DNA from: Hydrangea macrophylla
Lineage: Eukaryota; Streptophyta; Magnoliopsida; Cornales; Hydrangeaceae
Direction: 5' to 3'
Length of the DNA: 64,000 bases
Assembly: GCA_033977485.1 (NCBI GenBank)
Contig: CM066983.1
Coordinates: forward strand, 60,197,010-60,261,009
Every line of letters starts with the position of its first letter. Position 1 is the stretch's first letter. The notes beneath the pieces were generated by a model that did no database searches, was not told where the DNA came from, and saw only the letters and a program-made list of their open reading frames with translations. A program made the translations under genes and the position numbers. Shown here piece by piece: positions 1 to 64,000 of this stretch.

Positions 1-283
1 TATTTAGCTGAATTCAAAGAACACTTCTAAATTTGTAGCTACAAGATCCCTAATTTGTTATTATTATTATAATTTATTATTTATTTATTTTAGTTTAGAG
101 AAGACAAGATCCACAATTCGTTAATTTGGTTTCTGTGAAGGTCAACAGGAATCAAGCTACAAAATGTAATTTCAATATTGTGGTTAATTTTTTCAAAGAA
201 ACAAATAGTATTCAAAATTGAAGGATATGTATGATCAAAATGAAAATGCAACTCATATGGCCTAGACAACCTTCCAAAACCCT
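1..283. other. Left flank of the retrotransposon cluster
   Basis: AT-rich sequence with no open frame, no LTR end and no similarity to the rest of the window that I can see. It ends in AATTG at 284-288, the left half of the target duplication of the large composite element. It is either original target DNA or an older decayed repeat. Confidence 0.5.
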
Positions 284-288
284 AATTG
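284..288. repeat. Target site duplication of the composite (partner 49660-49664)
   Basis: AATTG lies directly before the LTR start at 289 and again directly after the LTR end at 49659. A perfect 5-bp repeat 49.4 kb apart, exactly at both LTR termini, is the normal integrase footprint of one insertion. Confidence 0.8.
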
Positions 289-370
289 TGTTATACCCTA
301 TATCTTTAGTATATATTAATAAGATGAGATTCTATATGAATACTTTTACCATACTAAAAATTTAGTGTTC

Positions 371-534
371 AATCGATTGAACATGTATCAATCGATTGAA
401 GTGATGGCCTTTTCAATCGATCTTTGCGACCACGTTCAATCAATCGAAGCCTTATCAATCGATTGAAAGTGTGCCACCTGTCCTCAATCGATCGAAGTCG
501 TTTTGATCGATCGCGATCGATCGAACTTGTGTGT
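371..534. repeat. Palindrome array upstream of the TATA box, family A first LTR
   Basis: Repeated CAATCGATTGAA and GATCGATCGAA sites, several of them perfect palindromes on the core ATCGAT, spaced about 15-35 bp. The array stops about 50 bp before the TATA-like run at 586-594. Matching arrays lie at 19290-19482 in the middle LTR and 47525-47725 in the third LTR. Confidence 0.85.
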
Positions 535-585
535 ATATTTATCCCAGTTTCTGCATAAACACTGCCACCTTGCACCCTCAATTTC

Positions 586-594
586 TATATATAT
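586..594 (+). promoter_or_regulatory. TATA-like box of family A LTR
   Basis: TATATATAT follows the palindrome array and is followed by microsatellite-rich sequence, the expected U3/R position. The third LTR has a weaker equivalent near 47779. Confidence 0.5.
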
Positions 595-728
595 TGAACC
601 ATTTCGTGTGTGTGCGTGGTTGCTGAAAACCAGAGAGTTAGAGAGAGAGATTGTGTTTATATATACACAATCACATATATATACACACACACACACACAC
701 ATACACTCTTTCTATATATATACTTTTG

Positions 729-730
<2 letters not shown>

Positions 731-763
<33 letters not shown>

Positions 764-782
764 AGAAGAAGAAGAAGAAGAC
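731..782. repeat. GA and GAA microsatellites
   Basis: A (GA)n run followed by (GAA)n, with a short (AC)n run just before at about 681-700. These are simple repeats inside the LTR; shorter versions occur in the other family A LTRs. Confidence 0.9.
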
Positions 783-887
783 AGAACCACAAAAAGAAGA
801 GGAAGAAAAAGAAGACAGACCGAGAGTGGAAACAGAGACAAAGAGAAGGAAGGATGAGAGAGAGGAGAAGCCATTGGAGGAAGCTTG

Positions 888-2371
888 TGAAGGAAAAATT
901 AGGTTTCGAAAACTTAATTTAAGTAATTTATATGTGCAACAGAAAAACAAGTTTGTAAAACTTTATTGGTAGCCCGGATCTGCTACTCATCAACTCTATA
1001 GATGCGTAAAAGATAGGGGACAAGTGTATTACCTTACAGTCTTGAGCCCAATTCTGAATCTTCAAACTTCTGGATGGTGCAGCAACTTCTACTAGGTGAT
1101 TTTCACTCCAATGTCTCCTGCGAATACTTCAAGAGAGGCTAGAGATGGTGGGATCTTTAATAGGGAGGATAGAGAAGGTTTGGGAAACCCTAAACAGTTT
1201 CTACAGCTCTAGAATATGAAAAATGATGATTAAAATATTTTGTATGCAGCTGCCCTATTTATAGATTTCCAAACCAACTTTAACCTTCGATCGATTGAGG
1301 CACTTTCGATCGATTTGAACTTTTCTTAACATCAATCGATTGAAAATCTTTCTCTCGATCGAACCTGTCTTGATAAGATCCTCATGTGCCTTACCAAGCA
1401 TCCTGGTGGAGCAAAGAGTGGGACCTCCTAGGTTCTTTATTGTTGGCTTAGTCTAATTTGTTAATTCCCATGACCAAACTCTTTGATCAGCAAATTACCC
1501 AACTGATCAGTTAACGTTTACTCCACTATAAAACAATAGCTGAACTCCAATGCGAAAGAACAAATCCAAAACGATGTCTAGACTTGTACGGTGTACTAAT
1601 GCCCCTCTACCGTCAGTATCCATAATCATATTCAGGTAGTTGGATAAACTGTTACTGTCAACCAGAATAATGATTACATCTTTCATTCCTTGATGCCTAT
1701 TCACCCCTCATGATTACAAACATGATGATAACTCTTATAATCAAGACTGCAGTTCTCAGTAATCAACTTGGTGATATTCTCAAAGGAATGCTTACACTTT
1801 ATCAGAGGGTAGATTCTATCTTGACAATATATGTTCACAACCCTATGAACATGACATACCCAAGATACCCATGTGTTGATCTTTTATAGACATCACTGAT
1901 TGGTAAGTCAAAGCAGTCATATCCATAGTCTGTGTCCATAATTATCTCAAGATTAAGAAAACGTACCTTATACAAGTTATGAGTTCTTTTGACTATTGAC
2001 AGTTTTAAGTGTCAATAAAAAAGCTCATGGTCCGTTAATGTACTATAAGCACTATCATATTAACTAAGAGTCATACTCTAGTGATTGAGATTCATCACTC
2101 CATCCAATGGTAGTTAAACATGCTACAGTGTAAACCTGATGAGATATCCAGTCTTATCATCCATTGTAACAAATTCTAAGTATCAAAGAATAGTAATTCA
2201 TATCTCACTTATATGTATCTCATACACACACGAATTACTTACTATGATACATAAGGATTAACAGTCATCTCATGAAAGAAACACACATAATGAAGTGTAA
2301 AGCTGATATCCATATATTGAAATTCCAATGTCTCATACATAAAGTAATGGTTTGAGGGCACAATCCCAATA
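888..2371 (-). mobile_element. Solo copia-type LTR (family C), copy 1
   Basis: The insert is bounded by GCTTG at 883-887 and 2372-2376 and starts TGAAGGAAAA, ending CCCAATA. The third family A LTR reads uninterrupted at the equivalent place, near 48034. Length is 1484 bp. Much of it aligns with the LTR of the complete copia element in this window (15486-16978), so it is a related Ty1/copia LTR left after LTR-LTR recombination. No coding region lies inside. The strand is the inferred transcription direction, from the TATA box on the minus strand. Confidence 0.85.
1255..1372 (-). promoter_or_regulatory. Family C promoter: TATA box plus palindrome array
   Basis: On the minus strand CTATAAATAG occupies 1255-1264. 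Directly upstream on that strand, 1287-1372, are four or five ATCGAT-core sites. The second copy has the box at 20150-20159 and the array at 20183-20262. Confidence 0.65.
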
Positions 2372-2542
2372 GCTTGAAGCCGAAAGCTTTTCTAAACGTG
2401 ACTTTAACATCTTTATGTGAGTTCTAAACTCACTCTGTAGCCTAGGTGTGTTGTTTTACAAGTTTTGGATGTAAAGAATGAACACCAAATCACCCAAGAA
2501 ATTCTGGGCATTCACTGTCCAGTCTTTCAGAGAAGAAGACTT

Positions 2543-2645
2543 TCAAGCGATTGAACTTGGTTCAATTGATTAAAAACACTCAATTTTAATCTATTAAAAA
2601 TACTTCAATCGAGCGAGACCACATTGACTTCAATTGATCGAACAT
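2543..2645. repeat. Second palindrome array, family A first LTR
   Basis: Decayed ATCGAT-type sites spaced about 20-25 bp, some with C-to-T changes at the central CG. Equivalents lie at 40138-40235 and 48213-48303. They fall downstream of the presumed transcription start, inside a possible LTR intron. Confidence 0.7.
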
Positions 2646-3602
2646 CACAGAACATGATTATTTCTTTTGGTTATAATACATCTTGTTTAGTTGTTCCCAT
2701 ATTGATACGTACTTCTTATATACGATACTGTGGAATCAAGAGATAATGGAATGCAATAATGAGATAGCATTGTGAGAAACGTATTCAGGTTCGGGATATT
2801 AATTAATGGTTGATCCTAATCAAGTTTGATACTATGTTTTTTTTAATTAGAGTAGTTAGGCCACATGGGAATGTCATGTATTGGTGATAGATAATGTTAA
2901 GTAGGTTTTATTAGTTCTAGGAGACTTACTAGGACAGGCGTTGGTCGAGCATATGTCCTACGAAGCTATGGACTGTTAATATGTTCTATAATGCGGTGGA
3001 CCGGACCGATAGCCCAAAGATAGCTGGTAATCTGGTCATATGAACTATGACATGGTATACAGACGTAGGTTTCTATGACTTGCGGTGGACCAGAATTACT
3101 GGTAGATGTCATTAAGTCATGGAAATAGAACAGATGTGTCTTTGCTAGCGCTGAATTCCTAATATGTGGAGGATTGTGCATATGTTCTAATAAGGCGGGG
3201 GATGGACTGACGTGGTGTCCGTGACTGATAGTGGACTGTGAATAGGTATTCTCAAAATGTGGTAGATAGACGTAAGTGTCTATGACTTCCGGTGAATTGT
3301 GAATATGTATTCTCGAATGTGGTAGATAGGGTATTGGGGTATCCAGGAGCACTACAATCTGGTCTGCTTATTCATGAGTCAGATGTATGGGTTATTGTAT
3401 AAAAGACGTGAGTAACCGATTAATGAGTTTGGAATAGAGAGAAAGATATTATTAGTAGAACTATATTTTATGTCCTGCATAACTGGTTAAATCATTATAC
3501 CTACGATACTGTATTAGTTTCTATTCACCTAACTTCTAGGAAGTCGACGCCGTTTATGCCTGAACAATCTCAATCCATACTATGCTGTCCCTAACACTAC
3601 AG

Positions 3603-4165
3603 GGTAGGTAGTTGAGATGGCTGTCCAGTCAGACAGGTTTGTTATAGGAGAGGCTACATTAGCAGGGGCTATGGACATAGCAGAGGGATTTTCTATGATA
3701 GTCATCGACTCAGCCAACCAGGCGATGGTAGACATGATGGAAGACTCAGACGCAGTGATGGTTGATTATTAGGGGATTGGAGTTGTGATAAGAGGACTTG
3801 TCGTAACTGTGCACGATGATCCACCGGAGGAGATGGACCTTGCATCAGAGAATGAGGTACCACCAGCTAGATCAGATACTGATGACTTTTGAGTTAGGAT
3901 CTGTAGGATTTAGATTTTCTATCCATATCAGGCATGTTGTCCACTCTTTTAAGGATTTAACGATAGCAATTGACCGTAGCTCTTTTGTATAGTTAGCATG
4001 TAGTGGTATTGTAAATAGCTGACCTTAGCATTTGTATTAACTTATGTCCCATGCTGTACACCATTTGACTATTGTGTACTCCGCGATACATCAATTGATA
4101 TATATATATATATATATATAAATATACGAGTGTCTTTGAGGTATCTGTGACGTGGTTCTGACATA
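3603..4165 (+). other. Unassigned leader of internal copy 1
   Basis: No long open frame and no primer binding site recognisable. It matches 41199-41760 of copy 2 but not the last 406 bp of the third LTR, where a normal LTR end should be. A (TA)n microsatellite lies at 4098-4121. It may be a replaced or strongly diverged LTR end plus leader. Confidence 0.5.
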
Positions 4166-5338
4166 GTTTTTGTTACGAGCTTATGATATAGAACTGTTAG
4201 TTGTCCAGCTTATCCCAGAGGGTATGGACCCGATTGGCCTAGTCGAAGCTTTTATGAGAAGAATGGAGCATGTAAGTGATACCTACAATCATGCTACGCG
4301 TCAACCCCCTATCCACCACCCTGTCAGACCATTTCTACCAAGACAAACTATAACTAAGCTGCTAGAATGTTTTCATGGACTATGTCCTGAAAAGTTTGAC
4401 GCATTGACAGAGCCGTGGAAAGCAGAACAATGGCTATGAAAAATGGAGCTGATCTTTGAACTTTGAAGCTCTAGAATGTAACGAGCAAGAAAAGTGCAGC
4501 CTTGCTATGTTTTAGTTGACTTACGCCACTGCAGATTGGTGGGAGGTGGAACGAGCTACCATTGGATTTAACGCTACAAGGATGATGCCTTGGGAGACGT
4601 TCAAGGACAGGTTTCTAGAGAAGTACTTTCTAGAAAATGAGAAGGATCAGTAGGAGAATAATTTTCTCAACCTAGTCCGAGGAGGTTGCACTGTGAGAGA
4701 GTATACAACTCAGTTTGAGCGATTGTTGTGATTTTCTCCATACATGATCGACACCCCGCATCTCCGCCATAAGAAGATTAAGCAGTTTCATCAATGATTG
4801 AACCCCCATCTCCGCCATATGATGATCGGTCTCCTCAACCAAAGTTTCAAGGGATTAGCAAGACTAGTAGTGAGTCTGGAAAAAGATGCGCATCTAGTAC
4901 ACTGATAGCAGATGAACCGGCCCCAGCCATCGAGGAACTTTCAGCAGAGGAATTTATAGAACCCGTCGTCGAGGAATACCCAAGGTTGGAGACCTCAGGG
5001 TAATTTTCAAGGAAACAAGCGAACTTAGGATGGAACACAAGGGCGCAACAAAGTTATCCTCGACCTCAGCAATATCAATAGAATTAGCCACCACCTCAGG
5101 TGTTTCTTACTGCTCTACCACTGGGCAACAGAGGATATTTCAACTGTGGGATGGCCGAACATATTGCAAGGAATTGCACTACTTCTAAGAGCCACTGCCA
5201 TAATGATAAGTTCTGCTGCAACTACAAGAAGCTAGGGCACTTGAGCAAGGATCACTATACACCACGTGAGGATATTATAGGGCACCGATTTAGGGAATAC
5301 AAGGACCTCCAGGTCAGACTTGGGTGAATACAAATATT
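4166..5338 (+). pseudogene. Decayed gag, internal copy 1
   Basis: Gag capsid remnants can be followed across three frames. An 89-codon open stretch at 4170-4439 ends at a stop just after the conserved AEQWL. The WW of the gag core falls near 4540. Two zinc knuckles can be read at about 5136-5270, the first ending HIARNC and lacking its first cysteine, the second CCNYKKLGHLSKDH. Many stops and frameshifts are present, so no functional protein is possible. Copy 2 at 41761-42930 is decayed at many of the same sites. Confidence 0.75.
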
Positions 5339-5339
5339 C

Positions 5340-5771
5340 TTGAAGAAGCTGGCTTTTGACGTTGAAGAGCAGCAACATTTAGAAGGTACACTTATACTCT
5401 TTTACAGTCGAGTTAAAGCTTTATTTGATATTGGTGCTGCACGCTCATTTATTATTGTTAAGATTATGCACCAGTTGGGTTTAGAACCCCAGGCACTTGA
5501 GCCAGCACTTAATGCTGTGTCACCCTTGGGAGAGAGTTATGTTGGGTAAAGTGTGCAAAGATTGCCCATTAACCCTGGAAGATAGGAATCTTCTGGCAGA
5601 CTTGGTAGTTCTGCAATGTCAGAGTTTAACATTATCCTAGGAATGGATTAGCTTACCAAGTATGGTGCTAACTTAGATTGCCCTACTAGGACTATCATGT
5701 TTTTAATACCTGGATGTCCTACGATCAGATTTCAGTGTTAGCTAACGAGTGACATGTTTTTTATAAGTTAT
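5340..5771 (+). pseudogene. Decayed aspartic protease, internal copy 1
   Basis: The active-site stretch reads LFDIGAARSFI at about 5428-5460, with isoleucine replacing the usual T or S of the D-T/S-G triad. It is followed by the ILGMDW-type motif near 5630, where a tryptophan codon is followed by a stop. Copy 2 keeps DTG at the same site. The family cuts the polyprotein; this copy cannot. Confidence 0.7.
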
Positions 5772-6125
5772 TTGGCTATAATATGGAGTACGAGTATGGA
5801 ACTCACTATGGATCAGATTTCTACCATACAGGATTTTGAGGATGTATTCCATAATATTAATAGACTTCCACCGAAGAGAGAGATATACTTTTGCGTGGAG
5901 TTGACACAGAGAACACTACCGATTTCTAGGACTCCCTATTTGATGGCACCAACTGAGATGCTGAAGTTGAAGAAGCAAGTTCAGGAACTTGAGGACTTAG
6001 GATTTATTCGCCCAAGTATGTCACCTTGGGGAGCACCAGTATTATTCAGGAAAAAGAAGGATGGGATGCTTCGACGCTATATCGAATACAGAGAATTGAA
6101 CAAGGTTACAATTAAGAATAGTTAT
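5772..6125 (+). pseudogene. Reverse transcriptase, N-terminal part, copy 1
   Basis: Recognisable Ty3/gypsy RT: a PPKREI stretch, [11 protein letters not shown] and KKKDGMLR, then the [10 protein letters not shown] block. The frame is cut at the next codon by the family B solo LTR at 6126 and RT resumes at 8175. Together with copy 2 at 43372-43708 this shows the same interruption in both internal copies. Confidence 0.85.
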
Positions 6126-6227
6126 TGTAATACCCTGTATTTTGGAATGTATACTAATAAGTCAGATTTGGTATTTGTTCCTGTATACGTATATGATCCT
6201 TACCCTTTTGTTGGACATGTTTGAGTC

Positions 6228-6490
6228 CCAATCGGTTGCCATTATATCCCAATCGATTGACACTTTTTGGTTAGCAATCAATTGACATCTTTCCCAATTG
6301 ATTGCCATGCTGCTGACCTGTATTCATTACATGGCACTATCCCAATCGATTTCCCTTCATCTCAATCGATTGCCTTGAAATATCTGATACCAATCGATTG
6401 CCACTGAGCCTAATCGATTGCCACTTATAGAGATAAGTTTTCAACTTTGCTTCATGGATTGACATGTGGCACTCTCAAATTCTATAAATA
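6228..6490 (+). promoter_or_regulatory. Family B promoter: palindrome array plus TATA box
   Basis: CAATCGATTG-type sites repeat from 6228 to 6424. TATAAATA follows at 6483-6490. The copy 2 equivalent is 43812-44066 with TATAAATA at 44059-44066. Several sites have lost the central CG by a transition. Confidence 0.7.
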
Positions 6491-6883
6491 TGGATTCATT
6501 TCTTGCCCTTGGTTATTTTACAAATTTCTTAGGAGAGAGAGAGTTTTGATATATATACACACCCACATATATATATAAATATATACACAAAAGCATGCAT
6601 ACACATACACACACATACACTGCCTTGAGGTAGGGAAGAGGAGAAGAATAAGAAAAGAAAGAAATAAGAAGAAGAAATAGAGGAGATGCAGAGGAGAAGA
6701 GGATAGAGAAAGCTTGAAGACTTTGTATCCAAACACACCCCACACTCAACTAGGTGAGTTTAACTCAATTAGTTCCTTTTATATGAATGTTTATAAGTTT
6801 TATAGAAGTTCAGACGTAACAAACACATCCTTAAGACATTCATATATGCTATTTTGATAATTCTATTGGAAAAGACGAAGTCC

Positions 6884-7094
6884 CAATCGATTGGGCCATT
6901 TCCTAATCGATTGCCATCAGTCAGGACCCAATCGATTGGATAGTTTTCCAATTGATTGCCATTAGTTATAACCCAATCAATTTCCAAAGTTAGCAATCGA
7001 TTGGCTTTACTTTGGATCCAATCAATTGTCTTTTTCCTCAATCAATTATTATAGTTTTATCCCAATCGATTGGACCCTTGTCGTGATCGATTAG
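6884..7094. repeat. Second palindrome array, family B solo LTR copy 1
   Basis: About nine CAATCGATTG-like sites, intact and decayed, spaced about 20-25 bp, roughly 400 bp downstream of the TATA box. The copy 2 equivalent is 44402-44625. Confidence 0.8.
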
Positions 7095-7771
7095 TAATCA
7101 CAGAACATGGATTATTTCTTTTGTTTATTATATAAGGGGTTCGATTGTTCGATTTTCGAGTCAGACTTTTATTATGTGACTGTTGGGATAATTAGGGACA
7201 ACGTGATACCAAAGATAAGTATGGGGTGAATAGTGGATTAATGTTATAATATTAGTGATTATGTTCATCATTGAGTTCGATATCCGTTTTACTTCAATCA
7301 GAGTAGTCAGACCATAATGGGATTTATCATGTATCTATATTCGTACAGAACGTAGGTAGGTTTTGTGATTTCTGGGAATTGGACATGGGCAAATATTTGG
7401 TCATGTTATGTCTTTAATGAGTAGGGGATGGACTGACGTGGTATCCAAGACATGCGATGGATGGTATATATCCTTAACGAGCAATGGACAGAATAATGGT
7501 GTATCTATAAGTTTCGAATGATTGGGTTTATTCTTTCAGTCAAGGTATGCAGACTATCGTTCTTCGGATAATAAGACGATAAGGGTTAAGTAACGACGTT
7601 TGAATTAAGATGAAGATACTATTGCAACGCTATATCTTATTCATTTCATAACTTGTTATTATGTTATATAACTAGTGCCCTGTTAGTTTGTATTCACTCA
7701 ACTCTCAGTAAGCTGACGGCCATTATTACCTGGACATTCCCTATCTAGACTACCCTATTTCTCACATTACA

Positions 7772-7882
7772 GGTGATGATCACTACCAGGATGGTTACGA
7801 TATGGAGGAGTGCTCTGCTGAGTACGTGCTGGGGAAAGGAGGCGAGGATAGACATGACTATTACATTGACGACTACATTTAA
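7772..7882 (+). other. Short acidic, tyrosine-rich open frame after a possible 3' splice site
   Basis: Directly after CACATTACAG a 36-codon frame runs to TAA. It is rich in D, E, G and Y and includes YQDGYDMEE and YYIDDYI. Copy 2 has the same-length frame at 45296-45406, and the third family A LTR has a recognisable relative at about 49253. There is no ATG at its start, so it would need upstream exon sequence. Function unknown. Confidence 0.4.
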
Positions 7883-8174
7883 GCCAGTTGAAGAACTAGA
7901 TAGTTATTGGTTTTATTTCTGTTGAACTTATGTAGAATCGGTACTTAGGCATATGTTGCTTCCAAACCTTTTCGTAGTCCTGTGGGCAACTCTGATGTTT
8001 TTGTAATAACTAGAATGGTTGTAACATATTCAGTATATGTATATTATTTTTCTTGTTGTTCTATCAGACTAGTACTGTATGGTGCAGACAATTTAGTGAC
8101 ATTCATCCGTCACTCCCTATGGACCCAAAAAGGAAATTTATTTTTCTCTATTTTTGCTATTTTGGGGTGTGACA

Positions 8175-8471
8175 GGTATCGACTTCCTCGGATAGACGAT
8201 CAATTTGATCAGTTGCAAGGATAAAGGATCTTTTCAAAGATCGATTTACGTTAAGGATATCATCAGTTGTTAGTTCGACCAGAGGATGTGTCTAAGATTG
8301 CAATCAGAACGAGATACGGGCAGTATGAGTTCTTAATTATACCTTTCAGATTAGCAGTATTCATGGACTTAATGAATAGAGTATTCAGACCATATCTTGA
8401 TCAATTCATTATAGCATTCATCGATGATATCTTGATCTAGTCCAAGAAAGTGCAAGATCACAAGGAGGCTG
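8175..8471 (+). pseudogene. Reverse transcriptase, middle part, copy 1
   Basis: RT resumes after the solo LTR with YRLPRIDDQFDQL, continues through RYGQYEFL and reaches the catalytic block read here as FIDDILI (8419-8439). It stops at about 8466, where about 40 bp seen in copy 2 are missing and the truncated copia LTR starts. Confidence 0.8.
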
Positions 8472-9810
8472 CTGATCTTCAACTTCCAGCAGCCTCCACT
8501 AGATGATCTTCACCCTTATGACTCCTGCGGATGCCTGCCAGAAAGACTAGGGTTGGTGGGAACCCTAATGGAGAGGATAGAGAAGGTTTTGGGACTCCAA
8601 AACAGTTTCTGCAGCTTCTGACGTTTAAAACGATGAACAACTTTTTCCAGATTGCAGCTGCCCTATTTATAGATTCCCAGAACCGACCTAGACTTCGAGC
8701 GATCGAAGTGCATTCGATCGATCGAACATTCGATCGATCGAACCAGCTTCGATCGATCGAACCTGCAGACTTCAATCGATCGAGATATCTTCGATCGATC
8801 GAACCTGTCTGGACATCATCCTCAAGCATCTTTCCAAGCATCCTGGCGGAGCTAAGAGTGGGACCTCCTAGGCTCTTTATTGTTGGCTCAGACCAGTTTA
8901 TTAATTACCATGACCAAACTCTTTGATCAGCAAACTAACCAACTGGTCAGTTAACGTTTACTCCACTATAAAACGATAACTGAACTCCAACGCAAAAGAA
9001 CATATCCGAAGCGATAACTAGACTTGTATGTTGTACTAATGTCCCTCTACCGTCAGCATTCGTAATCATATTCAGGTAGTCGGATAACTGTTACTGTCAA
9101 CCTGAATCATGATTACTTCTTGTATTCCTTGAGTCCCATTCACTACTCATGATTACCAAACATGTTGATAACTCTTATCAACAAGACTGCAGTACTCAGT
9201 AATCGACATGGTGACATTCTCAAGGGAATGCTTACTCTGAAACAGAGGGTAGATTCTATCTTGACAATATATGTTCACAACCCTATGAATATGACATACC
9301 CAAGATACCCAGGTGTTGATCTTTTATAGACCTCACTGATTGGTAAGTCAAAGCAGCCATATCCACAGTCTGTGTTCATAATCGTCTCAAGATTGAGAAC
9401 ACATACCTTATACAAGTTATGAGTTCCTATTGACTGTTGACAGCATTGAGCGTCAATAGGAAACTCAGGTCCATCAATGCACTATAAGCACTAGCATATT
9501 AACCAAGAGTCACACTCTAGTGATTGAGATTTATCACTCCATCCAATGGTAGTTAATGATGCTACAGTGTATACCTGATGAGATATCCAGTCTCATCATC
9601 CACTGTGACAAGCTTTAAGTATCAAAGAATAGTAATTCGTATCTCATTGTATGTATCTCATACACACACGAAATACTTACTATGATACTTATGGATTAAA
9701 CAATCATCTCATGAAAGAAACATACATAATGAAATGTAAAGCTGATATCCATATATTAAAAAGTCAATGTCTAATACATAAAGTAATGGTTTGAGGGCAC
9801 AAACCCAACA
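8472..9810 (-). repeat. 3' LTR of copia element D, terminally truncated
   Basis: It matches 15640-16978 nearly base for base and ends at 9810 in CCCAACA. The first 154 bp of the matching LTR (15486-15639) are absent here. The palindrome array lies at about 8699-8806 and the TATA box at 8663-8672 on the minus strand. Confidence 0.92.
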
Positions 9811-9825
9811 AACTCCCACTTGCAC
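9811..9825 (-). promoter_or_regulatory. Polypurine tract of copia element D
   Basis: On the element strand the sequence GTGCAAGTGGGAGTT ends exactly at the 3' LTR start TGTTGGG. Its position and purine-rich content are those of the plus-strand primer. Confidence 0.85.
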
Positions 9826-12800
9826 TCATAACCATTCAGAACTACATCTAAGACCTAGACTATCTAGATGACGATCAAAGACCTTCTGTGGTAAGGCCTT
9901 TGTAAACGGATCAGCAAGATTGTCAGCGGTGGCAATCTTGGTGACAGTCACATCTCCACGTTGAACTATATCTCGGATTAGGTGATATTTCCGCTCTACG
10001 TGCTTTCCCTTTCCATGGTTCCTTGGCTCCTTGGACTGAGCCACTGCCCCACTATTATCACAATAAAGCGTAATAGGCGACAGCGACGCTGGTACCACCT
10101 CGAGTTCCATAAGGAACTTCTTGAGCCAAACAGCTTCCTTTGCGGCTTCACAAGCAGCCACATACTCAGCTTCTGTAGTTGAGTCTGCAATGCATTTCTG
10201 CTTAATGCTCCTCCAACTGACAGCACCACCTCCCAAGGTAAAGAGATGACCGGACGTCGACTTCCTCGAATCTTTATCTGACATAAAGTCCGAGTCAGTG
10301 TATCCCACTGGAATTAACTCACTACCACCGTACATAAGCATGTAATCTTTAGTTCTTCTCAAGTACTTAAGAATGTGCTTAACGGCTGTCCAGTGCTCTG
10401 GACCCGGATTCGACTGATATCTGCTAACCATGCCAACGACAAAGCAGATATCTGGTCTAGTGCATAACATCGCATACATGAGACTTCCCACTGCAGAAGC
10501 ATAGGGAACTCCTGTCATGCGATTCCTCTCCTCCTGTGTCTTTGGACACTGGTCCTTGGAGAACGCTAAACCATGCCTGAAAGGTAACAAACCTTTCTTC
10601 GAATTATCCATTGAAAACCTAGTTAGCACCTTATCGATATAACCAGCTTGAGATAATCCCATTATCTTTCGCTTGCGATCCCGAAAGAGCTTTATCCCAA
10701 GAATATAGCTCGCCTCTCCTAGATCCTTCATATCGAAAGTACTAGCTAGCCAAACCTTGACCGTTGACAATGCCGCTACATCATTTCCAATGAGTAGAAT
10801 GTCGTCAACGTAAAGCACAAGAAAAGCCACCACTTTTCCTTCACTCTTCTTGTATACACAAGGTTCATCCAGATTCTGTATGAAACCAAACGATTTGACC
10901 GCTTGGTCAAATCGTATGTTCCAACTTCTGGATGCCTGCTTAAGCCCATAAATGGACTTTTGCAACTTGTATACCAAGTTACCTTTCCGACCAGCTATGA
11001 ACCCTTCTGGTTGTTGCATATAGATGTCCTCCTCAAGATTGCCATTCAAGAATGCAGTCTTGACGTCCATCTGCCAGATCTCAAAATCTAGGCATGCAGC
11101 AACGGATAAGAGTATTCTGATGGACTTGAGCATGGCCACCGGCGAGAAGGTTTCCTCATAGTCAATGCCCTCCCTCTGAGTATAACCTTTCGCAACAAGC
11201 CTTGCCTTAAAGGTCTCAACCTTTCCATCAGATCCTCTTTTCCTCTTGTAGACCCATTTACAGCCAATGGGTTTAATATTGGCTGGAAGTTCTACAAGAT
11301 CCCAGATCTGATTAGAATCCATAGATTCCAATTCAGCCTTCATAGCTTTAACCCAATGAGCTGAATCAACATCAGCCATTGCCTCTTCGTATGTGGTAGG
11401 ATCAGATTCAGATTCTATGGAGACAGCTTCAAAAACTTCTCCTAAGAACATGTATCTATCAGGCTGGCTGATAATCCTTCCACTACGACGAGGTACTGGT
11501 GCGGAAATAGGTGAAGAAGTGGTGTTTTCCTGATTTACATCGTTATTAACTACGGGTTGGACTAAGGGCTCTCCTTCTATCTCTCTAAGATCTATCCTTC
11601 CCTTAGGTTTATGGTTCATGATATAATCATCCTCCAAGAAAATAGCATTCATACTGACGAAAACCTTCTGTTCTCTTGGATCATAAAAATACCATCCATA
11701 AGTACCCTTTGGATACCCCACGAAGTAACATACTTCCGATCTAGAATCCAACTTGCTCATCTTTCCTTTTAGCACATGTGCCGGACATCCCCATATCCGG
11801 AGATGTTGCAAAGAAGGCTTGCGCCCAATCCACATCTCTCGTGGTGTCCTGGGAACAGATTTGCTTGGTACTAGATTTAGTATGTAAGCAGCGGTTTCCA
11901 AAGCATAACCCCAAAGAAATAAAGGTAACTCAGAATAACTCATCATTGACCTAGTCATGTCTAAAAGAGTCCGATTCCTTCTCTCCGCTACACCGTTTTG
12001 CTGAGGCGTACCAGGTGCAGTCAACTGTGACAGAATCCCATTCTGTACGAGGTGATCAATAAATTCATTAGAGAGATACTCGCCACCTCGATCAGATCGA
12101 ATGGCCTTGATATGTGTGCCCAATTGCTTCTCCACTTCAGCCCTAAACTCTTTGAACTTTTCAAAGGCTTCAGACTTGTGCTGCATTAGGTACACATATC
12201 CATACCTAGAGTGGTCATCAGTAAATGCTATGAAATACTCATAACCACCCCTTGCTCTAATATTTATTGGTCCACACACATCAGTATGAACTAATTCCAA
12301 CAATGCATTGGTTCTATTGCCCTTTGCAGGAAAGGGCCTTTTGGTCATCTTACCCTCTAAACAAGACTCGCAGACTTCTATTGGTTCGAGAACCAAAACG
12401 CCTAAGACCCCTTCTTTGACTAGTCTGCCAATCCTATTTAGATTGATATGACCAAGCCTCATATGCCAAAGCCTTGTTGGATTAGTGGAAGATCTCTTTC
12501 TTTTAGATGGTACAGTTACCACTGAGTTATTAAGTTCCATACAAGAATCTTTAGAAATATTGGGAGTAATCACATACAAACCATTTGATTTAACACCAGA
12601 ACATATAAAAGAACTATTTCTTTTAATCACAACTTCAGTTCCAAAATTAAAAGAATAACCATTATTCGATAAATTAGAAACTGAAATTAAATTACGTCTC
12701 ATTGAAGGGACGTAAAGTACATCTGATAAAATCAAAACTTTATTGTCTAGAAATTCTAAAACTACGACTCCTATAGCAACCGCAGAAACGGTTGCGCTAG

Positions 12801-13815
12801 AACCTAGAGTAAGTACGATTTCCCCATCACTGCACTTCCTGGTTGATCTGAACCCCTGCAATGAATTACAGATATGGTTAGTCGCACCAGAATCAATGCA
12901 CCAAGTGTTTGAAGTATCCGTTATAAAACTTACTTCAATCACATGTGATTCAATCATACCTTGAACTCTTGTAGCTAAGAATTCTGGACAGTTCCTCTTC
13001 CAGTGGCCCTTCTCACCGCATTGGAAACACTTTCCTTTGCTTTGGCCACCCACCTTCCCTTTGCCCTTACCTTTTCCCTTAGATTTTGCAATCTTAGGGA
13101 CCGGTCCAACACTTGAACCTCCAGTGCAAGCCTTCTTCTTCCCTTTCTTTCCTTTCGGCACAGATCGGGAAGAGGAAGCGCTTTTCTCAACGTTTAAAAC
13201 GCTGCCCCCAGGTTTGATCACCCCTTCCGCTGCCAATAAAGAGCTCATCAATTCGCTCATTGAAAAATCCATTTTATTCATATTATAATTCAGTTTAAAT
13301 TGAGCGAATGATGGCGACAGCGTATTGAGAATCATATCAACTTGGGTCTGTGCATCGATGTTGGCACCTAGGGTCTCCAGCTCGTTTAAATAACCAATCA
13401 TTTTCAAAACATGTTCTTTGACTGGAGTCCCTTCCGACATCTTAGCACTCATTATCTTCTGCATAGCTACCTGTCTGGCAGGCCTGCCATGCTCCCCAAA
13501 CATCTTTTTCAGGGATTCGATAATGTCACTGGCGGAATTGTTCGACTGGTATTGGTGTTGTAACACATTAGCCATAGAAGCCAATATGTAACAACGAGCC
13601 ATCCCATTCAACTTTTTCCATTTATCGAACTCGCGTCTAGCAGCAGCCGAAGCATTTGCAGCGGGTTCTTCGGGGCATGGGGTGGTGAGGACATATATGT
13701 GATCCTCCGCAGTTAACACGATGTCAAGGTTACGTTTCCATTCAGTGTAGTTGTTTCCAGTTAACTTGTTTTGAGTGAGTATGGTGGCAAGTGGACTAAA
13801 TGCAAATCCAGACAT
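9826..13815 (-). CDS. Copia Gag-Pol polyprotein, intact
   Basis: This 1329-codon frame is uninterrupted. Order by residue: Gag about 1-255; basic linker; zinc knuckle [14 protein letters not shown] near 262; protease with [10 protein letters not shown] near 307; GAG-preintegrase LWHMRLGH near 448; integrase with VHTDVCGP near 510, RSDRGGEY and [14 protein letters not shown] with [18 protein letters not shown] and [12 protein letters not shown] near 1000; RNase H with GYTDSD and the STTEAEY block near 1215. Integrase before RT defines Ty1/copia. The start was chosen because ATG follows a strong 3' splice-site-like sequence and opens the Gag core. All catalytic motifs I can check are present, so it could still be autonomous. 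I do not assign the copia lineage. Confidence 0.95.
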
Positions 13816-15471
13816 TATGATTTACTGAAAAATCAAAAAACAAAATAAATATGGATATCAGAATTTGACAGTTTGAAATAAAAGAATCCTTTTAAAACTC
13901 TTATTTTAAAACAAAGTCGCCGGAATATCGAAACGAAAGAATAAAGCCTCCGTGTGGTGGTCAATGTTCGATCTTTCGATTTATCATAACTTATCCGCTA
14001 TGCAACTCTTGCAAAACAAGTTATGACTTCCGAACCTATTTGATCTCTAAGTTTCTGAATAATGCCCCGTGTGGGATCCCTTATCCATAGCTTAGCTAGT
14101 GTGTACCATTAACTAGGATCCAATCACAACCGTCTCAAGTAGCGCCTCCGTATGGTGGTCACCCTCTAACACGTCTGATTGATCCTTATCAAAAAGAAGT
14201 TCACATCTAGTAACCAATGAGTAATGCATCCTCCGTATGGAATGATCACCCCTGGCGAGGTGACACAGAATGCATCACTCATCTTATAGTGAACCGTTAA
14301 TGGAAGATCGTGGGTGTAATTAATAAGACCCTCTCCCACTAGATTTAGTAAAAAAGGATTTTGCTTTTTGAGAAAATCTGTTTCTACACACTTCCCATAA
14401 ACATCTAATGTTTACTAATGTGTTGAAAACGGTTTTTGAATTTTATTTTAGAAAACTTGTTTTGCGTGCATGCAACAATGTATTATACGCCAATCACAAA
14501 CAAAGCACATAAAACAAAAAACTAAAATGAAATAAAAGACATCCAAACGATGCCTCTATCTCCCATGGCTCTATCTCCATAGAACCTGCTTTTGGTTTGA
14601 TCACCTCCAGCTCCATCTTCATGGACAATTCTAATTCTATTACATTGAACCTATGCCTCTTTTGAAGCTTACAATTTATCTAGAAATAGAAATGGCAACA
14701 ACAAAATAAAAGGCTAGGGAAACCGGTGCGACTTTCCTTTTCGTAGGATTGAAGTCGCAGCGCCCTTTACATATGCCTTAAAACCAAACCAAACTTAAAA
14801 CAACACACCAATCTAAAACATTCAAACACAAAATTAAATGCTCTTGGCGCCATGGGAGATAGCGACTAACTTTTGCTGCAAAAGGTTAGTTGAACACACA
14901 TCCACGCATATATATAACAAAATATAACTATTGGAACCCTTAATTGATTCACACAGTATATAAACTCTTTACATACTGAATTAGAACTCAAAACAGCATC
15001 TAACTTCTCTGTCATAGTTCGATCGATCGAAGACCGTTCGATCGCTCGAACCTTCGATCGATTGAACACTGTTCAATCGCTTGAACATTCTATTTCACAG
15101 AATGATTAAAAATTTTGCAGAATACGTTAAAATTAATCTTTTAATTTCAAAATACTTTTAAAACTGTGAAACAAAGATCCTGACAAAGAGTCTGTCTCGA
15201 TCGATCGAACTCTGTTCGATCGCTCGAACAACAGAAGGTTTCGATCGATCGAAACCTGTTCGATCGCTCGAGTACAGAGCGTTCGATCGATCGAGACTAC
15301 TTCGATCGATCGAACCCATCTTGCATCCAATGCAATCACAGATTTGTATACTGCTGCGATAACACTGCAGAAACAGATCTGTGACGATGCAGTTTCGAAA
15401 GCAGTTCTAAAATCAACATGCAAATCAAAATAGTGTTCCAAAAAACGCATCTATGGATCCAAACGAGCGTG
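13816..15471 (-). other. Long 5' leader of copia element D
   Basis: About 1.65 kb between PBS and gag with no long frame. Immediately before the gag ATG, on the element strand, is a pyrimidine run ending TTTTTCAG (AG at 13825-13826), a good 3' splice site. A short box centred on CCTCCGTRTGG recurs near 13947, 14064 (shortened), 14144 and 14230. A palindrome array fills the far end (15015-15312). Confidence 0.6.
15015..15312. repeat. Second palindrome array, in the copia leader
   Basis: Ten or so sites of TTCGATCGATCGAA and the variant TTCGATCGCTCGAA, often alternating, in two blocks (15018-15090 and 15196-15315). It lies outside the LTR, between PBS and gag, so it would be in the genomic RNA. 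Confidence 0.85.
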
Positions 15472-15483
15472 GCTCTGATACCA
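15472..15483 (-). promoter_or_regulatory. Primer binding site (initiator tRNA-Met), copia D
   Basis: TGGTATCAGAGC on the element strand, two bases (AT) after the 5' LTR end. This is the standard plant initiator tRNA-Met complement. Confidence 0.92.
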
Positions 15484-15485
15484 AT

Positions 15486-16978
15486 TGTTGGAAAAACAGG
15501 TTTAAATGGAAAGTTTAAACGCGCAGCGGAAAAATCAAGTTATGAAACTTTATTGGCATGCCCAGATCTACTACTCGTCAATTCTACAGATGCGCACAAG
15601 AGGGGACACGAGTTATACCTTAATGTCTTGAACCCAATTCTGATCTTCAACTTCCAGCAGCCTCCACTAGATGATCTTCACCCTTATGACTCCTGCGGAT
15701 GCCTTCCAGAAAGACTAGGGTTGGTGGGAACCCTAATGGAGAGGATAGAGAAGGTTTTGGGACTCCAAAACAGTTTCTGCAGCTTCTGACGTTTAAAACG
15801 ACGAACAACTTTTTCCAGAACGCAGCTGCCCTATTTATAGATTCCCAGAACCGACCTAGACTTCGAGCGATCGAAGTGCATTCGATCGATCGAACATTCG
15901 ATCGATCGAACCAGCTTCGATCGATCGAACCTGCAGACTTCAATCGATCGAGATATCTTCGATCGATCGAACCTGTCTGGACATCATCCTCAAGCATCTT
16001 TCCAAGCATCCTGGCGGAGCTAAGAGTGGGACCTCCTAGGCTCTTTATTGTTGGCTCAGACCAGTTTATTAATTACCATGACCAAACTCTTTGATCAGCA
16101 AACTAACCAACTGGTCAGTTAACGTTTACTCCACTATAAAGCGATAACTGAACTCCAACGCAAAAGAACATATCCGAAGCGATAACTAGACTTGTATGTT
16201 GTACTAATGTCCTTCTACCGTCAGCATTCGTAATCATATTCAGGTAGTCGGATAACTGTTACTGTCAACCTGAATCATGATCACTTCTTGTATTCCTTGA
16301 GTCCCATTCACTACTCATGATTACCAAACATGTTGATAACTCTTATCAACAAGACTGCAGTACTCAGTAATCGACATGGTGACATTCTCAAGGGAATGCT
16401 TACTCTGAAACAGAGGGTAGATTCTATCTTGACAATATATGTTCACAACCCTATGAATATGACATACCCAAGATACCCAGGTGTTGATCTTTTATAGACC
16501 TCACTGATTGGTAAGTCAAAGCAGCCATATCCACAGTCTGTGTTCATAATCGTCTCAAGATTGAGAACACATACCTTATACAAGTTATGAGTTCCTATTG
16601 ACTGTTGACAGCATTGAGCGTCAATAGGAAACTCAGGTCCGTCAATGCACTATAAGCACTAGCATATTAACCAAGAGTCACACTCTAGTGATTGAGATTT
16701 ATCACTCCATCCAATGGTAGTTAATGATGCTACAGTGTATACCTGATGAGATATCCAGTCTCATCATCCACTGTGACAAGCTTTAAGTATCAAAGAATAG
16801 TAATTCGTATCTCATTGTATGTATCTCATATACACACGAAATACTTACTATGATACTTATGGATTAAACAATCATCTCATGAAAGAAACATACATAATGA
16901 AATGTAAAGCTGATATCCATATATTAAAAAGTCAATGTCTAATACATAAAGTAATGGTTTGAGGGCACAAACCCAACA
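15486..16978 (-). repeat. 5' LTR of copia element D
   Basis: 1493 bp with ends TGTTGG and CCAACA in an inverted-repeat relation. It is nearly identical to the truncated left LTR. It is also alignable at lower identity to the family C solo LTRs, so C and D are sister families. Confidence 0.93.
15831..15973 (-). promoter_or_regulatory. Copia D promoter: TATA box plus palindrome array
   Basis: CTATAAATAG on the minus strand (15831-15840). Upstream on that strand, 15866-15973, are six ATCGAT-core sites, four of them the 14-bp palindrome TTCGATCGATCGAA or close to it. Gaps between sites are about 5-12 bp. The 3' LTR repeats the arrangement. Confidence 0.75.
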
Positions 16979-17700
16979 GTAAGCTGTATGCAAAGTTCAG
17001 TAAGTGCGAGTTTTGGCTATAGGAAATTAAATTTCTTGGACATGTTATCTCGTAGAATGGTTTTTCTATAGATGCATCTAAGATAGATGCATATTTGAGA
17101 TAGAATAGACTGACCAATGCGACAGAAGTTTAAAGTTTTCTTAGTCTAGTCGGATATTACAGAAGATTCGTAGATAAATTCTCCAAGATTGCAGGACTGT
17201 GGACAAATTTGACAAGAAAAGAGACAAAGTATGAATGGACAAATAAGCATGAGGGTGCATTTTAGGAACTAAAGAAAAGATTAACCTCAGCCCCTGTACT
17301 TACAATACCAAAGAGTGGGGAAAGGTATATAATCTACAGTGATGCATTACACCAAGGACTTGGGTGTGTGCTTATGTAAGACGGGAATGTGATTGTGTAT
17401 GGATCCAGACAACTGAAGCCACATGAGAAGAACTATCCCATGCACGATTTGGAATTAGCTGTGATAGTGTTTGTGTTGAAGATATGGAGACACTATCTGT
17501 ATAGAGAGAAGTTTGATCTTTTCTCAGATCACAAGGGCTTAAGATATCTATTCTCTCAGAGGGTGTTGAATATACAACACTGAAGGTGGATGGAGTTGCT
17601 CAAGGATTATGACTTTTCATTACAATACCATTCGGGTAAGGCAAATGTCATAGCTGATGCTTTAAGTCATCAACCTCGACTAGTGATTGCTGCCCTATTG
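16979..17700 (+). pseudogene. RT end and RNase H, copy 1
   Basis: It resumes with KLYAKFSKCEFWL, then the FLGHVIS stretch, the VGYYRRF connection block and RNase [15 protein letters not shown], the [14 protein letters not shown] block, [10 protein letters not shown] and the ALSHQP end. Several stops interrupt it, including one in VLM-stop-DG near 17378. The function would be degradation of the RNA in RNA-DNA hybrids; it is dead here. Confidence 0.85.
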
Positions 17701-19155
17701 ATATAAGAATGGCGAGCATTGGAGGTTTTAGCTAAATTCGATCTTTATCTAATGGAAACAATTAAAGGAAAACATCTTGGATGTCTTGTTGTACAGCTGA
17801 CTCTAGTTAGCCAAATTATAGAGGCTCAACAAATAATGAAATATTTGAAGCTGTGGTTCGCAAAAATGTTAGCAAAGGAACTAGAGGTTTGGAGATGGAG
17901 CTCTAATATGAAAGGGTAGACTCTGTGTGCCTGATGCAGATAACCTTAGAAAGGATGTTCTGGACAATGCGCATAAGTCATGGATGACTATTCATCCTAA
18001 AGTTCAAAGATGTACAAGGATTTGAAGAGAGAACTAGTAGTGTTCGTATCCCAGTGTCTTACTTGTAAGCAAGTAAAGGCAGAACACTAGAAACCACCCA
18101 AACTTTGATAGCCACTATCGAGTCCCCAATAGAAGTTGGAATACATAACTATGGATTTTATGGTAGGTTTGCCGAGGTCTCAGCAAAACCACAATGCTAT
18201 TTGGGTGATTATGGAACGACTTACAAAGATGACACATTTCATCACCTACAATATGACGTATCCAATGTAGTGGTTGAGCCGGATGTACCTACAACACGTT
18301 ATATGACTACATGACATACCTGTTTCGATCATGTTAGATTGTGAATCGCGATTCACTGTAGAATTTTGGAAGAGTCTCCAAATAGCTATGGAAACTACAC
18401 TGAACTTGAGTTCAGCCTTTCATCCACAAACAGACGGACAGACTGAATGAGTCAATCAAGTGATGGAAGACATTCCACGAGCTTGCATCATTGATTTCAA
18501 GAATTCTTAGGAGACACACCTTTCATTGATCAAGTTCACTTACAACAATAGTTACCATACAAGCATAAGGATGGTACCATTTGAAGCTTTGTACATAAGA
18601 CCTCGCCGATCACCACTATGTTTGGCCGAAGTTGGAGATACGCAATTTCTACGAGAAACCAGTGAGAAGATGAAGACAGCTCAGACCCAGCATAAGAGTT
18701 ATGCTGACAAGCGATGTAAAGACTTCGAATTCATCGTTGGAGATCATGTACTGCTCAAGGTCTCACCTGCTCGAGGCATCATCAGATTTGGTCAAAAAAG
18801 AGACACAAGCTATTGCCGCAATTCATCGGACTGTTCGAGATCCTGGAACGTGTTGGGAAGGTTGCATGTCTACTCGCGTTGCCACTGAAGATGTCAGGAA
18901 TGCACAACGTTTTCCATATCAATATGTGAGAAAGTGTGCCCATAATCCAGCACACGAGATCAACTTTGAAGACATTGACGTTAATGACAACGTCACTTTC
19001 AACAAAAGACCATTATTGATCCTAGACCATAGGATCAAAAAGCTCAACAACAAGGAGATTCCACTAGTAAAGATCCAGTAGAAGCATCATGACAAAGGCG
19101 AAGCTTTGTGGGAACTAGAGTCAGAGATGCGGGAGAAGTTTCCATTTTTGTTTTA
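17701..19155 (+). pseudogene. Integrase with chromodomain-like tail, copy 1
   Basis: Recognisable parts: the zinc-binding region near 17930-18090 (LTCKQVKAEH), the D block at 18330 (IMLDCESRF), HPQTDGQTE near 18420, and SYADKRCKDFEF near 18700. The C-terminus has HVLLKVSPARG, and the tail ends with the EIPLVKI and WELESEMREKFPFLF blocks, like the chromodomain tail of Tekay elements. There are stops throughout and at least one frameshift near 18800. It ends about 50 bp before the middle LTR. Confidence 0.8.
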
Positions 19156-21229
19156 GCTCTACTACATCAGATTTCGAAGATGAAATCTTTTAATTAGTGG
19201 TGGATGTTGTAATACCCTGTATTTTTAGTATATATTAATTAGATAAGATTTTGTATGAATACCGTTACCATACTTATAATTTAGTGTTCAATCGATTGAA
19301 CCTATTTCAAATGATTGAAGTGATGGCCTTTTTAATCGATCAAACCCATTTTAGGAGATCGAAACCCTAATGACATAAATGCTATGATTGCGATCATGTT
19401 CAATTGATCGAAGCCTTGTCAATCGATTGAAGGTGTGCCACATGTCCTCAATTGATCAAAGTCGTTTTGATCGATCGAACTTGTCTGGATATTTATCCCA
19501 GTTTCTACGTAAACACTACCACCTTGTACCCTTAATTTCTATATATATTTAACCATTTCGTGTGTGTGAGTGGTTGCTAAAAACCAGAGAGTTAGATAAA
19601 GATTGTGTTTATATATACACACACACATACACACACTCTCTCTCTATATATATACTTTCATGCAGAGAGAAAGAAAGGAAGACAGAACCAGAAAAAGAAG
19701 AAGAAAAAAAAGAAGACAGACCGAGAGTGGAAACAGAGACAGAGAGAAGTAAGGAGGAGAGAGAGGAGAAGCCATTGGAGGAAGCTTGTGAAGTAAAAAT
19801 TAGGTTTTGAAAACTTAATTTAAGTAATATGCACAATGGAAAAACAAGTTTGTAAAACTTTATTGGTAGCCCAGATCTACTACTCATCAACTCTATGGAT
19901 GCGTACAAGAGAGGGGACAAGTGTATTACCTTACAGTGTTGAACCCAATTCTGAATCTTCAAACTTTTGGATGGTGCAACAACTTCGATTAGGTAAACTT
20001 CACTCCTATGTCTCCTGCGAATACTCGAGAGAGGCTAGAGAGGTGGGATCTTTAATAGGGAGGATAGAGAAGGTTTGGGAAACCCAAAACAGTTTCTACA
20101 GCTCTAGAATATGAAAAACGACGATTAAAATATTTTATATGCAACTGCCCTATTTATAGATTTCCAAACCAACTTTAACCTTCGATCGATTGAGGCACTT
20201 TCGATCGATTCGAACTTGTCTTAACTTCAATTGATCAAAACTCTTTCAATCGATCAAACCTGTCTTGACAAGATCCTTATATACCTTGCCAAGCATCCTG
20301 GTGGAGCAAAGAGTGGGACCTCCTAGGTCCTTTATTGTTAGCTCAGACCAGTTGTTAATTCCCACGAACAAACTCTTTGATCAGCAAATTAACCAACTAA
20401 TCAGTTAACATTTACTCCACTATAAAACAATAACTGAACTCCAATGCAAAAGAACAAATCTGAAGCGATGTTTAGACTTGTATGGTGTACTAATGTCCCT
20501 ATACCGTCAGCATCCATAATCATATTCAGGTCGTCGGATAAACTTTTACTGTCAACCAGAATAATGATTACATCTTTCATTCCTTGAGTCCTATTCCCCC
20601 CTCATGATTATCAAATATATTGATAACTCTTATCATCAAGACTGCAGTTCTCAGTAATCAACTTGGTGACATTCTCAAAGGAATGCTTACTCTTTATCAG
20701 AGGGTAGATTCTATCTTGACAATATATGTTCACAACCCTATGAACATGACATACCCAAGATACCCAGGTGTTGATCTTTTATAGACCTCACTGATTGGTA
20801 AGTCAAAGCAGTCATATCCATAGTCTGTGTCCATAATTGTTTAAAGATTAAGAACACGTACCTTCTACAAGTTATGAGTTCCTATCGACTGTTGACATTA
20901 TTAAGTGTCAATAGGAAAGCTCATGGTCTGTCAATGCACTATAAGCACTAGCATATTAACTAAGAGTCATACTCTAGTGATTGAGATTCATCACTCCATC
21001 CAATGGTAGTTAAATATGCTACAGTGTAAACCTGATGAGATACCCAGTCTTATCATCCACTGTGATAAATTACATGTATCAAAGAACAATAATTTGTATC
21101 TCACTTCTATGTATCTCAAACACACACGAATTACTTACTATGATACATAAGGATTAACAGTTATCTCATGAAAAAAAACACACATAATGAAGTGTAAAGC
21201 TGCTATCCATATATTAAAATGCCAATGTC

Positions 21230-24200
21230 TGTGGACCACTGCGAATGAGGAGGTCCTGACGCTCTCCCTCGATAGTGTCCCGGGACGGATCCCAAGGAGC
21301 ACACTTCAGGGAAAACTAGGACTTCCTCACGCGATCCTAGAGACAAAGAGTCGCCACCTAATTTTTATCGGGAATTAGGAAACCCAAGTTTGACTCGCCC
21401 AAAATTGAATAAGGTTACTCGCCCTTCATTACCAGAAACAAGGTTCGGGGGTCTTGGTACGAGAGGGGAAGGAGCCCAAGCAGGACTAAAGCACCCCCTC
21501 CTCGCCCTACCGAATGGTAGGCCTTGATTCAAATATCCTTGTTATTAATTCATAATAGATGTTGTTTCCTCAAACATACTAGATAGATATATACATGGCA
21601 AAAAGAAACATCTAATGAAAATCATTTCAAGAGACTAAATCAAGTAGAAAGCGGATGCTCATGCAATACAAGGGAGAAGTATACTCACAGTGGCTAGTCC
21701 CGCCCGGGACCGATGCAAATAAAGTAAACATGTCATGATATGCAAAGGGAACGAGAAGACTTACATTGGTTGACTCAAGCGGAGTCGCGAAAGCAAAAAG
21801 AATGGAAACGTGCAATGCAATCATGCAACAATCCTAGATAAGATGTCTCTAACAAATAATCATATAAACGGAGACTACCCTAAAGGAAATGTGTCGTTGA
21901 AATCAAAGTTGTAAACCTAGAAAAATTCTAAAAGAAAGGATAGAGATAGTACATGATACATGGGCACTAAGCCACATGTAGACGAGGCAAACCACAAATC
22001 GACGTCCGGGTCCGAGGCACTTAATTCTCTGCACTAATACACCAAAGAATACCCAAGCATTGCAAAAATACAAGCAAACAAATGATATGCATGATAAACA
22101 AAGAAAACATGTCATCAATCAAATTTCCAGATTCAGCAACCTCTAATGAATCCTATCAAAAGTGGTCTTAAACATGAGCTGGGTAAAAACCCTTTTACAG
22201 AAAGTTAGATACATGTCTTAGGGAACTTCTCCAAAAAGTGGGACCTCAATATCAATTTTATTGTTTGAGAAATAAATGTTTTGGGAACAGTGGATCAGAA
22301 CTGTCCATTGTTCTTGTAAAAATCATAATTAAATCTACAAAAATCATATGAAGCTCTATTTGGTGTCAAAAGAAAGCTATTTCATTGTAGTATATGATAA
22401 AAATAAACCCATGGACATTCTGTAATCACAAGGTTTCTGAAAAAGTGTTTTAAACAGACTCTGTTATTCTGGAAATTTGGTATCATTTGACAAATGAATG
22501 CAAAACATAATAGAAGTATAATAGAAGTTCATGAATCATGTTAACCAAGTTGATTTAAGCTTTTGATCTCTCATCCATTTATCCTAGGTGATTTCTAAAC
22601 CAAGTTTTATTCATCAATTGTTGTTGAGTGATCAAGGTATGACCATTTTGTATACATAATCATATTTGTAATTAAACTTAGAAAATTCCAGAATAGTTGT
22701 ATCAACTTTAAACGCTTAGAAAACGATCCTAACTCGATCGTATGCTCACGATTTTACATCGGCATATAGATATATGAGTTAGGAATCATCCCCAAAAAGC
22801 GGAACGTCGATAACTATTATAGATTTTCTGAAATTCAAGCACAAAGAGACGATGTTCAAATCTGTCAACCGATTTCTCAACAATTTCTAAAAATAGTATA
22901 TGAATCCTAAAAGCTCTCAAAACGGACCGGATGAAAGCTAATTCATCAAAGTTTACCCAAAAAATTTGAAATCCATCAAACTATGGGTTTTGATGGACCA
23001 AATCTAATGGACAAAACCAATCTGCTTTGCTGAATTTTTATCTAGTTCATTTTAAAGTGTGAGGAAAACATTTTAGTGATAGTTGAAGCTTATTAGAGAG
23101 ATCAAACTCATAGATCAACTTAATTATCATGATTCCCAATCAATTTAGCCCTCAAGTTCTATGAAGAACTTTTAGATCAAGGATCAAAGGGACTTATAAA
23201 TATCATGTTGGAGATGAAATTCAATAGGAATCCTAGGTAATAGGAATAATCAAGAGATAGGTATGAACATAGAAATCATCCTTCTCATAGATCATATTTC
23301 CAAACCATCATGGAATTCAAAATAGATATATGTATATATATATAATCATGTATGCATGAATTTAAACTAAAATTGAAGAATGAAACCAAAATTGAAAATC
23401 AAAGTGAAAAACAATCTCTAATTGTAAATTATCAATAAAAATCAAAGAGATTTGGATCTAACTATGTGAGTGTGTGAAGAACATGAGAGGAAGAAGATGA
23501 GTGTTCTAATAAGTAGAAATAGAACTAAGTTAGATCCAAATCTTATAGATCTATATATACAAAGTAGGAATTAGAGATGAACTATAGTGTTTACCTCTTG
23601 GAGGATTCTCAATTACAAGACCAAAATTGATTTGAAGATCTTCTTCTTCAAGTGTTATTCAAGTGTTCTTCAAGCACTCATCCATGGAAGTTGAGGGAGG
23701 CAATTGATGTTCAAATTGTGGTCTAATTAGCCTAAGTTAATCTAAATTCAATTCATAATTTTCTCTCTCTAGAATTCACCTAAATTGAAAGTATATTCAA
23801 AGTATACTTCTCTCTCTTGTATGTGCTTCTATGTGTGTTTGTATCTCCAAGTATATTCAAGTGTATCTCTTCCAAGTGTCTAGTGTGTTAAGATGTGTGA
23901 TCTCATATGAGATGTATGAGATCTTATATAGAGTTTTGAAGACTTAGCTCTTAAGTTTCAGGGTTAAAACAGGATTTTTAGAGCTTAAAAGAGGGTTAAA
24001 ATGGCCATTTCGGAGCTTAAACGTAATTTCCAGGCAATTTCCTCGCAGTGGGAAGCTTCTAGAAGGGTCTGGAACTCAAAAAGCTCCGTGGAGGACACCC
24101 CCTATAGGTGGCGGTTATGGTGGGACCCGCCACCCCTATACCCAAAACCGCCATTTACTATTTGGGTCCCTCTGGTCACCCACAAGCTCTGTTTCAAATT

Positions 24201-24717
24201 TCATGCGCACTGCTTTTCCAGATTTCTGTAAAAATGCTTTTTGGTGTCCGAAATCGTCCGTTTACGTACCGTTGGAAAGCTGTCAGGTTGAATTTCAATA
24301 TAAAAATATTTCCAGAGGTTTTATAATGAGAATTGAAGTCCAATTGAAGTCCGGAAGTCCTCCGGAACTTTCGTCGTCTTTTTGAAATCAAATGACGTCT
24401 TTTCCAAAATTGCTTTCAAATGTGCGTCGATTTCGAACTTTTCTTTAAAATTGAATCTCTGGATACCTAGAATACTGCGTTTAGAACACTTAATGTTCAT
24501 ATAACCCTGAGAGAATATGAATTCTGAGAGATGATTTTGACAAAACCGGGATTTATCCATGGAAAAGGGCTTTTCTGAGCTTGAAGTCACTTTCCGAAGT
24601 CCGATCTTCTGATTGTGTGGAATCCAGTACCTTCCACGGGGTACTTTTCATCATCGAATCCTCCAAGACGTTGTCCACCCTAAATCCTATCAGTGCGGTC
24701 AAAATTGGGTGTCTACA
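21230..24717 (-). repeat. 3' LTR of the Ogre element
   Basis: 3488 bp, TGTGGACC to GTCTACA on the plus strand. It differs from the right LTR at about four positions that I found (near 22287, 22809, 22971 and 24027), all transitions. No coding capacity is seen. The TATA-like CTATATAAG lies at 23923-23931 on the minus strand. Confidence 0.95.
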
Positions 24718-24739
24718 GTTTGCCCCTCTTTGGCAGAGC
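24718..24739 (-). promoter_or_regulatory. Polypurine tract of the Ogre element
   Basis: On the element strand AAAGAGGGGCAAAC ends at the 3' LTR start TGTAGACACCC. The core AGGGGCAAAC recurs in the three palindromes near 29600-29715. Confidence 0.85.
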
Positions 24740-25296
24740 TTGTTGTGAACAACGTGAACTGCAAGTGAGTGCCAAAGCCTTGAAGGCACCCAAATAACCA
24801 TACTGAGAGGTTTTAGGAAAAACAAAAAAATTCGCAAAATCAAGAAATTCAAAATCATAGAAAATCAAGAAATTACGAATGCAAGAATGCAATGCAATGC
24901 TGGGTAGAGGCGGCTAAGTTGAAGCTGATGCTGGTCGTGCTCCGCTGGAGCTGCCTACGTATCCTTTCCAGGAATCAGACCAGGGCGTAGTTCAAGCGCG
25001 CGGGAAAACAAACAAATAACAACAATGCGGATGAAATGCTCCTATCCTAGGATGCTGGTGCAATATGAAAACATGAAATGTGAAAGTGCTGGAGGAATCA
25101 TCCTCAAGGGTTCCCTAGATGCAAAATCTAATGCAAAGGATGCAACGACTCTCTCTCACAGTCGAATATGCTAAAGGTATCTTGGATGATTCTCGAGGTT
25201 TTTGTCAAAGTTATTCTTCTGATCTTAAGGCTCGTAGGCGTCATCTGTATCCTGGACGACTCTTGAAATAGCGAAGTATCTTGGATGAATTCTGAG
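24740..25296. other. Ogre 3' region next to the PPT
   Basis: No gene. It holds one copy of the covarying hairpin (24953-24993) and then TTCTTCTG- and CTTGGATGA-type sequence leading into the minisatellite. Confidence 0.6.
24953..24993 (-). ncRNA. Hairpin motif, copy 3 (element order)
   Basis: CTACG at 24955-24959 pairs with CGTAG at 24986-24990, and inner TCC pairs with GGA. Flanks GC before and TTC after match the two copies at 29752 and 29856. Probably an RNA structure in the element's 3' untranslated region; the type label is a proposal. Confidence 0.45.
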
Positions 25297-25860
25297 TCAT
25301 GTCAAACAACTGGACGATTGCTGGTGTAGAGTCCTTCTGCTGGGGACGATTACTGATGTAGAGTCCTTCTGCTGGGGACGATTGTTGATGTAGAGTCCTT
25401 CTGCTGGGGACGATTGCTGAAATAGGTCCTTCTTCTGTGGACGATTGCTGATTGTAGAGTCCTTTTGCTGGGGACGATTGCTGATGTAGAGTCCTTCTGC
25501 TGGGGACGATTGCTGATGTAGAGTCCTTTTGCTGGGGATGATTACTGATGTAGAGTCCTTCTGCTGGGGACGATTGTTGATGTAAAGTCCTTCTGCTGGG
25601 GACGATTGCTGAAATAGGTCCTTCTTCTGTGGACGATTGCTGATGTAGAGTCCTTCTGCTGGGGACGATTGCTGATGTAGAGTCCTTCTGCTGGGGACGA
25701 TTGCTGATGTAGAGTCCTTTTGCTGGGGACGATTGCTGATGTAGAGTCCTTTTGCTGGGGACGATTGCTGATGTAGAGTCCTTCTGCTGGGGACGATTGC
25801 TGATGTAGAGTCCTTTTGCTGGGGACGATTGCTGATGTAGAGTCCTTTTGCTGGGGACAA
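25297..25860. repeat. Minisatellite, 32-bp unit
   Basis: About 17 units of the type GGGGACGATTGCTGATGTAG followed by AGTCCTTCTGCT, with small variants. Three units make 96 bp, so every frame repeats each 32 codons and, lacking stops, stays open by chance. It merges at 25860 into the next array. Confidence 0.9.
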
Positions 25861-26820
25861 ATCTTCTGAAACAGGTCTCTCTGCCGGAGACAAATCTTCT
25901 GCTCTTCTGAAACAGGTCCTTCTTCTAGACAAATCTTCTGTAACAGGTCTGGAAACAAGTCTTCTGAAACAGGTCTCTCTGCCGGAGACAAATCTTCTGT
26001 TCTTCTGAAACAGGCCCTTTTTCCGAGGACAAATCTTCTGTGGCAGGTCTAGAAACAAATCTTCTGAAACAGGTCTCTCTGCCGGAGACAAATCCTCTGT
26101 TCTTCTGAAACAGGCCCTTCTTCTGGGGACAAATCTTCTGTAACAGGTCTGGAAACAAGTCTTCTGAAACAGGTCTCTCTGCCGGAGACAAATCTTCTGT
26201 TCTTCTGAAACAGGCCCTTTTTCCGAGGACAAATCTTCTGTGGCAGGTCTGGAAACAAGTCTTCTGAAACAGGTCTCTCTGCCGGAGACAAATCTTCTGT
26301 TCTTCTGAAACAGGCCCTTTTTCCGAGGACAAATCTTCTGTGGCAGGTCTAGAAACAAATCTTCTGAAACAGGTCTCTCTGCCGGAGACAAATCCTCTGT
26401 TCTTCTGAAACAGGCCCTTCTTCTGGGGACAAATCTTCTGAAACAGGTCTCTCTGCCGGAGACAAATCCTCTGTTCTTCTGAAACAGGCCCTTCTTCTGG
26501 GGACAAATCTTCTGTGGCAGGTCTAGAAACAAATCTTCTGAAACAGGTCTCTCTGCCGGAGACAAATCCTCTGTTCTTCTGAAACAGGCCCTTCTTCTGG
26601 GGACAAATCTTCTGTGGCAGGTCTAGAAACAAATCTTCCGAAACAGGTCTCTCTGCCGGAGACAAATCTTCTGTTCTTCTGAAACAGGCCCTTTTTCCGA
26701 GGACAAATCTTCTGTGGCAGGTCTAGAAACAAATCTTCTGAAACAGGTCTCTCTGCCGGAGACAAATCCTCTGTTCTTCTGAAACAGGCCCTTCTTCTGA
26801 GGACAAATCTTCTGTTCTGA
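25861..26820. repeat. Minisatellite, about 100-bp unit
   Basis: Higher-order unit of about 100 bp made of three related pieces, each with GACAAATCTTCTG and AAACAGG or GGCAGGTCT. Some units are shortened (near 25925 and 26440), showing deletion and expansion by unequal exchange. The long open frame on the minus strand is a by-product. Confidence 0.9.
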
Positions 26821-27320
26821 TGCACGGATTCTGAGAGATACACAAATTCTGAGAGATGACCCTTCTTCTGAGAGCAACCCACGGATACACGATTCTGATT
26901 TTGAGAGAAACCCTACATTCTGGAGGCAACCCTGATATGCGATGCTGAGAAATACATGATTCTGAGAGAAACCCTACATTCTGGAGGCAACCCTGGATAC
27001 ACGATTCTGATTCTGAGAGAAACCCTACATTCTGGAGGCAACCCACGATTCTGAGAGAAACCCTACATTCTGAGAGCAACCCACGGATACACGATTCTTG
27101 GCATAAACCTTGTATTCTGGAGGCGACCCACGATTCTGATTCTGAGAGAAACCCTACATTCTGGAGGCAACCCACGATTCTGAGAGAAACCCTACATTCT
27201 GGAGGCAACCCTGGATACATGATGCTTGGCATAAACCTTGTATTCTGGAGGCGACCCACGATTCTGATTCTGAGAGAAACCCTACATTCTGGAGGCAACC
27301 CGTGGATACATGATGCTTGC
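26821..27320. repeat. Minisatellite, about 38-bp unit
   Basis: Units read ACGATTCTGAGAGAAACCCT then ACATTCTGGAGGCAACCC, with variants that include GGATACACG. All three arrays are built round TTCTG, so they probably grew from one seed. Confidence 0.85.
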
Positions 27321-27925
27321 GAGAAACTTAATTCTGAAAGTTCTCTACTGGGGAGATCCTATGATTCTGAGAGATGCACGAATTCTGTATACCTTGACAA
27401 TATCTGGAAATTCTCTGCTTGAGGAGATATCTGAGGTTTCTGGGACGCGAGCACATATTCTGGAGGCCCTGCTGATTCTTTCTGAGACTCATATTGGTGC
27501 TTCGACCAACGCAATCATTCTTGCAACACGTCAGGCTTACTCTAACCCTTTCTGAACATCTCGCATTCTGACCCATCTTCTGAAAGTCCTTTCTGGATGT
27601 AATTCTCAAGCGACAGTAGACTTAAATGTCCATTTTCTAAGACAACTCATAATCAATCCCAAAACGACGGGAGTTTGCCGTTTCTCGGCCACTTTCAGGC
27701 TGCGGTGCCTTTGATTCTTCTCATCTGGGGGACTTTTTTCAATTCTTGAATGGATTTTTACCAAGATTCAAATCTCCAGAGGTCCTCTAGACCAATTCCA
27801 ACAAGTTTTAAGCACTCTCAAGGCTTATATATCAAAAATGGACCAATCCGGGATCAAATCAAGAGTTCCGGGGGTCAAAACAGCAGAACATCAAATGATA
27901 AAAACTGCTTTATTTTCCCTTGTAG
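27321..27925. other. Ogre 3' region between minisatellite and antisense gene
   Basis: Degraded TTCTG-type sequence to about 27600, then unique sequence. It ends in a pyrimidine-rich stretch and CCTTGTAG at 27918-27925, a good 3' splice site for the exon that follows. No upstream coding exon was recognised. Confidence 0.5.
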
Positions 27926-29074
27926 GTGTGGGCCTTTGAGTATTTCTCCATGACGGCTCCATCATTCCGGGAGGAAGAGATTCATATTTTTCCACGGGCT
28001 CTGAAGTGGCGTCGCCAAGCCGTAGGTACCAAGAATGATGCTCATAATGTTATTTCTTGCCGGGATTTTCTTACCCGTCTCAGATTCACCCAAGTTAACT
28101 GGCATCCTTGGGTGACAAATGGAGATGTGACTGAGATTGGCTTAGCTAGACAGATGACTGGAGAGAGGATTCTTCTTGAGGGTCCCTCTGTTCTTGAGTG
28201 GTATCTTGGAGAGAGAGTAGCTCCTCAGACTGATTTGGAGGATCGTCTCTTAGTGCCACAGGATCCGCCTTCTTGTATGAGGTCGGCGCAGAATTTGGAA
28301 GATGAAGATCTTATTAATGCTTTGAACGGAATTCCTTCAGCCTCTTTTACTCTGTTTGAGGAGAACTATGACGTCTTCAGGGTTACTCATCTGATGCCTA
28401 ATTTCCCGCTCTCGGATGACCCGCAGGTATTTCACGACTTCTTCATTTCTGATCGAATGCTTGCTTTATCTTATTTCTCATCATCATTTGCAGGGGAGTT
28501 CTTTTGTGGATGGCCCTGGTCGACCTCTACCTCTCATTCCTCCTTGTGATTGGCGAGCCTCGACCATGCTGCGCGGAGTTATATCTTCTGTAGAGATCCC
28601 CCGTGATCTTGTAGAGCCTCAGCTAGTTTCAGAACAACATGAGTCCGTTCCCCGAGCCGTTTTCAATGAAGAGCGAGCTTATGCACAGAATCTGAGGGCT
28701 TGGAGCCTTGCTCGTGAGGGACATGTAAGTAATTTCTGAACTCATTACCTCTGATTCTTCTGATCTTTCTGACCATATCTTTCTTCTCTTTGCAGTGGGA
28801 TGGCATGTGCCAGACTTACATAGACCGTGATGCGGCCCTGGTAAATTTCTTGACCTTTTCTTCTTATCTCATTGCTTTTTCAAACCCCTATACTGATTCT
28901 TTTCTTCCACAGGTGGCTCAAGTTAGGCAGCTTCAATCACAGTTGGAGCGGATGAATGCAGGCCCTTCTGGTGGGGCTGGTGGGTCTAGGCGAAGGCGCC
29001 AAATTGAAGATGATGATAGCTCTACGGCCTCAGATATGCCTGCTCGGTACCCACGGGCTACTCGTCGTCGCTGA
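27926..29074 (+). CDS. Antisense spliced plant-mobile-domain-like gene, 5' incomplete
   Basis: It runs opposite to the retroelement. Four exons: 27926-28426, 28494-28724, 28796-28840 and 28913-29074, joined by GT-AG introns of 67, 71 and 72 bp, all phase 0, giving about 313 codons to a TGA. The first exon opens with VWAFEYFSM and continues with FPRALKWR, RFTQVNWHPW, the GERILLEGPSV block and EWYLGERVAPQ. This resembles the plant mobile domain (PMD) found in MAIN-like proteins and in transposons. The tail is basic (RRRRQ and RRR at the end). No ATG begins the first exon, which follows a splice acceptor, so 5' exons are lost or outside recognition; an ATG at 27950 is possible. Antisense genes are reported for some Tat/Ogre relatives. 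The PMD assignment rests on motif memory only. Confidence 0.6.
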
Positions 29075-29594
29075 TGATGATCATATGCACCCATGACTAT
29101 CTTTCTGTTTTTCTTGCTTTCTGTGCTGAGACTGATGTTGATGTATTCTGTCTGAGACTTGATGGGCTTGTACTCTTGACTTTGCTTGATGCTGTTTTAT
29201 GCTATCCTTCTGTTTCGCTTTGCATCCCTTGTCACGAGACTGATTTGATTGACACTTTGCACACTGACACACAGGACTCGATTTTACAGGGAAAGGAAAT
29301 TTCTGACGATTCCTCTTTCTCGACAATGTCTTTTGACTTGGATATTTGAATTTTCTAAGGATTTGCATGTTTTGAAAATGAGATTTTATCTTGTAGCAGG
29401 ATATTGTGTTGGCTTTGCATGTAATCTTGAAGCTTTTGAAAATTTTCCACATAATGTTTCAGTCTTGACATTAGATTCACATCTTTAGATTGCTAAAAAA
29501 CTTTTCAACTTAATATCAAGAATTACCAGATTTTTCACTTAGGTGCTTTAATTCTGATAGCCAAGTGATCCAGAGAGGACAGGTAGCGAGGTAT
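29075..29594. other. Ogre 3' region downstream of the antisense gene
   Basis: T-rich sequence on the plus strand, plausible 3' untranslated region of the antisense gene. Short open frames on both strands show no recognisable motif. Confidence 0.4.
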
Positions 29595-29715
29595 GGGCAA
29601 ACGACAGTTTGCCCCTAGTTGACAGAGATAAATGGAAGTTTGGGCAAATGCAGTTTGCCCCTAGTGTGGCAGTGATATCTTGAGGCTTTGGGCAAACTTG
29701 AAAGTTTGCCCCTAG
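29595..29715. repeat. Three palindromes containing the PPT core
   Basis: GGGCAAAC pairs with GTTTGCCC at 29595-29602/29607-29614. GGGCAAA pairs with TTTGCCC at 29642-29648/29654-29660. GGGCAAACTT pairs with AAGTTTGCCC at 29690-29699/29702-29711. Each right arm continues CCTAG, so its complement reads CTAGGGGCAAAC, close to the real PPT at 24718. Confidence 0.8.
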
Positions 29716-29751
29716 TTTGCAAGGTTCAGGGATCGAGAGCCAGGAAAGCTC

Positions 29752-29792
29752 GCCTACTTATCCCCAAGTGGGAATCAGATCCAAAGTAGTTC
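29752..29792 (-). ncRNA. Hairpin motif, copy 2 (element order)
   Basis: CTACT at 29754-29758 pairs with AGTAG at 29785-29789; inner TCCC pairs with GGGA around AAGT. It shares GCCTAC, ATCC, GGAATCAG and GTAGTTC with the other copies. Confidence 0.5.
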
Positions 29793-29855
29793 GGCCAGGT
29801 CTTGAAAGAAAGTATGGTTGAGGGTTTCAGGAGCAGTGACCGAACCGAGCAGGTT

Positions 29856-29896
29856 GCCTACATATCCCCAAGTGGGAATCAGGTCAAGTGTAGTTC
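29856..29896 (-). ncRNA. Hairpin motif, copy 1 (element order)
   Basis: CTACA at 29858-29862 pairs with TGTAG at 29889-29893, with inner TCCC and GGGA. It is the copy nearest the end of the integrase frame. Confidence 0.5.
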
Positions 29897-29945
29897 CTCG
29901 AATGCTGGAGGTTTTGAAAGAACAGGTTTTGAAAGAAAAAGGCTT

Positions 29946-31526
29946 TTAAGCATAGTATCTCTTGAGACGGTCAATGTTGATTGGCTGATTGAACTCAACT
30001 CCATCTAGATCCATCAGGTATGCCGCTCCTCCAGAGAGAAGCTTCTTGATGACGTATGGGCCAACCCAATTTGGCTTGAATTTCCCTCTAGGATCGAAAA
30101 CGGGTGCTTTTAAGGCTTTAAGCACAAGGTCGCCTTCCTCAAGTCTTCTTGGACGGACCTTCTTGTTGAATGCTCGAGCTATTCTTCTCTGATACACATG
30201 CACATGATCAATTGCGGCCAACCTTTTCTCATCAAGTAACATTAGCTCCTCATATCTATCTCTTAGCCAATCAAATTCTGGAATCTCGGATTCTGCCACA
30301 ACTCTCAAAGATGGTAGTTCTATTTCAACTGGGAGTATTGCTTCCATTCCGTAAGCCAATGAATAAGGAGTGGCTCCTGTAGATGTTCGGATAGATGTTC
30401 TGTATCCCCACAGTGCATACGGTAACTTCTCATGCCAATCTCGGTATGTATTAGTCATCTTTCTTAGGATCGTCTTCAAATTCTTATTAGCTGCTTCAAC
30501 TGCCCCATTTGTTTGTGGCCTATACGGCGCTGACATGTGGTGCATGATCTTGTATTCTTCTAGTAGATCCAAAACCTCTTTCTGGAAGTGACTGCCATGA
30601 TCGGATATCAACTCATGAGGGACCCCGTATCGGCAGATTATATTTCTTCTGATAAATCTGGCCACATCTTTAGCCTTCAATGTCGCATAAGACTCTGCTT
30701 CCACCCATTTTGTGAAATAATCAATTGCTACCAGGATGTATTGATGCCCATTAGACGCCTTCGGGGTTACTTCTCCAATAACATCTATTCCCCAAACTGA
30801 GAATGGCCAAGGGGTAGTCATGTTGTATAGCAGTGACGGCGGCACATGCTTCATATTGGCATGGATCTGACATTTGTGACATTTTCTGACATATTCATAG
30901 CAGTCCTTGTCCATAGTAGTCCAATAATATCCTTGTCGGATGATCTTCTTAGCTAACATGTGTCCACTCATATGAGGACCACACACCCCTTCGTGAATTT
31001 GCTCCATCATCTTTCTCGCACTGTTTCCATACAGACATGTCAAGTTGAATCCATTGTGAGATCTCTTCAATAGATTTCCGCCACAAATCATGAATTGAGC
31101 CGAGAATCTTCTTATGGCTCTCTTGTCTTTCTCGAAGGCGCCTTCCGGATATTCCCCATCTTCAATGAAGTTCCACACGTCGGTGTACCACGGAAGTTCT
31201 TCTGCTTCTTCTATTTCCCCAATCATCTCATAAGACGGCTTTTCCCTTTGTTCAATCATCAAAGGAGTTAGCTTTATCCCCACAGGAATCTCAATCATTG
31301 ACGCTAAAGTAGCCAAAGAGTCTGCTAGCTGATTTTCTTCTCGAGGCAGGTAGAAGAACGTGATATGCAAGAAACGAGTTCGTAAAGAATCAAGATACTC
31401 ATGATAGGGTTTTAACTTCTCTTCCTTGACTTTCCAATCTCCTCGAACTTGGGATATGATCAAATTGGAATCCCCGAATACATCAAGTTTCCTTACCTCC
31501 AAAGTCAATGCGGCTTCTAGCCCCAA
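29946..31526 (-). pseudogene. Second RNase H end plus integrase, Ogre element
   Basis: A 526-codon open stretch. Residues 1-95 finish the second (Tat-type) RNase H with VFGDSNLIISQVRGDW and LPREENQLADSLA. Integrase follows: H-H-C-C zinc region about 178-222, catalytic D in VWGIDVIGEV near 245, D in LISDHGSHF near 308 and E in NGAVEAANKN near 343, then a C-terminus with DPRGKFKPNWVGPYVIKKLL. The integrase itself looks intact. It is cut off from the upstream frame by a stop near 31600. The family joins the cDNA to target DNA. Confidence 0.9.
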
Positions 31527-31856
31527 GATACAAGCTTCATACTCAGCAGTGTTGTTGGTGGAAGTGTACTTCAGCTTAATAGAGAACGGGGTATGTGCTC
31601 ATTCAGGGGATACAAGGATGATCCCTACTCCATATCCTTTCTGGTTTGCAGCTCCATCAAAATACATTTTCCACACATCTTCTTTTAATTCCATCAATCC
31701 TTCGTCAGGGAACATGAACTCTCTTTCGTTTTCCAGATTTATCGGATGTTCTGCTAAATGTTCTGCGACAGCCCTTCCTTTAACAGATTTACTCGTAGCA
31801 TGTATCAAGTCAAACTCAGATAGCATCAATGTCCATCGGGAGATTCTTCCGGTCAA
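31527..31856 (-). pseudogene. RNase H region with frameshift and stop, Ogre element
   Basis: Between the gag-RT frame and the integrase frame. Reading moves to another frame at an A run near 31866, shown by the change from a YLFK stretch to GRISRWTLM. The MYFDGAANQKGYGVGIIL block follows, then an in-frame TGA at about 31599. The neighbouring Tat element reads through both places. Two breaks make a single Pol product impossible without recoding, and I see no slippery heptamer in the right phase. Confidence 0.85.
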
Positions 31857-34800
31857 TGCTGGTTTTAAATAGGTACTTCAAAGGATCCATTCGGGAGATT
31901 AAAACAACAGGGAAGGCCAACATATAATGCCTCAGACGACGAGTGGCCCAAACCAAAGCCCAACATGTCTTTTCTAACGGAGAATACTTCAATTCGTATC
32001 CAGTCATCCTTTTACTTAAGTAGTAAATGGCTTTCTCTGTACGCCCTTCATCTCCTTCTTGGGCTAACATGCATCCCATAGCATTCTCTGACACGGATAA
32101 GTACAACAGCAAAGGCTTCCCTGACTTCGGGGGTGAAAGAACCGGTGGGTTTGATAAATAAGCCTTGATCTTGTCAAAAGCTTCTTGACATTGATTGTCC
32201 CATTCGAATTTCTTCCCTTTTCTCAACAAGCTGAAAAGCGGATCGCAAGTAGCAGTGAGCTTAGATATGAAGCGACTGATGAATTGGATTCTTCCCAGAA
32301 ATCCTCTTACTTCCTTTTCATTTGTCGGAGGCGGCATATCCATAATAGCCTTGATCTTTGTGGGGTCAACCTCAATTCCTCTCTGTGTGATGAGAAATCC
32401 CAGCAGCTTTCCGGTGGTAACTCCAAAAGTACACTTCTGTGGATTCAATCTCATTCTGTATTTCCTTAATCTTTCAAAGAACTTGGCGAGTGCTGTTAAA
32501 TGCCCACTTCTTTCTTTGGACTTAATAATCGTATCATCCACATAAACTTCTACCTCTTTATGGATCATGTCATGTAACAAAGTAGTAGCAGCTCTCTGAT
32601 AGGTTGCGCCAGCATTCTTTAACCCAAATGGCATCACTCGGTAGCAATACGTCCCCCAGTGAGTTGTGAATGTAGTCTTTTCTCTGTCTTCGGGTGCCAT
32701 TAAAATCTGATTGTACCCTGAGAAACCATCCATGAATGATAACAACTCATGCCCCGCGGTGCTATCTACCAGAACATCTATGTGTGGAAGCGGAAAATCA
32801 TCCTTAGGACTAGCCTTGTTTAGATCTCTGAAGTCAACACATACACGGATCCTTCCATCCTTCTTTAGCACAGGAACTATATTGGCTATCCATTCCGGAT
32901 ATTGGGTTACCATCAGGAATCCAGCTTTCGATTGTTTCTCAACTTCTTCTTTGATCTTCAAAGTCCATTCGGGTCTCATGCGTCTCAACTTTTGCTTAAC
33001 AGGTTTTGAATTTGGAAAGAGAGGGATGTGGTGTTGGACAATCTCTGGATCGATGCCTGGCATATCTTGGTAGGACCAAGCGAAAACATCTTTAAATTCT
33101 TTTAATAAGTTGATTAGTTCATTGCTTTCTTGTGAAGTGAGTGTGGTGCCAATATGAACATTTTGTGGATTATCTTCATTATCCAAGTTTATTAGCAAAG
33201 TTTCTTCAATAATATTGCATGCAGATTCATTTTCATTTTCAATTAATCTTTGCAAATCCTCAGAAATTTCAAAATCAAGATCATCAGACACAGAAGAGTA
33301 AGCAAAATCCTCGTTCATTTCATTAACATTTTTGGGTACATCAAAAGCAAAAGCAGACTCAACATCATGGCTCATATTGGCCTTTACAGACTTCCGGGGA
33401 AATGGGGGAGGGGATTTGTTGACTTCCGATTCTATCACCCAATTGTTCAGAGCTCCCTCTATTGGCTTGATTTCTTCCACATTTCCCAGTGCTTCTTCGG
33501 CCCATTCTTCCTCTTCCATATTCCTCAAGATGCAAATTGCAGCGTCTTCCGGAAGTTGAACATCCATAGCCGGTTGATTCGAGGATGTGATGTAGGTCTT
33601 TGGGTTATAAATCTGAGATCCTTCTTCTACAAAGTTAACATTTGGCATGTTCCCCTTATGATTAGGGAGAGGATTCTTCTGAACATTTGGCTGAGAGGGA
33701 GGAGGGGAGATGACCCCTTTTTCAATCAAGTCTTCAATTTCATGGCGAAGTCTCCAGCATCTATCTGTGCTATGTCCACGGCCTTGATGAAAGTCACAAA
33801 AGAACTCTGTTTTGAAACCCGGTGGAAGTGGATTTGGCTCTGGTTTAGGTTCCAATTTCTGCAAGTACCCTTTTTCTATCATTCTTTCAAGTGCGGTGCT
33901 TAGTGGCATCCCCAAGTCGGAAAATTCTCTTTTCTCTCTCGACTGTTTCTGATCTTGACTTCCTCTTGCATTAGCCATACTTCGACGCTCTTTCTGAAAA
34001 GGCTGAGGAGATAGTGTGTTGACGTCAGCAGACTGATGATAGACTGGCCTTTCTGTCTTTCTGTATCGATTGCTCGTGCTTTCTTTCTTGATCTTTCCAT
34101 CTCTAATGGCATCTTCTATCAAAGTTCCCACATCAAACAGCTGTTCGAAACTCACAATGGACTGAAATTCTAGCCTTTCCAAGTATTCGGGCTGTAGATT
34201 CTTGATGATCATTCGGACCTGATCTTTTTCCGCTGGCCTGCTAGTCATTTGAGCAGCTTTAGCTCTCCAACGAGTAAGGAAACCTGCGAAGGATTCCCTA
34301 TACTCTTGTCGGGTGGTTTCTAGATCTCTTGCAGTTACATCAAACAACTGGTTATATGAATATTGAGCCACGAAAGCTTTGGCCAATGCCTCCCAATCTC
34401 TGGTTATGGCTGGTTCCAACGTCAAGTACCATGAAAGTGCTGCTCCACTCAAAACTCTTGGAAACAATAGAGCGAAGAGGTCAGATCCAATGCCCATGGG
34501 CTGCAAAGTTCCTACATAAAGCCTCAGATAGCTCTTTGGATTTCCGGTTCCATTGAAAAATTCAATATGCGGCATCTTAAACTTCTCTGGGAGTTTGGCT
34601 TTTGGAGCGTCACACAACCCTTCAACATCGAACAAATACTCATCCACCCCTTTGCTCTTTCTGATCACACTCTCTAGTTTGTCGATCTTGGCCAACTTGT
34701 CCTGAATTTCCTGATCTAGCTGAACCTTTGGTTGAACTGTCTCCCCAAAATCTTCTTCTTCATGATGCTCTGGAGGTGGTGGTGGTGGATTAGTTAGCTG

Positions 34801-34965
34801 CTCAATCATTCTCATCATAGTGGCAAGTTGTTCTCGATTCTGCTCCCTGCTCTGATCCAAGGCAGCTTGCATTGCGGCCAATCTGGCTTCCATATCCGCT
34901 TCGTATGTCATATCTTCAACCCTAGTCGACTCGGCTGTTCCTTCTTCTAACCCTGATCTGATCAA
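31857..34965 (-). pseudogene. Gag and reverse transcriptase without protease, Ogre element
   Basis: Open for 1049 codons (to a stop at 31816). N-terminal coiled-coil-like part; Gag core residues about 120-330 (FFNGTGNPKSYLRLYVG, GAALSWYLTLEP); a CHHC knuckle FCDFHQGRGHSTDRCWRL near 390; acidic linker; RT from about 640 with FRDLNKASPKDDFPLPHID, FMDGFSGYNQI and YVDDTIIKS near 807. Between the knuckle and RT there are only about 760 bp, against about 2.3 kb in the neighbouring Tat element; the DNGSA protease and the G-patch are missing with the frame kept. RT itself looks usable. Start: first ATG of the frame. Confidence 0.88.
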
Positions 34966-36410
34966 ACGGCTGTTCGGAGCTCTGACCCAGAAAGGAGTAC
35001 AACTTTTCGGTCCTATCTTTTCTTATCTGGTTTATTTAGGGATTTTCAAATAATCAGGTATCTTTATTGCAAAAGAATTTTTCAAAGAATGATATAAGAA
35101 GGTGGATTTACAAAGATGGAAATCATAAATGGAAAATCATTTCCTTTTTCAAAAACATTTTTCTTAAAATCAAAGAAATCTTTTCAAGCTTTCAAAATTC
35201 TGAGGAAAACAAATCTTTTCTTTTTTTTTTTAAAAGTATATTAGAGGCGTCGCACTCGTGAGTCGTATATGCAATGCTCGTGTAGTGCATGCAATGCAGA
35301 TGAAATGCAATCTAATCTAAATGCAATGCACCTTAATCTAGCTTAGACCTAGCACATCAGCACATAAGCACATAAGATTCCTTGAGTATGCTAATCACCC
35401 TACTAATCCAATCATTATCCAAGGATTTTGAGTTTTGAAATTCTTGATGGTTCAGGTTTGAAAAATTGAAATTTTTCATGAAAATCTTTGAAAGAGATGG
35501 GGAGATTTGTAATTTTCAAAAGAATTTTTGAACCATCAATGCTTGTGGTGAGAAATCATGATTCTTAAAAATTGAGGTGGGAATTTTGAAATTCTAAGAT
35601 CTGAGAGGAAGATTTTGAAATTGAATCATCATGATTTCTTGAAGACCAAAGTAAAATTTTTTTTTGAAATTCTCTAAAATCTAGGAGAATTTGAAATTGA
35701 ATCATCAAAGTGTGATCATGATTTCTGGAAATAGGAATTTTGAAATCTAAGGAGAATTTTGGAAAGATTTTGTGAAAGTGAATCTCAAAGCAAATTTTCA
35801 AAAGGGATATTCTTGGAATTTTCAAAAGACTTGGGGTTTTTCAAAGAAGTGCTTATAATTTCAAAAATTTTCAAAATTGTCCTCAAATAGTGATTGGATG
35901 TTCGGATAAAGACCATACTATCCTAGAGGAATCCACCATACAAGGTTTGATGATGCCTTCGCATACACGTCCTCATCATCCACATAATCCCTTACGGGCA
36001 AGCGCAAGTAATTCATCACATTGTCCTAATCAAAGATGATAATCAAGATCCTAATTGAAGGGTTCTATAGAAAAATATATGCAAAGGCCGGGTTTTAGTC
36101 TCATAAAGGGTCCATTAGCAAGCTCAGCGGTGTGGTTGACCGCCTCCCCGAGGGCGTGCCGTTCACACATAGGCTCTATATACCGCACGCGGTACAAGGC
36201 TAACGGTGACTACATGCTACCAAAACTCTTGACAAATAGAGGAAAGAGGGCCCTCTATCTTCAAGGCAATGATCTCAAGCAGTCGCGGTGAAAGAACAAT
36301 GCAAGTGCAAATGCAGGCAGAAACAACATGATTATTGAATTAATAACAAGGATATTCATTGGTTCAAGTCAAACCCTCGAAGAACAAGAAACCATCGGTT
36401 TCATGTTCAA
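34966..36410 (-). other. 5' leader of the Ogre element
   Basis: AT-rich, rich in TTTTCAAA and TTTTGAAAT runs, with a repeated CACATAAG near 35360 that also occurs in the leader of the second Tat element (59957). No gene seen. Confidence 0.55.
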
Positions 36411-36429
36411 ATCCCCAGCAGAGTCGCCA
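36411..36429 (-). promoter_or_regulatory. Primer binding site of the Ogre element
   Basis: TGGCGACTCTGCTGGGGA on the element strand, starting three bases after the 5' LTR end. Ogre elements are known to use a tRNA-Arg primer; the match to a specific tRNA was not checked. Confidence 0.8.
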
Positions 36430-36432
36430 GAT

Positions 36433-39400
36433 TGTGGACCACTGCGAATGAGGAGGTCCTGACGCTCTCCCTCGATAGTGTCCCGGGACGGATCCCAAGG
36501 AGCACACTTCAGGGAAAACTAGGACTTCCTCACGCGATCCTAGAGACAAAGAGTCGCCACCTAATTTTTATCGGGAATTAGGAAACCCAAGTTTGACTCG
36601 CCCAAAATTGAATAAGGTTACTCGCCCTTCATTACCAGAAACAAGGTTCGGGGGTCTTGGTACGAGAGGGGAAGGAGCCCAAGCAGGACTAAAGCACCCC
36701 CTCCTCGCCCTACCGAATGGTAGGCCTTGATTCAAATATCCTTGTTATTAATTCATAATAGATGTTGTTTCCTCAAACATACTAGATAGATATATACATG
36801 GCAAAAAGAAACATCTAATGAAAATCATTTCAAGAGACTAAATCAAGTAGAAAGCGGATGCTCATGCAATACAAGGGAGAAGTATACTCACAGTGGCTAG
36901 TCCCGCCCGGGACCGATGCAAATAAAGTAAACATGTCATGATATGCAAAGGGAACGAGAAGACTTACATTGGTTGACTCAAGCGGAGTCGCGAAAGCAAA
37001 AAGAATGGAAACGTGCAATGCAATCATGCAACAATCCTAGATAAGATGTCTCTAACAAATAATCATATAAACGGAGACTACCCTAAAGGAAATGTGTCGT
37101 TGAAATCAAAGTTGTAAACCTAGAAAAATTCTAAAAGAAAGGATAGAGATAGTACATGATACATGGGCACTAAGCCACATGTAGACGAGGCAAACCACAA
37201 ATCGACGTCCGGGTCCGAGGCACTTAATTCTCTGCACTAATACACCAAAGAATACCCAAGCATTGCAAAAATACAAGCAAACAAATGATATGCATGATAA
37301 ACAAAGAAAACATGTCATCAATCAAATTTCCAGATTCAGCAACCTCTAATGAATCCTATCAAAAGTGGTCTTAAACATGAGCTGGGTAAAAACCCTTTTA
37401 CAGAAAGTTAGATACATGTCTTAGGGAACTTCTCCAAAAAGTGGGACCTCAATATCAATTTTATTGTTTGAGAAATAAATGTTTTGGGAACAGTGGATTA
37501 GAACTGTCCATTGTTCTTGTAAAAATCATAATTAAATCTACAAAAATCATATGAAGCTCTATTTGGTGTCAAAAGAAAGCTATTTCATTGTAGTATATGA
37601 TAAAAATAAACCCATGGACATTCTGTAATCACAAGGTTTCTGAAAAAGTGTTTTAAACAGACTCTGTTATTCTGGAAATTTGGTATCATTTGACAAATGA
37701 ATGCAAAACATAATAGAAGTATAATAGAAGTTCATGAATCATGTTAACCAAGTTGATTTAAGCTTTTGATCTCTCATCCATTTATCCTAGGTGATTTCTA
37801 AACCAAGTTTTATTCATCAATTGTTGTTGAGTGATCAAGGTATGACCATTTTGTATACATAATCATATTTGTAATTAAACTTAGAAAATTCCAGAATAGT
37901 TGTATCAACTTTAAACGCTTAGAAAACGATCCTAACTCGATCGTATGCTCACGATTTTACATCGGCATATAGATATATGAGTTAGGAATCATCCCCAAAA
38001 AGCGGAACGTCAATAACTATTATAGATTTTCTGAAATTCAAGCACAAAGAGACGATGTTCAAATCTGTCAACCGATTTCTCAACAATTTCTAAAAATAGT
38101 ATATGAATCCTAAAAGCTCTCAAAACGGACCGGATGAAAGCTAATTCATCAAAGTTTACCCAGAAAATTTGAAATCCATCAAACTATGGGTTTTGATGGA
38201 CCAAATCTAATGGACAAAACCAATCTGCTTTGCTGAATTTTTATCTAGTTCATTTTAAAGTGTGAGGAAAACATTTTAGTGATAGTTGAAGCTTATTAGA
38301 GAGATCAAACTCATAGATCAACTTAATTATCATGATTCCCAATCAATTTAGCCCTCAAGTTCTATGAAGAACTTTTAGATCAAGGATCAAAGGGACTTAT
38401 AAATATCATGTTGGAGATGAAATTCAATAGGAATCCTAGGTAATAGGAATAATCAAGAGATAGGTATGAACATAGAAATCATCCTTCTCATAGATCATAT
38501 TTCCAAACCATCATGGAATTCAAAATAGATATATGTATATATATATAATCATGTATGCATGAATTTAAACTAAAATTGAAGAATGAAACCAAAATTGAAA
38601 ATCAAAGTGAAAAACAATCTCTAATTGTAAATTATCAATAAAAATCAAAGAGATTTGGATCTAACTATGTGAGTGTGTGAAGAACATGAGAGGAAGAAGA
38701 TGAGTGTTCTAATAAGTAGAAATAGAACTAAGTTAGATCCAAATCTTATAGATCTATATATACAAAGTAGGAATTAGAGATGAACTATAGTGTTTACCTC
38801 TTGGAGGATTCTCAATTACAAGACCAAAATTGATTTGAAGATCTTCTTCTTCAAGTGTTATTCAAGTGTTCTTCAAGCACTCATCCATGGAAGTTGAGGG
38901 AGGCAATTGATGTTCAAATTGTGGTCTAATTAGCCTAAGTTAATCTAAATTCAATTCATAATTTTCTCTCTCTAGAATTCACCTAAATTGAAAGTATATT
39001 CAAAGTATACTTCTCTCTCTTGTATGTGCTTCTATGTGTGTTTGTATCTCCAAGTATATTCAAGTGTATCTCTTCCAAGTGTCTAGTGTGTTAAGATGTG
39101 TGATCTCATATGAGATGTATGAGATCTTATATAGAGTTTTGAAGACTTAGCTCTTAAGTTTCAGGGTTAAAACAGGATTTTTAGAGCTTAAAAGAGGGTT
39201 AAAATGGCCATTTCGGAGCTTAAACGCAATTTCCAGGCAATTTCCTCGCAGTGGGAAGCTTCTAGAAGGGTCTGGAACTCAAAAAGCTCCGTGGAGGACA
39301 CCCCCTATAGGTGGCGGTTATGGTGGGACCCGCCACCCCTATACCCAAAACCGCCATTTACTATTTGGGTCCCTCTGGTCACCCACAAGCTCTGTTTCAA

Positions 39401-39920
39401 ATTTCATGCGCACTGCTTTTCCAGATTTCTGTAAAAATGCTTTTTGGTGTCCGAAATCGTCCGTTTACGTACCGTTGGAAAGCTGTCAGGTTGAATTTCA
39501 ATATAAAAATATTTCCAGAGGTTTTATAATGAGAATTGAAGTCCAATTGAAGTCCGGAAGTCCTCCGGAACTTTCGTCGTCTTTTTGAAATCAAATGACG
39601 TCTTTTCCAAAATTGCTTTCAAATGTGCGTCGATTTCGAACTTTTCTTTAAAATTGAATCTCTGGATACCTAGAATACTGCGTTTAGAACACTTAATGTT
39701 CATATAACCCTGAGAGAATATGAATTCTGAGAGATGATTTTGACAAAACCGGGATTTATCCATGGAAAAGGGCTTTTCTGAGCTTGAAGTCACTTTCCGA
39801 AGTCCGATCTTCTGATTGTGTGGAATCCAGTACCTTCCACGGGGTACTTTTCATCATCGAATCCTCCAAGACGTTGTCCACCCTAAATCCTATCAGTGCG
39901 GTCAAAATTGGGTGTCTACA
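36433..39920 (-). repeat. 5' LTR of the Ogre element
   Basis: 3488 bp, same length as the left LTR and nearly identical to it. It has no ATCGAT palindrome array; only one isolated CGATCG is seen (37938). Confidence 0.95.
39126..39134 (-). promoter_or_regulatory. TATA-like box of the Ogre 5' LTR
   Basis: CTATATAAG on the element strand, with no better candidate nearby. This is the 5' copy that would drive the genomic RNA. Confidence 0.5.
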
Positions 39921-40137
39921 ATGTCTCATACATAAAGTAATGGTTTGAGGGCACAATCCCAATAGCTTGAAGCCCAAAGCTTTGCCAAACGCGACTTTAA
40001 CATCTTTATGTGAGTTCTAAACTCACTCGGAAGCCTAGGTGTGTTGTTATACAAGTTTTGGATGTAAGGACTGAACACCAAAGCACCCAAGAAATTCTGG
40101 GCATTCACTGTCCAGTCTTCTGGTGAAGAAGACCTTC

Positions 40138-40235
40138 AAGTAATTGAACTTGGTTTAGTCGATTAAAAATACTCAATTTCAATCGATTAAAAATACTTCA
40201 ATCGACCGAGACCACCTTGACTTCAATTGATCGAA
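40138..40235. repeat. Second palindrome array, family A middle LTR
   Basis: Decayed ATCGAT-type sites matching 2543-2645 and 48213-48303. Confidence 0.7.
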
Positions 40236-41198
40236 CATCACAGAACATGATTATTTCTTTTGGTTATAATACATATTATTTAGTTGTTCCCATATTGATA
40301 CCTACTTCCTATATGTGATACTATGGAATCAAGACATAATGGAATGCAATAATGAGATAACGTTGTGAGAAACGTATTCAGGTTCAGGATAGTAATTAAG
40401 GGTTGATCCTAATCGAGTTTGATAATATATTTGTTTTAATCAGAGTAGTTAGGCAATATGGGAATGTCATGTATCAGTGATAGATAATGTTAAGTAGGTT
40501 TTATTAGTTCTAGGAGACTTATGAGGATGGACGTTGGTCGAGCATATGTCCTACGAGGCTGTGGACTATTAATATGTCCTATAATGCGGTGGACCATACT
40601 GATAGCCCAAAGATAGCTGGTAATCTGGTCATATGAACTACGTCGTGGTATACTGACGTAGGTTTCTATAACTTACGGTGGACCAGAGTTACTGGTAGAT
40701 GTCGTTAAGTCATGGAAATAGAATGGATGTGTCTTTGATCAAAGCGTTGAATCCCTGACATTCGGTGGACTGTGCATATGTTCTAATACGGCAGGGGATG
40801 GACTGACGTGGTGTCTGTGACTTATAGCAGACTGTGAATAGGTATTCTCAAAATGCAATAGAAAAACGTAAGTGTCTATGACTTCTGGTGAATTGTGAAT
40901 ATGTATTCTTGAACGCGATAGATAGGGCATTGGTGTATCAAGGAGCACTACAAGCTGGTCTGCTTATTCCTGAGTCAGATGTATGGGTTATTGTATAAAA
41001 GACGTGAATAACTGATTAATGAGTTTAGAATAAAGAGAAAGATATTATTAGTAGAACTATATTTTATGTCCTGCATAATTGGTTAAATCATTATACCTAC
41101 GATACTGTGTTAGTTTCTATACACCCAACTTCTAGTAAGCTGACGACATTTATGCCTAAACATTCTCCATCCAGACTACGCTATACCAAACACTATAG

Positions 41199-41760
41199 GG
41201 TGGGTAGTTAAGATGACTATCTGGCCAGATGGGTTTGTTATAGCAGAGGCTACATTAGCAGAGGCTATTAACATAGCCAAGGGATTTTTTATGATAGCCA
41301 TGACACAACCAATCAGGCGATGGTAGACATGATGAAGGATATTGACGCAGTTATGGTTGATGATTGGGGGATTGGAGTTGTGATAGGAGGACTTACCGTA
41401 ACTGTGAAAGATGATCCACCGGAGGAGATGGACCTTGCATCAGAGGATGAGGTACCACCAGCAAGATTAGATACTGACGACTTTTAAGTTAGGATCTGTA
41501 GGATTTAGATTTTCTATCCATATCAGGCATGTTGTCCTCTCTTTTGAGGATTTAATGATAGCAATTGATGATAGCTCTTTTGTATAGTTAGCTAGTAGTG
41601 GTATTGTGTATAGCTGACCTTAGCACTTGTATTAACTTATGTCCCATGTGGTACACCATTTGACTATTGTGTACTCCGCGGTACATCATTTGATATATAA
41701 ATAGGAGTGTCTTTTGAGGTATCTGTGATGTGGTTTCGACTTGGATTTTGTTACGAGCTT
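41199..41760 (+). other. Unassigned leader of internal copy 2
   Basis: Matches 3603-4165 closely and lacks a recognisable primer binding site. No gene seen. Confidence 0.5.
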
Positions 41761-42930
41761 ATGATATAGAATTGTTAGTCGTCCAGCCTATCCCAGAGGG
41801 TATGGACCCGACAAGCCTATTCGAAGCTTTTATGAGAAGAATGGAGCATGCAGGTGATACCTACAATCATGCTATGCGTTAACCCTCTATCCACCACCCT
41901 AATGGACCATTTCGTCCAAGACAAACTATAACTAAGCTGTTAGAATGTTTTCATGGACTATGTCCTGAAAAGTTTGACGCATTGACAAAGCCGTGGAAAA
42001 CGGAACAATGACTATGAGAAATGGAGCTGATCTTTGAACTTTGAAGCTTTGGAATGTAACGAGCAAGAGAAGTGCCACCTTGCTATGTTTTAGTTGACTT
42101 ACGCCACTGCAGATTGGTGGGAGGTAGAACGAGCTACCATTGGAATGAACACTACAAGGATGATGCCTTGGGAGACATTCAAGGGTAGGTTTCAAGAGAA
42201 GTACTTTCTAGAAAGCGAGAAGGATCAGTTGGAGAATAATTTTCTCAACCTAGTTCGAGGAGGTTGCACTCTACGAGAGTATACAACTCAGTTTGAGCGA
42301 TTATCATGATTCGCTCCATACATGATCGACACCCTGCATCTCTGTCATAAGCAGATTAAACAGTTCCATCAATGATTGAACCCCCATCTCTGCCATATGA
42401 TGATCAGTCACCTCAATCAACGTTTCGAGGGATTAGTAAGACTAGCAGTTAGTATGGAGAAAGATGCATATCTAGTACATCGACATCAGATGAACTGACC
42501 CCAGCCGTTGAGGAACTTTCAGCAGAGGAATTTCTAGAACCCGTCGTCGAGGAATACCCAAGGTTGGAGACCTCAGGGTAATTATCAAGGCAACAAGAGA
42601 ACTTAGGATGGAACCATGAGGGCACAACAGAGTTATCCTTGACCTCAGCAATATCAATAGCAAGGGCCACCACCTCAGGTGTTTCTTGCTGCTCCACCAC
42701 CAGGCGACGGAGGATATTTCAACTGTAGGATGGCTGAACATATTGTAAGGAATTGCACTGCTTCTAAGAGCCACTGTCGTAATGATATGTTCTGCCGTAA
42801 CTATAAGAAGCCAGGGCACTTTAGCAAGGATCACTGGACACCATGTGGAGGATATTGCGGGGTCACTAATTTAGGGAATACAAGGACCCCCAGGTCAAAA
42901 TTAGGTGAATACAATTATTCCAGAAGAAAC
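41761..42930 (+). pseudogene. Decayed gag, internal copy 2
   Basis: It keeps a 71-codon open stretch (42094-42309) with ADWWEVERATIGM and the EYTTQFERLS end of the gag core. The knuckles at about 42715-42850 read NCRMAEHIVRNC and CRNYKKPGHFSKDH. Many stops are shared with copy 1, showing that decay began before the duplication. Confidence 0.75.
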
Positions 42931-43371
42931 AGGCTTTTAATGTTGAAGAGCACCAACAATTGGAAGGTACGCTTGTACTCTTTCATAGTCGAATTAAAGC
43001 TTTATTTGATACTGGTACTGCACGTTCATTTATTACTATTATGATTGTGGGCCAGTTAGGTTTAGAACCCCAGGCACTTGAGCCAGCATTTAATGCTGTG
43101 TCACCCTTGGGAGTGACTGTTAAGTTGGGTAAAGTGTACAAAGATTGCCCATTAACCCTAGAAGATAGAAATCTTCTGGTAGACTTGGTAGTTCTACAAT
43201 GTTAGAGTTTAACATTATTTTAGGAATGGATTGGCTTACCAAGTATGGTGCCAACTTGGATTTCCCTACTAGGACTATCGTGTTTCTGATACCTGGATGT
43301 CCTATGATCAGATTTCAGTGTCAGCTGACGAGTGATGTGTTTCTTATAAGTTGTTTGGCTATAATACAGAG
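42931..43371 (+). pseudogene. Decayed protease, internal copy 2
   Basis: It has ALFDTGTARSFI, with an intact D-T-G, at about 43000-43035 and [17 protein letters not shown] at about 43211-43260. A frameshift or stop separates the two parts near 43200. Confidence 0.75.
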
Positions 43372-43708
43372 AACGAGTATGGAACTCAATATGGATCAGA
43401 TTCCTACCGTACATGATTTTGAGGATGTATTCCATAATATTAATAGACTTCCACCGAAGAGAGAAATAGACTTTTGTGTGGAGTTAGCTCTGGGAACACT
43501 GCCGATTTCTAGGACTCCCTATCAAATGGCACCAACTGAGATGCTGAAGTTGAAGAAGCAAGTTCAGGAACTTGAGGATTTAGGATTTGTTTGCCCAAGT
43601 ATGTCACCTTGGGGAGCACCAGTACTATTCATGAAAAAGAAGGACGGGATGCTTCGACTCTATATAGAATACAGAGAATTGAACAAGGTTATAATCAAGA
43701 ATAGGTAT
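43372..43708 (+). pseudogene. Reverse transcriptase, N-terminal part, copy 2
   Basis: Open from upstream protease sequence through [23 protein letters not shown] and KKKDGMLR to the ELNKV block. It is cut by the solo LTR at 43709, exactly the codon where copy 1 is cut. Confidence 0.85.
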
Positions 43709-45698
43709 TGTAATACCTTGTATTTTGGAATGTATATTAATAAGTCAGACTTGGTATTTTTTCCTGTATACTTATATGATCCTTACCCTTCTGTTGGACA
43801 TGTTTGAGTCCCAATCGATTGCCATTACATCCCAATCGATTGACAGTTTTTGGTTAGCAATCGATTGGTATCTTTCCCAATTGATTGCCATGTTGCTGAC
43901 CTGTATTCATTACATGGCACTATCCTAATCGATTGCCCTTCATCTTAATCGATTGCCTTGAAATATCAATCGATTGCCACTGAGCCTAATCGATTGCCAC
44001 CTATAGAGATAAGTTTTCAACTTTGCTTCATGGATTGACATGTGGCACTCTCAAATTCTATAAATATGGATTCATTTCTTGCCCTTGGTTATTTTACAAA
44101 TTTCTTAGGAGAGAGAGATTTGATATATATACACACCCACATATATATAAATATATACATACAAGCATGCATACACATGCACATACACATACACTGCCTT
44201 GAGGCATAGAAGAGGAAAAGAATAAGAAGAAGAAAGAAGGAAGAAGAAGAAATAGAGGAGAGGCAGAGGAGAAGAGGATAGAAAAAGCTTGAAAACTTTA
44301 TAGCCAAACACACCCCACACTCAACTAGTTGAGTTTAACTCACTTAATTCCTTTTATATGAATGTTTATAAGTTTTATAGAAGTTTAGACGTAACAAACA
44401 CGTCCCAATCGATTGAACTTTTTCCTAATCGATTGCCATCAGTCAGGACCCAATCGATTAGATAGTTTTCCAATCGATTGCCATTAGTTATAACCCAATC
44501 GATTTCCAACGTTAGCAATTGATTAGCTTTACTTTGGATCCAATCAATTGTTTTTTTCCTTAATCAATTATTATAGTTTTATCCCAATCAATTGGACCCT
44601 TGTCCCAATCGATTGGCAATCACAGAGCATGGATTGTTTCTTTTGGTTATTATATAAGGGTTCGATTGTTCAATTTTTGAGTCAGACTTTCATTATGCGA
44701 CTATTGGGATAATCAGGGACAATGTGATACCAAAGATAAGTATGGGGTGAGTAGTGGATTAATGTTATAATGTTAGTGATTATGTTGTTCGTCATTGAGT
44801 TCGATATCCGTTTCACTTCAATCAGAGTAGTCAGGCCACAATGGGATTTGTCGTGTATCTATATTCGTACTGAACATAGGTAGGTTTTATAAGTTCTGGG
44901 AATTGGACGTGGGCAATTACTTGGTCATGTTATGTCTTTAATGAGCAGGGGATGGACTGACGTGGTATCCATGACATGCTATGGATGGTATATATCCTTA
45001 ACAAGCAATGGACAGAATAATGGTGTATCTATAAGTTTTGAATGATTGAGTCTGTTCTTTCAGTCAAGGTATGTTGATTATCGTTCATAGGATAATAAGA
45101 CGTTAAGGGTTGAGTAATGATGTTTGAATCAAGATGAAGATACTATTATAACACTATATCTTATTCATTTCATAACTTGTTATTACGTTATATAACTGGT
45201 ACCCTGTTAGTTTGTATTCACTCAGCTCTCAGTAAGCTGACGGCCATTATTGCCTGGACCTTCCCTATCCAGACTACCCTATTTCATACCTTGCAGGTGA
45301 TGATCATTACCAGGATGGTTATTATGTGGAGGAAGGCTATGCTGAATACGTGCTGGGGGAAGGAGGCGAGGATAGACAACACTATTACGTTGACGACTAC
45401 ATTTAAGCCAGCTGAAGAACTAGATAGTTATTGGTTTTATTTCTGTTGAACTTATGTAGAATCGGTGCTAGGGCATATGTTGCTTCCAGACCTTTTCGTA
45501 GTCCTGTGGGCAACTCTGATGTTTTTGTAATAACTAGAATGGTTGTAACATATTCAATATATGTATATTATTTTTTTTGTTGTTCTATCATACTAGTACT
45601 GTATGGTGTGGACAATTTAGTGACATTCATTTGTCATTCCCTATGGACCCAAAAAGAAAATTTAACTTTCTTTATTTTTGCTATTTTATGGCATGACA
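43709..45698 (+). mobile_element. Solo gypsy-type LTR (family B) in RT, copy 2
   Basis: 1990 bp, TGTAATACC to GCATGACA. Flanks are GGTAT (43704-43708) and GTTAT (45699-45703), the mirror of the mismatch in copy 1. Palindrome arrays are at 43812-44000 and 44402-44625, TATAAATA at 44059-44066. Confidence 0.9.
45296..45406 (+). other. Short acidic, tyrosine-rich open frame, copy 2
   Basis: 36 codons to TAA with YQDGYYVEEGYAEYVLGEG and YYVDDYI, same length as at 7772-7882 and also placed directly after a CAG. Confidence 0.4.
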
Positions 45699-46735
45699 GT
45701 TATCGACTTCCTCAGATAGACGATCTATTCGATTAGCTGCAAGGATTAAGGATCTTTTCAAAGATAGATTTACATTGAGGATATGATCAGTTGTTAGTTC
45801 GACCAGAGGTTCTATCAAAGACTACAGTCAGGATGATATACGGGCAGTATGAGTTCTTAGGTATGCCTTTCAGATTAACAGTATTCATGGACTTAGTGAA
45901 TAGAGTATTCAGACCATATCTAGATCAATTCATTATATCATTCGTCGATGATATCCTGATCTATTCCAAAAAAGAGGAAGATCACAAGGAACACTTATAG
46001 ATTGCTTTACGGACGCTCAAAGATAGTAAGCTATATGCAAAGTTTAGTAATTGCAAGTTTTGGCTATAAAAATTAAAATTTCTTGGACATGCTATCTCGC
46101 AGAATGGCATATCTGTAGACTCATCTAAGATAGATACAGATTTAAGCTAGAATAGACCGACCAATGTGATAGAAGTTTGAAGTTTTCTCGATCTAGTCGG
46201 ATATTACAGAAGATTTGTAGATGAATTCTCTAAGATTGCAAGATCATGGGAAAATTTGACAAGAAAAGAGACAAAGTGCGAATGGACAGATAAGCATAAG
46301 GGTGTATTTTAGGAACTAAAGAAAAGATTAACCTCAGCCCCTATACTTGCAATACAAAAGAGTGGGGAAAGGTATATAATCTACAGCGATGCATCACACC
46401 AAGGACTTGGGTGTGTGCTTATGCAAGACGAGAGTGTGATTGCGTACAGATCTAGAAAACTGAAGCCATATGAGAAGTACTATCCCATGCACGATTTGGA
46501 ATTAGCTACGATAGTGTTTGCGTTGAAGATATGGAGACACTATCTATATGTAGAGAAGTTTGATCTTTTCTTAGATCACAAGGGCTTAAGATATCTATTC
46601 TGTCAGAAGGAGTTGAATATACGACAACGAAGGTGGATGGAGTTGTTCAAGGATTATGACTTTTCATTATAATACCACTCGGGTAAGACAAATGTCATAG
46701 CCGATGCTTTAAGTCATCAACCTTGACTAGTAATT
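45699..46735 (+). pseudogene. RT and RNase H, copy 2
   Basis: RT continues with YRLPQIDDLFD and [13 protein letters not shown] to [11 protein letters not shown] (45940-45972), then the FLGHAIS and VGYYRRF blocks. RNase H has [16 protein letters not shown], the [11 protein letters not shown] block and DHKGLRYLF, ending ALSHQP near 46725. It includes the stretch that copy 1 lost at the copia junction. Several stops. Confidence 0.85.
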
Positions 46736-47400
46736 ACTATCCTATTGATATGAGAATGGCGAGCATTGGAGGTTTTAGCTAAATTCGATCTTCTGCTAAT
46801 GGAAACAACAGAAGGACATCATCTTGGATGTCTTGTCGTACAGTCGACTCTAATTAGCCAAATTATAGAGGCTCAACAAAAGAGATGGTACGAGAAACCA
46901 GTGTGAAGATGATTACATCTTAAACCCAACATAAGAGTTAAGTTGACAAGCGATGCAAAGACTTTGAATTCATTGTTGGAGATCATGTACTGCTCAAGGT
47001 CTCACCTGTTTGAGGCATCGTTAGATTTGGTCAAAAGAGAGACAAGCTATCGTTGCAATTCATCGGACTATTCAAGATTCTGGAGCTTGTTGGGAAGGTT
47101 GCCTGTCTACTTGCGTTGCCACCAAAGATGTCAAGAGTGCACAACATTTTCCATATCAAAATGTTGAGAAAGTATGCCCATAATCTAGCAAACGAGGTCA
47201 ACTTTAAAGACATTAACGTCAATTACAACGTCACTATCAACAAAGGACCATTATTGATCCTAGACCATGGAATCAAGAAGCTCAGAAACAAGGAGATTCC
47301 ACTAGTAAAGGTTTAGTGGAAGCATCATGATAAAGGCGAAGCTTCGTGGGAACTGGAGTTAAGGATGCATGAGAAGTTTTCGTTTTTGTTTTAGCTCTAC
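46736..47400 (+). pseudogene. Integrase remnant with large deletion, copy 2
   Basis: After EAQQ at about 46880 the sequence jumps to the block that in copy 1 lies at about 18650, removing about 830 bp with the zinc region and all catalytic residues. The tail (SRVHNIFHIKMLRKYAHN, ILDHGIKKL, EIPLVKV) remains and ends near the third LTR. Confidence 0.85.
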
Positions 47401-47445
47401 TACATTAGATTTCGAGGACGAAATCTTTTAATTAGTGGTGGATGA

Positions 47446-49659
47446 TGTAATACCTTGTACTTTTAGTATATATTAATAAGATAAGATTTTGTATGAATAC
47501 CTTTACTATACTTATAATTTAGTGTTCAATCAATTGAACCTATTTCAATCGATTGAAGTGATGACCTTTTCAATTGATCGAACCCATTTCAGGCGATCGA
47601 AACCCTGCCGACATAAATGCAATGATTGCGACCACGTTCAATTGATCGAAGCCTTGTCAATCGATTGAAGGTGTGTCACTTGTCCTCAATCGATCGAAGT
47701 TGTTTTGATTGATCGAACTTGTCTAGATTTTTATCCCAGTTTTTGTGCAAACACTGCCACCATGCACCCTTAATTTCTATATACATTGAACCATTTCGTG
47801 TCTATACGTGGTTGCTAAAAACCACAGAGTTAGAGAGAGAGAGAGATTAGGTTTATATATACATATACTTATATATATATACACACATACACTATATATA
47901 CTTTTGGGTAGAGAGAAAGAGGAATACAACCATAAAATGAAGAAGAAGAAAAAGAAGATAGACCGAGAGAGGAGACAGAGACAGAGATAGAGAGAAGGAA
48001 GGAGGAGATAGAGGAGAAGAAATTGGAGAAAGCTTGAAGCCCAAAGCTTTGCCAAACGCGCCCTTATCACCTTTAGGTGAGTTCTAAACTCACTTGATAG
48101 CCTAAGTATGTTGTCTTACAAGTTTTGGAGGTAAAGAATAAACCCCAAAGCACCCTAGAAATTTTGGGTGTTCACTGTCCAGTCTTGTAGAAAAGAAGAC
48201 TTCCAAGCGATTAAACTTGCTCCAATCGATTGAAAACACTCAATTTCAATTGATTGAAAATACTTCAATCAATCGAGACCACCTTGACTTCAATCGATCG
48301 AACATCACATAATATGATTATTATTTTTGGTTATAATACATACTGTTTAGTTTCCATATTGAATCGTACTTCCTGTATGCAATACTGTGGAATCAAGAGA
48401 TAATGGAATGCAATAATGAGATAGCATTATAAGAAATGTACTTAGGTTCGGGATAGTAATTAAAGGGTTGATCCTAATCGAGTTTGATGATACATTTATT
48501 TTAATTAGAGTAGTCAGGCCATATGGGAATGTCATGTATCGGTGATAGATAACGTGAAGCAGGTTTGATAAGTTCTAGGAGACTTATAAGGACGGGCGTT
48601 GGTCGAGCATATGTCCTACGAGGCTGTGGACTGTTAAAATGTCCGATAATACGGTGGACCGGACCGATAGCCCAAAGATAGCTGGTAATCCAGTCATATG
48701 AACTACAACATAAATGTAGGTTTTTATAACTTGTGGTGGATCAGAGTTACTGGTAGATGTTGTTAAGTCATGGCAATAGAACGGATGTGTCTTTGCTCAA
48801 AGCATTGACTCCCTGACATGTGGAGGACTATGCATATGTTGTAATAAGGCGGGGATGGACTGACATGGTGTCTGTGACTTGAGGTGGATTGTGAATAGGT
48901 ATTCTCAAAATATGGTAGACAGACGTAGGTGTCTATGACTTGCGGTGAATTGTGAATATGTTTTCTAGAACGCAGTAGATAGGGCATTGGTGTATCTAAG
49001 AGTACTACAATCTGGTCTATTTATCCATGAGTCGAATGAATGGGTTATTGTATAAAAGATGTGAGTAACCGATTAATGAGTTTGGAATAAAGAGAGATTT
49101 TACTAGCAGAACTATATTTTGTGTCCTCCATAAATGGTTAAATTATTATACCTACGATACTGTGTTAGTTTCTATTCACTCAGTTTCTAGTAAGCTAAAG
49201 GCGTTTATGCTTGGACCTTCTCCATCCACACTAACTTGTCCCTAACACTATAGGTAATGAGGCTTACAATAATGGCTACTACCCAAAGGAAGGATGTGCG
49301 GAGGGTGGCCCCATTGAGGATGGAGATTCTGGAGAGGCTACTATGCTGACGACTACGTCTATGCGAGCTGAAGATTTAGTTTCTATTTTTGTTATAGACT
49401 TTTATATTATGTTTTGTGATTGGGCATACGTTGCCCTAACATTTTAGTATTTCTGCTTATAGAACTCTGATGTAATAATTTGTACATTTGTAATGTACTC
49501 AGTTTCCTTTATGTTACTATTCTGTTTACTTACTGCTTGGTTAGACTGTGTGGTGTGGACAATTTAGTGACTTCACCAGTCATTCCCTATGGACCTAAAA
49601 AGAAAATTTGACTATTTTATTTATTCATTTTTCTATTTTTGCTGTTCTAGGGCATGACA
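47446..49659 (+). repeat. Third (3') LTR of family A, uninterrupted
   Basis: 2214 bp, TGTAATACC to GCATGACA, followed by target repeat AATTG. It is the reference for the other two LTRs. Arrays are at 47525-47725 and 48213-48303. A GTGAGTTC donor-like site is at 48077 and an acceptor-like ACACTATAG ends at 49253. Confidence 0.88.
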
Positions 49660-49664
49660 AATTG

Positions 49665-49940
49665 AGAGCACCGCCCTTCCTCTCTCTCTCTCTCTCTCTC
49701 TCTCATAGTATAGGGCTAGATCCATAAAAATTAATCAAATAGTCGTTCCTAAGTTGGCCCAAAAATTCAGAATGAACAAAATAGATAGTAGGAATAGGGG
49801 GCCTCAACCCTTGACAAGCGGGGGTATTTGTAAAATACAACCGCGCTAAAAGAAAAAAATGTACTAAATTATTTCACAATTCCTTTATTTATCTGCAGTT
49901 TGAATTACAAGGCCAGTTTGTGCACAATTCGATTAAACTA
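49665..49940. other. Flank between the composite and the Athila LTR
   Basis: Contains a (TC)n microsatellite at 49681-49704. No gene. It is probably a short piece of the original target region. Confidence 0.5.
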
Positions 49941-50064
49941 TGATAAGTGGTGTTGTTTTAGTAGTTATTCGTGCAGGTTATTGTTGCCGTGTGAAGAATT
50001 GGATGCGAAAGATAAACGGAAGTGCTGAATTGTAATGAAGATAACTAAAGATGAAAAGTGGACC

Positions 50065-50237
50065 TCGATCGATTGAAGAACAGTCGATCGATCGAAGGTT
50101 TGATCGATCGAGAGAATCTCAAGCTCTCGAAGATCCCAGAAGTTCAATCGATCGATCGACCATGACTTTTATCAGATTATACGCGCACGCAGCGGAATGG
50201 ACTGGGAACCCTAAGCATTAGGTTTTTAGTATAAATA
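50065..50237 (+). promoter_or_regulatory. Athila promoter: palindrome array plus TATA box
   Basis: Sites at 50065-50163 include TCGATCGATTGAAG, GTCGATCGATCGAAG and CAATCGATCGATCGAC. TATAAATA follows at 50230-50237. Confidence 0.7.
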
Positions 50238-50657
50238 TTCGTATTGTATACGTCTTTAAGGAGGCCCACATGAGTTATCATCAGTTTTTAGATAGAGAAG
50301 AGAGTTTTTCTTGATGTTTTTGTAGGTTTCAAAGATCTTTGTGGTTTTGTAGCTTGATTACTCTTGGTTTAATCAAAGTTTTTCATTCCAGGTTACTTCT
50401 TTATTGTTTATTTAAATTCTGCACGTAGTTTATAGTAGTATAATCTGGTAACTTCGTAGTTTTGCATGCTAGACAAGTTCACACTATTAGTTTTCTTAGT
50501 TTTCATGATTAAAACACAAACAAACAAGACCTTAATGAACTTTTACGTTAAAAACACATCTGTGACACTTTAGACTATGTCTAAGTAGTCCCCAGGTTGG
50601 GAGATCACAATGAAACCGTGATCTCAAGCCTCTGCCATGCAGCAGAATAATTCCTGT

Positions 50658-50752
50658 GTTCGATCGATCGAGAAAGTTCGATCGATCGGACCAGAGACAT
50701 TGTCGAGCGATCGAAGTCAGTTCGATCGATCGAAAGCGCGTCGATTGATCGA
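50658..50752. repeat. Second palindrome array, Athila LTR
   Basis: Five sites, including GTTCGATCGATCGA and TTCGATCGATCGAA, spaced about 15-25 bp, about 430 bp downstream of the TATA box. Confidence 0.8.
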
Positions 50753-51424
50753 ACCTTCTGATTCTTGAGGACATTCTATGCAGTATTTCTAGACTTTCTG
50801 CTTTACTGATTTGTTATCAAATTGTCCCCAAACGCTCAGTTTGTCAAAACAGTCGGTAAACTTAAAGCCTTGAGGCATTTTTCTTCAATAAACTTTGCAA
50901 ACCACCCTCAATGCTAACACCATTGGAGGTGCGAGTCTTAACTATTGTTTTAAACTGCTTTTATGTATTTCAAACTTAATTGTGATGATATAGTCCCTGT
51001 CATGAGAGGACTATGGATTCTTTATCCTAAGAGAAATACGGAATACTGTAGAAGATGTATTCCATTGAGCTTCAATGTAAATGCATGGTAGATGGCTAGG
51101 TCGCGGTGGATTCATGTAATCCCAACATTCCCTTTTATTAATAAAAACACATTTTAAATCATCGCTTTAATTAATTAGTTAGTAATTAGTTTAATTTAGT
51201 TTTATTGCTTTATCTTTAGTAGTTGATAAACTGTGGAACTCTGTGTTCTACACTCCTTTAAAATATTGATTTTTATTTTCTTGTTTGAGATTAATCTAGG
51301 TAATTAGTTTAACACCTTCCCTGTGGGATCGATCTGGACTTCCAGTACTATATTACTTGCACGATTACCTACACTTGGGTATAGCACACAAGCGCACACA
51401 AAAAATTCTCGTGTCAAGTTTTTT

Positions 51425-51441
51425 TGGCGCCGTTGCCGGGG
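51425..51441 (+). promoter_or_regulatory. Primer binding site (tRNA-Asp type), Athila
   Basis: TGGCGCCGTTGCCGGGG, the known Athila-type tRNA-Asp complement, eight bases after the LTR end. Confidence 0.88.
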
Positions 51442-51549
51442 AGGGTGACAAGCTAACGCTTAGTTTACCTCGATCCATCTTTATCTTTTTCTGTTTTCTT
51501 TTTCTTTTATCCTCCAAAAAAAAAAAAACTACTTAGGGTCTTTCCCTTT

Positions 51550-53262
51550 ATGTCCGATAATTCCATTGAAGGAATTTACGGAAACCTATTCTATTCATCC
51601 AATTCATCTAGTTCTATCAACCCCATAGTTACACCTATCGATTCAATGACGGATAATCAAAGTGAAAATGGTGATAATGTCGTTGTACCAATCGACAATT
51701 CACTTCATCCTTTGTGCGATCTCATGACACCTGAACACGCGCCTACACCTTCTTGTATTCTCATTCCACCCTATGCAGGCGAATTTCAATTTCGCAATGG
51801 AATGATTCAACTCCTTCATACCTTTCATGGAATGGAGAGCGAGAAGGCGTATCTACATGTCAAGGACTTTGAGGATGTTTGTAAAACTTTCTCACAGAAT
51901 TGTCCTGTAGACGTGACACGTCTAATGCTATTTCCTTTCACCCTGAAGGATAAAGCAAAAGCGTGGTTACTCACCTTAAAGCCAAATTCAATCTACACCT
52001 GGCATGCGATGAACACTGCTTTTCTGAAAAAATTCTTTCCATCCCGCATGACCACTGAGGTTAAACGACAAATAAACTCTTACAAACAAAAGAGAAATGA
52101 AACTTTCACCCAAGCTTGGGAACGTTTCAAGCATTTGCTTCTATCATGCCCACATCATGGGTATGAGAAATGGCGAACCATCAGCTACTTTGATGAAGGG
52201 TTAAATGGTGAAACAAAAAAATTGGTCGAGACCATGAGTTCAGGGCTATTTCTTCGCAAAAACACTGAAGAGGCTGAAGCTCATTTCGAGTGGTTAGCTG
52301 AACACCCCCATGAGTGGTCAAATTCAGACGAGGTCCCACACTCACAGATATCCTGTGTGGAAGAGAAAAGTTTATAGCAACTAAAAAGTGAGGATCATCT
52401 GATGAACAAGTATGAAGAACTAGTGAAGAAAGTGGAAGAGTTGGGAATGAAAGGAGAGAGTTCCAGGCAATTTTTGCCCGAAGAACCATGCGGCACATGC
52501 AACATGTTGGGAAAAACTAATCAATACTGTCCTAATGTGCTGTATTTTCAAGAACAACCCCCCATGGAAATGAATGCCATGCAAGGGTATAGGGGGCCGG
52601 GGAATTCCTACAACAATTATAATTGGCAAAATAATAACAATCGATGGAATCACCCCGGGTTTGATTGGAAAAACAATACTGGGACCCAAAACCAATATCA
52701 ACAACAGCAGTCCTACAATAACAATAATCAATACCAAGGGCAATACAATAGGCAGTCCCAGCCATTCCATCAAAATAGAGCAAATAACTACAACCAAGCT
52801 CAACCCTCTAGCAATCAGCAAGAAAATGTTTACGTGCCACCTCACAAAAAGGTGCAAGAGGAAGATCCACTCTCTAACGCGAATTTAAAACAATAGTTAA
52901 TTCAAATGATGAGTAAAATGTCCGCGACATTACAGAGAATGGATGCATGACAAGAGGGTTCGAGTGGTACGTTTCCTGCTCAACCACTTCCAAACCCTAA
53001 GGGATTTAACAATGGTCCCAATAACCACGAACATGCCAAAGCCGTGACAACTTTGAGAAGCGGCAAGGTCATAGGAAAAAACACGCCTCTCTACCCCTGA
53101 AGAGTATGAAGAGGATGAAGTGGTGGATAAAAGTAAATCATCTACTCAAAAGGAGGAGCTGTCTACTAATAACAAAGCATTAGAATCAAATGAGGACACT
53201 CCTAAAGAAGTAGAAGAAGTTGAGAGAAGGCCTGGAAAGGAGCCTGCATTGATGAATTACCT
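51550..53262 (+). pseudogene. Athila gag, broken and 3'-truncated
   Basis: Gag core: FHGMESEKAYLHVKDFEDVC, FPFTLKDKAKAWLL, the LKKFFPSRMT block, the WERFKHLLLSCPHHGYEKW block, then asparagine- and glutamine-rich sequence and VTTLRSGK, which marks the Gag-protease boundary in Athila. In-frame stops occur at 52375, 52894 and 52948, and a frameshift near 53090. The frame from 51550 keeps the same phase through the first two stops. Sequence changes abruptly to a reversed Tat integrase at about 53262, so protease and everything downstream are missing. Confidence 0.85.
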
Positions 53263-54713
53263 AAGTGCCCTTTCCTCTGGGGTCATAAACGGGCACTTTT
53301 AGTTCTTTGAGGACTAGGTCACCCTCAGCAAGCTTCCTTGGGCGGACCTTTTTATTGAAAGCACGAGCTATTCTCTTCTGGTACCCCCGAGTATGGTTTA
53401 TCGTGGCCAGCCTCTTTTCATCGAGCAACATCAGCTCCTCATACCTTCCTCGTATCCATTCTGATTCGGTGATCTCGCACTCTGCCAAAACCCTAAGAGA
53501 GGGTATTTCTACCTCGACTGGGAGAACAACCTCCATACTGTAAACCAGTGAATATGGTGTAGCTCCTGTAGAAGTCCTTACAGAGGTTCGGTATCCCCAC
53601 AAAGCAAACGGCAGCTTCTCATGCCAATCCTTATATGTATCCGTCGTCTTCCCCAAGATTGCTTTAACATTCTTATTCACTGCCTCTACTGCCCCGTTCG
53701 TCTGGGGCCTATACGGGGATGATTGATGGCGAGTGATCTTATATTTTTCCAGGAGTGGGATAACTTCTCCCTGGAAATGACTTCCATGATCGGAGATAAA
53801 CTCATTCGGGACCCCATACCTGCAGATTATGTTTTTCTCGATGAAACTCACCACGTCTTTGGCTTTCAAAGTTGCATATGAGGTCGCTTCTAGCCACTTT
53901 GTAAAATAATCGATTGCCACGATTATGTATCGGTGCCCATTGGAAGCCTTCGGGACTATCTCACCAATGATATCAATCCCCCATACAAAAAATGGCCAAG
54001 GGGTGGTCATGCTATCGAGTTGTGACGGCGGGATATGCATCAGATTTGCATGAATCTGACACTTGTGACACCTTCTAAAATATTCACAACAGTCTTTGTC
54101 CAAGGTCGTCCAATAGTACCCCTGTCGGATGATCTTCTTTGCCAGCATGTGCCTGTTCATATGGGGCCCACACACTCCCTCATGTATTTCCTCCATCATT
54201 CTTTTAGCTTCCTTCCCATATAGGCACTCCAGATTGTACCCGATGTAGGATTTCTTCCATAGCTTATCTGCATAAATCACAAATTGAGCGGCGAATTGTC
54301 GAATCACCTTTCTATCCTTCTCTGAGGCTCCTTCGGGGTATTCTCCTTCTTTGATGAACTTCCACACATCTTCATACCAAGGCATTTCGTCTTCTCTTTC
54401 TACGACCGCGATCATTTCAAATGATGGTTGATTCCTCACTTCTATGGACAGCGGGATCATGGCAGTTTTGGAGGGGATTTGGATCATCGATGCTAAAGTG
54501 GCCAAGGAGTCAGCTAGTTGGTTTTCTTCACGAGGAAGGTGGTAAAAAGAAATCTTCTTGAATCGCGCTTTCAGACTTTCCAGGTAATCGTGGTAAGGTC
54601 TCAATTTCTCATGCTTTACCCTCCAATCCCCTCGGACTTGGGATATGATCAAGTTGGAATCTCCGAAGACATCAATCTGTTTGACTTTCAAAGCCAAGGC
54701 TGCTTCCATCCCA
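53263..54713 (-). pseudogene. Integrase, C-terminally truncated
   Basis: The frame opens in the second RNase H (GDSNLIISQVRGDW). Zinc region HEGVCGPHMNRHML through CHKCQ, catalytic D in VWGIDIIGEI, D in FISDHGSHF, E in NGAVEAVNKN. It ends at DPRGK, where the young Ogre element continues for about 40 more residues. Confidence 0.85.
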
Positions 54714-56971
54714 ATTATTCACGCTTCGTACTCCGCAGTGTTGTTGGTTGAATTATACTTGAGTTTGACGGCTAATGGGGTGGGGGCCCCATTGGGTGCT
54801 ATGAGAATGATTCCAACTCTGTAACCTAGTTGGTTGGCTGCTCCGTCGAAGTACATTTTCCACAAGTCATCCTTTACCTCCATTATTCTTTCATCCGAGA
54901 ACTTGAATTCTCCCTCGTCCTCGGATTCTATAGCGAGGTCGGCTAAAAACTCAGCGACAGCCCTTCCTTTCACAGACTTGGCAGTGACATATTTGATGTC
55001 GAACTCAGCTAGCATCATGGTCCAATGGGAAATCCTACTGGTCAAGAAGGGCTTTTCGAATAGGTATTTTAATGGGTCCATTTGGGATATCAGGATTACA
55101 GGGAAGGCTAGCATGTAGTGGCGAAGGCGACGGGTGCACCAAACCAAGGCCCAACAGGCCTTTTCCAAGGGCGAATACTTTAACTCATATCCGACCATTC
55201 TTTTGCTCAAGAAGTAAATGGCCTTCTCCACGTGCCCCTCTTCTCCTTCCTGGGCCAACATACACCCCATCGAATCTTCGGATACAGAGAGATAAAGCAG
55301 CAAGGGTTTCCCGGGTGATGGTGGTGATAGGACAGGTGGGTTTTGGAGGTAGGTTTTGATCTTATCGAATGCTTGTTGGCAAGGGGCATCCCATTTAAAT
55401 TCCTCTCCCTTTCTGAGAAACTTAAATAGCGGATCGCAGGTTAAGGTAAGTTTGGGAATGAAGCGGCTGATGAGCTGTATTCTCCCCAAGAATCCTCTCA
55501 GTTCTTTCTCACCTTTTGGTGGGTTCATTTCAGTTATGGCTTTTATCTTGGTGGGGTCCACCTCTATTCCCCTCTGAGTAATGAAAAATCCCAACAATTT
55601 TCTAGTAGTGACTCTGAACGTACATTTTTGCGGGTTTAGCCTCATTTTGAACTCCCTCGACCTCTCAAAGAATTTTCTCAAAGCCTCTAGGTGTCCTCCC
55701 CTCTCTTTGGATTTCACAATCATATCATCCACATACACCTCCACCTCTTTGTGGATCATGTCGTGTAGTAAAGTGGTGGCAGCCCTCTGATAGGTCGCAC
55801 CTACATTCTTGAGTCCGAATGGCATGACCCTATAGCAGTATGTCCCCCACGGAGTGATGAACGTGGTTTTCTCCCTATCCTCGGGTGCCATAAGGATTTG
55901 ATTATACCCAGAGAATCCATCCATAAAAGATAGAAGCTCGTGTCCCGCAGTGTTATCAACTAACACATCGATGTGGGGTAGCGGGAAATCGTCTTTAGGG
56001 CTCGCCCTGTTTAAATCTCGAAAATCAACGCAAATCCTAACACGACCATCCTTCTTTGGGACAGGTACAATGTTGGCGATCCACTCAGGATACTCGGTGA
56101 CCATCAAGAATCCAGCCTTTAATTGCTTTTCAACCTCCTCTTTTACTTTAAGTGCCCATTCTGGCCTCATTCGCCTCAATTTTTGTTTTATGGGTTTTGA
56201 ATTGGGAAAGAGAGGGATGTGGTGCTGGACTATTTTTGGATCAATACCTGGCATATCATTATAAGACCATGTAAAAACATCTTTGAATTCATTTAATAGA
56301 TTGATTAGATCTTTGCTTTCTTCATTGTTAAGTGTTGAACCAATAAAAACATTTTGAGGGTGATCTTCATTTCCCAGATTAATTGTCAGGGTGTTCTCTA
56401 TGATTTTGCATGCAGATTCATTTTCTTTTTCAACTAATTTTTGCAATTCATCAAGTATTTCACATTCATCACATTCATTAAGCGCATTCGAGTAGGCGGA
56501 ATCAGTCACACTTTCATTGATTTTGCTAGGAGTGATTACAACAGACATAGCGATAGTAAGACGCCTCATTTGGGCCATTATAGACTCTGGGTGAGGGGGA
56601 TACTTATCACTAGACTCAAAGACCCACTCCATGTTGACCCCCTGCTTGAGCTCCATAGTGTTGCAACCCGGCAGCCCTCCGGTTTCCGTCTTTTCTTCCT
56701 TTTCTGGCTTCGGCTCTTCTTCCAGCGCATCCTCATCATTCTCCTCCTCAACCTTGACTTCCAGGCCCCTGTCTTCTTTCCCTTTTTCTTCAGCTTTTAC
56801 CCCTCCTTCGCTTAACAGGTCCTGCATGACCGATTCATCCAATACCCCAATCCAATCGTTGACGATAGCAGACTTCTCAGGCATTTGCAAAAACGGGTGT
56901 TTGTACTCGGAGAATTCATGGAAAAAAAAGATCTCGAACCCCGACTTTAAACACTTGTCTTTCCGGTCCAT
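54714..56971 (-). pseudogene. RT and RNase H region
   Basis: 750 codons open. RT with FRDLNRASPKDDFPLPHID, FMDGFSGYNQI and YVDDMIVKS near residue 412; first RNase H about 560-680; second RNase H starts MYFDGAANQLGY near 705. The frame ends at a TGA where the alignment expects the cysteine of EYEAC. Except for that stop the RT core looks intact, and it reads through the two places where the young Ogre element is broken. Confidence 0.88.
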
Positions 56972-57454
56972 CTATGGCTCTGGGAAGCCACAGAAGGGGA
57001 AATCGTCTCCTTCCTTTGTAAAATATCCATTGAGCGTCTTCAGGTAAGGGTCTAGTGGTGCATCGATGGCCTTTTTCTTTGCCCTCAGTTCCTTCTTTGT
57101 CGGCTGGTACCCCAGGCCGTGAGTGTGAGTCTGAGTTGGAATGAACGGGAATTCAGGCATGCCCTGAAGGTTCTTTCCTAATCCCATGCCTGGGAATAAA
57201 CCCATTCTCTTCATGATCCCCGCGACCACTGGACTAGCATATTGATCAAAATGGAGCGGTAGAAACTCTCTTGGCTTTTCCTCTTCCAGCATGCTGATGA
57301 ACTCGAACCCCCCTATTTTTGCTTCTTCTTCTTGCAGCTGTAATTCTAGAATCGGTGCACTTGATGATGCTTCGGACAAACGAACCCATCTGTCCCCGAA
57401 GATATCACAAACTTTATTCTCCCAGACATACTTAACCTTTTGATGGTATAGCAC
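56972..57454 (-). pseudogene. G-patch-like segment between protease and RT
   Basis: 160 codons open. MKRMGLFPGMGLGKNLQGM is a G-patch-like, glycine-rich RNA-binding motif. Such segments occur next to protease in some Tat-type elements. It overlaps the protease fragment by 23 bp in another frame, so a frameshift separates them. The young Ogre element lacks this part. Confidence 0.6.
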
Positions 57455-58613
57455 CCAAACTGTCCAACCAAGGCCTGCCTAGCAACAGGTTGAAGGAAGT
57501 AGGGATATCGATGACCTGGAATTTAGCTTCTTTTCTGAAAGGGCCGATAACGAGACGAAGGAGGACTATTCCCATGACTGTTCTCTGGGTGTTGTCGTAG
57601 GCTCTTACCTTTTGCTCAGATGGTGTGAATGTTGACTCATCCAGGCCCATTCGCTTAGCCGTTTAAAAAGGACACACGTTGAGGGCCGACCCATTGTCAA
57701 CTAGGCAAGCAGGCACGACGTTCCCTAAGCATTCGACAGTGACATATAATGGTTTGTTACGAACGGGCCCTCCCGGAGGCAAGTCATTTGATGAGAAGGT
57801 AATAGCCAAAGTTGGGATTTCGCCGATCAGTCCTATGAGGTCCTCCGGGGTGGTGTCGATAGATACGTCAGATTGGTTCAGAGCGTCTAGGACCGTCTGT
57901 CTATGGCGTTTGGAGGCAATCAGCAACCCCCAAATGGTGATGTTAGCCTGAGTCTTCTTCATCAACCTTAGAACCCTGTCTTCTTCCTCTTCTTCATTCA
58001 TCTTCCCTTTTCCTTTGTCTAGATCTCTCCCCGGATGATCCTCCTCTAGCTCGTGAGGTTTAAAGTGTCTGCCAGACCGAGTTAAATGACTGACTTCTTC
58101 CCTTGCCCACAGATTGTCAACTTTTGAATCAACTTTCAAAGTACCCTCCACCACCTCTGTTTCTTTGTCGCTCTCGTACCAAAGATCATCTTCTACCTGG
58201 TTCTCGTCTCGACTGTCACTCCCTTGAATCCACCAGTCTGACTGTCCCATTTCATTTTCCTTCGGCTGATCCTCTAAAGCACAGATTGTCAAATCCTCAG
58301 GTAGCTGGTATGGCTTTCTTGGTGTCCAGACCTTAGTGATTAGCCTAGACAGATCGAAGGTCGCTTCTTCTATCCCCAAGAGATAAAGGCCCTGCGGTGG
58401 TGGCACAACTCGATGATTCGGAAGCGGATTTCTAGTAACATTCGGAGCTTTGGTGGGGGGTTTCAAAATTACCTTGTTATCAATGAGGTCCTGAATCTCG
58501 TGCCTTAATCTCATACACCTATTCGTTGAGTGACCCTTCTGCTGATGAAATTTACAAAAGAGGTCCCCTTGAAAATTTGGCAGAAGCGGACTTTGTAGAG
58601 GTCGGGGTTCCAA
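57432..58613 (-). pseudogene. Gag end and aspartic protease
   Basis: The 58613-57663 part has knuckle CKFHQQKGHSTNRCMRL near the start, a long acidic linker, then LVDNGSALNVCP, the Tat form of the protease D-x-G site. A stop follows at 57663. The 57650-57432 part has the flap region and NLLLGRPWL, the second protease hallmark. One interruption thus splits the enzyme. Confidence 0.8.
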
Positions 58614-59709
58614 CTGACGAAGATGCCCCTTGGTTAACAGCCTATCGAGGGCGGTTGACAGTGACTCCCAAATCTGAGAACTTCCTTGGTGCTTTATCCC
58701 CTCCTCTCCTTGGTACTATGTTGAATTTCCTTTCTGGTCCATTTAATGCATTGACATCAGTGGGGCCAGAGTGACCTCCCGCTTGTCCTCCGTTGGATCC
58801 ATAGTTTGGCCTCCTGTACCGGTTTGGTTGCTCCTCTTTCTTGATTACCCCTTCATGGATTGCATCCTCTATCCTTGTCCCGACATCGAAAACCTCAGAA
58901 AAGGTGTTGATCGACTGGAATCTCATCTTTTCTTGGTACACTGGCTGTAGATTCTTCATCAACATTCGGATTTGGTCCTTCTCAGACGGCCTTTGCACCA
59001 TTTTAGCTGCCTTTCCCCTCCATCAGCTCAGGTATTTGGCGAATGATTCTTTGCTCCCTTGCCTAGTGGTCTCCAAATCTCAGACAGTGACATCCAAATC
59101 TTGATTATACTCGTACTGTGCCACAAATGCTTTAATCACTTCCTCCTACACCCTGGTTTTGCTTGGTTCGAGAGTAAGATACCAGGATAGAGCAGCTCCA
59201 GTCAAAGTTTGTTGGAATAGGACCGCCATCATGGTTGTGCTTAAGCCGCTTGGTTGGAAAGCCCCAATACACATTCTTATGTGGCTGCGAGGATTGCCGG
59301 TCCCATCAAATTTGTCAAAAACCGGCATCTTAAACCCGACAGGTAGTGTCTCACGTACTTTGCCATACAACCCTTCTAGTTCCATCAGATAGGTATCAGC
59401 TCCCTGAGCCCTTTCCAACTTATCTATTTTCACGGTTAGTAGCTTCTCCTTCTCAGCTTTCTCTCTGTCTTTGTTGGCTCGTAGTGCATCAGTCCATTGT
59501 GCTTCCTAATCATCGAACCAATCTCCTTCCTCTCCTCCCAAAGGTGGATCCATAACAGGCGGAACTACATGTGGTGGTCGGCGGTTCAGCTCCTCTATCA
59601 TCCCCATCATGCGGTTCATATTTTCAGCCTGTAACCTCATTTGCTCTGCTTGTTGTTCTACCAGTATTCTTAACCCGGCCATTTCTTTATTGTTTCTTTC
59701 TTCAGCCAT
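58614..59709 (-). pseudogene. Gag, several stops
   Basis: Starts MAEERNNKEMAGL with a coiled-coil-like glutamine-rich stretch, stop at 59507, then FDGTGNPRSHIRMC and GAALSWYLTLEP, stop at 59146, then VQRPSEKDQIRMLMKNLQP. At two of the stops, near 59025 and 59082, the expected codon is arginine, fitting a C-to-T change of CGA to TGA. Confidence 0.8.
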
Positions 59710-60505
59710 GTCAGCGTATTCTCTTCTTACCAGCCTTGCAGTGGGATCCCTAAACCACGTTTGGTTTGACGTTGATGCTATTTTCGCTCCTACAACAAAT
59801 TTTGAAATTTTTCCTTTTAAAATCTTTTTATCTCCCTTTTATCACGCAAAGATACTTTTTAAAAAAAACTTTCCTTTTATATGTCACACGGATGCAATGC
59901 ATGTGTGCGTGTGTGCCTATTCTATATGCCAAAAAGAGAAAATCCTAATCCTAACACATAAGCACATAAGCACATAAAATCCTCACCCATGTCAAGTGCG
60001 CTGATTTCTCCTCTCATTGTGATCCTCACTACCCTTTCAAAGGTCGGGTGTTCAAAATTTTTCAAAAGACATTTCTTAAAATGATGAGATCTTTCAAAAA
60101 CAATTCTCAAGGATATTGAATGAGAATGTAAAAATATTTCTCAATAAAGATGGTTGGATTGAAATTTTGCTTTGAAATTCATTTAAAGAGCATTTCTTCC
60201 AAAAACAATTCCCAAAATTTTTGATTTTTCCTTAGAAGATGATCATGCGAATATATACCTTAACAAAGGTTAGTTTGGAGTTTTAATCAAAAAGTAAGCT
60301 CCAAAGATTTTTTTTGAAAAAAAGCGATTGAAAATTTTTGGAATAAAGATGGCAAGAACTGTTTGCTTTCAAAAATGGACTCAAAACTCTTTGGGTAGGA
60401 GGAACACATGATCGGATTATCACCGTACTTTCCATGAATTCGGATGCATACAAGGTCAATGATGCTTAGCTAACATGATATAAGAAGCATAATCTTATAA
60501 TCAGG
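59710..60505 (-). other. Leader of the decayed Tat/Ogre element
   Basis: AT-rich with the repeated CACATAAG near 59957 shared with the other Ogre leader. No gene. Confidence 0.5.
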
Positions 60506-61200
60506 TGATGGGAGCCATAGTGGACCAAAGCTTAAAGATGATCATTTGCAAGTTCCAGATGGGCCAATCACAAAGTCAAGAGCTAAGAAGATCAATGAAG
60601 CAATGCAAGGACTGGTGCAATCCACTTGGGAAAAGCTCATAAACTTATTATGCAAGGCCCCAACATTTAACATGGGCTTGAAGGAAGAAGAATCAGTTCT
60701 AGTTCATGTGATACAAGCTACAGAAGGGGTGGAATAGCTTATTGGGTTTTTATAGACTTTAATTTTTTTATGTTTCTATGGTTTTGGCATGTGGGCCTAT
60801 TTTATTTATTAAGTAGACATTTATTTAGCTTTAAACATGCAGTTTAAGTTGTTTTGGGCTTGAGTATTCAGCCCATGTCTTTTATTTTTGTTGAAGGCCT
60901 TTTTGGCCCAAGGGTTTCTTAGAAGGGATTAAAAGAAAGAACTTTATAGCAGCTTTGAGATCATACAACGTGAATGAAATTTATTTTCTGGTGAGCTATT
61001 CAGTTTTCTCTGCTTGTTCTTGATTGAACAATCCGAACTTATCAAAGGCATTCCCTTTGTGGCGTTCACACCAAATCTGGGTTCTTGAAACAGGATTTCA
61101 ACGGGTCTAGATCTTCCCTGTGACTTGATTGTTGGCTTTCTTGGGTGAATTACAATCTGATCGTGGGTTCAAGGAATATCAATTCCACGGGTTCACATCA
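60506..61200 (+). repeat. 5' LTR of a chromovirus-like element
   Basis: Starts TGATG and ends CATCA, a 5-bp inverted repeat, 695 bp, followed by AT and the PBS. It has no ATCGAT array. No second LTR is in the window, so the ends are inferred from terminal bases and PBS only. Confidence 0.7.
60546..60737 (+). other. Pol C-terminal tail encoded inside the LTR
   Basis: A 63-codon frame with PDGPITKSRAKKINEAMQ, a tail seen at the end of Pol in some plant Ty3/gypsy elements, ends at TAG. In the 3' LTR it would finish the polyprotein; in this 5' LTR it is just untranslated sequence. Confidence 0.5.
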
Positions 61201-61202
61201 AT

Positions 61203-61214
61203 TGGTATCAGAGC
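61203..61214 (+). promoter_or_regulatory. Primer binding site (initiator tRNA-Met)
   Basis: TGGTATCAGAGC, two bases after the LTR end. Confidence 0.9.
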
Positions 61215-62080
61215 TTAGGCTCCAAATCAGGTCTGATTTATCTATTCTATTTCGTGTTCTTGTGTCTGTTTTCTCATTTTTTTTCTGTTCTGTTATTTCG
61301 TGATCTTGTTTCATCTCGTCTTTCTGTTCAATTCGTGTTCTATTCTTTTCGTGTTCGTGTTCGTGTTCTTGCTACTTCGTGTTCGTTCATCCTCGTGATT
61401 TAGGGTTATTTTGGTGCTTCACGAATGTGAACTGTGAAGTCTCCCTGATTATTCAAAAAAAAAAAAAAGAAAAGAAAAGAGGAAAAAAAAAAAGAAAGGG
61501 AAGAGAAGAGATCGGGTCGGAAAAAAAAAAAAAAATACCAAAACTCATCTTAAATTTTTATGGTCGTTTTGCATTGTCCATGGTCTAAGGAGTCCGAAAC
61601 TGATCTTACTCCATAGTGTGAAAATTTTTCCTAAAAAAATTCGGTTTTTGTGCTGTTCGAAACCTATCTTCTGTGATCTCTGTTTCCTGGGATAAACTTT
61701 GTTTCCATCTTCAATTGGCTCATATTCAAAAAAAAAAAAAACAATATTCGAGATTTTTTTCTTTTATTCCTCTCGAAATCTGATTTCTTGTTTCGTTTGC
61801 CCTCGTCTTATATTTTCTTGAGATCCGTGTCATTTTTTTTCTACTACTTCCTTGTTTCTAGAATCTATTGCTGGCTGGGATAAAACAAGGTTGTGTCTTG
61901 ATTTAGTTCAATTAGTTCTTGAAAGAACTTGAAAGGGAAAACAATTGAGGTAAAAGGAAAGAGTGTGTGAGACTAATTTCGGGAAAAAGCCAATCAGAGT
62001 GAAACACGAGTGGAGTGACAATTTTTTTTAGCGTAAACATGTAAGGGAGTGTGTGAGGTTTTACCACTAATATTCTTGTT
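61215..62080 (+). other. Leader of the chromovirus-like element
   Basis: T-rich with A runs at 61457, 61520 and 61729. No gene. Confidence 0.5.
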
Positions 62081-64000
62081 TTGAAGCACATTCAAATGGG
62101 TGACTCGACACCTAAAGGGGAGGCAGATAACACAGCCTTTATGCTGCAGGCCATGCAACGACAGTTTGAATGGTTAAATTTGGTGTTGGGGGAGGTAAGG
62201 GATAGAATGGATCAACAAGATGTAGTGATTCAAAATCTGCAAGGTGGGCGTGATAGGAGGAGACGTGAGCCTAGAGTTGAAAATGAGTATGAGATCGAAG
62301 AAGATGAAGAGGATGATGAAGACGTAGTATCTGATGTTGGTAGGGGAGGAATGGGTAGACCTAGAGGAGGTAGGTGTGGAAGAGGACCTAGGGGGAATCC
62401 AAGGGGTCGAGATGGGGTAGATAGGAACATTGGGAGCATCAAAATGAAAATACCATCTTTCCAAGGGAGGAATGACCCTGAAGTGTGTTTAGAGTGGGAG
62501 AAGAAAATAGAGCTGATTTTTGATTGTCACAATTACTCAGAGGAGAAGAAGGTGAAGCTAGCGGTAATTGAGTTCACTGATTATGCAATTATTTGGTGGG
62601 ATCAATTGGTAACCAATAGGAGGAGGAATCATGAGAGACCTGTAGAAACATGGGGTGAGTTGAAAGCTCTCATGAGGAGGAGATTTGTACCTAGCCACTA
62701 CTATAGAGACCTCTTCCAAAAATTACAAAACCTTTCGCAAGGGTCCAGAAGTGTGGAGGAATACCATAAGGAGATGGAGGTGGCTATGATCCGGGCTAAT
62801 GTAGAAGAGGATCGGGAGGCTACAATGGCCAGGTTTCTAAGTGGTTTGAATAGGGACGTCGCTAATGTAGTTAAGTTGCAGCATTATGTGGAGCTAGAAG
62901 ACATGGTTCACATGGCTATGAAAGTGGAGAGGCAGTTAAAGAGAAAGGGGGCAGCAAGGTATACTTCAGTTTCTAGCACTCCTTGGAATCCAAAGTGGGA
63001 AAGGAATGACCGAGCTGTAGTAAAGGGAAAGACCGAACCACCTAAAGAAAAAGATGGGGGGACTAGCAAGAACAAATCCAAGGTAGAGTTGCAACCTTCA
63101 AGGAATAGAGATATCAAATGTTTTAAATGTTTGGGTTTGGGGCATATAGCGTCTCAATGTCCAAACAAGCGGGTGATGATTATGCGTGACAATGGGGAGG
63201 TGATGGCTGAAGGTGAAGACGATAGTGATGGAGTATCTGATGCTAGTGATGACGATGGATTGGAATACCCCGTAGAAGGTGAGTCTCTTGTTGCCAGGCG
63301 TGCTCTCAATACACAAATGAAGGTAGATGATATGGAGCAGCAGAGAGAAAACATATTTCATACTAGATGCTATGTAAATAACAAGGTGTGTAGTATGATT
63401 ATAGACGGGGGAAGTTGCACCAATGTAGCTAGTACCACTTTAGTTGAGAAGTTGAACTTACCTTTGTTGAAGCATCCTAGACCTTATAAGTTGCAGTGGT
63501 TGAATGAGTGTGGAGAGGTTAAGGTCAGTAAACAGGTTTTGGTGGCCTTCTCTATTCGGAGGTATAGTGACGAGGTGCTTTGTGATGTAGTTCCTATGCA
63601 TGCTGGCCATATTTTGTTGGGGTGGCCGTGGCAGTATGATAGAAGAGTGATGCATGATGGGTTTAGGAACCGATATAGCTTTGAAAAAGATGGAAAAACA
63701 ATCAAGTTTGCTCCTTTAACCCCAAAACAGGTCTATGAGGACCAACTGAAACTAAAAAGTGAGGTTGAGCAAAAAAGAAACATGAGAGAAAAGAAAAATG
63801 AGAGTGAGAGAGAAATTTAAAGTAAAAGAGAGAGTGAAAAAGAAAATAGAGAAATGGGTGAGAATAATGAAAATGGAGTGGAGTCAAGAGAGAAAAAAGA
63901 AAGAGAGTCCGTAGAGAGAAAAGAAAAGACAAAATTGAGTTTTTATGCAAAAAAGAGTGAGGTTAAGAGGGAATTTTTAGCAAATCAGCCTGTGATTCTT
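62081..64000 (+). pseudogene. Gag-protease of the chromovirus-like element, one in-frame stop, runs off the window
   Basis: 579 codons to a TAA at 63818-63820. Acidic then glycine- and arginine-rich N-terminus (60-120); Gag core about 115-290 with IKMKIPSFQGRNDPEVCLEW and the IIWWDQL block; zinc knuckle CFKCLGLGHIASQC near 345; protease with IIDGGSCTNVAS near 440 and ILLGWPW, where an R is usual in place of the first W. After the stop the same frame stays open to 64000 with KLSFYAKKSEVKREFLANQP, clearly the next part of the polyprotein. The start was chosen at the first ATG of the frame; the ATG at 62097 is also possible. Confidence 0.85.

What the first reader, a model, noticed from the sequence alone, without database searches (positions are those of the whole stretch)
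289..50237. ATCGAT-core palindrome arrays sit just upstream of the TATA box in five different LTR families
Arrays lie at 371-534 (family A, TATA 586), 6228-6424 (B, TATA 6483), 1287-1372 (C, minus, TATA 1255-1264), 15866-15973 (D, minus, TATA 15831-15840) and 50065-50163 (Athila, TATA 50230). A, B and Athila are Ty3/gypsy; C and D are Ty1/copia. Their LTRs otherwise do not align between groups, apart from A with B and C with D. The shared arrangement (multiple CAATCGATTG or TTCGATCGATCGAA sites, 5-35 bp apart, within about 200 bp of the TATA box, in either element orientation) suggests a common regulatory module acquired or converged on by unrelated elements, perhaps a host transcription-factor site. 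The young Ogre LTR and the terminal chromovirus LTR lack it.
Basis: partly seen in the sequence, partly recalled or inferred. Interest (0 to 1): 0.88.

Follow-up and report, generated by a model that had tools for sequence, protein, structure and literature searches.

The report
Shared palindrome arrays at retrotransposon promoters
In this large plant genome, unrelated families of jumping genes carry the same short mirror-image DNA word in clusters just before the start of their own transcription, probably because they all exploit one host switch.

Summary
ATCGAT occurs 85 times in the window (simulations: mean 17, maximum 29) in 14 clusters; 70 sites lie in 2.5 kb of arrays. Genome-wide it lies 45-75 bp upstream of TATAAATA 26,244 times, against 6,226 on the downstream side and 6,446 and 6,893 at 400-430 bp up- and downstream. 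Three corrections. (1) The "five families" are about four: C and D are one copia family; A and B are distantly related. (2) All four also have a second array downstream of the TATA box; genome counts at one distance do not confirm that position. (3) Elsewhere a copia and a gypsy element use CAGTCGACTG, so most sites fit CRRTCGAYYG, a consensus drawn up afterwards. The three one-step CpG-decay classes of the 14-bp site stand at 51,183: 14,602: 6,971, where plain decay predicts equality. I read the arrays as promoter-proximal sites for an unidentified host DNA-binding protein; nothing here shows binding. Palindrome arrays before the TATA box are known in Sireviruses, including a tobacco element with this motif; sharing between copia and gypsy appears new.

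The parts
370..525 (+). Family A (Ty3/gypsy) upstream array: 7 ATCGAT, TTCAATCGATTGAA type plus CGATCG sites
586..594 (+). Family A TATA box (TATATATAT)
2530..2645 (+). Family A second array, decayed (CAATTGATT-like remnants), after the inserted C LTR
   Evidence: by eye; better kept counterpart at 48223-48302
1287..1362 (-). Family C (copia-like LTR) upstream array, 3 ATCGAT
1256..1263 (-). Family C TATA box TATAAATA
6230..6424 (+). Family B upstream array, 5 intact ATCGAT plus decayed sites
6483..6490 (+). Family B TATA box TATAAATA
6884..7092 (+). Family B second array, 6 ATCGAT, 403 bp after TATA
8700..8803 (-). Family D upstream array in the truncated 3' LTR, 5 ATCGAT
15865..15971 (-). 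Family D (Ty1/copia) upstream array in 5' LTR, 5 ATCGAT, 4 of them TTCGATCGATCGAA
15832..15839 (-). Family D TATA box TATAAATA
15472..15483 (-). Family D primer-binding site TGGTATCAGAGC
15018..15314 (-). Family D second array in the leader after the PBS, 6 ATCGAT with TTCGATCGCTCGAA-type sites between
9826..13821 (-). Family D gag-pol open frame (Retrotran_gag_2, rve, RVT_2): Ty1/copia
19289..19478 (+). Second copy of the family A upstream array, partly decayed
20182..20256 (-). Second copy of the family C upstream array
43812..43996 (+). Second copy of the family B upstream array, 7 ATCGAT (TATA 44059)
44406..44615 (+). Second copy of the family B second array, 6 ATCGAT
47529..47712 (+). Third copy of the family A upstream array, 3 intact ATCGAT; TATA box altered
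48223..48302 (+). Third copy of the family A second array, 2 intact ATCGAT
50065..50160 (+). Athila-like LTR upstream array, 5 ATCGAT
50230..50237 (+). Athila-like TATA box TATAAATA
50660..50735 (+). Athila-like second array, 3 ATCGAT, 433 bp after TATA
51425..51441 (+). TGGCGCCGTTGCCGGGG, Athila/Tat-type primer-binding site (type recalled)

Best explanation
The arrays are promoter-proximal cis-elements of LTR retrotransposons. Each palindrome is most likely a binding site for a dimeric host DNA-binding protein with half-site roughly GAYYG (full site CRRTCGAYYG). Three to seven sites per array, 26-120 bp upstream of the TATA box and often repeated downstream of the start, drive or time transcription of the element. 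Unrelated copia and gypsy families carry the site because the host factor is available where new copies can be inherited. Shown: the arrays, their position, their spread over unrelated families and the bias in which decayed sites are common. Inferred: the protein, the activation and the convergent origin.
For: Position: 26,244 genome matches with ATCGAT 45-75 bp upstream of TATAAATA, 6,226 downstream, 6,446 and 6,893 at 400-430 bp up- and downstream; crude background 3,358 per band from sample densities. Spread: upstream arrays in A, B, C/D and Athila here, in L003/L004 and L020 of unknown lineage, and as GTCGAC in the copia element of L013. Specificity: one-step CpG transitions of TTCGATCGATCGAA, all in a T-CG-A context, number TTCGATCGATTGAA 51,183, TTTGATCGATCGAA 14,602, TTCGATTGATCGAA 6,971; strand-symmetric decay predicts equal classes, and pairing would leave a G-U wobble in each (reasoned, not computed). 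The two arrays of a family mostly share flanks: B, D, Athila, L003. Family D looks recently active: all 40 scored LTR matches, the window's own included, print 100% identity; the first look had 2,119 candidates and only the best 40 were scored.
Against: No protein, binding or expression data. Genome counts are dominated by C/D- and Athila-like copies in the part of the list that was printed, so they are not independent events; the variant ratio may partly reflect which master copies were amplified. CRRTCGAYYG was drawn up after seeing the loci; GGATCGATCC arrays (L008, L020) and an AACCGGTT array (L007) do not fit it. Two distinct cores weaken a single-factor reading. The second array is not enriched at +400-430 over -400-430 genome-wide. 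L001 has a downstream-type cluster only, and L008 4485-4584 has no TATA box at either position.
Confidence: 0.57

Rival explanations
1. Structure: palindromes pair with one another in the transcript or in single-stranded DNA. The folded array serves packaging or dimerisation, or feeds small-RNA silencing, as proposed for maize Sirevirus palindromes.
For: Seven arrays fold better than dinucleotide shuffles (z -2.5 to -9.8; two control stretches -0.7 each). Second arrays lie in the 5' leader and U3 arrays at the RNA 3' end (from LTR anatomy). PMC10760457 (passages) reports an excess of small RNAs over maize Sirevirus palindrome clusters.
Against: Strong folding follows from any palindrome array. 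The decay bias is not expected, since each variant should leave a G-U pair. The array tracks the TATA box rather than the PBS: D has its second array after the PBS, B and Athila before.
Confidence: 0.15
2. CpG island: what matters is dense CpG at the promoter (methylation gate or moving target), whichever palindrome holds it, as suggested for Del LTRs.
For: CpG o/e in six of eight arrays measured is 1.9-2.6 against 0.6 for the window. Del LTRs have a length-variable 5' and sometimes a 3' CpG island (PMC4029996, passages). Array length varies between near-identical D copies (L032 has 4 upstream sites, most others 5). Other palindromes with central CpG also form arrays.
Against: The two B arrays have CpG o/e of only 0.8-0.9 yet 5-6 sites. 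CpG density alone does not explain one core ranking first of 136 CG hexamers.
Confidence: 0.13
3. Neutral growth: palindromes expand by slippage or template switching during reverse transcription and hitchhike with amplified masters; the position upstream of TATA is where U3 tolerates length change.
For: Array length changes between near-identical copies; repeats in U3 are common (recalled).
Against: It does not predict the same core in unrelated families, nor flanks shared by arrays several hundred bp apart.
Confidence: 0.1
4. Exchange: one family acquired the array and others took it by recombination or template switching, without a need for convergence.
For: D and Athila share the same 14-bp form; D and L009 arrays align at about 75% over 120 bp.
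Against: That alignment is limited to the repeats; A, B and L003 use other flanks.
Confidence: 0.05

Closest known systems
Sirevirus repeated motifs (Bousios et al. 2010, PMC2829016; abstract, sections 9 and 19 and passages seen)
   Same: Multiple palindromes clustered in the LTR just upstream of a TATA box, with CpG islands. Tobacco Tnd-1 (host recalled) has 8 copies of ACAATCGATTGT, which contains the present site; the Vitis motif CGGTCGACCG fits CRRTCGAYYG; Osr8 and Osr10 have that half-site with one base between.
   Different: That paper calls the motif Sirevirus-specific and absent from classic elements. Here it is in a copia family without the Sirevirus PPT and in Ty3/gypsy elements. Apart from Tnd-1, the 13 Sirevirus motifs have a CGG-CCG signature; Tnd-1 itself lacks the conserved TATA motif there.
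Maize Sirevirus palindromes CACCGGACNNNGTCCGGTG (Bousios et al. 2016; not held; known here only through passages of PMC10760457)
   Same: Palindrome clusters in the cis-region of the LTR, with predicted secondary structure
   Different: Different sequence; one genus of elements; small-RNA data exist there, none here
5' and 3' CpG islands of Del LTRs (Cruz et al. 2014, PMC4029996; passages seen)
   Same: One or two CpG islands per LTR, the 5' one variable in length; A and L022 are gypsy elements that may be of this lineage (not tested)
   Different: The word palindrome does not occur in that text; eudicot Del elements lacked islands

Membership tests
Sirevirus-type repeated motif (RM) | Palindrome in many copies within the LTR (at least 8 per element in the paper) | tested here: inconclusive
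   3-7 ATCGAT per upstream array; 8 or more only when both arrays are counted (B, D, Athila)
Sirevirus-type repeated motif (RM) | Cluster a short distance upstream of the TATA box | tested here: met
Sirevirus-type repeated motif (RM) | Cluster forms a CpG island | tested here: inconclusive
   CpG o/e 1.9-2.6 in A, C, D, Athila arrays; 0.8-0.9 in B; no formal island call
Sirevirus-type repeated motif (RM) | CGG-CCG core | tested here: not met
   core TCGA; Tnd-1 is the published exception
Sirevirus (element D) | AGGGGGAG polypurine tract at the 3' LTR | tested here: not met
   none in the D element
Sirevirus (element D) | RT placement in the Sirevirus clade | not tested
   no reference tree built; only RVT_2, rve and gag_2 domains found
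Ty3/gypsy (element A) | Gypsy-type protease, RT-RNaseH and integrase parts | tested here: met
   RVP_2, RT_RNaseH and SH3_Tf2-1 in 3 of 7 pieces; 4 pieces had no match
Athila/Tat lineage (LTR about 49660-51423) | TGGCGCCGTTGCCGGGG-type PBS, gypsy-type gag and same-strand pol | tested here: inconclusive
   PBS and Retrotrans_gag found (that this PBS marks Athila/Tat is recalled); the pol frames at 53261-57478 lie on the other strand, so pol was not found
Host transcription-factor site | Bound by a named protein | not testable with these tools
   no binding data or plant motif library on hand

The most novel reading that the evidence does not exclude
One conserved plant DNA-binding protein (half-site GAYYG) has been exploited independently by copia and gypsy elements in several angiosperms, from Tnd-1 to the families here, making its palindromic site a general key to LTR activity.
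Probability: 0.27. Interest if true: 0.82.

Novelty: new variant of a known kind. Interest (0 to 1): 0.6.

Why it matters
It turns a described oddity of one copia genus into a cross-superfamily rule in one genome, and gives a concrete DNA bait (CRRTCGAYYG) for finding the host protein that plant retrotransposons may rely on. The central CpG also suggests how methylation could switch binding off.

Tried and rejected
Rejected: chance (simulations); a general compositional effect (136 CG hexamer classes compared); 'five independent families'. A test of recurrent 8-mers did not clearly favour palindromes: with strict flank dissimilarity 2 of 186 in the sample and 3 of 66 in the window were palindromic, against 0.78% expected; array flanks are themselves alike and so were largely filtered out. 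The genome test of the second array at +400-430 gave no asymmetry. L007 1205-1374, counted as a cluster, is a degenerate tandem repeat. Searches for copies of A and B and for CAATCGATTG pairs did not complete, so A and B were compared only within the window. Counts of intact TTCGATCGATCGAA and of GTCGAC before TATA were asked twice each and never answered. The host species was not established (inconclusive); I left it unnamed. One search used only clusters of 3 or more sites, only chosen arrays.
Full report
Setting. The window is G000:C2:60197010-60261009 of a 2.22-Gb genome in 19 contigs. It is a nest of LTR retrotransposons. Self-comparison and reading show a tandem structure: a family A element repeated as LTR-internal-LTR-internal-LTR (units 86-89% alike). 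A family B LTR sits in both internal regions, and a family C LTR in the first two A LTRs but not the third (47446-49659). Further right lies an Athila-like LTR followed by TGGCGCCGTTGCCGGGG at 51425 and a gypsy-type gag. Repeated A, B and C arrays in the window are therefore probably duplicates of single events.

Observation. ATCGAT occurs 85 times. Markov-1 simulation gives 17.4 on average and 29 at most in 200 runs; clusters of three or more number 14 against 6 in all 200 runs together; 70 of the 85 sites lie in 2,455 bp of arrays. The five stated arrays and TATA boxes are correct. C and D are one family at 82-83% identity.

Beyond the window. In 20 stretches of 10 kb at fixed steps on the contigs, ATCGAT has 65 copies and 8 clusters, the most of 136 CG-centred hexamer classes. 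Five clusters lie in or beside Athila-like (L008, L009) or D-like (L014) sequence; two (L020; L008 4485-4584) match no family of the window; one (L007) is a tandem repeat. Three of the four loci, which were found by an ATCGAT pair pattern, add further arrays (L001, L003, L004); L003 and L004 hold copies of one unclassified 1.13-kb repeat (95.7%). Of 27 clusters of three or more sites in window, sample and these loci, 16 have a TATA box within 150 bp downstream, against 10.8% of random segments. One of the 16 (15022) has a chance TATA, and copies are not independent. Of the other 11, 9 have a TATA box 336-437 bp before them in the same orientation; no random rate was computed for that, and one (L007) is probably spurious. 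L001 shows only the downstream type of cluster.

Genome counts. ATCGAT 45-75 bp upstream of TATAAATA: 15,502 + 10,742. The same distance downstream: 2,902 + 3,324. At 400-430 bp: downstream 3,189 + 3,704, upstream 3,438 + 3,008. The patterns read backwards give 1,908-2,474 per search. Density in the sample predicts about 3,358 per band, from only 30 TATAAATA and 65 ATCGAT. So close upstream position is specific. The second array, plain in the anatomy of A, B, D, Athila and L003, is not confirmed at that one distance; D's lies at 530-820 bp and would be missed. The sequences printed (first places of contig C1 only) show C/D, Athila-like and A types and at least two others (ending GAATCTCTGTGTATAAATA and GGTGGAAATACTTATAAATA).

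Anatomy. Element D: LTR 1,491 bp, TATA at 1140, upstream array 1012-1094, PBS at 1496, second array 1669-1957, gag-pol frame 3158-7153. Because D's second array lies after the PBS while those of A, B and Athila lie within the LTR, the common reference point is the promoter, not the PBS. Within a family both arrays mostly share flanks: B CA-ATCGAT-TG, D and Athila TTCG-ATCGAT-CGAA, L003 CA-ATCGAT-TG. Near-identical D copies differ in site number (L032 has 4 upstream sites, most others 5).

A wider motif. Palindromes with GTCGAC occur as arrays in L013 (Ty1/copia by gag domain; about 100-260 bp upstream of TATATATA) and L022 (Ty3/gypsy by protease, RNase H and integrase domains; 180-400 bp before the LTR 3' end, 1.0-1.2 kb after a TATAAATA). 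CAATCGATTG, CGATCGATCG and CAGTCGACTG all fit CRRTCGAYYG. Of CG-centred palindromic 10-mers, 18 of 51 in the sample and 42 of 51 in the window fit; 4 of 256 possible ones do. The consensus was made after seeing these loci. GGATCGATCC arrays (L008, L020) and an AACCGGTT array (L007) do not fit, so palindrome arrays as such are wider than this motif.

A test of mechanism. TTCGATCGATCGAA has three CpGs in the same T-CG-A context. Each of the three classes counted covers two single changes, so strand-symmetric decay predicts equal numbers. The count was planned after a small local count had already hinted at a bias (5, 2 and 0). Genome counts: TTCGATCGATTGAA 51,183, TTTGATCGATCGAA 14,602, TTCGATTGATCGAA 6,971; reversed controls 8, 22 and 14. 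RNA pairing should leave a G-U wobble in all three. The bias fits a protein that accepts R/Y at that position and needs the centre; amplification of a few masters could produce part or all of it.

Literature. Bousios et al. 2010 (PMC2829016; abstract, sections 9 and 19 and passages seen) describe palindromic repeats upstream of the TATA box in 13 Sireviruses and state they are absent from classic elements; Tnd-1 has 8 copies of ACAATCGATTGT. By eye, 2 of 13 of their motifs contain CRRTCGAYYG (Tnd-1, Vitis) and 2 more (Osr8, Osr10) have the half-site with one base between. Cruz et al. 2014 (PMC4029996, passages) describe up to two CpG islands in Del LTRs. Searches for CAATCGATTG, AATCGATT with transcription factor, TCGATCGA with retrotransposon, ATCGAT with palindrome and LTR, palindromes before TATA in gypsy elements, and convergent binding sites in unrelated LTRs (listings only, partly capped) showed me no title or abstract on sharing between copia and gypsy; the library lacks most subscription journals.

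Verdict. Real, genome-wide, positioned at promoters and shared by unrelated families. The best reading is a host-factor site exploited convergently; the factor is unknown and nothing here shows binding.

Noticed in passing
window 289-49659: Tandem LTR-internal-LTR-internal-LTR arrangement of family A; B and C insertions shared by two units, C absent from the third LTR (empty site near 48031).
   Followed up: partly
window 53261-57478: Minus-strand pol frames (RVT_1, RNase H) lie behind the plus-strand Athila-like LTR and gag; 53271-56468 is 72.8% identical to 30082-33277 in the Ogre element, so a second element of that kind seems inserted in the opposite orientation.
   Followed up: no
window 25311-27327: Several blocks of tandem repeats inside the young Ogre element.
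   Followed up: no
window 15018-15314: In D's leader, TTCGATCGATCGAA-type sites alternate with TTCGATCGCTCGAA-type sites; the latter also lies nearest the TATA box in many of the C/D sequences printed.
   Followed up: no
L007 498-571: Array of AACCGGTT palindromes: another palindrome class, no TATA box seen beside it.
   Followed up: partly
G000:C1 about 0.01-1.37 Mb: Matches recur with the same sequences near 12 kb, 512 kb and, inverted, 1.37 Mb (also 98, 602 and 1267 kb): a triplicated block, real or an assembly artefact.
   Followed up: no
L027, L032: Near-identical D copies with altered array length, showing array instability.
   Followed up: partly
G000:C1:2904752 and 2911940: Identical ATCGAT-to-TATAAATA stretch 7,188 bp apart, the spacing of an LTR pair, without a palindrome array in the stretch shown.
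   Followed up: no
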